64,000 bases of DNA, taken from assembly GCA_022496185.1 (NCBI GenBank), contig WTXG01000066.1, forward strand, positions 62,001 through 126,000, in the 5' to 3' direction. The notes beneath the pieces were generated by a model. It was not told the DNA's origin. It worked only from the letters and a program-made list of their open reading frames with translations, and searched no databases. Source of the stretch: Multifurca ochricompacta. Taxonomy: Eukaryota > Basidiomycota > Agaricomycetes > Russulales > Russulaceae. Of this stretch, positions 1 to 64,000 are shown one piece after another. The stretch's first letter is position 1; each line of letters starts with the position of its first letter. The translations under genes and the position numbers were made by a program.

Positions 1-378
1 TCGTTTTTATCTTCAACTCCCGATGGCGTCTCTCCAAGCGATCCATCCCCGGTTTTGCCGCTTACGCCTCACACGTCCGCGCCTTTGCCGCGAGAACCTC
101 ATGACTTGCTCACGTCTTCTTCATTGAAGGAACTGCCAGGTAATAATCGAACGGCCATGCTTTCACATACGTACATGGACCCATCACGACTTCCACCACC
201 TTTCGGCTACGACCGAGACAAGTACCAAACATACGGGCACCGTCTCGGCGGTGCCGAATCGTTCCCACTTGATATGTTACACAAGACGGAACCATCGCCC
301 ACATTACATGAACCGGTCGAGTTTTGGGACAAATATGGCGCAAACCATTCGAGTTCTCATCCCGTTCGTCCTTGGTAG
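1..378 (+). CDS. 3' end of an unidentified gene (partial at left edge)
   Basis: A frame is open from base 1 to a TAG at 376-378, with no in-frame ATG required because it runs off the left edge. The 125 or so visible residues are rich in Pro, Ser and His (SSTPDGVSPSDPSPVLPL near the start) and end in an acidic-aromatic stretch containing EPVEFWDKYGANHSSSHPVRPW-like residues. Such Pro/Ser-rich tails are common at the C-terminus of fungal transcription factors, but no DNA-binding or catalytic motif is visible, so no function is assigned. Composition changes sharply after the stop to homopolymer-rich DNA, which supports this being the true gene end. Confidence 0.5.
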   Translation, partial: SFLSSTPDGVSPSDPSPVLPLTPHTSAPLPREPHDLLTSSSLKELPGNNRTAMLSHTYMDPSRLPPPFGYDRDKYQTYGHRLGGAESFPLDMLHKTEPSPTLHEPVEFWDKYGANHSSSHPVRPW

Positions 379-3300
379 AGAACTGGGCTACCTCTTTTTT
401 TAATTTAATCCAGTAGTAGGACCTTTTTTCTGTAAACATCAATTTTTTTATCTCTCGCTTCTAGAGTAGTAACTATCTCTTTTTTCTATCACAATATTAT
501 ACTCTCACACTCACACACACACACACACACTCACACTCACAACTGCTATCGGAATTGCTTTCGTACTTTTGTAATTTTTTTTTCTTCTTCGGTGCTGGTG
601 TTACACCTAGTTCTTTCCCCCCTCCACATGACCTCCCCGTCCCTTGCAATCTACCACTTATTGCTTAAGAATAAATAAAAAAGGGTGCGAACTACAACTC
701 AATTGGAGAGAAACCTTAAGAATGGTTCTTTTTTTTAAATTAGACGCGCAATATAAAAAACCAATCTCTTGGTGCGTGCGTGCGTTGTGCGTGCGTGCAA
801 CGCACAACTCGCACGCACGCACGTACGAACGCACACACAACCCACCCTTCATTCCCTTGATTCGGTATGTTCTTTTTCTTTTCTTTCTCTGGTCCCAAAG
901 AAAGAAAGAAGAAAAAAAAAAACTCGTGGTGTAAACTTCGAGGGAAGGGGGAAAAAACTTCGGTTTTCCTTCCCCTTTTTCCTTCATAACACACTTCCCT
1001 CTCTCTCTCTCCTTCCCTCCCTCCCTCACTTGCGCTGACACTCTCTGCCTTAGCCTTGGCTCTCTCTTCCTCCTCCCTCCCCCCTACACACACAACGCAT
1101 TGGGGTTTTTTTTTTTGGTGGTGAGAGGTGACAGATAATACACAATACATATATATATATACATTATATACAGGTTTTTTTTAAAAAAAAAAATAATGTT
1201 GTTCACTCTCATTTGGTTTAACTCAACTCCTAGGAAGAGAAAGAGAGATAAATAAAGGTACGTATACACGTACCGTTACTAATTTTGCTTGTTTTTTTTT
1301 TTTGGGGGGGGGGGGGGGGAAACGAACGAAAAAAAAGAGGGAAGGTTGTGTAGGGGGAAGCGGTGGAAGAAGGAAAGGGACATAATAGTGGCCACTGGAA
1401 AAAAAAAAAAAAAAGAGCGCTTAATGTTTTTTTTTGTTCTTTCTTTCTTTCTTTCTTTAAAAAACTTTCTTTTATCCCTTGCTCTCTCTCTTCATCTGTC
1501 ATCATCCGTGGGATGGGATGAAAGAGAAAAAGGGACTCTTTTATGGCCTTTTCTTTTTTTTTTTCTTGGGGGGCGGGGAAGGGGGTTGCATGCCTCATCA
1601 CTACCGCCCAATAAAAATAAAAATAAAAATAAAAAACCTTGTATATTTTTGACTCTTCCGGCCACTCTTCTCCTCCTCTTTTTTTTTTTTAAAACTAACG
1701 ACACTACTTGTCTTTTCTTTTCTTTCTTTGAAAGGGCAGTCAGTCTGAAAGAAGAATCTAAAAAGAAAAAATATTAAATTAAATTTGGGGTTAGTAGCCC
1801 TTTTTTTATATATTGCTTTCTTGCTTGCTGAAGCGAGCCCTCCCCCTACTTCCACCTCTCTCTTGGAGTCATTCTATCTCGTTTATGCCCTCGCCTCCTG
1901 GGGAGGGGGGGGGATGAGACCTGCAGGTCATAGTGTGTGTTCATGCACGTGCGACATGGGATTATTTGTTTTTTGGTATGGTAATGGGCCTTAAAAGCTT
2001 GCGCGGAGAAGAAGCGGGGGCTTAAAACACACGGGTCAAAAAGGTTTTTCATCCCTCTCTTGGGATGATGTGTGTGATGTTGATGGAACCTGACCCGCCC
2101 TCTGGCGATCGTTCTTTTCAAAAGGTTTTATCCCCTTAACCTTACTCCAACCCCTATTTTTTTATTTTATTTTTATTTTGCAGGTTCTGTACACACACAT
2201 CAACCCATCGGATTTTTTTTGGGCTACTTTCTTAGGGGAGTGAGGGTATGGGAGAGGGGGGAGGGGGAAGAAGGGTGGGTGGCCCACCCACTCACCCACC
2301 CACCCAAATTCTTTTTAAAAAAATAAAACCATTCTACCCATGGAACGAAGCGGTTATGGGTGATTGATTGATCCCCGTCTCCCCACCCCCCCTTGTGTGT
2401 GTAAGGTCAGCAGACCCCCCAAGTAAAAGGCCATGTATGGCAAACCAAAAAAAAAAGGACAGAAACGTGTGCGTGTGGGGGCGCAATCGCACAAAAAAAA
2501 CAAACCTCCGGTTTCTATTTACCCGCACCGCACACGCCCTCCCTCTCTCCCTCTCCTCTCTCTCCCCTCTTCCCCCCCCCACCCCTCTCCCCCTCCCCAC
2601 CGTCCTCTCTTCTTCTTTCCTCTCCCCCCTCACTACCACCCCTCTCCTCACTCTCTTTCTCACACTTTCCCTTCCGCATAATCCTTTTTTTGTGGCCCTG
2701 GAGGTAGGCTGATGAGATGTACCGCCAGGGGGGGGGGGGAGGAGAGAGTGAGGAGAGAAGGAAGAGTTTTTTTTTTTTTTTTTGTTTGGTATGTTTTGAT
2801 GGATGGAGAGGGACTTGGACTACTGATTCGCTCGTTCTCCACACGCACACATACACCCTCGTTTTCCTTCATTCCGACTGGGAGAGAATGGGGGCTCTCT
2901 GAGGACGAAGTCCCCCTCCTCCCCCCCTCCCCCCCCTTCCCGGTCCCCACGGATGGACGAACACCTGACGATGACCCAAACCAACCTCACCGGGAAAAGG
3001 AGAAGGAGGAGCCCTGGATTTCTCTCTCTCTCTCTATATATATATATCCCTTTTTCTCTCCGCTGCTTCTAGATGTATGTGTAAGTAGTTAGCTTGCGGG
3101 AAGAAGCAAGTAGAAGGGTCTCACAAATAATTAAAAGAAAAAAAGGACATAAAGACACAAAGGAAGTTGGTTAGGGAGGGGGGGGGGAGGGGCTGTCTTC
3201 TCCCTTCATCCTCTTGTCCCTATGAAGATTCGTGATACAGTACAGTGTAAGAGAAGACCCCCCAATTCCCCCATCCCCCACCCCTCCTCCTTATTTTTTT

Positions 3301-6300
3301 TTTCCCCCGTCCCAGGCCGTCTGGATAATTAATTTATGTGTGGGTTGCATATCCATAACGTTTTCCCCACAAAATTTCTGAAAGAATTGAAATTTGCAAT
3401 TAAAAAATAAAAGTAATACGAAAGGCATGGTACTTGATCTCCTCCAACATCTCTCCTCGTCTCGTCTATCATTCTTCCCTATCCATCGAAATCTCTAACT
3501 AACTAACTAACTAACTAAAGAAAGAATAAAAAAGCGGAAGGAGCGGACCGATTGACTTAACAATGATATTAAATATTATTATTAATAATAAATGGGTTAA
3601 AACCAGTAAACACCTTCCCCCCCCCCCTCCCCTCCCAATTCCCAATCGATTCTCGATTCTAAATTCTCCGGAGTCGACTTAAACACCGAAAACAGAAAAA
3701 GGAAGGGAAGGAAAAAAGGTTTCTTTTTTTTTTTTTTGGTTGTTTCTTTTTAACACGGAACATGTAAAAGAAAAAAAAACCAAACAAACAAACACTATAC
3801 ATCCAATCAGCACAAAATTCCCTTCCCCACTTTCATCCTCCTCCACGTTTTCCATGCATAGATGATAATAATTTACATAACCAGGGGAAATTAGGGAGGG
3901 GGGGGGAAAGTTCCATCTCGTCTTGCGCGCACGCCGCGGCGGGCGGGGAGGGGAGGAGGGATAGAAGTAGTGGGTGGATGGCGCTTAAGCTTCCCCCGAG
4001 ATTCGCGGTCGAGGGAAAGAAGGAAGAGAGGACGCCGTGCCGTGGAGATCATGATGTTCCTCTTTCTTCTTCTTCCTCCTCCCCCCCCCCTTTCCCCCAC
4101 CCGCGGATGACCGAGGAGGCCCCAAAAAAGAACAATCCCCCCCCCCCCCCTCACCTCCCCATTCCGCTCCGGTGACCTTTAAAAATGGCGGGGAAGGGAG
4201 GGGGGACCACTTGTTCTGTCCATCTAAGTCGTCTTTCTTATAAACTCTTAATTCCCTTCGGCTACAAAAAAAAAGAGTGACCCAGTTTTTTTATGTTTTT
4301 TTCACATGGGGTTGGTCTGTGGTTCGTAAAGGCCCTAGGAATTGTCAGAGAGAGATGTAAGTTTGGACAAGTCCCCAGAGTTGATCGTTCCTCGCTGGTA
4401 GTGTGTGGTCCCCCCCCCCCCCCCCTCTCCTCTCGTTCATGAAAGTAAAAGAATCTCCGAGAGTGGAAAACGCACCACATGGATTCAAAACCGTAATAAC
4501 AACAACAACAATAACCAAGAACGGTAAACCGGCGCGAACAAAACGGCTACCAAAAAAAAAAGTCTGGATTCTGTGCCGCTAGAATTCGCCCGTTTGAATG
4601 GAAGGAAAGAGAAGGAGTTTCGAAACCTCTCTCATCTTCCTCCTTAGGTCTCGGCCTTCCCAGTCCAAATGGGGAAGGGAAGGAAGAGGAGAAGGATAGG
4701 GTGTGCGAAAATTCTAGGAGCGAATGCGAAGCGTACAACCCTGTCTAGTTTCAGAGAGGATCGGGAGGGGGGGGAATCCATTCATGGCCTTGAGCAAGAA
4801 GTGGGGCGGTGAAGCAGTGCAGTGACGAGCCAGGGAGGCGCGCCGGTGCTATTAGCATAGGCGAATTGATTGACTCGTGTAGGTTCGTTTCCCCCTCCGT
4901 TCCCTCCCCGGGTGGGCGCAACGCGGAGGTGGGAGGGGGAAAGGAAAGAGAGACTCCCCCTTTGAAAAATAATAATAATAAAATTAAAAAGTTATGTGGA
5001 AGTTCGGCGAACGGCCCCTTCCCTCCCTCCTTTTTTTTTTTGCGCAGCAGTAGTTCAAAAGTTGCGCAAAGAAAAATAAAAATAAAAATAAAGCCAACAG
5101 TTTGTTTTTTGCTGCCTCCAAAAAGCGACTAGTCGGTAGTACCTGGCACCAGAAGCCAGCTAGCATAAAACCTACCAACCGAAAAAGAAACAAAGAATTG
5201 AGAGGATTCGTATTCCAGGTCAACAATAGTTGATCGGCTGCGGCGTTTTCAATATGTAGAAATTTCCCAGGATGGTGGTGGGGGAAGATTCCGAGGAAGA
5301 AAGACCCAGTTTTGTTAGACAGGGTTTAGGCAGCCAGACCTATACAAAAATAGTGACGGCTGAAGCTGCTTTGTGATTGGGCGACGGCGACGACGGCGAC
5401 GAGGACAACACCGACAATGACGACCGGCAAATGGCGTTTGGTAATTGATGGATTTCGGTGACCAGAAGAATTGTTGTGATTATGATGACGGGAGGCGGCG
5501 TCAAAGTGTGCTCATTGAAAGTAGATTTACATTGATGGGGTTCATTGAAGCATGTTGATGTTGATGACGGACGTTAATTATGATGATGTTGATGACGATA
5601 AATGAGCAGACGCCTCGAGTGAAACGGTCATACTGCATATACGTGTGAGAGAGGTCCGATGTCGATATCATCCATTAAAATGCCCGAGAATCCCCGTGTC
5701 TCTGTCAATGTGTATGCATGCATGGTTAGCAGGTGTAAGTGACAGTTAGGAATTAACCCGGTTTATGATGCCACATCAGTAAATGAATTCCCAATTCTGC
5801 ATCTTGAAAAAACTTGTTCTGTAGTACTGCTGCTGATCAAAAAGCCCAGAGTGACGCATATTGAGTTTTGTGAAAATGAGAAAACAAAAAAAAAATTGAA
5901 AAGAGATTTGAATTAAATTAAAATGAATGTGAGACTAGGTTTATAACTACCGACAATGAATTAAATGAAGAGAAATAGATATTACGGGAATGAGGGTCTT
6001 GAGTTTAGCCTCATTCAAGCTTGCAGGGGTAGTGAGTGGTCTTGGTCGTGGTTGTAATCGTGGAGTGGAAATAACGATAAGAGAAATGGTGGTGTGGTGA
6101 GTGGGTGAGTGAACCGAAGAATACCGCGCATATAACCACCCTCTGCGGACGGAGAGCTCTCTCTGGGCGGGCGGACCGGGCCATTATGGGGTTATGTACC
6201 CCTAACCCTAAAGAAATAATGGAACATGCGTGTGTGCGCATATAGTCACCTCCCGCCGCAAGACTCAGCAAACTGGACGGAACGGCCGAGGAGGGGGAGG

Positions 6301-6525
6301 CAAAAAAAAAAGCTAATTTGGCAGCAGCAACTTGGGTTGTTCACCCCGTTAACGACTCTCCACGTTCACCCTTCGTCGACACTGTTTTCCTTCCTTCCAA
6401 ATTTCTTCCTTGGTTCTTCAGGGCATATTGAGCCCGAGGCCGAACGGATACCCTTAACACAAATCCGAGACCGAGTATTACAGGTACACCCGCAGCAGAC
6501 CAGTCTTAATATCCACAAATTTGCC
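379..6525. other. 6.1-kb intergenic low-complexity region
   Basis: I see no credible gene here. The DNA consists of A/T runs, polypyrimidine tracts and many long G or C runs: T12 followed by G17 near 1291-1319, C or G runs near 2390, 2570, 2735, 3180, 3620, 3900, 4085, 4140 and 4415. There is a CA/TC microsatellite at about 505-540, a CT tract followed by a short TA run near 3020-3045, and an AACT tract near 3495-3520. GAC/GAT-rich triplet repeats lie near 5380-5600. The ORFs that can be drawn through this region are Pro-, Lys- or Phe-rich translations of these tracts. Confidence 0.7.
6199..6211 (+). promoter_or_regulatory. Telobox-like motif upstream of the phosphate transporter
   Basis: The bases CCCTAACCCTAAA form two tandem telomere-like units about 320 bp upstream of the transporter ATG. 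Short interstitial units of this kind occur in promoters of housekeeping genes in several eukaryotes. No regulatory role is shown here. Confidence 0.3.
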
Positions 6526-9500
6526 ATGAAATTCAGGTATCTCTTCTCAATTGCCATACTCTTTTGGCTTAACGACGTAAACCCTTACTCCTTCTCTCCC
6601 TTTTCCTTAGTTCCTCTCTCAAGTTCAACGCCGAGGTTGAATGGTGGGATGAATACATCGCGTGAGTGTCCCATTTCCTAGCGTCGCAAGACGTTCAATC
6701 GCTCTTTTTTACTACCCTCCAACTAGATATGATGCCCTCAAGAAATACATTTACCACTTAGAGAAGCAAAAGCACGAGGCCCTTCTTCACTCTCATGATA
6801 TAGAGTCCGCAACGGAGCGAACATCCCTGGTTGGCATCGTGTCACAGTTTCAAGACACCGATACGCTTTTCAGACCACTCCTAGACGCCGAGCTGCGCAA
6901 GATTTCATCCTTTTACGCCCTTCAGGAAAAGCAGTTCCTTGAAGAGCTCGCCGAATTGGAGGAACTCGTAAAAGAGCAGGATGATATTGGCATGCTGGCC
7001 GGCCGGCTCTACGGTGACACCCAATGGGATGAGGATGACGACGAAGACGAAGACGATTGGCAGAGTACGGAAAGGAGTCAGGATCCGCCCATATCCAAGC
7101 GTAGGAGGCGCGCATCCACCTCGGCAGGTCGTGCAGTGTCTCAAGGTGGTGGGTGCACGCTCCCTTTTCTCATAAATGCTTCTTCTTCTTCCCAATCGGG
7201 TGGATTGAAGGGGACACCTGTCCCACTTCTTTTTTTTTTTTTGATCCCGAATGGCGTCCCTGCCTTGGAACGCCTTCCCTTGGCCCTCGGCCTTAGTTCT
7301 TCACCTGTCACGGTTGGGAGGAAGATGACTTCCACCCCGTGCTGGGTGACTTGCAACACAATGTACAAAGGTGGCCGAGTGAGTTCGGCCATCTATACAT
7401 TTGGGGATAACGGGAAAAATGAACTCTATCTCCCCGAACTTCACGCAACGATACCTATACCTATCTTTCTTTCCTTTGGGTCCGCTTTTGGCTGACTATT
7501 GGTATAGCAAGCCATTCTAGAGATGTGACTGCATCGAGAACCCGTCGCATCAGTATCTCGTCCACGGAAGATAACATGGATCTCGAGGCATCACTCCCTT
7601 TTCCCCGTGTGCCTCCAGGACATTCATTCCCTGCTTCCGTTCCTGAAGGGGAGGAACCCGGGCCCGAATCAAGTGTTAGCAGAGGTGATTCCAGAAACAG
7701 GGGGAGTTTGGACCGTAGCAGGTCGCCAACTGCGGCAGTGCGCGGGCTCGCGAATAAGCTTCGCAGTAGTATCGCCTCATTGGGTTCCCCTCACGCACCT
7801 CTTCCGGGTGGTAGTGAAACGATCTGGACTTCCAAGAAGAACTTTGCGACAGATACGCAACTACTATTCAAGCGTCGAATCACCAACCTGTACGTTCAAG
7901 TGAGCGCACTACGCTCTTACGTCGAGCTGAATTATTCCGGATTCCGCAAAGTCCTGAAGAAGTAACTCATTTCCTGCACTCCGGAAAAAACAGTTATTAA
8001 CTAACTCCTTTGTTCCGCAGGTACGATAAAGTCACAGAGAGTTCTGTACGCATAAGTCCATTACGTTTCGATCGCGTCTGATCAATCGCCTTAGCTTCAA
8101 ACACATTATCTTCATGACATTCTCGAACCCACACCTCCCTTCGACCAGGCGTCTCGAGCAAGGATCGCCGACACTCAATCCGCATTATTACAACTATATG
8201 CCAAGTGCGTCACCCACGGGGACACTGCAGCGGCGCAGAGGTACCTGAAACTCCACCTACGAGAACACATTGCGTGGGAGCGCGACACCGTTTGGAGACA
8301 GATGATTGGACGCGAACGCCGCGGCGAAGGAGGCACGCCGCTCGGCGCACCAGTTGATACTTCAGAAGAGAAGGCCTTCGAGGTACGCACGCGTGTCGGG
8401 CGCGTTCGTTTCAGCAGACGCAAGGCTTGGGTTGCCCTTTCTGCCCTTATCTTTACAATACTCCTGAATGTGCAGACCGTTGAAGGGGAAGAAGCTAACC
8501 GATGCTTCGCCGTGCTGGTGTTTGCTACCCTCTTGTGGGCTACCGAGGTACGTTATCGGTTATGAATTCCCCCCCCCCCCCCTTCCCTCCTCTTCCTTGC
8601 TTCCTAACAGAGCCCATATTGCCGATTGTTCTTCAGGCGATACCACTCTTCGTAACTTCGACCATGATCCCTGCTCTTTTGGTATGGCTGCGGGTGATCC
8701 GAGACGCGGACACAGGTGGGCGGCTGAGCCCTGCAGATGCAACTCGGCGAGTTTTTGCATTATGACTCTATGCGGGACGTCCTAAACTCATATCATCGTA
8801 GCTGGATCTTCTCCGTGATGTTTTCTCCAACCATCATGCTTCTAATCGGCGGCTTTACAATTGCAGCCGCGCTCTCCAAGACGAACATCGATCGTGTGTT
8901 AATCACGCGCGTACTCAGTTTGGCTGGTACACGCCCTAGTGTCGTGCTGCTCGCCGTCATGGGTGTCGCATGTTTCGCCAGCATGTGGATCAGGTGTGTC
9001 GTTATGCAAGCATGGCTGTTTCCATAGCTCGCGTTCTAACCTTCCCCTCGTTCCTAAAGTAATGTAGCTGCGCCAACGCTCTGCTTCACGCTCGTGCGGG
9101 TGCGTCCGAGCCATCCTTAGGTTTCACCCCTCACCCTCACGTTTCGCACGCTTACAACCCCCGCTTATCGTAGCCAATCTTGCGGACTCTTCCACCAAAA
9201 GCATCCTTTGGGCCCTGCCTCGTCGTAAGCGCTTCCCCTGCCTTATTGTTCTCGTTCTCTTACCCCAACTCCCGATCCCCCCAATGCCTCACAGCTCGCG
9301 ATCGCGCTGGCAGCCAACATCGGCGGGCAGTCGTCCCCTATCTCGTCTCCGCAGAACTTGATTGCGCTACAGGCAATGCAGCCCCCGCTTGATTGGGGCC
9401 GCTGGTTCTTGGTCGCCCTCCCAGTCTCAGCCTTGTCTATCGTGCTAATCTGGCTACTCCTTCTGGTCTCTTATCGCCCATCACGATTACCGACGGGAGA

Positions 9501-10560
9501 TGGCAGCCTCGAGATCAAGAGCATTCGTCCCACGCGCGAGCACTTCAGCATGAAGCAATGGTGGGTGACGTTCGTATGTGTCGCCACGATCTCCCTTTGG
9601 GTTGTCGAACACGCCATCGAGGGATGGATTGGCGATATGGGTGTCATCGCGATCATTCCCATCGTAGCGTTCTTCGGAACTGGCGTGCTGAAGAAGGTGA
9701 GTAGGCATTTAGCCGGTTGTCCCGCAAGAACGCGTGTTAATTCCGCCTTTCTTTTTCCTTTTCCTTTTTCTTTCTTTCTTTTATTTTATTTTTTGGTGGG
9801 GGTCGAGGTAGGACGATTTTGAGCAGTTTTTGTGGTCTGTCGTCTTCCTTGCGATGGGCGGTACAGCACTAGGCAAGGGCGTCACCTCGAGTGGTTTACT
9901 GGACAAGATGGATGTTCTTATCCGGGGATTTGTGGACGGCCGTTCTGAATTTTCCGTCGTCATCGTTCTCACTTCTGTCGTACTCGTGAGTTGCGCCAGT
10001 CGTTAGGGCATCCCCCCTCTCTTCCCCGCCTCCCCATCCCCCCACCCTTGCTCCCTTCGGTTAACGTGGCGTGTTTAGGTCGTCTCCACGTTCATCAGCC
10101 ACACGATAGCTAGTGTCTTACTCGTCCCGATAGCCAAGGCAGTCGGAGGCAGCCTCCCAGGAGACCAGGCGAACCTGCTCATTTTCATCACTGGTCTTGT
10201 CTGCTCCACCGGGATGGGCATGCCAGTCTCTGGCTTCCCCAACCAGACTGCGTACGTCCCGTTTGTCTCTTCCGTAAAGGACGTTCGATGAGTTGACTTT
10301 CGACGCTTTTCGGCATAATATTAGAGCCACTCAGGAAGACGAAATGGGTCAACTTTATCTGACCAACGTCGATTTCTTGAAGAATGGCGTGCCAGCCAGT
10401 GTCATCGCTGCCCTGGTGCGCGACTGTTTGCCTAAACTTTCGTCCTTGATATACATTAATCTTTTTACCACATTTACAATAGGTCGTCGCATCACTTGGT
10501 TATGCGCTCATGAAGGCCATTGGGTGCGTATTGATCGTCTTTTTTTTGTTTGCTTTTTAG
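6526..10560 (+). CDS. SPX-domain phosphate transporter, PHO87/PHO90/PHO91 family
   Basis: Predicted low-affinity phosphate transporter of the plasma or vacuolar membrane: an N-terminal SPX domain that senses inositol pyrophosphates is fused to an SLC13/DASS-type permease. Exon 1 is 11 nt (ATGAAATTCAG) and splices to 6611-6661, giving MKFSSSLKFNAEVEWWDEYIA, then YDALKKYIYHLEKQK from 6727; this is the classic SPX start and fixes the ATG. The SPX core KKYDKVTESS crosses an intron at 7962-8020. After the linker the permease begins near 8400 (EANRCFAVLVFATLLWATE) and continues with FSPTIMLLIGGFTIAAALS, ANIGGQSSPISSPQNLIAL and GMGMPVSGFPNQTA, all family signatures. I count about 13 exons with introns mostly of 50-100 nt. 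The intron at 8747-8801 fits only as GC-AG. The stop is TAG at 10558-10560. The exact junction of the intron at about 7146-7522 is uncertain. The paralog (87, 90 or 91) cannot be assigned. Confidence 0.9.
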
Positions 10561-13500
10561 TATGGTCTCACATTTGGTGTTCACGCAGAGTCAGCTGAGA
10601 GAAAAAAAACGGCCCATTTCGCCCCGAGTTTTTTCGGGAATGGCATGCGAACCTCGCGCTCTCGAACTTTTTTTTTTTGGGCGGGTCCCGTTCGCGCGCT
10701 AGGGTTACTCTTTCTCCCCCTTTTAATTTATCCAAACACGACGTGCCCGCCACTCAGGGCAACGAACTTGTGAGAATGGAAGGTCCAGTCGTGTGATTAT
10801 GTTCATCCTTGGATGGTATATCCAATAGAGTTTGTTTTTTTTAACCATGGAGGAGAGACCAACATCGTTGTGTTTTGTTGTTTTTTTTTTTTTTCACTCG
10901 CGCGGAGGGAGTCAGTCAGCCTCCCTCTCCTCTCTCTCCCCTCTTGCATCTATAGGTCTCTCACATACTATCTTTAACATCTCGTCTCATCTCTCCCCTC
11001 GCTTTCCTTTATTACCCACACCCCACTCCTTTTTTTTCAATGTATGTATGGATCCACACAACAACAAATATACAAGCAAAGTTTTTCGTTCCTGGGTCGT
11101 CTTGGCCGTATTCTATATCCATCATATCCATATCCATATCCATGTCTTTTCTTTTTTTTTTAATTCTATCGGGACCTTGAATCATATCTTGTGCACTTCA
11201 CAACCTCTAGGGCCCCCTACCCTCTTTTTGGCGGCGTGGCGCTTGATAAGACCTTTTAGACCTTTTGGTTTGGCGCTCGAGAGGCAATTAAATAGTATAT
11301 CCGTCATGGTTCAAGGGCCATATGGAAATCTGTGTGTGTATGCATATACATATAATATATAATATATATAAGATATAATATGTATAAGTACGTATATTGT
11401 ATTTAAATGTACGGCACAGCTAGTGGGCAAACAATACAACGCGCGTTAGTAAAATGTGGATAAACGATATTGAACCTGCCCTCCTCCCTTTCTCATCCTT
11501 CCCATCAAATGGGGGCGGGCGTGTAAAGCTGAACAAAAAAAATAAGATTTGTTATGGCGGTTGTGATAAGTTTATATATGAAATGATGGGCCATGGATAT
11601 ATATGTGATATGTATGTGTGTATGATGTGTGTACATTAAGCCAAGAGAGAGCTTTGTCTTGTCTTCATCTTGAATACCACTCATTTCAATATTTTCTTTT
11701 TGTTTACAACACGCGCTCACTCATCGTTTGCCCTCGTCGTGCGTGTTGGTTATATGTATATATGTACATATATATATATATATCGAGCGCTACTTCATTC
11801 TATTCGTTCGTCATGTGTCCCTCCTCGACATTATGGAAGAGAAGGCCACTGCGCAAAATCCCCAACCGGTCCCCCCTCCCCCTGGCCCTGACCACCACCC
11901 ACTCTTTTTTCTTCCCTTCTATATATCTCTATTACCTCCCCCCCCCCCCCCTCCCCAGCTCTGTGGCTCATGCCACTAACAAACTAGAAATATGTATACG
12001 TAAAGTGGTACCAAGGGGAGAGAGGGGGGAGGGGGGGGGAGGGAGCGGGAAAGGGGGGTTTAAAAATTAATTTTTTTAAATATTATTATTATATGAGCTT
12101 TGATCGGTTTTCCCATCGCGGGCTTACATATGGGCTGGCTTATAGTGCCTCCTCCCGTTTGTTTGCGGTGATGACTTGGGCTAAGTGGGGGAGGGGGAGG
12201 GGGAGGGAAGTGATGATGAAACGGGTGAAGTGGTTATATTACAACCCCAACTTGTACAGTAGTAAAGAAAGTACTATACGAAGGGAAAGAGCTTCCAGTG
12301 CTGACTGTATTGGCGCCGCAACCACGAAACCTGGAAACCGGAACTGGAAACCATTACATGCCTATAAAAGAAGCACACCACGCCCCTCGAACAATCCTGG
12401 GGGGATTGGGGGTCACGAGGAAGGGGGGGAGGGGGAAGGGTCAGTGCGGAAGGAACGGATCCGGAGTGATGACTCCCCGGGGCGGATGGGCACGGACACG
12501 ACTTGGCGGAATATTAAATTCCGGGAACTTTCACATAAAGTTTAGGGATGTATGAGGGAGATCAATCAGTTCAATCATTCATTTTATTTCATTTCACATT
12601 CAATTATTTCAAGGAGCAAAATAAATAAAATAATAATAAAAATAAAATAGAGAGGAATCTGTACTTGCTCCTTCTTTTCCCTTCTGATGCTGATATGCAC
12701 AAAGAAAGAGGGGAGGAGGGAAGGTGGAAGGAAGGAGAGAGAAGAGTTTATGTCGTTGTTGTGATTGGTGGGCACGTGTTCGTGCCTATGTGTTATAAAG
12801 TTAAAAAACCCCGGGGGTTAAAGGGGCGCGTGGGCGGGGCGGCGGGGGAGGGGGGGGGTTGGAATCATATAGGAAAACATACACGGGGGTTGCATTAATA
12901 TTTGCCGATTAATAGGGGGAGGAGGAAGAGAAGAGGTGCTTGTGCGTTGAACCATTACGGGTGACACCACAAACAGGAAAAATAAGCCTTTCCCGTTGCT
13001 TACTTCTTACACTCCGAAGTTGGTAGAAGCGCCATTTACCCCATTTACGTTAACCCCCCCCCCTCCCCTCCCTCTCTCTCTCTCTCTCTTTTTGTTCGAG
13101 TCCGAACATGAGCGGAGGGGTTCCTTGGGATTCTAGGTATAGCCGGTTGAACACAAGGTCCAAAGTCATGAGAAAAAAAACCCGTATCACCCCCCCCCTC
13201 CCAAACTGGGGAACTGTGCCCGTGGGCATACTAATACACTAATAAGCAAGCGACTGATTCAGACCCTCGCTTTGTTTTTTGCTTCCTCCGCCATCATCGC
13301 AATTCTCTTTTGTATTTCCGGCGACCGACGTCTCGGTCGTGCCTAGTTGGCCTTGTCCCCCCGGGGCTTTAATTAATGCGAGTGAGTGGACTGGGGTGGC
13401 CTCGATGCTAGTGCCCCCTTTCTATAGCATGTGTTTCACATAACGAACGACAGTCGAAGCGTCGGTACAAGGTTCAAGGGGTAGGGGGGCGAGATGTGTG

Positions 13501-13916
13501 TGACTTTGTCGGCGTTTGGTTTGGTAACGGGTGCAAGGATGTTGTTATCATCTGTCGACGTCTTTCTCTTTCTGTTTCCTTGTTCTAAAAAAAAATTCCG
13601 TAAACCCCTTTTACGGCGTCCAACCAACCAACCCCCGCAACGGAGGTTCGTCCAAGATACTGGTTCAGTTTCAGCGCCTGCTGCTGGCACACTTGGCGCG
13701 CTGTGAGATACAAGAGAATGTCATCCCTTACTTACATCTCTCGTTCATCATTCTTAAAATGGGAAAAGAAAACAATAAGGATACATCATGGGTAATAGAT
13801 GAATCGCGGCAGTAAGACCTATTCCGACAGCGGGTGTGTCAAGCTACTCGAGATTCGTACGAACCGTCGTTGACTACGCACCGTCGAGGTGCCATGAAAC
13901 TTCTTTCACTGGCATG
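10561..13916. other. Intergenic low-complexity region between convergent genes
   Basis: No credible gene is seen. The stretch has long T, C and G tracts (near 10870, 11935-11952, 12030, 12845, 13055, 13190), TA dinucleotide runs near 11345-11400 and 11755-11785, and a CT tract at 13070-13090. It holds the 3' flanks of the transporter and KU70. Confidence 0.65.
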
Positions 13917-16651
13917 TCAGGGATGTTCATCTAGCCATTCGGCAATACGTTCCGTGAGGTCGGCCTTCTTGCCTGAAAGTGCCAAGCTCTTGCTTTTTAG
14001 GAAGTCCTACATGACACGGATCACATTAATCACGTAGTAAGAGAGACCGAAAGTGGCGGCGGCGCACCTTCATCTGATCAACGCGCAACTGATGCCGAGT
14101 GGGGGTCATGTCGTCAGCTCAAAAGAAGCGCTCCAAGGCTCCGCACATATACAGTACACGCACTTGCATCAGGCCACCGCTTTCGTAACGACTGCGAACC
14201 TCCGCCTCGGACAAGCTGACATCCTACAAATGATAATAATTTTTTTTTACTTCCCCATCAGTACCTCCCCCTCACAAGTCAAGCTAACAGCCAGCGGACT
14301 TACCGCTTTGCGTTTCGAACCCGCTTCGACAATGACGGCCTTGGCGCTTTCATCATTCTGTAAACATTTCAACCACTCCTTGATCAACGGACCCGCCTTC
14401 CTCTGGATCGTGTTGTACTTTGGCAGAGTGTGGTCTTCGAACGAATCTGGATCAAACTCTTCACGGAATGCAGTCGCTTCAAGCTGCGCATAGTGGAAGG
14501 CTAGCGCTTACATCGCCCTTGCGCGTCAGGCGGCGGCCGATAAGTGCGGGGAAAAGAACCTACCGGGGTTAGGGTAGGAATCAGGCTGGTATGCGCTGTT
14601 CCTGAGCGCGAGCTTGGAAATGACATTTTCGCTGCATCAACGAGCTCTTTACCCGCTGTAAAATCCGCCCGTCACTCAGTCAAGAGATGTTTTTGACGAT
14701 GTAAAGGAATGGGGTGTCCCACCTCGAATGCCTTCTTCAATCGGCGCAGCGCGTATGTCATCAGCGAAAGGTAACGGTATCAGGTGAAAGCCGCTAGGTT
14801 CAGCCCATCCTTCTCCCTCACTTTCCTCTTGTGGAAGTAGCGCGCAGAAGCTTGGTGAGGCATTTCTCCGTGTCAAGGCGCGTACCAGCCCAATTTTACC
14901 TTTTTTCACCATCGAGATCAGCAGCGCTGTGAACGTACGCTGACTGCCGGCATATGTGCCCTCATCCGGGTAGATGAAGAGCGAGTGTCGGACGTTATCC
15001 TCAAAGGCGAGCTCAGACCGGTCCTTGAAACCGAGGAGTTTGAGGCCGGGTTCAAGGCCGAGTGTGCGGAAGGAGCGCACTTCTTCCGCCGTGTAGAAGA
15101 CCTAAATAAAAAAGGGGTTAACGTCAAAAAAACAAGAGTGGAGGAAACGGTAGGAAACGGATCGTTACTTACACGCCGACCAGCACGCACGGAGCGCGTA
15201 CCGAACCCATGTTCTTGGGTATCCTCATCTTCGGCTGTCGCACCCATTGTCATACCATACAACACCTCACTCTTTTCAACCTCCGCCTCTCGCTCCTAGG
15301 TCAAGAATGAGAAGGATACACCGCGGTAAGCAAGAGCCTTCCACGTACCTCGTCCACATGTGTCGTTATGCTCTCTACGACCTCCATTTTGTCACCTAAA
15401 TCTACAAAGTACTTGTATGCCCCCTTCTTCTGTTCTGTCACGAGTCCATAGCCCTTGATGCCAATGACAAGATCAGGTGCGAGTTCAAATGGGATGTTAA
15501 AGAGAGCTCTCTTTGGCACTTCGTGGAAGCGCATCTGCTCTAGCAAATCGTCGATACGAGAGATGGAGAGTGAGACTGGGAGTAGGTCAAAATCTTCATC
15601 GGATTCGCTACTTGTTACAAGGACGTTCTTTCCAGAAACTTTTAGAGGTTATCCACGGTAAAAAAGACGATTGTGTGCGTACAGCCCAGAACTTGTGTTG
15701 GTTGAAGGGTCTATCGTCTGTGCTGATAAAAAACGGTTCAACTGTTACACCAGCTTGCAACAGATCCTGTAAAACGTATCTTCAGCTCCCCACAAGCAGG
15801 AAGTTTTTCCTTCCACTTACGGTGAGCGTAGTCCGCGCAGAAGTTATGAGTCGTGAATTGTGCGAGCCTTCGAGCGGGTCATCGTTGTCTGTGATGAGGA
15901 ATATACGTTTTGTTGCCGATTTTGGCGCTCTGTTGGATATGATGGTTAGACCACTCGTCGGGAGACAGTTGGGTTTGACAACACCCGTCGCGTAAAACCC
16001 AATTACAGCTCGTAAACAAGTCGCCAACAGGGATGTGCTTCTCTGTCGATGGATACTCCTCATTCAAGAGATCCAGATTATCGTGTGCCTCTGAGAAATG
16101 AAGATTGGGATTTATCATGGAAGAGTAAGGAGGGCAAACCATCAACGAGTTGAGTGAGATCAATGATTGTTGTTGCGTTGATGGTAGACATTGGTTGGTA
16201 GACATACGTTCCTTTCTTAATATCGGAACCGGGCCCATTCTCATTTCTACGCGCCTGCGCCATGAAAACCCTATCGTCAAGTTATGTGCGCGCAAAACTT
16301 TGGGGAAGATAGCGCACAGTGTTGTATAACATAATACCAACAGAATCATAAGGACCTACCACGACCTTTCTCTTTTGTATCTGGACTGCAGCATCAAGAG
16401 CGCTTAGAAGATGTGAAGTCTTCGCATCCTCATGGTTTGGGTCATCGCGCAAGGCTAGCATAGACTCTGAGCAATCTATAGCGAACAGAATGACATCATG
16501 CTTTCTTTCAAAGTACTGCAATAAGTTAAATTGAGAGTTAGGGTCAACAAGGAAATTATATATATATATGAGAATGCGCGCGCACCGAGGTATCTTGTAG
16601 CTCCTCATCCTCTTCTTCATCGAGTTTATTCCAGTCATCGTAAGGTGGCAT
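13917..16651 (-). CDS. KU70: Ku70, DNA end-binding subunit of the non-homologous end-joining complex
   Basis: Ku70 pairs with Ku80 to form the ring that loads on DNA double-strand ends for NHEJ and protects telomeres. The chosen ATG (16649-16651) gives MPPYDDWNKLDEEEDEELQDTS, then the vWA-like domain (HDVILFAIDCSESMLAL; IFLITDNDDPLEGSHN). The beta-barrel core follows: FHEVPKRALFNIPFELAPD with GIKGYGLV near 15450, and GLKLLGFKDRSELAFEDNVR then ALTRRNASPSFCALLPQEES near 14840-15060. The last exon encodes a SAP helix-turn-helix (SKSLALSGKKADLTERIAEW) and ends at TGA 13917-13919. Many short introns interrupt it; internal junctions were read only where domains required. It is divergent from SDH3, with 211 bp between the two ATGs. 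Confidence 0.9.
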
Positions 16652-16862
16652 CGAGCATGAAACAATGATGGTTAGTGACGCGGTCGTCAAACCCTGTTCC
16701 CCTGACGCGCCCCTTACGATATGTGTCATGTGATCACAAAGGGTCGGAGTTTGTGCGGTGCGACGACTTAACCCGGTCGCTTGTCCGACGACAACCGACA
16801 AACCGACAACAATCATCGATCTTTGCCATTTCCTCCTGCCTGTAAACTTGTTTTAACATAAA
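16652..16862. promoter_or_regulatory. Shared divergent promoter of KU70 and SDH3
   Basis: Only 211 bp separate the ATG codons of KU70 (minus) and SDH3 (plus), so both promoters and 5' leaders must lie here. I see no clear TATA box. Confidence 0.5.
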
Positions 16863-17660
16863 ATGAGTTACACTCGTACTATTGGCCTTGGGTCAGCGCT
16901 GAGGCGTGCGACGTTTTCTCCTAAACCCGGTATGTTCAGCTACAAGAACTGATCTGGAAACTTGCTTGATTAACCACATCACATTCAGTCCGCAACGTCC
17001 CTGCTTTTCGCTCCGTCATCGTCAGACGGTACGTTGAGCCAGGAATATAGACTCCTTTTTTTTTTTGCTCTCGATCTTACTTGTTCCCGCCATCACTTTA
17101 GCTCCATCCAGACTCAATCCCTCAAACCGGAAGAGGGCACAGTCATATTGAACACTCAGCGTCTCGCGCGCCCGTCCAGTCCACACTTTACCATCTATCA
17201 ACCGCAGCTCACTTGGATCGGTTCCATTGTTCATCGTGTCACAGGCACTGGCCTTTCAGTCTGTACGTCCGGGGTGCCCTCTCATTCGGTTTTCTTCGCT
17301 TTAACGCTGTTACACTTCGCAACGATGTCCAGTGCTCTACGGTTTCTCTCTCGCTTATCTCTTTGCACCTTCTACCTTCAGTAGTGCGAACATCATCGAG
17401 TTTGCCGCTGGCTTGCCGGAGTGGGTCAAAGTAGTTGAAAAGACTATCCTTGCCGCACCATTTGCGTTCCACTCCTTCAACGGCTTGCGCCACCTTACCT
17501 GGGACACTGGAAAATGTTTGTCTTGCCCGTCGCTCTTTCTTGCGATTAGAATGATACTTACAAATCCGATCAAGTCCTCTCACTCAAGGGGGCATATCGT
17601 ACTGGCTACGCCGTCCTCGGTGCCACCGCCATTACCACCGTGGCACTCGTGCTACTGTAG
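16863..17660 (+). CDS. SDH3: Succinate dehydrogenase cytochrome b560 subunit (complex II membrane anchor)
   Basis: Membrane-anchor subunit of mitochondrial succinate dehydrogenase; with Sdh4 it binds heme b and forms the ubiquinone site. Five exons can be read: 16863-16929, 16989-17028, 17102-17262, 17333-17515 and 17575-17660. The basic, Ser/Thr-rich N-terminus ([19 protein letters not shown]) fits a mitochondrial presequence. Conserved features are [20 protein letters not shown] followed by VTGTGLS at the quinone-site end of helix 1, and [16 protein letters not shown] containing the heme-ligand His region. A final hydrophobic segment ([17 protein letters not shown]) ends at TAG. The protein length (about 178 residues) is normal for the family. 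No frame break is seen. Confidence 0.93.
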
Positions 17661-19567
17661 GGTTTCACTTACGGCCCGGTTCGGTATTACATCTGTATAG
17701 ACTGATACGGAAGAATGTGACGTCGACGACAAAAAAAGATCAAGTCGTACTTCTTTGAGCACAATGACGTTCCACCAGAAAAAAAATATTCTTACAAGTG
17801 TCGATATCCCAACAACTGCATTTCCAACAGTTGCAGTCCTTCATTTCAGTATAATTGGGACGGCCATCAGCCCAAAGAAAATAAGTATTGCATATTTTTG
17901 TCTTCCGCGTCTTCCCGCAACCAGTCACGGACGTGAAAGGGACTGAAAGTTTTGTAGATGCCTCGCACAGGAGACTTTCGTGAACGATGGCGATTACGGA
18001 TGTCGCCTTGGTTCAGATCGGAAAAATATTTCTTATCTAGCAAAAGTAGTCAGAGGGATCTCAATGGGATCGTATCTGGCACTTTTCGCGGCACAATCAC
18101 ACCCCTCCCGTTTGCTTTCCGGATCCCTTCGCGCGCACACGCAGCGCGATCTCCCTGTCTTGCTGCCACTTGGTTTTATTCATACAGGTCTTCACCCCTC
18201 CTCTAACTTGCCTTTCCCTGAACCCCCTCCCACTTCTTAAAGGATTTTTATTGCATATCCGATTTTTTGACTCGCCAGAAAAGCTCTGGATTTGATCCGA
18301 CCATGTGTTTTAAAGGAACGGAGAGCAGAAACAAGGGGAGAGGGGAGATAATGTCAAGGTTTAAAAGGAAAAAAAGGTCTCTTGAGGCGGGTAAAGTATT
18401 TTGGACCATTCCAAGAAATGTCCTCTGAAAATTTGTCTGCCCCGTTCGCTACTAAGGGAGTGTGTTCCTAGGCGCATGTCATCAGCGGACGGTACATAAA
18501 TCCCCCACCGGAACGGCGCGCACACTCACTCACCCACCGCCATACCCGCCTATAGACCACATGTATCAGAGCGCTACACGGGAGCCTAATATCCAACGTG
18601 TTTTATTCTCACCTGGTACGGAGGCAGGGGTTTTCTCTCATAACGACCAAACTTACGCTGTCGCTATCACTGCTCCGGGGAAACGGGGTGTAAAAACGGG
18701 ATTCTTGCGTGACCCGGCTCGACGTCTGACAGATCTAGAACACAGAATACGGAGTCAGAATTTGCCATGACACATGACAGAATTACCACACTACCAGCCA
18801 AACCCCACTGGAGCTAGCTAGTGGCGGAAGGGGTGGGGATGAAAAATTTGGACTTTGAGGCGACCCGAATCCAATTTTGTTATATTTGTTATGTCCAAAA
18901 TAAACTTGAATCAAGAGGTTTAAGTCAGCCAGAAGAAGTCAGTCTAGTACACGTTACTAGCTTTTTGAGGGGGGAGAGAGGGGGGAGGTAACTGTGCTAC
19001 ATATTAGTAGAACCCCCCCTTCCCCCCTTAGAGTCAAAAAAAAACCCATGTGATATACGCGCATGAGCAGCGACAACAACAACACTTTTTCATTCCCTTC
19101 TTGTCGCATGTTGTCGGGGATAAACTGTTAATATGATGTGATATGATAGGACATAGTACTATTATTCTCACGTGGTATTAAATGTCATAGTACTTGTCTG
19201 CTCAGACAATGGACATAAGGGGGCAACAACCGGCCCCCCACCTGCAGTACAGTGCGTACGCTGGGAGCAATATGATGAGCAGAGAGCATACGCTTGGATG
19301 GCAGTATCAGGGATCGAATTGTTATAATCTTCAATGTTTCCAGTGCAACAACCGAGAGGGGTTTATGCCACCACATTGAACGACCTGTGGGCCACTCTCA
19401 GACCGAGGAGGGAATTACACCGTATACGAGCGGTGTCTGAAGAATGAGGCCACTTTATAGGCACAGTAGGCTCATGAATAGGATTGTGGACAGCCCGATC
19501 ACGTCGTGTATCAATCAATCATCAACCGATTAATAACGTCAATTTAATGCACGATGTAATTAGACAG
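17661..19567. other. Intergenic region without a recognisable gene
   Basis: Several short frames exist but none can be joined to a known family. A frame at about 17980-18110 reads ISYLAKVVRGISMGSYLALF and contains a GxSxG-like string, and another at 18462-18770 encodes 102 residues. Neither shows convincing splice partners or domain context. A poly-G/C tract lies near 18970-19030. The 3' untranslated regions of SDH3 and GRX4 must fall here. Confidence 0.45.
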
Positions 19568-20445
19568 TCAAGGAGAGGAGATAATATCATTGAGCTCTCC
19601 GCTGTCAGCCATCTCTTGGACGATGTCTAGTCCCCCAACAAGTTCGCCTTGACGATGAGCTGGGGGAAAGTAGGCCAGTCATTAAGCTTCTTGAGACCTA
19701 TCGCAAGAGTGGTCACCATCATTTATCGCTTTAACCCCCCCCCCACAGAAAAAAAAGGAAGACGTATGCTTACCTTGCCGGACCGAATCGTCGGTAAGGA
19801 TGTCAAAGTACGAAAACTCGATTTTTTTCTCGTGCAGCAGGCCGCTTATTTTCCGCGAGAAGCCGCAGCGCGGGACTTCAGGCGAGCCCTTCATGAAAAG
19901 GACTACCCTGGACTGGTTCATAATCGCGCGCAACCGCTGGTTGAGCTCTTCTGGCGTCTCTGCCTTCTTTGCAGCTGGAACGGGCAATCTGTCCGTCTGG
20001 GACAGGGGTGCGGTGGCGGTACCCGTCCCCGTCTGTGGACCGACATATTTCGCGATAGCATCGGCGAGAGCGCGGGCATCGGCGCCTACGATACGCTCGA
20101 GTAACGTGTGACCCTGTGTGAAATGATTTGATAGTAGATATGAATAAATTTGGTGCTTCCCCCCGAACAAGGAAGCGAGTTACATACCCGCAGGACGATG
20201 AAGGATGGAACACTCTCAATGTCGAAGGATTCAGAGATCTCGCTGTGTGTTTCGGCCTCTATCTGAAGAGAGAGCAGATCTGGATACTTTCTGGCGAGTT
20301 CGGTGACGACCTTGTTCATCTGCTTGCAGGGCTCTGCCCATGGCGCCCAAAAATTCAGTAGGGAGACTCGGGCGAGGTCTTTGGAAAGAAGCTCCTTGAA
20401 GTGATCCGAAGATTCGACTTGAAGGAGATTTGCAGGGGTAGACAT
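19568..20445 (-). CDS. GRX4: Monothiol multidomain glutaredoxin (Grx3/Grx4 type), with a one-base frame break
   Basis: Cytosolic/nuclear CGFS glutaredoxin that binds a [2Fe-2S] cluster and signals iron status. Exon 1 (ATG at 20443-20445) encodes the thioredoxin-like domain with LLNFWAPWAEPCKQMNKV. Exon 2 gives GHTLLERIVGADARALADAI, a TG/PA-rich linker, then the glutaredoxin domain with VVLFMKGSPEVPRCGFSRKI and FDILTDDSVRQG. Exon 3 gives LKKLNDWPTFPQLIVK. In the sequence as given the frame then hits a stop at 19627-19629. One extra base at 19647-19648 would restore the family ending (VGGLDIVQEMADSGEL) up to a TGA at 19568-19570. This is either a sequence error or a recent lesion. It is divergent from HUS1. 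Confidence 0.88.
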
Positions 20446-20673
20446 GCTTGGAATTTGGCTCTATAAGTGGGGATCGGATGATTGGGGGGGAGGGGGTAAG
20501 CTGAAATAGAGATTCGATGACCGAGGCGAGGAAGAGAGTTGTCAGCCGGGGTTGACTCTGATGAAACGAATGAACTAATCTTATCAGATAATCGCGTCAT
20601 TTGTCATTTTGGTAATCCGCGACACGACGACCTCAAACACAAACGCGCTGGTGTCCCGTCTCACCGTAGCGTC
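20446..20673. promoter_or_regulatory. Shared divergent promoter of GRX4 and HUS1
   Basis: The two ATG codons are 228 bp apart on opposite strands, so both promoters lie in this interval. No specific element was recognised. Confidence 0.5.
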
Positions 20674-21887
20674 ATGCGATTTCGCGCTACTATTCAGAAT
20701 GTGCTAACGTTTTACCGTTAGTAATACCTCTAACATCATGAAACGCTCATGCTCACGCGTTTGGTAGGTCTAATTCAGACCGTCGAGAAACTCCAAAAGA
20801 GATGCATTATCAACTTCAGTGAGACTGCCATGCGCATCATTTGTAACAACGAGGAGGGGGAGTCCAAGTCTGGTCGTGCGTATATGCATTTTTCACTTAT
20901 TGTATCTCCTCTGAATATATTTTCCCACTAGGAAGATCCGCGTAGATACACTCTTCACGGACTATCGCATTCTCTCCCACTCTAACAACGAGATCACCCT
21001 CAACCTCCCCACTGAAGCCTTATCCACTGCGCTGCGTTCCGCATCAGCGGAAAGTACAGGGGCGAACGAGGTTGTCATGAAGCTCGCCAAAAAGAACAAC
21101 ATACCCGTTCTAAGCTTCGAGATATTTGGTACTACACAGATGGGCCGCAGGGTGAAGGTGTCCCACGACGTGCGCATCGAAGTGATGAAGCCGGCTGATG
21201 TCGCCATGCTTACGGAACCGCGCTGCCCGGAGCCTGACGTGCGCGCCCCTTCCCCATTTTTTTGAGCTCCCCTCGTTACATTTCTGATATGAGTTATTAG
21301 GTTCAGATCATGCTTCCACCTCTCGCAAAGATGCGCGCTGTCGTCGAGCGCATGCGCTCCCTCTCCGATGTCATAGGCGTGCGAGCCAATTCGTCTGGCT
21401 GCCTGCAACTTTCCGCAAGGACGGAAGTCGTCAAGGCTGACATCACCTGGAACAATTGTTCCCATCCGAGGATGAGTGAGTTTTACGTTCATTGTATTTA
21501 TACCGTCTTACACAGGCTTGACTACTCGGCTCTCAACGGGGTGGTCTTGTGGCTGGAGATGATGGCGCGTCACAGGCCAACGCCAGTGCGGAAGATGAAG
21601 AAGAGGACGAGGAACGCGGACAGCCTGATCCTAAACAACTTTTAGTGTGCTGGTGCACACCCGGAGCTTCTTGAAGTTCTTGAACGCGCACGCTGTATCC
21701 AAGACGACCATTGCATGTAAAAAAAAACTTTCATGGTTCCTATTCACTCTCCCTCGTTCTTGCTGATGGGATTTTTCTTGTAGGTATATGCCAGGGACAC
21801 TGCTTAATCTTATTCGTGTATATCGGTGATTCTGCCGACGTGGGTGGTGTCCTTACGTTCTACATCCCTTCAGTACTCGATGACTGA
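20674..21887 (+). CDS. HUS1: Checkpoint clamp protein Hus1 (9-1-1 complex), with probable one-base frame breaks
   Basis: Hus1 is one of the three PCNA-like subunits of the Rad9-Rad1-Hus1 DNA-damage clamp. Exon 1 starts MRFRATIQNVLTFY, followed by LIQTVEKLQKRCIINFSETA, VDTLFTDYRILSHSNNEITL, VMKLAKKNNIPVLSFEIFG and, in the next exon, VQIMLPPLAKMRAVVERMRS with ITWNNCSHPRM. The C-terminus reads TRSFLKFLNAHAVSKTTIA and CQGHCLILFVYIGDSADVGG, then LTFYIPSVLDD and TGA at 21885-21887. Between 21520 and 21650 the acidic linker (AEDEEEDEERGQPDPKQL) lies in a different frame from both neighbours. One surplus G in the run at 21538-21541 and one missing T at 21640-21643 would explain this. An alternative acceptor near 21560 would address only the first. 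Confidence 0.85.
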
Positions 21888-22234
21888 ATACCCTAACTGT
21901 TATGAATACTTGACTGATGATAACCATTACCTGTACAATAACATTTCCTTTTCTGCTTCTTTTCCTTCACTCTCTGTTATGACTAGTGTTTGCGATGGGT
22001 AGGTGCAACCTGCTGGGTATGTGGTCAGGGTACATGTGGGTACAGGTTGGGGTCACATCTTCATACCCCTCATGTGACCCCTACCTGCAGACACCCAACC
22101 CTTACCTGCCAGAGTGGGTAAGCTGAAGTTGGAAGGGCAGCAATGAGGGCAGCAATGCATGTGGCATTGCACCAGCCACAGAAAAACTATACAGTACATG
22201 TATTGTAGATACTGTATACAGACCCAGTGGTCCC
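21888..22234. other. HUS1 3' flank and start of repeat DNA
   Basis: No gene is seen. From about 21990 the DNA is rich in GGGTA/ACCTG-type short motifs (for example near 22020-22110) resembling those within the inverted-repeat arms, so the repeat nest may begin here. Confidence 0.4.
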
Positions 22235-22823
22235 TAGTGATTGTCAAGGGTTTTCATACCTGTGTGGGTAAGTGCCATGGGTTTTGCCGGGTATGGGTAT
22301 GGGTATATGGCTCCCAACCTGTGGAAATCCATACCTGCGCAGTGGGTTTGGTGGGTATAGGCACTGATTATCCATTGACAAGATCAGTAGAATTTCCAAG
22401 ATAAAACACATCTGCAGCCACAAAAATACAAGATCTTGTCTGATGTATGCTACAGGGTGGTGTTAAATATGTTCTAGTATTATCCTACAAAATATCAAAG
22501 CAGATCAATGGTGCAATGTAAAATAAAACTGTTATCAGTGATCTACATTCTTGAAAATCATGATGCATCTGTTTTATTAATGCACAATCAATTCTGCCGG
22601 TCTGGCACTATCTAAAATACTCTCTAGACTACTTTAGACTATTCTATAATCTAATTATCAAATTACTTTATTGAAACAAGGCCCGCATGTATCTACAAGC
22701 TGCATGGGGCAGTGACTACATTGCATTGCATGGTGGTCTGACCTCCTTCCTATTAAGGAAGGTTGACTTAAACATGCAGAATTGTGCATCCAGGGACCAG
22801 GACAGTCGTGCTTGTATGAAATG
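22235..22823 (+). repeat. Left arm of a large inverted repeat (outer part)
   Basis: This segment recurs in inverse orientation at about 47685-48255 with many small differences. It contains GGGTATGGGTATGGGTAT-type motifs, an AT-rich core and the string ATTGCATTGCATGGTGGTCT near 22721. The undisturbed right arm reads CTTGTATGAAATGAAACTAG across the point where element A is inserted in this arm, which identifies the empty site. Confidence 0.75.
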
Positions 22824-23088
22824 TGTTGAACACAGAAGATGTTCGGTGATGCTTCAGGCATCAGGTGATTAGATTAGCTACTTTGTGGATTAGATTAGAT
22901 ATCGGAGTTTCGGACTATTTACATTATCTTTATTACTTTCTTTCTCACACTCCGCAGTAGCTGACTGATACACCATGTAACATGTGATTTCTGTATTGGC
23001 CAATGGCCTTTATCCCTCTTGTTTATTGTTTGGACTCTGTCCGGCACTTGTGGACTTATTCCCAGTGCACAGACCACCCCTTGGATTG

Positions 23089-23095
23089 TATATAA
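23089..23095 (+). promoter_or_regulatory. TATA box of the element A LTR promoter
   Basis: TATATAA lies 34 bp upstream of the point where the repeated leader segment a1 begins (23123), which is the expected distance to a transcription start. The same box is present at the equivalent position of the full-length related LTRs. Confidence 0.65.
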
Positions 23096-23115
23096 GGGTG
23101 TCTGTTTCGTCCCTT

Positions 23116-23150
23116 ACACTTCAGAGTTCTCTTCACCTCTGAAGTGTAAG
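23116..23150 (+). repeat. Inverted repeat over the predicted start site and 5' splice site
   Basis: CTTACACTTCAGAG and its complement CTCTGAAGTGTAAG flank a roughly 10-nt loop. The right arm contains the GTAAG donor of intron 1. The stem is kept in the related LTRs while the loop sequence differs between families. Confidence 0.7.
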
Positions 23151-23327
23151 TCCCACCTCTCTTACTTACTACCTTACCTTTGACTAACCGTCTCATGTAG
23201 ATAACTTGTCTTTCTAGGTGTGTAGTATAGTATAAATAGAGTTCTCTTCACCTCTGAAGTATAACTTGTCTTTCTAGCCTTACACGCTAACCAACAGTCA
23301 GTATGCTGCGCACATGCCTGTTTCACA

Positions 23328-23341
23328 GGTTATGGGCCCTG
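23328..23341 (+). other. Primer-binding site matching the anticodon arm of initiator tRNA-Met
   Basis: GGTTATGGGCCCTG abuts the 5' LTR. Its complement CAGGGCCCATAACC has the CAU anticodon loop flanked by stem bases of initiator tRNA-Met, as in Drosophila copia, which is primed by a 5' half-tRNA fragment rather than by the tRNA 3' end. Confidence 0.75.
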
Positions 23342-24262
23342 AGCAAGCTTAACTGATCTGTCTTTTCTTTATTTGATCAGTCCACCAACTTTCTTCAAGC
23401 TCACAGCTTTAAGACTTCGTCTTTCCCAATCAGTCTCACAGTGAGCTTCGATTTTTTTCCCCTTGCCCTTAACTGTCCACAAGGTGGTGCGCTTTATGTG
23501 CCCACCTTGATCTGTCTGGCTAGTCCCTCAGGGGATTCTTGCAAAAGGTGACGAGGGACCCTAAGCGGGTGAAACACCTTGAGTTCCTCATGTGCGCTCT
23601 AAGTAAATAGTATTCATAGTTGTAGCTGGGTTTTCGTCCCATCCATAGACTTAGTAGGCCACTTGCCCAGAAGGCTTGAGGCTATAGGTTCAGTCAATGC
23701 TTGGCTTGATCCGTAAGCCGGGTTTAGCAACCCGCTGGTAGAGTTTAGGGTCTAGAACAAGGCATGGGTAGTCACTCCCATGACGCTTGGGCTCGATACA
23801 AGTAGGCTTGAACTACTATAGTATTTACACAGTAGCTAGAGGGTTTTGTCTCTGGGCAGAAGTACCTGCTGCTTTCATTGGGGGTTCGCCCCAACCAGAG
23901 GAAACCCAATAGTCTACTATAGTCATGGCCCCAATCATCTAGGGCTTAATCATGGACTCCACCACCAGCACTAGAGGAAGGGCTCTATACCCTTTGTCTC
24001 TAGTGGAACTTGTGGTTGGCTCCTCCATGACATGACTCCCCTTCTATTTACACAGTATCCGCCTGATGTGGCTTGGGATCTGTTGTAGAATGGGGTTAGA
24101 CAGCCTACTATACTACTTAGAAGTCGCACATCAGAGGCAGGACTTTTTTAAGTTCTGAAGCATAGCGCCACAGAATGGACGGGCCCTCTTAAATGAGACC
24201 TGGACAACTGGTTCTAACTGCTCCTTGGAACCAGGATCAAACCTTTTTTAAAATCATCTCAA

Positions 24263-27200
24263 ATGTCTTCCATTGTCTTCCCCCCCACGTTCAAGTTTGA
24301 CAAACTTGACGGATCTAACTGGCAGCAGTGGTCGGTGTCCTTCACTGCCCTGTTGAGGATCAATGGATGAAGAGGCATATCACACATGATGCCCCTGAAT
24401 TCCTCAATGCTCCTAAGCCAGAGGATGGAGAGAAGGACGATGAGTATGCCAAGTGTTTTGCGCTTTGGTCGGAACCCATATACCAGGAATGGAACAGGGT
24501 GGAGGAAGTCCTCATGGGAGTTCTGGTGATGGTAACATCACCGGAAACATACTCCCAAATTGCCTCTGACAGAACTTACCTTCTGTCAATGCCAAGTATG
24601 AGCGTTTGGAATCGCTTTATGGCTCAGTAGGTAGCATGGCCACCTACAACTTGTGGTGTTCTGTATCCTCCTTCCGCTTGGAAGAAGGAAAGCAATTCAG
24701 ACCCCAGTTGCAGCATGTGTTGGATGTGAGGAGTACCCTCAAGGAAAATGGGATGGAGATCTCTGATCTCCAGATGAGCTTTATTTTGCTCCAATCCCTA
24801 CCTCCATCCTACTCGCCATTGCTGGCTCTATCCTGGCGTCAGGTCCTCCTGACCGCCTTTCCCCTCAGGACCTTGTACAAAGGTTCCTAAATGAGGAAAG
24901 CTGACTTGCCGGCCCCGCAGGAAGTGGTGTTGGGGCTGCCCTTAACAAGGCAGCCCATGTCAACAAAAACAAAATTAAAAAACAAGTATCTTTCACGCCA
25001 CCTCCTGCAGGTGCATCATCATCCAATGATGTCACCTGCTTCTATTGCCAGAAGCCGGGCCACAAGGCAAATGAATGTCGGCAAAGGAAACAGGACAGAG
25101 CCAATGCTGATGCAGGCAAAAAGGGCAACAAGAGGAAGGGGCAAGGCCCCAGTATACATAATAACTCCACACAAGTAGCTACATAGTTAATGGTAGTGGC
25201 AGAATACAGGAGGTGCATGAGACACCTCGCATTTCACTTTATATGATGACCAAACATACGCAAGAAGTCGATGATGGCAGCAATCCTTGGATGATGGACA
25301 GCGGAGCCACCACCATTTACACCATACTTAGATGATTTCTCTGAGTATTCCCACACAAGGGACACTCGGTGACAATTGGTGATGGCTCCAGTAGTCCAAG
25401 TCGAAGGAACAGGCAAAGTTATACTCAAAACTCGAAACAATTATGAGTTAGAGTTAAATAACGTCTTCTATATGCCTGGTAGTGAAAGAATACTATCGAC
25501 AAGCTGCATCACAGACAAAGGCGGATCAGTGGAATTTTCTCCATCTGAGGTCAAAATAAAGTACAATAATGCAATTATAGCGGAAGGAGTCAAGGCTATG
25601 GGACTCTATTGGGTCTTTGGGAAAACTATGCAGAATCTAAATACTGCTTCCCACAAATCTGCATCAACTAGCCTTGATACCTGGCATTTGCGCATGGGTC
25701 ATATGTCAAAAGAGGCCCTCAAAAGACATGCTCCTAAGGCTGTAAAAGGCCTTAGTATTGATAATAGCCAAGTGGAAGACAAGCCGTGTTATGGCTGTGA
25801 AATGGGAAAATCACACCGTCTTCCATTCCCTCCCTCTCAAAAGAGAGCTTCAGCACCCTTGGAAGTCATTCATAGTGACCTAGTTGGTCCTTTGCAATCC
25901 ACTTCAATTCAAGGGAACCTATACTTCGCCACTTTCATAGACGACTTTAGCAGAACCGCTTAGTTGTTACTATGAAAGCTAAAAGTGAATTTACATCGGT
26001 CTTCAGTAACATTAAGGCATTCTGGAAAATAAAACAGACAGGAAAATAAAGACCTTACATACAGACCGAGGTGGCGAATTCGTCAATAGGGAGCTGAAGT
26101 CAATACTTGAGAAGGCTGGCATAGAGCATAAATTGACAATGCCATATTCCCACAACAGAATGGAAGGGCTGAAAGGTTCAACAGAACCATCATGGAAAAG
26201 GCCACCAGTATGCTGCATCATGCTGGTCTTTCCCTTGGTTTCTGGGAATGTGCAGTGCGAACAGCATGTCACATATACAATAGAACACCATCCGTTCAAT
26301 AAGTGGAGGACACCGCTTGAGCTTCTGGATGGGGACATTCCAGATGTCTCATACTTTAAAATATTTGGCTGTTTAGCCTACTATACTGTCCCAGAGGACA
26401 AAAGACGTAAACTGGATCACAAAGCCAGGGAGACAGTCTTTGTCGGGTATGCACCCCACTCTAAAGGATATCTTCTTTGGGACATGCATACTCGATCCTT
26501 CGTTTGTCAAGAGATGTGACATTTGATGAAGGGTCCTTCCCATCCAACCTTGCCAAGGACAGCAAGGGAAACAAAAGGAAAAAGTTACACCTTTTGTCTT
26601 AGAATTGAGAGGCCTGTCCAGCCTCAACCAGCAATAGCCACAGTTCCTCAGGCTCCTGAAGACAAGGATGCCGAGGTTGAGGAACAGGAGGTAGTGGAAC
26701 CTCCTCAATTAAATCCTGAGCCTACCACACCCGAAGAGAAGACACACATGATGTCACTATCTATCAGATGCCTCCATCCCAAGTCATGGAACCATCAGAA
26801 CTCCCCGAAAGAGCCCGTGCCAAGAGACAATCTAAGAAAAAGATTGTTGGCAAAATTTCCCAACCAGTATTTACTAGGGAAAGTCCACGCTCTCAGCAAC
26901 GTGATTGGGCTGTGCAGGAAGATCTAGATCTTGATACTGCCCATCCCAAACGATCACGTCGCATGAATCCTCGATTCTATAATGAGGATAATGCTGAGTT
27001 TGTGCAGGGTTCTTCCAGACTTGGCATATGGAATTGCTTATGCCGCAGGTGTCTCTTATAGAGATCCCCTGACTTTTCAGGAGGCAATGAGTCTGACAAC
27101 GCCAATGAATGGTTTGAGGCATGCAAATATGAAATAGATGCCTTAGATAAACTAGATGTGTGGCGCCTTGAGGATCTTCCAGAAGGAAGAAAGGCAGTGA

Positions 27201-28604
27201 AATCTAAATGGGTTTTTAAGTTGAAACCAGATGGACGTTTCGTGCTAGGCTTGTGGCAAAAGGGTTCACCCAAGTAGAAGGAGTGGACTTCGACGAAACA
27301 TTTTCCCCAGTCGCCAGATTTGAGTCACTTAGACTATTACTAGCATTAGCTACGCTAGAGGATTGGGAAATCCACCAAATGGATGTCAAATCGGCATTCC
27401 TACATGGCGATCTGGATGAGGAAATTTATATGGAGCAACCAGTTGGTTTCGTCGTTGCTGGGCAAGAGTCCAAAGTTTGTAGGCTACAAAAAGCATTATA
27501 TGGCCTCAAACAAGCCTCCTGAGCATGGAATCTTCAATTCCATGGTGTTCTTAATGAACTAGGCTTTACTCGGACGTACTCTGATGCAGGAGTATACGTG
27601 TTTCATCAAAAGGAGGGGGATGATTCACTCTATGTCATTCTCTATGTAGACGACATTACTATACTTGGATCTTCCAATGATAAGATAACGTGGCTGAAGT
27701 CATCATTATCTAGGCGATATGAGATGACTGACTTGGGAGAAATCCAGTCATACCTTGGAGTTAATATCACCAGGGATCGTCCTAATAAGACGATGGAGAT
27801 TGACCAAGCAGCCTACGTTTTATCTATTATTGAGAAGTTTGGGATGAGGGATTCCAACCGAGTATATACTCCTCTTCCCTCTGGCGCTGATGTACATCTG
27901 GTCAAGTTTGATGGCCAGGCATCTACTTCTGAAATAAAGAAGTACCAACAGTTGATGGGGTCTCTGCTATGGGTGCAGATAGGAAGCAGACCCGACATCA
28001 GTTTTGCTGTGGCGCGCCTTAGTCAATATGCTTCCAACCCCTCTCAGATCATATGCGACTTGCAAAATATGTCCTAAAATATCTAAATAGTACAAAGGAC
28101 TGCAAGTTGCGGTATTCTGGAGGGAATGGGGAGAGTGGCCTTCATGGCTATGCAGATTCCTCATGGGGAGATCAAGAGGACTGCCACTCCACCTCAGGCT
28201 ACATGTTTTTCTTAGCAAATGGCGCTATTTCATGGTGTTCCAGAAAGCAGAAAACAGTAGCACAGTCCACCACTGAGGCTGAATATATGAGCCTCTCTGA
28301 GGCTGCAAATCAGGCAGCGTGGTATAGGACTTTTATGGAGGAATTAGGGTATGAGGTATCCTCCCCTATACTACTCCACTGTGACAATAAGGGTGCCGTG
28401 GATTTAGCGCTGAACCCAGTCACAGGAAGGCGGTCAAAGCATATTCCTATCAAGTACCATGCCATTAGGGGGTACATTGAATCGCACATAATTAACTTAG
28501 TGCGTACCCCCACAGGTGAGATGCTGGCGGATGGCTTTACTAAGTCTCTACCAAGAGCATCGTTTGAAACCATGGTCAAAGGACTTGGACTTATGCTGAA
28601 ATGA
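24263..28604 (+). pseudogene. Gag-pol polyprotein of copia element A (several one-base frame breaks)
   Basis: Gag starts at ATG 24263 (SSIVFPPTFKFDKLDGSNW) and resembles the UBN2 copia gag. A zinc knuckle (CFYCQKPGHKANEC) lies near 25040. The protease region has WMMDSGATT near 25290. The integrase contains the CYGCEMGKSH motif and HTDRGGEFVN with a YSPQQNG-type motif near 26145. RT has [19 protein letters not shown] (27385) and YVDDITILG (27645). RNase H carries ADSSWGDQEDCHSTSGY and EAEYMSLSEA, and the stop is at 28602-28604. The coding sequence is split over about ten frames by one-base changes, plus an in-frame stop at about 27521. The C run at 26149-26151 has three bases where the related minus-strand copy (45308-45311) has four. 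Confidence 0.88.
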
Positions 28605-28857
28605 GGAGCTGGAATCTGGAGACTTTGTACACCAGTCTCACTTTCCCACCATGCCACATGAGCATGTTCTCGACCTTGAGAGTGACGCAAGAGGTGTGTA
28701 GACTTGCATAAGCGAATCTACAACTTGTATGCAAAGCTCACAAAGAGAGTTAGAGAAGTTGGATCTCTGGCTGGCGATATGCTCATTTAATTGTGATGGC
28801 AGTGTGCTCATCCAACTCATTTCCCATCCATGACCAGATGCCTTCAGCATGGAGGGA

Positions 28858-29355
28858 TGTTGAACACAGAAGATGTTCGGTGATGCTTCAGGCATCAGGT
28901 GATTAGATTAGCTACTTTGTGATTAGATTAGATATCGGAGTTTCGGACTATTTACATTATCTTTATTACTTTCTTTCTCACACTCCGCAGTAGCTGACTG
29001 ATACACCATGTAACATGTGATTTCTGTATTGGCCAATGGCCTTTATCCCTCTTGTTTATTGTTTGGACTCTGTCCGGCACTTGTGGACTTATTCCCAGTG
29101 CACAGACCACCCTTGGATTGTATATAAGGGTGTCTGTTTCGTCCCTTACACTTCAGAGTTCTCTTCACCTCTGAAGTGTAAGTCCACCTCTCTTACTTAC
29201 TACCTTACCTTGACTAACCGTCTCATGTAGATAACTTGTCTTTCTAGGTGTGTAGTATAGTATAAATAGAGTTCTCTTCACCTCTGAAGTATAACTTGTC
29301 TTTCTAGCCTACACGCTAACCACAGTCAGTATGCTGCGCACATGCCTGTTTCACA
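28858..29355 (+). repeat. 3' LTR of element A
   Basis: It is identical to the 5' LTR except for six missing single bases (for example GTGG to GTG, ACCCC to ACCC, TCCC to TCC, CTTTG to CTTG). Segments: a1 29155-29177, intron-like 29178-29230, b1 29231-29247, a2+b2 29268-29307. Confidence 0.88.
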
Positions 29356-30153
29356 AATGAAACTAGAATAATAAAATAATAATGTAAATAAAGATCCTTT
29401 TAATCTTCTGAACATAAACAACAATTTTGAGGAATCTTGAGTAGCCATAAATGAATGCATTGTGTCCAAGTGCTTATCTCCTGACTGGGATGGCCTGGGC
29501 CATTTATCCAAAATGCGCAGAAATGCAAAGATCAGTCATGCTTGTATAAAATTTAAACCAGAATAATAAAATAAAAATGGAATAATAAATTATCTTAATC
29601 TTATGAACATAGAATAGGAATCTTTGAGGGATCTTGAGTAGCCATAAATGAACATGTTGTGTCTGAGTGTGTATCTCCTTGACCGGGATGGCCTGGGCCG
29701 ATTGTCTGAAATGTGCGATGCAAGTAAAGAACTTGCATGTGTTTCATTTTATGGGTAACCCAGGTATCAAAACAATTATCCAGGGGTTACCCCTGCAATG
29801 TCTATGTGTTCATTAAATTTTTTTGCATTCTGTGTGGTTATCTGACAGGCTATTCATCAATGTTCTATAACATCCTATCTAATCATCTCTGTATACTGGA
29901 TTTTAGTTGTGCTTGTATAAAATTGAAAGCAGAATAATAAAATAAAAATGGAATAATGAATTATCTTAATCTTCTGAACATAAAACAAGAGCCATTGAGG
30001 GATCTTAAGCAGCCACAAATAAACGCATTGTGTATCTTCTTGGTCTGGGAAGGCCTGGGCCAGTTATCCAAAATGTGTGATGCAAGTAAAGAACTTGCAC
30101 ACTTTTCACGGGTGACCCACAGGTAACCTGTGGGTATGGGTACAGGTACCAAC
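29356..30153 (+). repeat. Left inverted-repeat arm (inner part), with a repeated AT-rich unit
   Basis: The arm continues after element A and matches the right arm in reverse (46787-47690) as far as about 29845. A unit containing AGAATAATAAAATAAAAATGG and then GAGGGATCTTGAGTAGCCATAA, followed by a GGCCTGGGCC string, recurs near 29355, 29540 and 29905. The segment ends in GTAACCTGTGGGTATGGG-like motifs at the LTR of element C. No gene is seen. Confidence 0.65.
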
Positions 30154-30664
30154 TGTCAAACAATCATGCTGCTGGTTATACTGACTGTGGTTAGTAGCAG
30201 TGAGGCTAGAATAAGACAAGTACTTCAGAGGTTAGAAGAACTCTGTATTATACTACACTACTGACCTAGAATAAGACAAGTCTATAGAACGTTAGTCTAA
30301 AGGTAGTAGAGAGTAGAGTAGAAGGAACTTACACTTCAGAAATTAGAAGAACTCTGAAGTGTAAGAGATGAAACAGACACCCTTATATACCCATGGGGGC
30401 CAGGGGAAATGGTCTGTGCGCACTGGGAATAAGTCCACAAGTGCTGGATAATAAACAATGAGGGATAAAGGCCATTGGCCTAAGAGATATCACGTGCTTA
30501 CTGTGCATTACTAAGGACCTCACTTATCAGCTGAGTAAGGTGAGAAAGAAATGTAATAAAGATATCATAAAAAGTCCGAAACTCCGGAACCTAATCTAAT
30601 CTTATCTACAGCTAAAGCAATTCCTAGATGCCTGAAGCATCTCCAGACATGTCCTGTGTCAACA
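30154..30664 (-). repeat. 3' LTR of element C
   Basis: Terminal TGTCAAACA and TGTCAACA mark a 511-bp LTR of the B family on the minus strand. The leader copy and the spliced-type copy share the private string ACTTGTCTTATTCTAG, but segment a differs by two bases between the copies, consistent with mutation after insertion. Confidence 0.8.
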
Positions 30665-30932
30665 TCCCTCCATGGTGAAGGCATTGATCATTTGATGGAA
30701 ATGAGTTAAATGAGCACACTGCTGTTCACAATTGAACAGACATGTCACCAGCCAGAGATCCAACTTCTCTAACTCTCAAGCACAGTTTGTGAGCTTTGCG
30801 TGCAAATTGTAGATTTGCTTATGCAAGCTGAAATGCCTGACATATTTGAATGTCTACTTCTGGCAAGCTCACACCACTTGTGTCACTCTCGAGGTCGAGA
30901 ATGTGCTCATGTTGCATGGTGGGAAAGTGAGA

Positions 30933-31443
30933 TGTTGACACAGGATGTGTCTGGAGATGCTTCAGGCATCTAAGGTTCGCTTCAGCTGTAGATTAGATTA
31001 GATTAGATATCGGAGTATCGGACTTTTTATGTTATCTTTATTACACTTCTTTCCTTCTTACTCAGCTGATTAGTGATGGACTTAGTAATGCGCAGTAAGC
31101 ATGTGATATCTCTTTGGCCAATGGCCTTTATCCCTCTCTGTTTATTGTCCGGCACTTGTGGACTTATTCCCAGTGCGCACAGACCATTTCCCCTGGCCCC
31201 TATGGGTATATAAGGGTGTCTGTTTCGTCTCTTACACTTCAGAGTTCCTTCTATCTCTGAAGTGTAAGTCCCATTTACTTTACTCTCTACTTCCTTTAGA
31301 CTAATGCTCTATGTAGTACTTGTCTTTTCTAGGTCAGTAGTGTAGTAATATAGAGTTCCTTCTATCTCTGAAGTTACTTGTCTTTTCTAGCCTAACACGC
31401 TACTAACCACAGTCAGTATAACCAGCAGCATGATTGTTTGACA
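30933..31443 (+). repeat. 5' LTR of element B
   Basis: TGTTGACACAGG to GTTTGACA. Segments: a1 31241-31263, intron-like 31264-31316 (GTAAGT to TGTAG), b1 31317-31332, spacer from GTCAGT, a2+b2 31352-31390, U5 from 31391. The join a2/b2 (GAAGT-TACTTG) is exactly that expected from splicing the first copy. Confidence 0.9.
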
Positions 31444-31457
31444 GGTTATGGGCCCTG
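31444..31457 (+). other. Primer-binding site of element B (initiator tRNA-Met anticodon arm)
   Basis: GGTTATGGGCCCTG directly follows the LTR, identical to the site of element A; the downstream bases differ. Confidence 0.75.
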
Positions 31458-32379
31458 CCGCTCATACTGATCTGTAACCTCCCTTTGTTCATATACAGCC
31501 CAACTCGCTTCGCACATCAAGCTCACAAAAGCTTCAAAGCCTTTCCCACTAGCTTCTTCCATGAGCTTTCTTATTTACTGTCTGTGCACCTTAACACCCC
31601 ACAGGATGACGCAGTTTACTGCTCATCCTGAACTGTTTGGCTAGCCCTTTAGGGTTCTTGCAAAAGATGATGAGGGACCCTAAGCGGGTGAAACATCTTA
31701 AGCTCCTTGAGTGCGCACTAGGTATTAGTAAAATTCATAGTTGTAGCTGGGTTTTCGTCCCATAGATAGCTTTAGTAGGCCTATAGCCAGAAGCTTGTGG
31801 CTTTAAGTCCAGTCAATGCTTGGCTCTATCTGTAAGCCGGGTTTAGCGACCCGCATGTGGAGTTTAGGGTCTAGAACAAGGCATGGGTAGTCACTCCCAT
31901 GACGCTTGGGCTCGATACAAGTAGGCTGCACTACTATAGTCTATACATAGTAGATATAGTCTTCATCTCTGGGCATAAGTATTCATTGCCTTTGTAGGGT
32001 AACCACGCCCTACCAGAGACAGACTAGACATCTACTTAGTCATGGCCCCAATCATCTAGGGCTTAATCATGGACTCCACCACCAGCATTAGAGGAAGGGC
32101 TATACACCCTTTGTCTCTAATGGAACTTGCAGTTGGCTCCTCCATGACATGACTCCCAGTCTTGTTTACACTAGACACTCTGGCTAGTCTACCAGAGCTT
32201 ATGTCTAGTTGCAGGATTGCGCTAGACAGCCTTTACTATACCTAGAAAGTCGCACAACAAGGCAGGACCTTCTTAGGTTCTGAAGCATAGCACCACAGTA
32301 TGGGGTGGCACTCTTAAGCGAGACCTGGGCACTGGTTCTAACTGCTCCTTGGAACCAGGAACAATTTATACATCTCAAA

Positions 32380-33291
32380 ATGCCGTCTTCAATTGTCTTC
32401 CCTCCCTCCTCCAAGATGGAGCGCCTCGATGGGTTGAACTGGCAGGTTTGGTCTGCCAACTTCAATGCCCTTCTGAGGATGAATGGGCTCAGGAGGCACA
32501 TAATTACGGCCTACCCTGATATGCCCTTGCTCCCTGAAGATAAAGAGGAGAAGGAGAAAATGCAAAAGGAAGTCATTGATCCCATCCTTAGGGAATGGAT
32601 GGGAGAAGAGGAAATGCTAATTGGGCTACTCTATCTTAATGTAACCCAGGAGGTTTACTCTCAAGTAACCTCTGATGCCGACTATCCTTCTCTTTTTGAG
32701 AAGTATAGTAAGTTGGAACGGCTTTATGGTGCTGTAGGGAGCATGGCCACATATAATTTGTGGCTTGCCCTGGTGTCCTTCCGTTTGGATGAAGGACAGT
32801 CTTTCAGGACCCAATTACAAAAGGTCCTGGATGCCAGGAGTACCCTTAGGGAGAACGGGATGGAGGTCAATGACCTCCAGATGAGCTTTATCTTGTTAAA
32901 AGCTCTCCCTGACTCCTACAGCACCATAGCTGGCTCCATACTAGCCTCTGGCGATCCAGAACGGCTTTCTCCTCAGGACCTTGTGCAGAGGTTCCTAAAT
33001 GAGGAGAGTCGTCTGGCTGGTCCATCGGGAAGTGGTAGTGCAGTCCTGTCAAGGCTGCACCTGTCAAATCAAAAAAACCTACAAATTTATCACCACTTCC
33101 CGCTGCTGCCCCTGGTTCACAAGGGGTGGTCTGCTTCTATTGCCAAAAGCCTGGACACAAGTCCAACGCTTGCGCAAAGAAGAAGAAGGACCTGGAGAAT
33201 GCCAAAAAGGGCAAGGCAGGGAACAAGAAGAGGGCTGAGGCCCAACATGTAAATACTATAGCCACCATAGTTAATGGAGTGGCAAAATAGA
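32380..33291 (+). pseudogene. Gag region of copia element B
   Basis: ATG at 32380 starts PSSIVFPPSSKMERLDGLNW, a UBN2-type copia gag (LYGAVGSMATYNLW; DLQMSFILLKALPDSY). The frame shifts by one base near 33045. In the shifted frame a Lys/Pro linker leads to the zinc knuckle CFYCQKPGHKSNAC at about 33130, and the frame ends near 33290. Confidence 0.85.
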
Positions 33292-33363
33292 GGAGGTGCA
33301 TGAAGCACCTCGCATTCGCCTTTATGTTCACACCTATAATCTGGACATAACTCAGATTATTGG

Positions 33364-35191
33364 ATGCTTGATAGTGGAGCAACAGCTCATTTCAGTCCCA
33401 ACCTTGAAGACTTCGATACATATGAAGTCGATCACACCCATGAAGTATCACTAGGCGACAACTCCATAGTCAAAACAAATGGAGTTGGCACTGTGATCAT
33501 CAGGACTGATCAAGGTTTTGATCTGGAACTAAGCAATGTGCTCCACTTGCCTGGAGGACATAAAATACTCTCCACCAGTGCCCTAGTAGAAAAAGGGGCA
33601 ACTGTGTTCTTCGATAATAAGAAGGCAACAATAAAATATGGCGACAACATTATAGCGGAAGCATGGAAGTTTGGCAAATTGTATTGGGTACTAGGCAAAC
33701 ACGTCCTAAGCACTATCCATACAACTGCATCTGCCTCACTTGAAATCTGGCATCAAAGAATGGGCCACATGTCTAAAGAGGCCCTGAAGAGATATGCTCC
33801 TGAGGCGGTAAAGGCCTCAAAATAAATAATAGCCAAGTGGAAGACAAGCCGTGTTATGGCTGTGAAATGGGCAAGTCCCATCGTCTTCCATTTCCCCCAT
33901 CTTCAAAGCGCGCATCAGCCCCCCTTGAGATCCTTCACAGTGATCTCGTAGGTCCCTTGCAGTGCAGCTCAATACAAGGGAATCTATACTTTGCCACCTT
34001 CTTGGACGACTTTAGCAGATATGCTTTAATCGTTCCAATGAAGTCTAAAGATCTGTTCACACCAGTTTTTAATAAACTGAAGACATTACTTGAAAATAAA
34101 TTTAATCATAAAATCAAGTGTCTTCATACAGATCGTGGTGGCGAGTATGTGAACAAGGCGCTGAAGGCAACGCTTGAAGATTATGGCATAGAGCATAAAC
34201 TTACGATGCCATATAGCCCACAACAGAACGGAAGGGCCGAGAGATTTAATAGAACCATTATGGAAAAAGGCACTAGCATGCTGCACGATGCAGGCCTGTC
34301 TCTCGGTTTCTGGGAGTGTGCTGTCGAGACAGCATGTCATATTTATAACAGAACTCCCATTCATTCTAATAAGTGGAAAACTCCGCTTGAGCTTCTGGTT
34401 GGGAACAAACCAGATGTCTCGTATTTTAAGGTCTTTGGATGCAAAGCCTATTATCATGTTCCAGAGGGCAAGCGGCGTAAATTAGATCCCAAAGCCAGGG
34501 AAGCCGTCTTTGTCGGGTATGAGCCCACTTCTAAGGGCTATACACTTTGGGATAGTCGTACCTGGTCTCTCATCTTTTCACGAGATGTTACATTTGATGA
34601 GAGATCCTTCCCATCCCACTCTGTGAAGGACAGCAGAGCAGATAAACCAATAGAGCAACCTACAGAAGGTGGCTCATTTACTTTACCTGGTGGCCCAGTC
34701 CAGCCACCACCAGCAACCGCTATGCATGTTCCTGAGGCTCCTCAAGATGAGGAAGACCTAGAAGAGGAACAGGAGGACATCATACCTCCTCAATTAGCAC
34801 CACAGCCTACCACACCCACACGTAATGTAGACACCACACACCCTGAGACTATATATCAGACCCCTCCATCACAAATCATGGAACCATCCTCCCCTCCCAA
34901 AAGAACCAAGGCAATCAGAAAATCACAAAGGATTGCAGACAGAATTCCTCAACCTAATTTCCAGAGGATGAGTCCACGCTCTGAACGACGAGATAGGGCA
35001 ATCCAAGAAGATTTAGACTTGGATACTGCACGCCCCAATCACAATCGTCATCTGAATCCTCGCTTCTACAATGAGGATAATGCAGAGTTCGTGCAAGGTT
35101 CTTCCAGACTTGGTCAGATGGATCTACTTAGTGCTGCAGGATCGCCTTATAGGGATCCTCTTACATTTAAAGAAGCAATGGAGTCTGATAA
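33364..35191 (+). pseudogene. Protease-integrase part of element B pol, cut by element D
   Basis: WMLDSGATAHFSPNLEDF marks the aspartic protease. Integrase follows with LEIWHQRMGHMSKEALKRYA, CYGCEMGKSHRLPFPPSSKR, HTDRGGEYVNKALKATLEDY and YSPQQNGRAERFNRTIMEKG. A one-base loss in the A run at 33810-33812 (AAA where element A has AAAA) breaks the frame before NNSQVEDKPC. The frame is cut at ESDN by the insertion of element D; coding resumes at 39311. Confidence 0.87.
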
Positions 35192-35705
35192 TGTCACAGT
35201 TAGGTGCGGAACTGTGTCGGGGATCGTGTGGGAGCTAGCCTCCCAAGTCGCGGCAAGATAAGTCAAGGCTCTATGTCACAGCAAAGTCAAGTTCTGGTCA
35301 AGCCCACAATGAAGTCGAGGGCGCGCGTGAAAATCGAAGTCGACGGCAGAGACGCTCAGTCCTGCAGCAAGTACAAGATGATGAAGGCTCTCCAAGTCAC
35401 ATCTTGGAGAGTTCAAGTGGGGCTCTAACTGAGAGGATTCAAGGATTCTGAAGCACCTCTGATTGAATACAAGGAGAACAGACTTAGTCTGTCTCTCTAC
35501 TCTAGTAGGTCTTTAAATACATGTAGTTCTAGCTATGTCATAGTAAATAGAAGGTTCTAGTTCTATGATATAATATCTAAATGGTTGAGCAGTAGAACGA
35601 GCTAGAACTAAGGAGAATTAGGAGGGGTTAGGCCCTCAGTAAGTAAAACACCGGTGAAACACAATGTCAAGTCATTAGTAACGTCGCAGGGAGAATTCTG
35701 TCACA
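35192..35705 (-). repeat. LTR of element D (3' LTR in coding orientation)
   Basis: TGTCACAG to CTGTCACA, 514 bp, seemingly base-identical to the other LTR. Confidence 0.9.
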
Positions 35706-35718
35706 TTACCCCTTCTGT

Positions 35719-36870
35719 AGGCTGACGTTTGCCCCCAAACGTCGTTGAATGTCGGTGGCGGCAGGGTTCGTGGTCGCGGCGCGTGCGGTCGTCGAGTGGT
35801 TGTCGAGTATCGTCCAGTCGTCGTGCAGCTTGAGGGACGTCGTATGTTGTCAAGTCTTCTTGCAAGACGGCGCGCGGTTCCGGGTGCGGCGTGAATCTTG
35901 TGAGCTTGTTCGGTCGGATAGATTCGGTGGTACGCGTTGCGTCGTGTCAGCGCTTGCGTCGATGTTCGTACCTTCTGGACTGTTATTTCTATTTGCTTTC
36001 GTGTGGCGGTCACGGCCTGCTGGGCTACGTCCAAGTCGTTAGTCGCGGTGCGGAATCTCGTCACCTCAGCTCAGACCCCCGGGTCGCGAAGGTCGTCCAG
36101 CGTGGTGTTGATCCACTCGGGGTAGAGCGTCGTGGGTCTCGTTGGTGATTCTTGGTGTGGAGGGCGAAATGAGTTCTTTGCCATGGCGAGATATCGATGC
36201 GCCTTGTCTAGGTCGTTGGTTGTCGTGCGGAGTCTTGTCGCTTCGGCTCAAGCTCTCAGATCGCGTAAGTCGTCGAGTGCGGTGTTGACCCGTTCGGTGT
36301 GAGGCATCTCCGTATCGAAGAGTCGCTGTTGGAAGCGCGAAATCGGAGGATTGGGGCGTCGCGGGGTTCGAGAGTGGTTTCTAGCGTGGAGCGTGATGGC
36401 GAAGAGTGGCTGGTTCTCGCTCATTGTGGCGAGAACCCGGGGGTTACGTTGTCGGTAGTTAAAGCTTACGAACCTGGCATGCAAGGTGCAACCTTCATTA
36501 CTCCTGATGTATCGGTGTTGGCAATGCGTGGAATGGACGTGGTTTCGTATGGACGGCCGGCCGGGTTGGTGTACTTATGAAGACCTGTCGTCGACTGACA
36601 TGGCCGCAGGGTCGGCAGAACTGGAGAGTCAGGTCGATACTTGATTCTTGGGTTGTCATTGGACTGTGTAGCGTGCATGTGTCGGCAAGCGCGTTCCGAC
36701 TTCTTGTAACAATCGGGTCTTCATTCGGTGGTGCTGGTGTCAGAGTCGACGTTCTAGGTGTTCGGTGGGCCTGATGGATGATTTGAGTGAAAGGGTGAGC
36801 GAAGTTCTTGATGTGTGCCAGGGTAGAGCGAATTTCTGGGGAAACACTGAGTCACAGATGGAATAATTAC
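35719..36870 (-). other. Extra 3' region of element D with a duplicated coding-like motif
   Basis: Between the chromodomain stop and the 3' LTR lie about 1.15 kb on the minus strand that encode two related blocks: NTALDDLRDLR then TRLRTTTNDLDKA (about 36190-36300), and NTTLDDLRDPG then TRFRTATNDLDVAQQ (about 36015-36125). The pattern suggests a duplicated coiled-coil segment of unknown role. Confidence 0.5.
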
Positions 36871-36877
36871 CCCCCTC

Positions 36878-37780
36878 CTAAGGCTTGCGGCGTCCTCGAC
36901 GCATAGATGTTGGAGCGGCAGGCGTCCAAGAGTCATCGCTTGAAGGGTAACCTTTCCAGTGGACTAGGAATGCAGTGTCTTCGTACGGCCATGATATCAA
37001 TGGCTGGTAAGGCGTCCTACTTCATATTCTTCTTCGCTGTTGACAAGATTAGGTGGCGGGCGTGTGTAGCTCACTCAGTGGGCTTCTGTTTCATGATAGG
37101 GTGATAAGGGGTCCACATGATACCTGTTGTGTATCTTCATGTGGGCTGGCAAGTCTAATTGGCAGGCAATTGCATGTATCTGATCTTTCATTGTGAATGG
37201 TCCAACTCGGCGTGGTGCCAGCTTGGAAGAAGGAAGACGCGTTTGAGGCGTTTTCTTTCGAGCCAGTCTTGTCTTCCCACGGCAAACTCCGGTCGGTTTC
37301 GGCGGTGGGTCGCTCGGCAGAAGTGCTTTGTTCCGTTCTCTGTCGTGTGGCTAGGTCATCGATGTTTCCTTCCCTCTTCAAAGCAAGGATGTGGGTAATT
37401 CGAGACCGTTTGTTCTGGATGGTCGTGGAATCGGATCTATAGGTGAGTTTAATCCCGTTCCTTTCCGGGGCAATTCTAATTGCTTCGAGTTGCCTTCTAG
37501 TTTTCGGGTGTACTTGGTGTCGAGTGTTTCTGTACCAGTCCTCTGCAATTCTTAGGCTGTCGATAAGGAACCTAGTATCCTTTGGATGGTATGTCTTCTT
37601 TGTGGATTCTAACCACTTGGTGTTCTTCTTTAGATGTATAGTGATGTTATCGACGGCGCGGGCTTGGGATGTCAAACCAGGACTTCGGAGTCGCGGTGTC
37701 AAGTTTCTTTTCGATGGATTCGATGGTCTGTTCGTGAAGCAAGGTAGCTTCAAGTCGGGGTTCAAGGATTCTGGGTTCAC
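36878..37780 (-). pseudogene. Integrase C-terminus and chromodomain of element D
   Basis: On the minus strand one frame reads KTPQTRLPSSKLAPRRVGPF then HMKIHNRYHVDPLSPYHE, the conserved C-terminal end of chromovirus integrase. A short distance downstream FLVHWKGYPSSDDSWTPA is a chromodomain core, ending in RRGRRKP and a stop near 36878. The upstream integrase sequence is in a different frame (37091-37780), so the coding region is degenerate. Confidence 0.75.
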
Positions 37781-38454
37781 AGGTCCGTTACTCTGGACGC
37801 TGTCGGTCGGGGATCGTTGGCGAGAACTGCAAAGTGATTTCGGTTTTCAGGTGGTACGTCTTCAGTTTCTGTTTTAGATTTCAATCCGGTGATTGGTATT
37901 CAAGGAACGCGTCGTCCGTTAAAGGCACTTTTCAGGTTCCGGAGTTGGTGTTCGGGTTCGATGGTGTCTGATGTCAGGGCGTCCTCTATCACAAGAATGG
38001 CAGGTCGATTATGGGAATCGATTTGGAACATCGTCGGCTCCAAGGTCGTGGTTCGGGTTTGGTGTCGAGGCAAGGGACGTGTCGTCGTCGCCTTGCAGGT
38101 TCAGTGAGTTGTTTCTTTCTCAGGTTCTGACTCTTCTGTCAGGTTTCGATGTCGAGGTCGGTCTTCAAGAGACATGTTCTTTCAAGGTCGGGGTTCGGGG
38201 TTCTTGCGCGGTCGTCGCGACTTTCTGGGTTTCGTGCAAGGGACAACTTGTCACCTTTGCAGTTCTGGTCCGGTAATCAGGATCACTGGCATCCGGGGTC
38301 CATTCGGTGGTCTACCTCGACCACAATCAAGCCGCGGTCAGTACCTCGACCGTGACGAATCAATAAACGATCAAACGTGATCGAGTCAAACTATCAAGGT
38401 CGCAACCAAGACAGAATCTGGCAGTCAAGATCAAGACGATGATCAAGACAGATC

Positions 38455-38630
38455 GAAGGAGTCAAGCCACGGTCACTACGTCGACCACGACGGATCAAGG
38501 AGTCAAGCCGCGGTCAGTACGTCGACCACGACAAAGCAAGGAATCGAAGCCGCGGTCAGTACGTCGACCACGACAAAGCAAGGAATCGAAGCCGCGGTCA
38601 GTACGTCGACCGCGATGAATCAATGGGATC
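38455..38630. repeat. Tandem repeats of about 42 bp inside element D
   Basis: Four consecutive units contain AAGCCRCGGTCASTACGTCG followed by ACCACGA and a GATCAAGGA/GCAAGGAAT tail; a diverged unit lies near 38330. They lie within about 350 bp of the element's 5' LTR (minus orientation), where gag or a leader would be expected. Confidence 0.65.
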
Positions 38631-38796
38631 AATACGGATCGGAGTCAAGTTATCAAGGTCAAGACGATGACCAGGATAAGTCAGGTCACCAGGATCAAGA
38701 TGGATCGAGTTCCGGTGTCGGGGTGAGGGACGCGTCGTCGTCGCCTCACGCGTTCGGTAAGTTCTTTTGTTCTAAGTTCGATTAAGTCTGTTCTAA

Positions 38797-39310
38797 TGTC
38801 ACAGTTAGGTGCGGAACTGTGTCGGGGATCGTGTGGGAGCTAGCCTCCCAAGTCGCGGCAAGATAAGTCAAGGCTCTATGTCACAGCAAAGTCAAGTTCT
38901 GGTCAAGCCCACAATGAAGTCGAGGGCGCGCGTGAAAATCGAAGTCGACGGCAGAGACGCTCAGTCCTGCAGCAAGTACAAGATGATGAAGGCTCTCCAA
39001 GTCACATCTTGGAGAGTTCAAGTGGGGCTCTAACTGAGAGGATTCAAGGATTCTGAAGCACCTCTGATTGAATACAAGGAGAACAGACTTAGTCTGTCTC
39101 TCTACTCTAGTAGGTCTTTAAATACATGTAGTTCTAGCTATGTCATAGTAAATAGAAGGTTCTAGTTCTATGATATAATATCTAAATGGTTGAGCAGTAG
39201 AACGAGCTAGAACTAAGGAGAATTAGGAGGGGTTAGGCCCTCAGTAAGTAAAACACCGGTGAAACACAATGTCAAGTCATTAGTAACGTCGCAGGGAGAA
39301 TTCTGTCACA
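38797..39310 (-). repeat. LTR of element D (5' LTR in coding orientation)
   Basis: Same 514-bp sequence as at 35192-35705; followed by the duplicated target GATAA. Confidence 0.9.
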
Positions 39311-41339
39311 GATAATGCCAGTGATTGGCTTGAGGCATGTCAATATGAAATTGACGCCTTAGAAAAACTTAAAGTGTGGCGCCTTGAAGACCTTCCTGAA
39401 GGTAGAAAGGCTGTAAAGTCCAAGTGGGTCTTTAAATTGAAAGCAGATGGACGCTTTCGTGCTAGGCTTGTAGCAAAAGGGTTCACCCAAATAGAGGGGG
39501 TGGACTTCGATGAAACCTTCTCCCCAGTCACCAGATTTGAGTCTCTTAGACTATTATTAGCATTGGCCGCGCTTGAGGATTGGGAAATCCACCAGATGGA
39601 TGTCAAATCGGCATTCCTACATGGCGATCTGGATGAGGAGATTTACATGGAGCAACCTATTGGTTTTGTCGTTGCTGGACAAGAGTCCAAAGTTTGTAGG
39701 CTACAGAAGGCTCTGTATGGCCTCAAACAAGCTTCCCGAGCATGGAACTTGCAATTCCATGCAGTTCTCAATGAACTGAGCTTTACTCGGACATACTCTG
39801 ATGCAGGAGTATATGTGTATCATCACCAAGAGGGGATGGTTCACTTTTCGTCATTTTATATGTTGATGACATCACTATACTTGGGTCCTCCACTAAGAAG
39901 ATTCAATGGCTGAAGGACTCTCTATCTAGCCGATATGAGATGACCGATCTTGGCGAAATCCAGTCCTACCTTGGAGTTAACATCACCAGGGATCGTCCTA
40001 ACAAGACACTGGATATAGACCAGACAGCCTATGTATCCTCCATAGTTGAGAGGTTTGGAATGGGGGATTCCAACCCAGTATATACTGTTGACATGGGATG
40101 TGTCTGGAGATGCTTCAGGCATCTGAGGATCGCTTTAGCTGTAGATAAGATTAGATTAGGTTCTGGAGTTTCGGACTTTTTACGATATCTTTATTACATT
40201 TCTTTCTCACCTTACTCAGCTGATTAGTGATGCCCTTAGTAATGCGCAGTAAGCATGTGATATCTCTTTGGCCAATGGCCTTTATCCCTCTCTGTTTATT
40301 GTCCGGCACTTGTGGACTTATTCCCAGTGCGCACAGACCATTTCCCCTGGCCCCCATGGGTATATAAGGGTGTCTGTTTTGTCCTTTACACTTCAGAGTT
40401 CTTCTTCCTCTGAAGTGTAAGTCGTCTTTGCTTTACTTTCTACTTTTCCTTTGACTAACGTTCTCTGTGTAGATAACTTGTCTTTTAGGTCAGTAGTATA
40501 GTATTATAGAGTTCTTCTTCCTCTGAAGTATAACTTGTCTTTTAGCCTTACACGCTACTAACCACAGTCAGTATAACCAGCAGCATGATTGTTTGACATA
40601 TACTCCTCTACCCTCTGGCGTGGATGTTCATTTGGTCAAGTTTGAAGACCAAGCATCTACCTCTGATATTAAGAGGTATCAGCAGTTAATGGGGTCTCTG
40701 CTTTGGGTGCAGATTGGAAGCAGACCTGACATTAGTTTTGCTGTTGCACGCCTTAGTCAATTTGCTTCCAACCCTTCCCAGCAGCACATGCGACTAGCAA
40801 AGTATGTCTTAGCCTATCTAAATGCTACAAAAGACTACAAGTTGCGCTATTCTGGAGGGAATGGTGAAGTTGGCCTTCATGGCTTTGCAGATTCCTCATG
40901 GGGAGATCAAGAGGACCGCCACTCCACCTCAGGCTACGTCTTTTTCCTTGCTAATGGAGCCATTAGCTGGTGTTCCAGGAAGCAGAAGACAGTAGCACAG
41001 TCCACCACTGAAGCCGAATATATGAGCCTTGCTGAGGCTTCAAATCAGGCTGCGTGGTACAGGACGTTCATGCAGGAATTGGGATATGAAGTTAGTTCAC
41101 CCATACAACTGCATTGTGACAATAAGGGTGCAGTAGATCTTGCATTAAACCCTGTCACAGGAAGGCGATCAAAGCACATACCAATAAAGTACCATGCCAT
41201 TAGGGAGTATGTAGAATCACACCAGATTGACTTGGTGCGAACTCCCACTGGAGAGATGCTGGCAGATGGCCTTACAAAGTCTCTGCCCAGATCATCTTTT
41301 GATCTCATGGTAACTGGATTTGGACTAGTGCTGGAATGA
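39311..41339 (+). pseudogene. RT-RNase H part of element B pol, interrupted by a solo LTR
   Basis: Coding resumes after element D with DNASDWLEACQYEIDALEKL. RT motifs are [20 protein letters not shown] (39600), YGLKQASRAWNLQFH and a YVDDI box that falls in a shifted frame because the G run at 39832-39835 has four bases. The element A homologue has five. After the solo LTR (40086-40598) the frame continues TPLPSGVDVHLVKFEDQAS. RNase H follows (FADSSWGDQEDRHSTSGY; EAEYMSLAEA; DNKGAVDLALNPVTGRR), with a stop at 41337-41339. Confidence 0.87.
40086..40598 (+). repeat. Solo copia LTR inside element B
   Basis: A B-like LTR (TGTTGACATGGG to GTTTGACA) with target duplication TATAC on both sides. Its loop sequence (TTCTTCTTC) differs from that of element B but is the same in both of its leader copies. 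Confidence 0.9.
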
Positions 41340-41591
41340 AAGAGCTGGAATCTGGAGACTTTGTTCACCATTTTCACTTTCCCACCATGCCACATGAGCA
41401 CGTTCTCGACCTCAAGAGTGACGCAAGAGGTGTGTAGACTTGCATAAGTGAATCTACAACTCGTATGCAAAACTCACAAAGAGTTAGAGAAATTGGATCT
41501 CTGGCTGGCGACATGTTCGTTCAATTGTGAACAGCAGTGTGCTCATTCAACTCATTCCATCTCAATGATTGATGCCTTCACCATGGAGGGA

Positions 41592-42102
41592 TGTTGACAC
41601 AGGATGTGTCTGGAGATGCTTCAGGCATCTAAGGTTCGCTTCAGCTGTAGATTAGATTAGATTAGATATCGGAGTATCAGACTTTTTATGTTATCTTTAT
41701 TACACTTCTTTCCTTCTTACTCAGCTGATTAGTGATGGACTTAGTAATGCGCAGTAAGCATGTGATATCTCTTTGGCCAATGGCCTTTATCCCTCTCTGT
41801 TTATTGTCCGGCACTTGTGGACTTATTCCCAGTGCGCACAGACCATTTCCCCTGGCCCCTATGGGTATATAAGGGTGTCTGTTTCGTCTCTTACACTTCA
41901 GAGTTCCTTCTATCTCTGAAGTGTAAGTCCCATTTACTTTACTCTCTACTTCCTTTAGACTAATGCTCTATGTAGTACTTGTCTTTTCTAGGTCAGTAGT
42001 GTAGTAATATAGAGTTCCTTCTATCTCTGAAGTTACTTGTCTTTTCTAGCCTAACACGCTACTAACCACAGTCAGTATAACCAGCAGCATGATTGTTTGA
42101 CA
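41592..42102 (+). repeat. 3' LTR of element B
   Basis: 511 bp, one CpG transition from the 5' LTR; preceded by the purine tract ATGGAGGGA. Confidence 0.9.
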
Positions 42103-42107
42103 TGAGA

Positions 42108-43050
42108 CTGGTGTACAAAGTCTCCAGATTCCAGCTCCTTTATTCCAACACTAGTCCAAATCCAGTTACCATGAGATCAAAAGATGATCTGGGCAGAGAC
42201 TTTGTAAGGCCATCTGCCAGCATCTCTCCAGTGGGAGTTTGCACCAAGTCAATCTGGTGTGATTCTACATACTCCCTAATGGCATGGTACTTTATTGGTA
42301 TGTGCTTTGATCACCTTCCTGTGACAGGGTTTAATGCAAGATCTACTGCACCCTTATTGTCACAATGCAGTTGTATGGGTGAACTGACTTCATATCCCAA
42401 CTCCTGCATAAAGGTCCTATACCATGCAGCCTGATTTGAAGCCTCAGCAAGGCTCATATACTTGGCTTCAGTGGTGGACTGTGCTACTGTCTTCTGCTTC
42501 CTGGAACACCAGCTAATGGCTCCATTAGCAAGGAAAAAGACGTAGCCTGAGGTGGAGTGGCGGTCCTCTTGATCTCCCCATGAGGAATCTGCAAAGCCAT
42601 GAAGGCCTACTTCACCATTCCCTCCAGAATAGTGCAACTTGTAGTCTTTTGTAGCATTTAGATAAGCTAAGACATACTTTGCTAGTTGCATGTGCTGCTG
42701 GGAAGGGTTGGAAGCAAATTGACTAAGGTGTGCAACAGCAAAACTAATGTCAGGTCTGCTTCCGATCTGCACCCAAAGCAGAGACCCCATTAACTGCTGA
42801 TACCTCTTAATATCAGAGGTAGATGCCTGGTCTTCAAACTTGACCAAATGAACATCCATGCCAGAGGGTAGAGGAGTATATACTGGGTTGGAATTTCCCA
42901 TTCCAAACCTCTCAACTATTGAGGATACATAGGCTGTCTGGTCAATATCCAGTGTCTTGTTAGGACGATCCCTGGTGATGTTAACTCCAAGGTAGGACTG
43001 GATTTCACCAAGATCAGTCATCTCATATCAGCTAGATAGAGAGTCCTTCA
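42108..43050 (-). pseudogene. RT C-terminus and RNase H of element C
   Basis: Minus-strand frame from MTDLGEIQSYLGVNITRDRP to DNKGAVDLALNPVTGR, nearly the same protein as element B at 39940-41170. The remaining RNase H end is in a shifted frame up to the B insertion point. The upstream pol is missing. Confidence 0.82.
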
Positions 43051-43551
43051 TGTTGAACACAGAAGATGTTCGGTGATGCTTCAGGCATCAGGTGATTAGA
43101 TTAGCTACTTTGTAGATTAGATTAGATACCGGAGTTTCAGACTTTTACATTATCATTATTACTTTCTTTCTCACATTCCACAGTAGCTGACTGATACACC
43201 ATGTAACATGTGATTTCTGTAGTGGCCAATGGCCTTTCTCCCTCATGTTTGTTGTTTGGACCTTGTCTGGCACTTGAGGACTTATTCCCAGTGCACAGAC
43301 CATCCCTTCAAAGAGTATATAAGGGTGTCTGTTTCATCTCTTACACTTCAGAGTTTCTTCTACCTCTGAAGTGTAAGTCGTCCTCTCTACTATCCTCACT
43401 ACCTTAGACTAACTCTGTATATAGAACTTGTCTTTTCTAGGTGTGTAGTATAGTGTAATAGAGTTTCTTCTACCTCTGAAGTAACTTGTCTTTTCTAGCC
43501 TAACCCGCTAAACTTTACAGTCAGTATGCTGCGCCTCATGCCTGTTTCACA
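43051..43551 (+). repeat. A-type LTR at the junction of two element fragments
   Basis: TGTTGAACAC to TGTTTCACA, plus strand. The flanks are different parts of pol (left, RT C-terminus of C; right, RT N-terminal part of an A-family fragment), and no target duplication is seen. About 330 bp of RT present in A and B is absent here. The two leader copies share the private loop TTTCTTCTAC. Confidence 0.75.
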
Positions 43552-46284
43552 ACATCCATCTGGTGGATTTCCCAATCCTCTAGTGTAGCTAGTGCTAGTA
43601 GTGATCTAAGAGATTCAAATCTGGCAACTGGGGAAAATGTTTCATCAAAGTCCACCCCTTCTATTTGGGTGAAGCCCTTTGCCACGAGCCTAGCACGAAA
43701 CCGTCCATCTGGTTTCAGCTTAAAGACCCATTTTGACTTGACTGCCTTTCTTCCTTTTGGAAGATTCTCAAGGCACCACACATTAAGTTTATCTAAGGCA
43801 TCAATTTCATATTTACATGCCTCAAGCCATTCATTGGCATTCTCAGACTGCATTGCCTCCTGAAAGGTCAGGGGGTCTCTGTAAGAGACGCCTGCAGCAT
43901 TTAGCAACTCCATATGCCCAAGTCTGGAAGAACCCTGCACGAACCCAGCATTATCCTCATTATAAAATCGAGGGTTCATGTGACATGAACATTTGGGACA
44001 GGCAGTATCAAGATCTAGATCTTCCTGCACAGCCCTGTCACATTGTTGAGAATGTGGACTTTCCCTAGTAAAGACTGGTTGGGGAAGTCTGCTGACATTC
44101 TTTTTAGACTGTCTCTTGGCAAAAGTTCTTTGGGGGAGTTCAGATGGTTCCATGATTTGGGATGGAGGTGTCTGATAGATAGTTATATCATGTGTCTCAT
44201 TTTCGGGTGTGGTAGGCTCAGGATTTACTTGAGGAGGTTCCACTACCTCCTGTTCCTCAACCTCAGCTTCCTTGTCTTCAGTGTCAAACAATCATGCTGC
44301 TGGTTATACTGACTGTGGTTAGTAGCGGGTTAGGCTAAAAGACAAGTAGTACTTCAGAGGTTAGAAGAACTCTATACAACTATACTACTGACCTAAAAGA
44401 CAAGTAGTCTACAGAAGACGGTTAGTCAAAGGTAAGAAAGAGCGTATAGTAAAAGGAACTTACACTTCAGAGGTTAGAAGAACTCTGAAGTGAAAGAGAC
44501 AAAACAGACACCCTTATATACCCATGGGGGCCAGGGGAAATGGTCTGTGCGCACTGGGAATAAGTCCACAAGTGCCGGACAATAAACAGTGAGGGATAAC
44601 GGCCATTGGCCAAAGAGATATCATGTGCTTACTGCGCATTACTAAGGGCATCACTAATCAGCTGAGTAAGAGAGAAAGAAATGTAATAAAGATATCGTAA
44701 AAAGTCCGAAACTCCGGAACCTAATCTAATCTTATCTACAGCTAAAGCGTTCCTCAGATGCCTGAAGCATCTCCAGACACATCCTGTGTCAACATTCAGG
44801 AGCCTGAGGAACTGTGGCTATTGCTGGTTGAGGCTGGACAGGCCTCTCAACTTCTAAGACAAAAGGCATAACTTTTTCCTTTTGCTTTCCCTTGCTGTCC
44901 TTGGCAAGGTTGGATGGGAAGGACCCTTCATCAAATGTCACATCTCTTGACAATACAAAGGATCAAGTATGCATATCCCAAAGGAGGTATCCTTTAGAAT
45001 GGGGTGCATACCCAACAAAGACTGTCTCCCTGGCTTTGTGGTCCAGTTTACGTCTTTTGTCCTCTGGGACAGTATAATAGGCTAAGCAGCCAAATATTTG
45101 AAGTATGAGACATCTGGAATGTCCCCATCCAGAAGCTCAAGCGGTGTCCTCCACTTATTAGAGCGGATAGGCATTCTATTGTATATGTGACAGGCTGTTC
45201 GCACTGCACATTCCCAGAAACCAAGGGACAGACCAGCATGATGCAGCATACTGGTTGCCTTTTCCATAATGGTTCTGTTGAACCTTTCAGCCCTTCCATT
45301 CTGTTGTGGGGAATATGGCATTGTCAATTTATGCTCTATGCCAGCCTGCTCAAGTATTGACTTCAGCTCCCTATTAACAAATTCACCACCTCAGTCTGTG
45401 TGTAAGGTCTTTATTTTCCTGTTTGTTTTATTTTCCAGGAATGCCTTAATGTTACTAAAGACCAATGTAAATTCACTTTTAGCTTTCATAGCAACAACTA
45501 GAGCAGTTCTGCTAAAGTCATCTATGAAAGTGGCAAAGTATAGGTTCCCTTGAATTGAGGTACATTGCAGAGGACCAACCAGGTCACTATGAATGACTTC
45601 CAAGGGTGCTGCAGCTCTCTTTTGAGAGGGAGGGAATGGAGGACAGTGTGATTTTCCCATTTCACAGCCATAACACAGCTTGTCTTCCACTTGGCTATTA
45701 TCAATGCTAAGGCCTTTTACAGCCTTAGGAGCATATCTTTTGAGGGCCTCTTTAGACATATGACCCATTCATAAATGCCAGGTATCAAGGCTACTTGATG
45801 CAGATTTGTGGGACGCAGTATTTAGATTCTGCATAGTTTTCCCAAAGACCCAATAGAGTCCCATAGCCTTGACACCTTCTGCTATTATTGTATTATTGTA
45901 CTTTATTTTGACCTCAGATGGAGAAAATTCCACTGAGCCACCTTTGTCTGTGATGCAGCTTGTTGACAGTATTCTTTCACTGCCAGGCATATAAAAGACA
46001 TTATTTAACTCTAACTCATAATTGTTTTGAGTTTTGAGTATGACTTTGCCTGTTCCTCCGACTTGGACTATGGATCCATCACCAATTGTCACTTGATGTC
46101 CCTTATGTGGGAAATACTCAGAGAAATCATCTAAGTATGGTGTAAAATGAGTGGTGGCTCTGCTGTCCATCATCCAAGGATTGCTGCCATCATCAACTTC
46201 TTGCTTGGTCAAAGTATAAAGTGAAATACGAGGTGTCTCATGCACCTCCTGTATTCTGCCACTACCATTAACTATGGTAGCTAC
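43552..46284 (-). pseudogene. Internal pol fragment of an A-family copia element (minus)
   Basis: Minus-strand coding from the gag-protease border (ETPRISLYTLTKQEVDDGSN, WMMDSRATTHFTPYLDDFSE) through integrase (MGHMSKEALKRYAPKAVKGL; MPYSPQQNGRAERFNRTIME) to the first RT motif (DWEIHQMDV). It closely matches element A but lacks several of its one-base losses. It is interrupted by a solo LTR at 44282-44794 and bounded by A-type LTRs in opposite orientations. Confidence 0.8.
44282..44794 (-). repeat. Solo B-type LTR with target duplication TTCAG
   Basis: TGTCAAACA to GTGTCAACA with TTCAG at 44277-44281 and 44795-44799. In its own orientation both leader copies carry the private join GAAGT-ACTACTTG and the ending GTCTTTTAG. 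Confidence 0.9.
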
Positions 46285-46786
46285 TGTGAAACAGGCATGT
46301 GCGCAGCATACTGACTGTTTGAAGTTAGCGGGTTAGGCTAGACAAAGACAAGTTGCTTCAGAGGTAGAAGAAACTCTATAATACTATACTACTGACCTAG
46401 ACAAAGACAAGTTCTATATACAAGAGTTAGTCTTAAGGTATGATAGATAGTAGAGTAGGAACTTACGCTTCAGAGGTAGAAGAAACTCTGAAGTGTAAGA
46501 GACGAAACAGACACCCTTATATACCCCAAGGGATGGTCTGTGCACACTGGGAATAAGTCCTCAGGTGCCGGACAAAGTCCAAACAATAAACAGAGGGAGA
46601 AAGGCCATTGGCCACTACAGAAATCACATGTTACAAGGTATATCAGTCAGCTACTGCGGAATGTGAGAAAGAAAGTAATAAAGATATAGTAAAAGTCCGA
46701 AACTCCGGTATCTAATCTAATCTACAAAGTAGCTAATCTAATCACCTGATGCCTGAAGCATCACCGAACATCTCCTGTGTTCAACA
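46285..46786 (-). repeat. A-type LTR, minus orientation
   Basis: TGTGAAACAGG to GTGTTCAACA. It joins directly to the end of gag on its left, so the primer site and gag are missing. Both leader copies share the private variants GAAGC (instead of GAAGT) and TTTGTCTAG. Confidence 0.8.
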
Positions 46787-48255
46787 AGATAACCACACAG
46801 AATGCAAAATAATTTGATGAACACATAGCAATTGGAAGGGGTAACCCCTGGATAATTGTTTTGATACCTGGGTTACCCATAAAATGAAATGTGTGCAAGT
46901 TCTTTACTTGCATTGCGCATTTCAGACATCCAGCCTGGGACATCCCAGTCAAGGAGATACGCACTTGGACACAACGCATTCATTTATGGCTACTCAAGAT
47001 CCCTCAAAAATTCCTATTTTATGTTCATAAGATTAAGATATTTTATTATTCCATTTTTATTTTATTATTCTGGTTTCAATTTTATACAAGCGTGACTGTT
47101 CTTTGCATTTCTGCACATTTCGGATAAATGGCCTGGGCTGTCCTGGTTGAGGAGATAAGCACTTGGACACAACACGTTCATTTATGGCTAGTGATGTTCT
47201 GGCCCGGCTTGGCCCAAAAGCCGCAGCTTTGGCTTGGCCTGAGGCAGCTCCGGCTTTCCTAAAGTCTGGGCCGAGCCAAAGCCGCCACAGACGGCTTGGC
47301 CCAAGCTGCGGCTTTTGGTAGAGAAAATTTATGACATATAACTAGTAGTTATAGTTCAGCTAATCCAAATATGACTTAGTGTGTTACGTATTGCAAAGTT
47401 ATATCAAAGAAAAAGTTTGAAATGCTGCAATAAACATGATTACATGACCCAAATCAACCACTTTGTGATCAGATTTCTACTGATTTTGATGATTGCTATT
47501 GCACTTGTATGTGCTGTTGAAAGCTGCGGCCTGAGCTGGCAGCTTTGGCTTTTAGCTTCTCTGAGCCGGGCCAGGCACATCACTATTTATGGCTACTCAA
47601 GATCCCTCAAATATTGTTGGTTTATGTTCAGAAGATTGAAATGATCCTTTATTTACATTATTATTTTATTATTCTAGTTTCATTTCATACAAGCACAACT
47701 GTCCTGGTGCATTTAAGTCAACCTTCCTTAATAGGAAGGAGGTTAGACCACCATGCAATGCAATGTAGTCACTGCCCCATGCAGCTTGTAGATACACACA
47801 GGCCTTGTTTCAGTAAACTGATTTGATAATTATATTATATTATAGTCTAAAGTAGTCTAGAGAGTATTTAGATAGTCCCAGACTGGCAGAATTGGTCGCA
47901 CGTTGATAAAACAGGTGCATCATGATTTTCAAGAAGTGGATCACTGATAACACTTTTATTTTACATTGCACTGTTGATCTGCTTTGATATTTCATATGAT
48001 AATACTAGAACATATTTAAAGATACCCTATAGCATACATCAGATGAGATCTTTTATTTCTGTGGCTGCAGATGTGTTTTATCTTAGAATTTCTACTGATC
48101 TTGTCAATGCATGATTGGCACCTATACCTGCCAAACCCGCTGCATGGGTATGGGTTTCCATGGGTTGGGAGCCGTATACCTGTACCTGTACCTGGCAAAA
48201 CCCATGGCGCTTACCTGCGCAGGTATGAAAACCCTTGACAATCACTAATAACATC
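46787..48255 (-). repeat. Right arm of the large inverted repeat
   Basis: Reverse complement of 22235-22823 plus 29356-29845, without element A. It carries a 395-bp TIR element of its own (47190-47584). It ends next to the target duplication of element E. Confidence 0.75.
47190..47584. mobile_element. Small TIR element (MITE-like) with a 10-bp target duplication
   Basis: It starts AGTGATGTTCTGGCCCGGCT and ends with the complement of AGTGATGTGCCTGGCCCGGCT, flanked on both sides by ATTTATGGCT. The ends are rich in AGCCAAAGC/GCTTTGGCT palindromic units; the middle is AT-rich. It is absent from the corresponding place in the left arm. No coding capacity; the duplication length would suit a Mutator-like family. 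Confidence 0.75.
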
Positions 48256-48260
48256 AGTGT

Positions 48261-48877
48261 TGTAACACCTGGTGTGGGCGTTCGTCACGACGTGTGATAG
48301 GTCGCGTAGCAAAACTATGAAGTCAGGTGTGTACTGTATTCCAAGCACACGGAGTTCAGGTGAGAAGTCAATACCAAGGAGCTAATCCCTTAGTACCAGT
48401 GAGCGGAAGAGTGCCAGAAGCACTGAGACGATTCAAAGGTCGGGTCTTAGGAATCACCCAGAAGGTAATGCACCAAGTCGATTAAGAAGTTGAGTCTAAG
48501 GTATACAGGCTATCTAGGCAGGCCTTATATACGTAGTAGAGGTCGGAGTCTGAATCGGAGTATCGTACTCGGTGTATCAACGAAGTTGTAATCTATCTAA
48601 AGAGGGAACAGAATCAAGTGGGCCAGGTGAGAATATACGTAGATGAATCTGGTATAGTCACAGTTCTGGTGGGAAAATACATAAGCATCCTTGTGTAAAG
48701 TATGAGTCAGAGATAAGCACAGCCTCGAGTCAGAGATAAGCACAGCCTCAAGTCAAAGATAAGGAACAAATAGGTACAAAGAAAGTCGTAACATAGTCAA
48801 CAAAGGGATAAACAGGGCCAAAGGTCATGTCACGTGGAAGAAAGAGAAAATAAGACAATGCTAGGGGGTTTGTAACA
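48261..48877 (-). repeat. 3' LTR of element E
   Basis: TGTAACACC to TTTGTAACA. It contains an extra tandem copy of GTCAGAGATAAGCACAGCCT plus flanking bases. Confidence 0.9.
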
Positions 48878-48908
48878 TTACCCCCTCTCTAAGTCCTAGC
48901 AGAGCCAG

Positions 48909-51900
48909 CTAGATTGGCACACCATCATTGTCTTGAACCAGGGAAAGGTAGTCATCGGCTACAGCATAGTGATCAGCGTCGTAGTTCTCCTTTTCTTCGT
49001 CCGCAGGGCAAACGTGTGTTCATAGAAAACTGTAGGGCCCCTGTCTCCCACAGCGAAAGCAGCCATTGTAAACATGACAGTCAATTTCTCGATGTCCGGT
49101 GTTGTGGGAGAGACACTTGCCGCACCATCCTGAGGGATTCTGGACAGTGGGGGCCTGTGTGAGTCATCGGAATAGGCACTGGCGACTCCAGTGCGAGGTG
49201 CTCTGGCAGTGCCGGCATCATTTCTTGGCCGTGGGACAGGACCAGCTGAGGTGGTACTTGCTGCTACAGCGCCAGCAAAGCTTACCATCGGGGTTTTCAT
49301 GAAGGCATGGCATTTCGAAGCAATGAGGGTTGAGCCAGGGTGCGAGGTCGAGACGGCAACGAGGAAGTGGGCGCACAAAAATGTCAGCGTACCATTCAGA
49401 AATAATCTGGTATGCTTCTCCTTTTTCTAGTCTTGTCCTGATGCTTGCCAGGTGGTGCTCTATGTCGAAAACCCCCCAATTAATCTTTACCATTTGCTGT
49501 TTGTAGTCATGGCGCTGCATTTCCAAGTTATCCCGAAGTGCTTGGAACTTGTGAAGTCACACAATTTTGGCAGTCAGTCGTGGCATTCGTAGGTCCTGAA
49601 GTACTTCGTTAATCGCGAAGGCGCGTGGGTTGTGGGCCGAGAGGTGTTGTAGGTGTTCGGGCCCTAGGACATAATGTAGTCGCCCGACGTCCTTCTCTTC
49701 GAGGTAGACTGGGGCCCCATAGACGGGTCCTCCTTTCTCCAAGCATCCAGCCACATCCATACCTTCGTTGGTGTAATAAATGTACTTGGCTATCTCTGTG
49801 GTACCATCATTCTTGGCTGATGGGATCATAAGCAGGAAGTAGAACTGTGAATTGGGGTCGTTTGGGAAGAAGGGGAACTTGGGGGATTCGTCGCCGAAGT
49901 CTACGTCGATCAAGTCGTTAGGATGGGGGTGTTCGGGCAAATTAAAATCTTTGTTGATGTCGATGATTCTGTCCCCTTGGGCCACTTGGGCAGTCACATC
50001 ATAGTCAATAGGAGAAAGTGGGCAAGAAGGAGGATGCACAGGAGTAAGTATGGGAAACGCATCGATAGCGGCGGAGGCATGGATTTTGGAAGAGGACATG
50101 GGCAAATTTGTGGTCAGCTGTGGGGAGGAGAACTGTTTTGTGACTCGTATTTTCTCTGGCTCTTTATCTGCCTCTGGGTGGCATCTATAGAAGTCCTTGA
50201 CGAGTTTGGGCACAAAGACATCCGCAGCAGGTTCCCATGAGCTGTTGGCATCTGGGAATCCCTTCCATTTGATCAGGTAGTGGAGCTTCTGATTACGTCC
50301 TCGACCCTTCCATTTGGCATTGGCAATGCATTCCACTTCCCACTCTGGCTCTCTGTCAATAAGGTCAGGGGGAGGTCTGGGGAAGTTCTGTCCGTGAATA
50401 GCAGTTTCTTTGTACGGCGTTAGAAGGTTGGCATGGAAGACGGGATGTATTTTCCAGGTGGCGGGTAACATGAGCTTGTATGTGACGTCTGACAGCTTCT
50501 GTTCGATTACAAAGGGACCATGGCGTCTGGGAGCTAGTTTCGCTGTTGGATGTGACGTATGGATGTGGCACCCTTCTAGCCAGACCTGGTCCCCAACCTG
50601 ATAGGGCGTAAACTTGGTGGGCTTCTCGGCCAGGGTCCTTTGCACCTTCTGAAGATTTCTACTGGCCGATTCCTGTATTTCCTCCCATTGGTCGATACGC
50701 TGTGTCACAGATGGTACATTCGTGGGTTTGTCTGCCCACGTAGTGCAAGGATTCCACCCCATAATAAGAGAGAAGGGAGTGGTCTTTGTCGTTCCATTTG
50801 GCCAGCTGTTGTGTGCAAACTCTGCCATCACCAGCCACTCTGCCCAGTCGTCCTGTCATTTGTTACACCAAAATCGAAGGTATTGTTCTAGCCACTGGTT
50901 TGTTCGTTCCAACTGTCCGTCTGTCTGAGGGTGGTATGCAGTAGATATGTTCTGCTGAATGTCGAGATGTTTACAGAGTGCTTGGGCAAACATGGAGGCA
51001 AATCGTGGGTCTCGATCGGAGATAATCTTTTGTGGCAGTCCATAATGGTGATAGACATGATCTAGGTATAACTTTGCAACTCCTTCCGCTGATATTGTCT
51101 CGTTACAGGGGATGAAGAGGGCAGCCTTTGAATAGTCGTGGTCCATAATGGTGAGTATCGAGTCGTATCCTTGTGACTGTGGCAGCTTGACAATGAAATC
51201 CATAGCAATGGTCTGGAAGGGAGCTATCACTATCGGTGTAATGGGTGAAAGCGCTGGCAGTTTTGGGTGAGTGTTTACTTTGTTTGCCTGGCATTCTGCG
51301 CATCCTTTGACGTATGCTTCAACATCCTTTTTCATGTTCGGCCACCAGTAGTCTCGTTTGGTAAGGGTGTAGGTGTTTGCGATCCCCAGATGTCCTGCAG
51401 AGGGAAGGTCATGGTGAAAATGAATCACCCCCCTCTTAATGTTGTCGCCACCGGTGACAACCAATCGATCACCGTCTTTCCACCAAAGGCCGTCTTTCAT
51501 CTTTATGTTATGCGGCTCTGCCCAGGATTTGCATAGGTCCTGGTTCATATTCTGTGTCACTTGGGCCCATAGATCCATGTCGTGGAGGCTAACAACAGCG
51601 GTCTTTGCAAAGACATCCTCTGGTAAAACAATGATATTGTCATTGTCATTTTCCCCTTCATCTCATCCAGTTGGTCTGGACAGGGCATCAGCTCATGCAT
51701 TACGAGCTCCAGGTAGGTGCTTGAGTGTGAAGTTGTACTCCTCTAGCTCCAGGACTTCTCGTGCTATCCGTCGGCTGATCTTGTGCGGTTCTCTCCAGTA
51801 CAAAAGGTTGGAGTGGTCTGTATAGATGATGGTTTTGTGCGGAGATCCAGCCAAATATGGTCGCCAATGTCATAACGCTTTGATGATAGCCAATAGTTCC

Positions 51901-53671
51901 CTGTCCCATATGTCATAATTTCTTTCCGCCGATGAGAATGTCTCTGAGTAGAATGCGATGGGATGAAGAATCCCTCCAGTATCTCTCTGTGATAAGACTG
52001 CGCCATTGGCATACATGGAGGCATCGACCTCTAGTTCAAAGGGCTTGGCCAGATCAGGTTGGATAAGGACTGGCTCGGAACTGATAATTGCTTTTATTCG
52101 GTCGAATGCTTGCTGTTGTAATTCATCCCAGTGCCATGGCACATCCTTTTTTAACAAGTCGTTCAGTGGTTGGGCAATAGCTGAAAATCCCTTGACAAAG
52201 CATCGATAGAAATTGCAAAATCCAATGAACGATCTGACGTCTTTGGTACACTGAGGGGCGGTCCATTCTTGAATGCCTTGTACCTTTACCGGGTCCATGC
52301 GCACTTGCCCCCCTTCCAGGATAACACCTAGATATTCGACGGTCTTTTGTTCAAAGGAGCATTTGGCAGGTTTCAAATAAAGGTCATGTTTTGCCAGGAT
52401 TTCTAGTACTTCATGGACTTGGGCTCGGTGGTGGTGAATGTCATCTTTCATGGCTACCAGGATATCATCCATATATACTACGACCTCTTCTGTGAGGATG
52501 AGATCTCGGAAAATGTGATTCATCATGGCCTGGAAGGTCACCGGCGAGTTTGTCAAGCCAAAGAACATGACGTTGGGTTCGAAGAGTCCTTGATTGGTCT
52601 TGAAGGTGGCTTTGGGCTGGTCGCCTTCTCGGATACGAATGTTATTATATCCCCAACGAACATCCATCTTTGAAAACAGGGCTTTATCATGCATTTTATC
52701 AATAATTTCTGAGATCAGAGGGAGCGGGTAGTTGTTTTTCACCGTGAGTTCGTTAATCCGTCTGTAGTCCTGTACCGGTCACAGTTTCCCGTCCTTCTTT
52801 TTGATGAAAAAGAAGGGTGAGGCATAAGGTGAGTTTGAGGGTTGTATATATCCTTTTGCCAAGTGTTCTTCCAGGAAGGTAGAGAGCGCTTCCTTTTCTG
52901 GCTGTGACAGGGGGTAGATTTTACAGTCTACTGATTGCAGGGCGTCCGGGACAAAGTCAATGGCATGGTCCCAAGGTTGAGAGGGAGGGAAGCGTTGCGA
53001 TTCTTCCTCTGAGAAAACCTTCCAATGTCGATGATACTCCACAGGGACCACTTCTTCAAATGTTTTTTCTGGATTCTTCTGCGCCTCTGCCTGGGCCAGC
53101 TCTGATGCTTTTGTAACGTAACAATACACCTGATCCATGGGTTCTACATCACTCCAGGTGATGGCCAATCCCATGACAATAGCATGGGTGAGAGGGTGTC
53201 GTGCAGCATAGTCGTATCCAAGGGACGTAATGATGACTGGGTAGAAATCTTTATCCATGGTGGCCTCTGCCCAGTTGATCTTGGGTTCAAATGCTGCCAG
53301 CCATGGGTATCCTAGGACCATATCCTCCTCTCCTAGATCTGTGATGAGGAAGTGAAGCTGCTTTGTTCGTTCCCCAACCTGCACTTCTAAATCACAGCAA
53401 TGTGTGATTTTCCCAGCTTTGTTAGCTGTTCCATCTATATTCCAAATGTTCTTCTCTTGGGGGAGTAACTGTGTCCCCAATCCTAGCGTCCTCTGGAGTC
53501 GTTGGCTAATGAAGTTGTCTGTAGCTCCAGAGTCAATCAATATTCGTCTGTCAGCTGTCTTCTGTTTGGTTTCAAAGTGTACTGGTATTTTTAATGATTT
53601 GAAACGACTAGTGTACACAGAAGTTACATGGAGTGCTCTTGCCCAGGCCGATGGGGTCAAGCCGATCAAAA
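48909..53671 (-). pseudogene. Pol polyprotein of element E, one open frame broken only by nine TGA codons
   Basis: Read from about 53671, frame -1 to gag: protease (RRILIDSGATDNFISQR), RT (YIQPSNSPYASPFFFIKKKD; VVVYMDDILVAM), RNase H (ELEVDASMYANGAVLSQRD), integrase with a zinc-finger region (GHLGIANTYTLTKRDYWWPN), catalytic core (AYHPQTDGQLERTNQWLEQY), KIHPVFHANLLTPY, and a chromodomain (LHYLIKWKGFPDANSSWEPA). Beyond the chromodomain the frame continues with a long extension holding several CCHC zinc knuckles and an acidic tail (DDYLSLVQDNDGVPI), ending at TAG 48909-48911. In-frame stops are all TGA (52779, 51870, 51693, 51663, 50856, 49557, 49218, 49164, 49020); family alignment expects Arg at several, as CGA. 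Confidence 0.9.
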
Positions 53672-55195
53672 ATCCTTTTGGCCAAAGGCCTTGTCAACAA
53701 TCAAGGTGCGTACCGCCTCGTCTTCGTTCATCATGTGCTCCCAGATAGCTGCCACTTTCTGTTCTTTAGTTTTTGGGGCAGTTACTGGGTTTTCTTTTAC
53801 TGGGGTAGGTAGGTTTTGTACTGCCGGTGTCGTGGCAGTGGCGGCTATTGTTGCTTCAGTGGCTTGAACTGTTTTCTTTGGGCAGAATTGTGACATGTGT
53901 CCTTGTGCTTGGCAGTGAAAACAACGCCCTTCCTTCATAAGGTTTTTCTTTTCATCGTTGGTAAGGGCTGCTCGGGCCTTAGTGTGGTCTGCCGATGTGT
54001 CCATGGCATTGGGGTCTTGAGGATGGGTGGGTTTTACCCCAAATGCCGCCTTCCACTGATCACGGGTTTTACCCTTCTTTGTATCAACTCCAAATTGTGT
54101 TTGGAAGTCTAGATAGTCTTGCTGCTGTGTTCTGGCAGCACTTGTCCACTGGCTCCATGATTCGGGGTGATGGAACTGGATGATGTTTTTCACCAGGGGG
54201 TTGGGTAACCCCTGGGAGAAGAGGTCGAGCATTGCCTCTTCATTCACATCATACCCTGCTCTTTTGGCCAGGTTGCGAAACTTAGCTACATAGCCATCCA
54301 AGTCCCCTCTCTCCATTTTGAGGGACTTTAGTTCTCTGGCAGCCTTCTGCTTGGCCTGCCCATCTGTGAAGGCGTCTTTGAATCTTTGCGCCACTACATC
54401 CCACAGATCTTCATCTGTGGTTCTGGTTCTGGCCATAACTCTATCGTTCAGCCATTCAATCTGTTCCATTGTCCAATCATCGACGGAGTCCCCTCTGATA
54501 AGTGAGAGGAAGAGGTTGGTCTGTTGAAAGGGGTTTACGATCTGCGGGATGTCATGGTTGAAATTTTTGAACGTCTCGAACTCAAGCATGAACTTTTTGC
54601 TCTGTGATCGGTCACCAGTAAACGTGGTTGGCAGGACTCCCGTAAGGTGTCCTGATGGGGGAGGGAGGTTCGGAGCAGGGACAACGGGAGCGGGGTCAGG
54701 TAGCTGTGCAGCAATGGTCGACATTGTTGGATATGTAATAGTCAGGGTGTCTGAGGTTTGTTGTGTAATCTGGGGAGAGACTAAAGCAGATGTTCTGAAC
54801 GTAGCACTCTCGGGTGCAACTGTCTGAGCCGTAAAACTAGTGGCTATGACTTGTGCGTCTTCGCTGCTTTCTTCGATGTATTCTTCTGGTTCTGAATCTG
54901 TGACGATGGCTGGAGGATTCTCTCTCCAAGGTCCTAGGCCGTATTCTGGTGGGGCAGGTCCTGTAGTAACCCAGGAACGATGGCTTCTAGAGTAGCAGAT
55001 ACGGTACCAGACCCTCTTCTGTTCGTTGTATTCAACTGGCTGGTACTGGTCGTTGTGATAGATGTAGTATCCAAACTCGGTTTCAAAATCTTTCCAGATG
55101 GCAGAGCCAAGGACTTGTTGTGAAAGATTATCCTCGTCTCGGCGGTCGATGAGTTCTTTGTTGTGCAAGGTCTGACTGCAGCTGGATGAAGCCAC
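53666..55195 (-). CDS. Gag protein of element E (509 residues, intact)
   Basis: Structural protein that packages element RNA. The ATG is about 20 bp inside the 5' LTR boundary. A central retrotrans-gag domain (SKKFMLEFETFKNFNHDIPQ; WLNDRVMARTRTTDEDLWDV; LKSLKMERGDLDGYVAKFRN) is followed by a Pro/Thr-rich part and one zinc knuckle, CFHCQAQGHMSQFC. It ends KAFGQKDF and TGA. Pol overlaps in the -1 frame at a TTT-TGA site, so pol is probably made by frameshifting. Confidence 0.9.
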   Translation of the reverse strand: MASSSCSQTLHNKELIDRRDEDNLSQQVLGSAIWKDFETEFGYYIYHNDQYQPVEYNEQKRVWYRICYSRSHRSWVTTGPAPPEYGLGPWRENPPAIVTDSEPEEYIEESSEDAQVIATSFTAQTVAPESATFRTSALVSPQITQQTSDTLTITYPTMSTIAAQLPDPAPVVPAPNLPPPSGHLTGVLPTTFTGDRSQSKKFMLEFETFKNFNHDIPQIVNPFQQTNLFLSLIRGDSVDDWTMEQIEWLNDRVMARTRTTDEDLWDVVAQRFKDAFTDGQAKQKAARELKSLKMERGDLDGYVAKFRNLAKRAGYDVNEEAMLDLFSQGLPNPLVKNIIQFHHPESWSQWTSAARTQQQDYLDFQTQFGVDTKKGKTRDQWKAAFGVKPTHPQDPNAMDTSADHTKARAALTNDEKKNLMKEGRCFHCQAQGHMSQFCPKKTVQATEATIAATATTPAVQNLPTPVKENPVTAPKTKEQKVAAIWEHMMNEDEAVRTLIVDKAFGQKDF

Positions 55196-55216
55196 GGTGG
55201 GGGAGACTCGACTTAA

Positions 55217-55810
55217 TGTAACGCCTGGTGCGGGCGTTCGTCATGACGTGTGATAGGTTGTGTAGCAAAACTACGAAGTCAGGTGTGTACTGTATTCCAA
55301 GCACACGGAGTTTGGGTGAGAAGTCAATACCAAGGAGCTAATCCCTTAGTACCAGTGAGCGGAAGAGTGCCAGAAGCACTGAGACAATTCAAAGGTCGGG
55401 TCTTAGGAATCACCCAGAAGGTAATGCACCAAGTCAATTAAGAAGTCGAGTCTAAGGTATACAGGCTATCTAGGCAGGCCTTATATACGTAGTAGAGGTC
55501 AGAGTCTGAATCGGAGTATCGTACTCGGTGTATCAATGAAGTCGTAATCTATCTAAAGAGGGAATGGAATCAAGTGGGCCAGGTGAGAATATACGTAGAC
55601 GAATCTGGTATAGTCACAGTTCTGGTGGGAAAATACATAAGTGTCCTTGTGTAAAGTATGAGTCAGAGATAAGCACAGCCTCGAGTCAAAGATAAGGAAC
55701 AAATAGGTACAAAGAAAGTCATAACATAGTCAACAAAGGGATAAACAGGGCCAAAGGTCATGTCATGTGGAAGAAAGAGAAAATAAGATGATGCTAGGGG
55801 GTTCATAACA
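55217..55810 (-). repeat. 5' LTR of element E
   Basis: TGTAACGCC to TTCATAACA, followed by the duplicated target AGTGT. No TGG-type primer site follows it; the bases next to the LTR on the minus strand are TTAAGTCGAGTCTCCCCC. Confidence 0.9.
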
Positions 55811-56013
55811 AGTGTTCTTCTTCCCTCTGAAGTGTAAGTTGCTTTTACTTTACTTTCTACCTTCCTCTGACTAACATTCTCTGTGTAGATAACTTGTCTT
55901 TAGGTCAGTAGTAATAGTATTACAGAGTTCTTCTTCCCTCTGAAGTATAACTTGTCTTTAGCTCAACCACTACTAACCACAGTCAGTATAACCAGCAGCA
56001 TGATTGTTTGACA
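55811..56013 (+). repeat. 5'-truncated B-type copia LTR
   Basis: Only the leader half of the LTR remains, from within segment a1 to GTTTGACA. It still shows GTAAGT...GACTAAC...GTAG between a1 and b1 and a fused a2+b2 copy with the same private variants (TTCTTCTTCCC; TCTTTAG). Confidence 0.8.
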
Positions 56014-56299
56014 TGGAACAGTTTTGAGGGTTACTGTATCAAACACCTATTACATCACCAGCGCAAAATTCTACAATATGTAAAATTGGAGGGACACTAC
56101 TGGAATATAACACATCTATCACAAAGCAATATCAAACAAGGCAATTGTCAATCCCACTACTAACATAAAAATGACAATACAGCTTTCCACATACACCCTG
56201 AATAGCACTGCCACACAATGTGTAAACAATAGGTATCATCTCTGGAAAAAAACAATGTGAAAATTACTCACAGCTGTATCCCATACCTGAGCAAAGATC
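56014..56299. other. Spacer between the LTR fragment and the NLR gene
   Basis: AT-rich, without a gene; it probably includes the 3' untranslated region of the NLR gene. Confidence 0.5.
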
Positions 56300-59200
56300 T
56301 CACTTCTGGGTGGTCTTGCCCAGCTTAGACAAGACTATATTCAACTGCTCTTGATCTAAATCCTGCCAACCTGGGGCATGTGCTTTCTTGTGCATGACAA
56401 GTGCCTTCTCAAACATGCTTCTAGCATCTTCTAGTTGTGACCTCTGCATATGCACTTCTCCCAGTCCATGTAAATCAGTCCCCTGACCCAAGACATCATT
56501 GGCAGTCTTGTGAAATTTCAAGGCCTCTCTATATGAAGCCTCTGCCTCATCCAGCCTGCTCAGATCCAAATACATGTCCCCAAGTCCAGAGTGATCATTT
56601 GCTTGCCCTAGGACATCATTGGCAATCTTGTGAAATTTCAAGGCCTCTCTATATGAAGCCTCTGCCTCATCCAGCCTGCTCAGATCCAAATATATGTCCC
56701 CAAGTCCTTGTGATCATTTGCTTGCCCTAGGACATCATTGGCAATCTTGTGAAATTTCAAGGCCTCTTTATATGAAGCCTCTGCTTCATCCAGCCTATTC
56801 AGCTTCAAAAATAAGTCCCCAAGTCCTTTGTGATCATTTGCTTGCCCTAGGACAGAATTGGCAATCTTGTGAAATTTCAAGGCCTCTTTATATGAAGCCT
56901 CTGCCTCATCCAGCCTGCCCTGCCTCAAAAATAAGTCCCCAAGTCCTTTGTGATCATTTGCTTGCCCTAGGACATTGTTGGCAATCTTGTGAAATTTCAA
57001 GGCCTCTCTATATGAGGCCTCTGCCTCATCCAGCCTGCTCAGATCCAAATATATGTCCCCAAGTCCTTTGTGATCATTTGCTTGCCCTAGGACATCATTG
57101 GCAATCTTGTGAAATTTCAAGGCCTCTTTATATGAAGCTTCTGCCTCATCCAGCCTGCCCTGCCTCAAATATATGTCCCCAAGTCCTCTGTAATCATTTG
57201 CTTGTCCTAGGACATCATTGGCAATCTTGTGAAATCTCATGGCCTCTTTATATGAAGCCTCTGCTTCATCCAGCCTATTCAGCCTCAAAAATAAGTCCCC
57301 AAGTCCTTTGTGATCATTTGCTTGCCCTAGGACAGAATTGGCAATCTTGTGAAATTTCAAGGCCTCTCTATATGAGGCCTCTGCCTCATCCAGCCTGCCC
57401 TGCCTCAAAAATAAGTCCCCAAGTCCTTTGTGATCATTTGCTTGCCCTAGGACAGAATTGGCAATCTTGTGAAATTTCAAGGCCTCTTTATATGAAGCCT
57501 CTGCCTCATCCAGTCTGCCCTGCCTCAAATATATGCTCCCAAGTCCTCTGTAATTATTTGCTTGCCCTAGGACATCATTGGCAATCTTGTGAAATCTCAT
57601 GGCCTCTTTATATGAAGCCTCTGCTTCATCCAGCCTATTCAGCCTCAAAAATAAGTCCCCAAGTCCTTTGTGATCATTTGCTTGCCCTAGAACATCATTG
57701 GCAAATTTGTGAAATTTCAAGGCCTCTCTATATGAAGCCTCTGCCTCATCCAACCTGCTCAGACTCAAATACATGTCCCCAAGTCCAGAGTGGTCATTTG
57801 CTTGCCCTAGGACATTGTTGGCAAACTTGTGTAATTTCAAGGCCTCTTTATATGAAGCCTCTGCCTCATCCAGCCTGCTCAGACTCAAATACATGTCCCC
57901 AAGTCCAGAGTGATCATTTGCTTGCCCTAGGACATCATTGGCAATCTTGTGAAATTTCAAGGCCTCTCTATATGAAGCCTCTGCCTCATCCAGCCTGCTC
58001 AGATCCAAATATATGTCCCCAAGTCCTTTGTGATCATTTGCTTGCCCTAGGACATCATTGGCAATCTTGTGAAATTTCAAGGCCTCTCTATATGAAGCCT
58101 CTGCCTCATCCAGCCTGCTCAGACTCAAATACATGTCCCCAAGTCCTCTGTAATCATTTGCTTGCCCAAGGACATTGTTGGCAATCTTGTGAAGTTCCAA
58201 TGCCTTTTGACATGAAACTTCTGCCTCATTTAGTGCACCTTCTAATTGATAAAGTTCACTAAGATTTCTTAAAACTCCTGCATGCAGGGAACTATTATTA
58301 TATGGGCTTGATAAACACAGCCTCTCCACTTCTTGCAATTTAGCTTTTGCATTTTCAAAGTCACTGGCATAATAGTACAGTCTTCCCCATGCCTGAAGAC
58401 ACCTTATTAGCACTGATGTGTCACTTGGCCTCTGTTGTAAGCTTTCAACAGTTTGGCTGATCAACTTGTCTGAATGATCTCCTATGCCAACATGAAAATA
58501 TGTAAATGTGATAATGGCTTCAACTAGCTTTGAGTTATTCCCATAATTTGACCTCAGAAGATCAAATAGCATGGCTTTTGTGTTATTCATTTCTAACACC
58601 ATCTCAGCATAATACTTTGGCTGTGCTTCAGATGAATTAGAAGAAGCCAGGTCAATGTAGAAGTTATAGAGTGAATCTTTATATTTTGATGATATGACCT
58701 CCTGTTGATTACAGAAGTGACGAATGATTGGATGAGTTTGATATCTCTCTCCAATTACATGTACAAGGCTGCACTGCTGCAGGGTACGCAGATTTGATAG
58801 AATATCCATATCAACAAGGATCTCTTTGAATCTCCCCAGCTGTGAAGTATGAATTCCATCTGGTAACATGCTAAGAATTCCAAGTAAATCCTTAGCAGGT
58901 GGATTAGCTCTCATCCTGCCACTATTGATAGATAATTGGATGGAGTATTCAAGGTTTGATAGCCTATGGGTCTGACCCATTTGAATAAATTTGGTCTGAC
59001 TTTGTTTCCACTCCTTCAGCAATAATGTAGGTGATGTTGCCTGGGCAAGATGAGCCAACAGGCTAACAGCAAGGGGAACATAATCCACAGCTTTGATAAG
59101 TTCTTCTGCAGCAGTGTCATAGTTCTGTTCAATTTCCTTCCAGATTTCTCTAGCAGCATCCTGGCTGAAGGTCTTCAATGGAGCCAGGGTAGGCTTTGTC

Positions 59201-60455
59201 CACAGAGTCTGGCCTGGCCGCATGGTGCCTCGCATGGTGATGAGTAAGGTGACAGAGTTGAGTGCTGTGACCCTCGAGAGTAGTTCCTCAACAGAATCTC
59301 TTGTATCACCAGCCTGGTCCCAAGGTGACTCAAAATTGTCTAGACAGATGATGCTATCCTTTGTACTCAACACAGCATGGATATGAGACCAGGAAGCATC
59401 TGAGCCTCTATCCAAGATACCCAGTGTCTTCGCAAGCTCAACCAGGAGAGCACCAGATGAGAAGACTGATTCACAGGCAACAAAGTATCGAGCACCCCCA
59501 AATTGTTCTTGGACTTGGGGATGAGTGAGGGCTGCATTTGCAAGAGTGGTTTTGCCATAACCACCAGGACCAAGGATTGCAATGCGAGCAGGACGAGAGC
59601 TACGAATGCCTGTGAGAATCATGTGAAGGATCTCGGCAAGTTCAGCATCGCGCCCAAAGAATATCTGAGGTGAACGTGGCTCCTGGGGTATGGACCTGGT
59701 GATTGTCAGCGCATAGGAACATAGCATGATTGTTGATAAGAAAACCTACGTGATGACATTTGATGGACCAGATGGACCAGCGGGGATGCCCTATCAAATT
59801 TATGAGAATTGCTACCACTTGTTACCAACAGCACACATACCTTGCGTCTTTCAGCAATTTGCTCAAAACGTGCATCTAGGGCCAACTCGGCCTGGTGACG
59901 AATTAGGTGAGCAACACAGACAATAATTCAAAGGCGAACCTGGAAAGTTTGAAGCACATTTGAAAGCTCGCCATCATATTGCTTGACCTTTCGTAGCAAA
60001 TCCTTGCGCAGAAGAGCCTTCCTAATATGTCCCATTTCCGCGCTTTGCTTAAGCAGGCTTTCGATCCCACCCAATTCACTCGAGTACAATGAGCCAGTGA
60101 GAAACTATCATGAATATAGGGCGTACTTCTGAAGGGACCGTAGGATCGAGCGAAGACCAGGAGGAAGATCATTTTCCTCTAGGTTATATTTCTGACACGA
60201 CTCCCCGACATTTACTACGAGGCCGGCAACTCGACCAAGTTTGCGCATCACAACACCCCATTCTTCCTTATTCTGCTTTACTTCCTGTCAGAAAGTAGTA
60301 AGCACAAAAATAAAGTGAGGGAATAGCCAGGCGCTCACATCTCGCATGGTGAGAACTTGGAGTAGTAGGCCAGCAACGGGAGAAATGTAGGGTATCTTTG
60401 ACATCAGAGAGCTTGCCTCTTTCAAGGCAGCAAGAGAAGTCTCGATAGTGGTCAT
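56300..60455 (-). CDS. STAND/NLR-like protein: helical N-terminus, NTPase domain, near-identical TPR array
   Basis: Fungal NLR-type signal-transduction ATPase, a class linked to non-self recognition and programmed cell death. ATG at 60453-60455 starts MTTIETSLAALKEASSLMSK, a predicted helical domain spread over several exons (EVKQNKEEWGVVMRKLGRVA; IRKALLRKDLLRKVKQYDGE; AELALDARFEQIAERRK). After an intron the large exon (from about 59703) has FFGRDAEL, the P-loop ILGPGGYGKTTLANA, Walker B DSIICLDNFESPWD, LLITMRGTMRP and VPLAVSLLAHLA. A linker leads to about 14 TPR units of 40 residues (LDEAEASYKEALKFHKIAND...). One base is missing at 56708-56709 (TT where other units have TTT), which shifts the frame; the true end is LGKTTQK at 56300. 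NACHT versus NB-ARC cannot be settled by eye. Confidence 0.88.
56435..58113 (-). repeat. Tandem array of 120-bp TPR-coding units
   Basis: About 14 consecutive units, each coding LDEAEASY(K/R)EA(L/M)(K/R)(F/L)HK then AN(D/N/S)VLGQAN and a variable end such as IYLDLSR, MYLSLSR, LFLRLNR or IYLRQGR. Neighbouring triplets of units repeat as blocks, which indicates recent multi-unit duplication. Confidence 0.9.
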
Positions 60456-60695
60456 CGCAACGTCAACAGATCCTCCGATCGGCTCGGATGAGTGAATAGC
60501 TGCATAGGGCAGATCGATGAGCCGTTGAGTAAGTTACGGGAGAGATACTTACGGACTGGTTGGCTACCCCTTTGTGATGCATGAAACATCCTTCGGAATT
60601 TTTTTGTAAGCGAATTAGATTGCATTTTTCAACTTTGTAGTAGCAGTAGCTGGTAGACCTTCGGTCGGTAACGAGTAATGAGAGGGACGAGAGTG

Positions 60696-61577
60696 ACTGG
60701 ATGCAATTCACCCAGCAGTTTGACAAATCACGTGATGTAAAGTAAACAACAGCAAACTTCTGTTGAACCAAGATAACAAGATTAGGGTTGACCCATTATT
60801 TACCGGTAATTTACCGGTAATTTACTGGTAATTTACTGGGTCGCTGTGGGAGTAGTAATTTACCAGGTCACGTGCCAACGTGACTAATATATGAGTTAAC
60901 TAAACTAAATATACGAGCGAGCTGTTGAGCCGGGAACGGATCAGGGTAAGCCGGACCGGATCGGAGGTGACTGGTGTTGCCGGTGCATAACATTCCGCTC
61001 GTCCATTATGATAAGATACAATCCTTATGACCATAGCACAGCATGCTCTTTACAGTATTTAAGGACAGTATTTCTGTAGCTTGCACTTCAGTTTTGACTC
61101 AAGAACAGGTTCTATTCGAAGTCAGATGGCAAACTGGATGAGAATCCAGATGATGATGAGGATGATAGTTGGTTGGATGAGCTGAATCTTGAGATGTTCC
61201 ATCCTGAACTTTCTCTTGAGGTCTCATGAACCATTGATCTGTCATCTCAGTGTCTTGCAGCAGCTCTTTCTGATGAACCATCAAGTGACATTTCTGTGGC
61301 TGCTCCTAACCCTCCAGAAGCTCTTGGAGAGCCCCTAGACAACGACTTCTCGATGGAAATTGAATTATATTGAAAACGTCACGTGAAAGTATCGCGTGGA
61401 ATTTTTTACCGGTAAATTACAGTAAATTACCACCTTCCCATCAGACCCTCTGTAAATTACCAGTAAAATATTGGCCTCGAATATTTTCCGCAACCCTAAT
61501 CTTGGTTCAACAGAAGTTTGCTGTTGTTTACTTTACATCACGTGATTTGTCAAACTGCTGGGTGAATTGCATCCAGT
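60696..61577. mobile_element. DNA element with 87-bp terminal inverted repeats
   Basis: ACTGGATGCAATTCACCCAG starts an inverted repeat that recurs at 61491-61577; the left copy has an 8-bp extra AACAAGAT. Subterminal TTTACCGGTAA-type palindromes are clustered at 60797-60860 and 61405-61470. The interior has a degraded acidic coding trace (NPDDDEDDSWLDELNLEMF, about 61155-61200). No target duplication was found. It lies between the start of the NLR gene and the PRXL2-like gene, so it may carry parts of both promoters. Confidence 0.65.
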
Positions 61578-61789
61578 AGGTGGAATGACATCATGATCGA
61601 ACAAAGAGGAAGCAAGAGAAAGAAAAATAATAAAATAATTAATAAACTAAATGTACAGCCATCGAGCATTAACGTAACACAGCCAGTCGTATCACAGCAG
61701 CGCACAAGTAACCATATCATGTGAATCATAAGCTCCAGCCTCAGATGATCCCTGTGACAACACCTCTTTCTCACCCTTCGTCCACTGAC

Positions 61790-62834
61790 ATGAGTTCACC
61801 CATAATCGACGCAAAAACATTAGAAACTGCCTCAAATATTCAGGTATTTAACGGCAAAGGCGAGAAGGTCCGTTTTGGTGACATATTCGCCAACCAGAAG
61901 GGCGTTGTTGTGTTCATCCGTGCGTATAGTGCTCACTCGAACACGCATATATGTCCGTCTCTGACGCATTCTATTGTTTAAAGGACATTTCTTTTGCGGA
62001 GTAAGGCGTTGCTTTGTGTTCTTGTATGATTCTTGACTACTCGTTGCTAATTGCAATTCTGTCGGTATAGAGCTGTATGGTATGTACTCCTAAGTGACCA
62101 CGTCTGGCTGGTACTGACATCGCACACACACACCGTAGCAATATGTCAGTCAGCTCACCACCGTCCGAGAAGACGCCCTCAAAGAGGCGTCTGCAAAGAT
62201 TGTCCTTGTCGGCTGCGGAGACTGGGCGCTAATCGAAAATTACAAGAGCACGTCTTCACCTCTCATAACAAATATATCCCTCTCATACTCACACGCGCCG
62301 CTTCTCCTCGTTTGTAGAAGATACCGATTTCAAGGGAGATGTGTATGCCAACCCGGACAGGAAGCTCTACGACACTCTTGGGATGATTTCGAACTTAAAC
62401 AGCACGCCTAAAGGCGAAGATAAACGTAGTTACGTGAAGCGTAGCATGCTCAATGTCACTCTCTGGAGTATCTGGGTACGCATATTCCTCCGCTTCTTTC
62501 GGCTACCCATTTTCTACACTCGCTGGCCGCTTACTTCGACCTTTAGCGTGGCCCTCTCAAAAGTCCATCCCACATAGGGAAGCAAGGAAATATCTCGCAA
62601 AATGGCGGGGACTTTGTTTTCGGACCAGGCATGCATCTCATCGCTATCTCTTCAACCGCGCATACCCGGTTAACCATGGCCTCACCTTTAGGTCTAGCAT
62701 GCTCATATTCGTCTCGTATGAAGCATACAGAGGACCGTACGTTCTCGACTCTAACTAAATTTTTATTTGCTCACATGGCTGCAGATGTGGAGGTCGCAGA
62801 CCTCATGAAAGCTGTCGGTGTTACTTACCCCTAA
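61790..62834 (+). CDS. PRXL2-like peroxiredoxin-fold protein (AhpC/TSA-type)
   Basis: Thioredoxin-fold protein similar to the PRXL2/FAM213 redox family. Exons: 61790-61919 (MSSPIIDAKTLETASNIQVF; GVVVFIR), 61984-62000 (HFFCG), a 9-nt exon 62071-62079 (SCM), 62139-62247 (QYVSQLTTVREDALKEASAK; VGCGDWALIENYK), 62318-62475 (DFKGDVYANPDRKLYDTLGM), 62547 onward (HIGKQGNISQNGGDFVFGPG; MHLIAISSTAHTR), and a last exon giving HVEVADLMKAVGVTYP and TAA at 62832-62834. Together they form the CGSCM active-site motif. The intron after 62247 fits best as GC-AG. An upstream in-frame ATG at 61744 is possible. The coding sequence near 62660-62720 may hide one more intron. Confidence 0.8.
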
Positions 62835-63697
62835 GTAGTTGTCATCTTGTTTGCAAGTTCCGTGTAGCGTTCTGTATAGGTACTCCCAATGATCTATGAC
62901 ATCCTTCTATTCCAACTGATCTTTGTGATGTTAACCCCATTTACCATCGACCTCTTATCGGTTTCTCTGACCCTGTGCGTTGCGAGTCCAGAACCCATAA
63001 TGAGAAGCTCATCATTGTCATGCCAAATATTCCCTCAATTCTATTTGAATTTGCGAGAAATCTTTCAGTGAACATTCTTGCCAAATTATCGTACCGAGAT
63101 CTTTCTAAACTATGCTTTGACACATTCATTGCCACGCACAAGGGAGGGACACAGGCAGCAAGACGTGAAGCACCAAATTATGACGTCACAATGTTACTAC
63201 TAACTTTGATGCCCTCCTTCTTATCATCCATCGCGCATTCATTGTCTTAACTGTTCTCCTTGATACGCCTTAACTTGCGTCTTGCAATGCAAATACTTGA
63301 GGACCTGTGTTTGGAACTTATTGCATTCGACTACAGCATATTTATCTTTTGCAATCAATTCTTGTGGAATCCCACTTCGCAAGGTGCTTTGCTTGCCTTT
63401 CCACTTTCGATAGGAAAGAAAATGGCGCTAAGATCATAGGAAGAGAGAGCAGAAGTTGGTGGATGAACGGCTTGACAACAGATGCAGGGGACAATGTAAT
63501 AATTAATATCTAGTTATTTATTTATTTATTTTGACTAGGTAGGGCATGACAAGTCTGTTGGTATGTGGATTATCTTTATCTCATCAAGATCATCTTATCT
63601 TCCCAAACCCGGTCTCTCATAGATGTAGATGTTGGTTGTTGGTTGTTACATGCCATGCACAATTGAGAATAGAATTTCATTCATTACGTCTCGTCCG
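62835..63697. other. Intergenic region
   Basis: Several short AT-rich frames exist but none has recognisable domains or splice context. I see nothing assignable. Confidence 0.5.
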
Positions 63698-64000
63698 TCA
63701 ACCGTTGTCAGGATGGTAACGGCAGATCATCACACATAACTCAAAGTGAAAGATTATGCCGGATTCCGCTAGCGGACGCACAGCGTAATGGCGGCGGGTT
63801 AAAAAAAGAAAATAACAATCCATTTGCAGCCTTCTACGGAGCGTCGCTAGATACTGGTAAGTATAACAGATAAGGTCTTGAGTTCGGGGCACCTCGTTCA
63901 GCGTTCCTTGGATGGGAATACCCAAGAAGTCCAAGACTTTTGAAAGCAGTTGACGCGTAAGACGGGTGGCTTCAGCGCTAAAAAGTTTGTATCGCGCGAT
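63698..64000 (-). CDS. 3' end of a minus-strand gene (partial at right edge)
   Basis: The minus frame is open from the right edge: YKLFSAEATRLTRQLLSKVL, then DFLGIPIQGTLNEVPRTQDL and YTYQYLATLRRRLQ, ending at a stop at 63698-63700. The part up to about 63825 looks protein-like; the last 40 residues may instead be intron or 3' untranslated DNA. No family is recognised. Confidence 0.4.
   Translation of the reverse strand: MARYKLFSAEATRLTRQLLSKVLDFLGIPIQGTLNEVPRTQDLICYTYQYLATLRRRLQMDCYFLFLTRRHYAVRPLAESGIIFHFELCVMICRYHPDNG

What the first reader, a model, noticed from the sequence alone, without database searches (positions are those of the whole stretch)
22824..56013. Copia LTRs carry an intron-containing leader and, next to it, the spliced version of the same leader
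In all ten A/B-group LTRs (22824, 28858, 30154, 30933, 40086, 41592, 43051, 44282, 46285, 55811) segment a is followed by a GTAAGT...(GACTAA)...TAG sequence of about 55 bp and segment b. Shortly after, a and b recur fused, with exactly that sequence missing. In LTR 22824: a1 23123-23145, intron 23146-23200, b1 23201-23217, a2+b2 23238-23277. The fused joins differ between LTRs (GAAGT-ATAAC, GAAGT-TACTT, GAAGT-AACTT, GAAGT-ACTAC, GAAGC-AACTT) and each is what splicing its own first copy predicts. Segment a1 begins 34 bp after TATATAA, as a cap site would. An ordinary tandem duplication would not remove an intron precisely. I know of no described LTR with this design.
Basis: partly seen in the sequence, partly recalled or inferred. 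Interest (0 to 1): 0.96.

Follow-up and report, generated by a model that had tools for sequence, protein, structure and literature searches.

The report
Retrotransposon ends carrying their spliced copy
In a mushroom genome, the ends of a common Copia retrotransposon carry a short leader interrupted by an intron-like segment and, right after it, the same leader without that segment; the two copies change together from element to element, likely because the second is rewritten from spliced RNA each time the element copies itself.

Summary
All ten window LTRs carry a1–i–b1–X–a2b2: i is a 51–56 bp GT…CTAAY…TAG segment, a2b2 is a1+b1 without it. In 99 canonical LTRs sampled from the same genome (Multifurca ochricompacta), an alignment told nothing about introns puts the missing segment on GT…AG in 97; copy 2 equals the join of its own copy 1 in 91 (shuffled mean 3). 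a and b vary between LTRs (21 and 42 versions), yet both copies change together on the tree (32 of 38 and 42 of 49 changes). Within an LTR the copies differ by 0.23%; the two LTRs of an element by 0.63%: the copies were alike at insertion. Best explanation (RNA untested): transcription starts at a1; i and a second intron (X–a2b2) are spliced; strong-stop DNA copied from the spliced 5′ end lands on a2b2 of the 3′ LTR and rewrites it. A 10-bp hairpin across the inferred cap site could mask the splice site in the 3′ LTR only, fitting the lack of intron loss (0 against 1,268). Foamy viruses use comparable logic; ten literature searches listed no such LTR.

The parts
22824..23327 (+). 5' LTR of a Copia element, TG...CA, 504 bp; followed by GGTTATGGGCCC (putative primer-binding site)
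23089..23095 (+). TATATAA
23117..23146 (+). Inverted repeat CACTTCAGAG...CTCTGAAGTG: predicted 10-bp hairpin whose 5' arm starts upstream of the inferred cap site and whose 3' arm covers the 5' splice site
   Evidence: 85 of 99 LTRs pair 10 of 10; slid control
23123..23145 (+). a1, inferred first exon; inferred cap site at its left edge
23146..23200 (+). Intron 1 (i): GTAAGT...GACTAAC...TAG, 55 bp
23201..23217 (+). b1, inferred micro-exon
23218..23237 (+). X spacer, begins GTGTGT directly after TAG: inferred 5' splice site of intron 2
23238..23277 (+). a2b2: copy of a1+b1 without i; ends in pyrimidine tract + TAG; inferred landing site (3' R) and 3' end of intron 2 (23218-23277)
28858..29355 (+). 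3' LTR of the same element: i 29178-29230, copy 2 29268-29307; preceded by AGCATGGAGGGA (polypurine tract)
24570..28074 (+). Copia coding region of the first element, in broken pieces: gag (24570), gag-pre-integrase (25373), integrase (26016), RVT_2 (27523)
31241..31390 (+). LTR 30933: a1 31241-31263, i 31264-31316, b1 31317-31332, X 31333-31351, copy 2 31352-31390
40395..40545 (+). LTR 40086: a1 40395-40416, i 40417-40472, b1 40473-40488, X 40489-40507, copy 2 40508-40545
41900..42049 (+). LTR 41592: i 41923-41975, copy 2 42011-42049
43350..43498 (+). LTR 43051: i 43373-43424, copy 2 43460-43498
55813..55961 (+). LTR 55811, fragment starting in a1: i 55834-55888, b1 55889-55903, X 55904-55923, copy 2 55924-55961
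46338..46489 (-). LTR 46285: a1 46489-46467 (ends GAAGC), i 46466-46414, b1 46413-46397, copy 2 46377-46338 (also GAAGC)
44335..44486 (-). LTR 44282: a1 44486-44464, i 44463-44409, b1 44408-44393, copy 2 44373-44335
30206..30355 (-). LTR 30154: a1 30355-30333, i 30332-30282, b1 30281-30266, copy 2 30245-30206 (two bases differ from a1)

Best explanation
Each LTR holds a leader interrupted by an intron-like segment (a1-i-b1) and, about 20 bases on, the same leader without it (a2b2), and a2b2 is likely rewritten at nearly every replication cycle from the spliced 5' end of the element's RNA during minus-strand strong-stop transfer. Shown by the sequence: the layout, the precise GT...AG difference, and the joint evolution of the two copies. 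Inferred, in order. (1) Transcription starts at AGAG, the left edge of both copies. (2) The 5' leader loses intron 1 (i) and intron 2 (X-a2-b2, b1|GTNNGT...TAG|U5), so the genomic RNA begins a-b-U5. (3) Reverse transcription from the primer-binding site copies this into strong-stop DNA ending in the complement of ab. (4) That end anneals to a2b2 in the unspliced 3' LTR of the RNA and is extended through X-b1-i-a1-U3, giving U3-a1-i-b1-X-(new ab)-U5. The intron therefore survives reverse transcription, because the site used for transfer is its own spliced product, downstream of it. (5) The intron in the 3' LTR escapes splicing because the RNA there includes CACTTC, upstream of the cap site, which closes a 10-bp hairpin over the 5' splice site; the capped 5' copy lacks this arm.
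For: Unconstrained two-block alignment: 97 of 99 canonical LTRs give GT...AG (95 of them as a unique optimum), 91 have no mismatch. 21 a1, 42 b1 and 55 joined haplotypes, 50 among exact LTRs; own match 91 against a shuffled mean of 2.96. Of 4,851 LTR pairs, both copies differ in 4,745 and only one copy in 14 (summed). On a tree from U3+intron, 32 of 38 a changes and 42 of 49 b changes of copy 1 occur on the same branch to the same state in copy 2 (17 and 19 on internal branches); shuffled means 1.0 and 0.5. Copy 1 against copy 2: 9 of 3,874 sites, 0.23%, against 24 of 3,807, 0.63%, between the LTRs of 8 elements: the copies were alike at insertion. In the 17 closest pairs b evolves about as fast as the intron (0.109 and 0.12), with equal rates for b1 and b2. 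X starts GTNNGT in 98 of 99 (two of them read by hand past a shifted block end) and GCCAGT in one; intron 2 is 55-61 nt, intron 1 49-56. Same anchors: copy 1 with intron 1,268, without 0; doubled X at ab spacing 0. Hairpin: 85 of 99 pair at all 10 positions, mean MFE -13.3 against -2.6 kcal/mol without the upstream arm, 5' splice site less open in 93 of 99.
Against: No RNA evidence: cap site, splicing and poly(A) site are unmeasured. The variant LTRs (ab 45, aib 5, aibXaibXab 2) are also what recombination between the direct repeats a1/a2 or b1/b2 would give, so they do not decide. In 2 of 8 canonical LTR pairs (L026/L027, L022/L023, both with matching target duplications) one LTR has the same one-base deletion in b1 and b2, which a change only at transposition does not predict. 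These LTRs carry other one-base deletions (in window LTR 28858 all 6 differences within the LTR are such deletions), so assembly error is likely but unproven. The hairpin arms hardly vary, and the variants do not compensate (GAAGC 4, ATCT 9 of 99), so there is no covariation support. Intron 2 has no clear branch point. The primer tRNA was not found. The leader parser asked for a near match to CACTTCAGAG (2 substitutions allowed), which favours that arm.
Confidence: 0.75

Rival explanations
1. Copy 2 arose once from a spliced transcript, and the two copies are kept alike afterwards by gene conversion or repeated template switching between them, without splicing in each cycle.
For: Two of 8 LTR pairs show the same one-base deletion in b1 and b2 of one LTR; copy 1-copy 2 divergence (0.23%) is below LTR-pair divergence (0.63%); repeat-mediated deletions probably occur (ab-only 45, aib 5).
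Against: Tracts of about 22 and 16 bp on either side of a 53-bp difference would sometimes carry the intron along: intron loss from copy 1 is 0 against 1,268, and the only two intron-bearing copies 2 found by pattern are whole extra units. The boundaries fall on GT...AG in 97 of 99.
Confidence: 0.13
2. The copy is renewed from spliced RNA, but only intron 1 is spliced; X and one ab copy are lost by slippage of reverse transcriptase between the direct repeats before or during transfer.
For: ab-X-ab in a leader RNA would be a slippage-prone direct repeat; the intron 2 branch point is weak.
Against: Unslipped products (abXab, aibXabXab) would be expected and exact patterns find 0 in the genome. 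Slippage late in copying would preserve the old a2b2 rather than rewrite it. The b1|GTNNGT and TAG ends are conserved as for a real intron.
Confidence: 0.09
3. Ordinary inheritance: one ancient event, and each subfamily difference was carried in both copies by block recombination between subfamilies.
For: U3 and leader seem to be reassorted in some close pairs (17 pairs with U3 1.1% but intron 12% different).
Against: Every new a or b haplotype must first arise in both copies: 21 a and 42 b versions; 32 and 42 joint changes on the tree.
Confidence: 0.02

Closest known systems
Foamy viruses (spumaretroviruses): splice donor in R, masked by RNA structure in the 3' LTR (PMC3694450; abstract and one results section read)
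   Same: A splice donor lies just downstream of the cap inside the LTR; RNA that starts 13 bases upstream (3' LTR copy) folds differently from RNA that starts at the cap, and the authors conclude that this presumably blocks U1 there. The hairpin proposed here follows the same logic.
   Different: What I read describes no spliced copy of R stored in the LTR; here the LTR holds both forms, and the donor's intron is only about 53 bp and lies inside the LTR.
BARE (barley Copia element) distinct RNA pools (PMC3735527; abstract and section list read)
   Same: A Copia element that makes spliced and unspliced RNAs and uses specific RNAs for reverse transcription.
   Different: The spliced RNA there is a subgenomic gag message; no intron inside the LTR or spliced duplicate is described in what I read.
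Ty1/Copia LTR retrotransposons
   Same: gag-integrase-RT order, TG...CA LTRs, 5-bp target duplications.
   Different: Known R regions are one colinear stretch at both RNA ends (established retroviral model, recalled); here the 5' and inferred 3' R come from different places of the LTR.

Membership tests
Ty1/Copia LTR retrotransposon | gag - integrase - RVT_2 order | tested here: met
   Window element 22824-29355: Retrotran_gag_2, gag_pre-integrs, SH3/rve, RVT_2 in that order, on broken frames
Ty1/Copia LTR retrotransposon | LTRs TG...CA with 5-bp target duplication and polypurine tract | tested here: met
   7 of 10 candidate element pairs have exact 5-bp duplications, one has one mismatch, two do not match (window pair, L044/L036); AGCATGGAGGGA or ACCATGGAGGGA before 3' LTRs
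Ty1/Copia LTR retrotransposon | Primer-binding site complementary to a host tRNA | tested here: inconclusive
   GGTTATGGGCCCTG follows 5' LTRs and resembles the initiator tRNA anticodon arm (recalled), but no such tRNA gene was found
Spliceosomal intron (intron 1) | GT...branch point...AG, length usual for the host, removed in RNA | tested here: inconclusive
   GTAAGT 99 of 99 (partly by choice of search pattern), TAG 97 of 99, CTAAC or close variant, 49-56 nt; host intron lengths not measured; RNA not available
Spliceosomal intron (intron 2, X-a2-b2) | GT...branch point...AG | tested here: inconclusive
   GTNNGT 98 of 99 (one GCCAGT), AG end, 55-61 nt; no clear branch point
Foamy virus-type LTR | Splice donor in R, exposed at the 5' end and masked by structure at the 3' end | tested here: inconclusive
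   Predicted fold only; Copia, not spumavirus, by protein content
Tandem duplication in an LTR | Copies colinear, then diverging independently | tested here: not met
   The copies differ by the intron and change together

The most novel reading that the evidence does not exclude
A new way to replicate an LTR: the terminal repeat R is produced by splicing. The LTR stores both the gene form (exon-intron-exon) and the mature form of its leader; the mature form is the landing strip for first-strand transfer and is renewed from RNA in every cycle, which lets a retroelement keep an intron through reverse transcription. A hairpin across the cap site tells the 5' LTR from the 3' LTR, so the same intron is spliced at one end and kept at the other. 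More than 1,200 LTRs form a natural record of splice-site choice and strand-transfer joints.
Probability: 0.6. Interest if true: 0.95.

Novelty: new variant of a known kind. Interest (0 to 1): 0.92.

Why it matters
Reverse transcription normally erases introns, and R is taught as one identical stretch at both RNA ends. Here an LTR appears to keep an intron by carrying its own spliced product as the transfer site. If right, it separates the 5' and 3' R, gives retroelements a way to own a leader intron, and offers an independent solution, parallel to foamy viruses, to using one LTR differently at the two ends. It also makes the joining point of first-strand transfer readable from genome sequence in over a thousand natural copies.

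Tried and rejected
Ordinary tandem duplication: rejected. One splice from a1 straight to b2: rejected, since a2 ends GAAGT or GAAGC, with no AG at the a2/b2 boundary. Skipping b (a|U5 LTRs): 0 by pattern in the genome. Start of transcription at a2 without splicing: would not couple b1 to b2. The control over all 256 dinucleotide pairs of the window scan is uninformative: other pairs give up to 43 places and GT...AG gave 9, because other tandem repeats swamp it. A mixed element (ab-only 5' LTR L044, canonical 3' LTR L036) was dropped as evidence, because its target duplications do not match. Primer tRNA search failed. Search of viral contigs for the leader: 0. Literature: ten searches answered, three of them with no paper at all; none showed an LTR of this design in its listing; the library lacks most subscription journals. 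PMC5542766 was looked at by passages and concerns an engineered vector leader.

Sampling: 114 sequences (window + 113 loci) gave 130 leaders with a near-match TATA box and cap region, stretches that read alike counted once: 99 canonical, 24 ab-only, 5 aib, 2 long. The ab-only, aib and long classes were sought out, so these are not genome proportions. A recount found 111 distinct intron-bearing copies in those sequences, 108 inside parsed leaders and 3 not parsed (the 55811 fragment, one in L004, L030); L026 was also missed by the parser. All four show copy 2 equal to their own join (two by script, L004 and L026 by eye). They are not in the 99. Of the 24 ab-only leaders 23 could be parsed, with 20 distinct ab; 11 match a canonical haplotype. 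Genome counts come from exact patterns, which miss mutated copies; one search does not itself check copy 2.
Full report
What is there. The window lies in a 53.8-Mb assembly. An ORF at 56680-59727 matches a Multifurca ochricompacta protein at 99% (residues 1-500 searched) on a contig of the same length as the window's, 172,925 bases, so the host is this mushroom. The LTRs belong to a Copia element: gag, gag-pre-integrase, integrase and RVT_2 lie in that order, in broken pieces, between the LTRs at 22824 and 28858. LTRs run TG...CA; GGTTATGGGCCC follows 5' LTRs and a purine tract precedes 3' LTRs; 7 of 10 candidate element pairs have exact 5-bp target duplications.

The observation. In the 22824 LTR: TATATAA at 23089, a1 23123-23145, i 23146-23200, b1 23201-23217, X 23218-23237, a2b2 23238-23277, then U5 to 23327. 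The same layout is in all ten named LTRs. Genome-wide, exact patterns find 1,265 copies of the intron motif, 1,240 TATA-to-U5 stretches of the right length and 1,268 a1-i-b1-X stretches; the reversed patterns find none.

Is the difference an intron? I parsed 130 leaders from 114 sequences: 99 canonical, 24 ab-only, 5 a-i-b and 2 longer. For the 99 I aligned copy 2 to copy 1 as two ungapped blocks with no information about splice sites. The best gap starts with GT and ends with AG in 97 (95 as a unique optimum), and copy 2 equals the join without mismatch in 91. Intron 1 is 49-56 nt with GTAAGT, a CTAAC-like branch point and TAG. Lineage-specific details are copied too: where a1 ends GAAGC in window LTR 46285, a2 also ends GAAGC. 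Four further intron-bearing leaders that the parser missed show the same (and by eye).

Joint evolution. The 99 LTRs have 21 versions of a1 and 42 of b1. Own-copy matches number 91 against a mean of 2.96 when copies 2 are shuffled. In 4,851 LTR pairs both copies differ in 4,745, only copy 1 in 2, only copy 2 in 12 (summed). On a tree from U3 plus intron, copy 1 has 38 a and 49 b changes; 32 and 42 of these fall on the same branch to the same state in copy 2, 17 and 19 on internal branches, against about 1 and 0.5 in 200 shuffles. Copy 1 and copy 2 differ at 9 of 3,874 sites, while the two LTRs of 8 elements differ at 24 of 3,807. So the copies were practically the same when each LTR was inserted, although b changes about as fast as the intron between close LTRs. 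This calls for copying in nearly every cycle, not a single ancient duplication.

Mechanism. First-strand transfer is the step that joins the copied 5' end of the RNA (R-U5) to its 3' end (U3-R) (established retroviral model, recalled). If the 5' leader is spliced to a-b-U5, strong-stop DNA ends in the complement of ab and pairs along its whole ab part with a2b2 of the 3' LTR; extension then restores U3-a1-i-b1-X in front of a freshly copied ab. This needs a second splice, b1|GT...TAG|U5, that removes X-a2-b2. X begins GTNNGT in 98 of 99 LTRs (GCCAGT in one), copy 2 ends in a pyrimidine tract and AG, and the piece is 55-61 nt long. That b looks like the end of an intron follows, because b2 would be one. 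Without the second splice the LTR should grow (aibXabXab) or lose the intron (abXab); exact patterns find neither (0 and 0).

Variants. Writing out all splicing and landing combinations predicts ab-only, aib and aibXaibXab as side products; the genome holds 45, 5 and 2 by pattern. At least two ab-only elements have both LTRs in that form with target duplications that match exactly (L049/L050) or with one mismatch (L047/L048), so that form arose during replication. The same variants could come from recombination between the direct repeats, so they agree with the model but do not prove it.

Why the intron is not lost. The RNA's 3' LTR carries the same intron, yet intron-free copies 1 are 0 against 1,268 with the same anchors. 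CACTTCAGAG and CTCTGAAGTG form a 10-bp hairpin over the 5' splice site: 85 of 99 pair at all positions, mean energy -13.3 against -2.6 kcal/mol for RNA that starts at AGAG, and the splice site is less open with 60 upstream bases in 93 of 99. Sliding the arm by 1-4 bases drops pairing from 9.86 to 1.6-5.0 of 10. CACTTC lies upstream of the inferred cap, so only the 3' copy would form the hairpin. Foamy viruses do a similar thing at their R-region splice donor (PMC3694450). This step is a prediction; the arms vary too little for covariation, and the variants do not compensate.

Against. There is no RNA evidence. Two of 8 canonical LTR pairs show the same one-base deletion in both b copies of one LTR. 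The affected LTRs carry further one-base deletions, as does window LTR 28858, which suggests assembly errors, but in-place conversion would also fit. The primer tRNA and the poly(A) site are unknown.

Literature. Ten searches of open-access PMC listed no LTR with this layout; many subscription papers are not held, so absence from print is only provisional.

Noticed in passing
U5 start of the sampled LTRs, e.g. window 23278-23297: Right after copy 2 comes a CCTAACCCGCTAAC-like stretch, a few variable bases, then ACAG|TCAGTA. It varies between relatives and looks like a further branch point with a 3' splice site, so alternative splicing past it is possible.
   Followed up: partly
leaders of sampled LTRs: In the 17 closest LTR pairs (U3 1.1% different) the intron differs by 12%, b by 11% and the last bases of X by 26%: the leader turns over about ten times faster than U3, fastest at the X/a2 joint, where strand transfer would end.
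   Followed up: partly
window 28858-29355; L026; L023: In some elements the two LTR copies differ largely by single-base deletions, which suggests assembly indel errors; they may also explain some broken frames.
   Followed up: partly
L003, L007, L040, L043, L049, L051: In these six loci LTRs sit close to or inside other LTRs of the family; in L051 an LTR ends just before the TATATAAGGG of the next, and L049/L050 is inserted at CCCCT shortly upstream of a TATATAAGGG. Possible targeting of LTR promoters.
   Followed up: no
window 49557-55195 (-): A second retroelement in pieces: Retrotrans_gag, aspartyl protease, RVT_1/RNase H, Tf2-1-like SH3 and a chromodomain, that is, a Ty3/gypsy chromovirus-like element.
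   Followed up: no
window 56680-59727 (-): 1015-aa NB-ARC/TPR (NLR-like) ORF with several close relatives in the same fungus, and a 522-aa antisense ORF without a Pfam match.
   Followed up: no
window 55813-56013: LTR fragment that begins inside a1, almost at the inferred cap site, and ends at the LTR 3' end.
   Followed up: no
L114, L115: The only two GGGCCCATAACC sites in the genome not followed by T lie in a stretch whose 105 printed bases read the same at both; ARAGORN finds no tRNA there.
   Followed up: no
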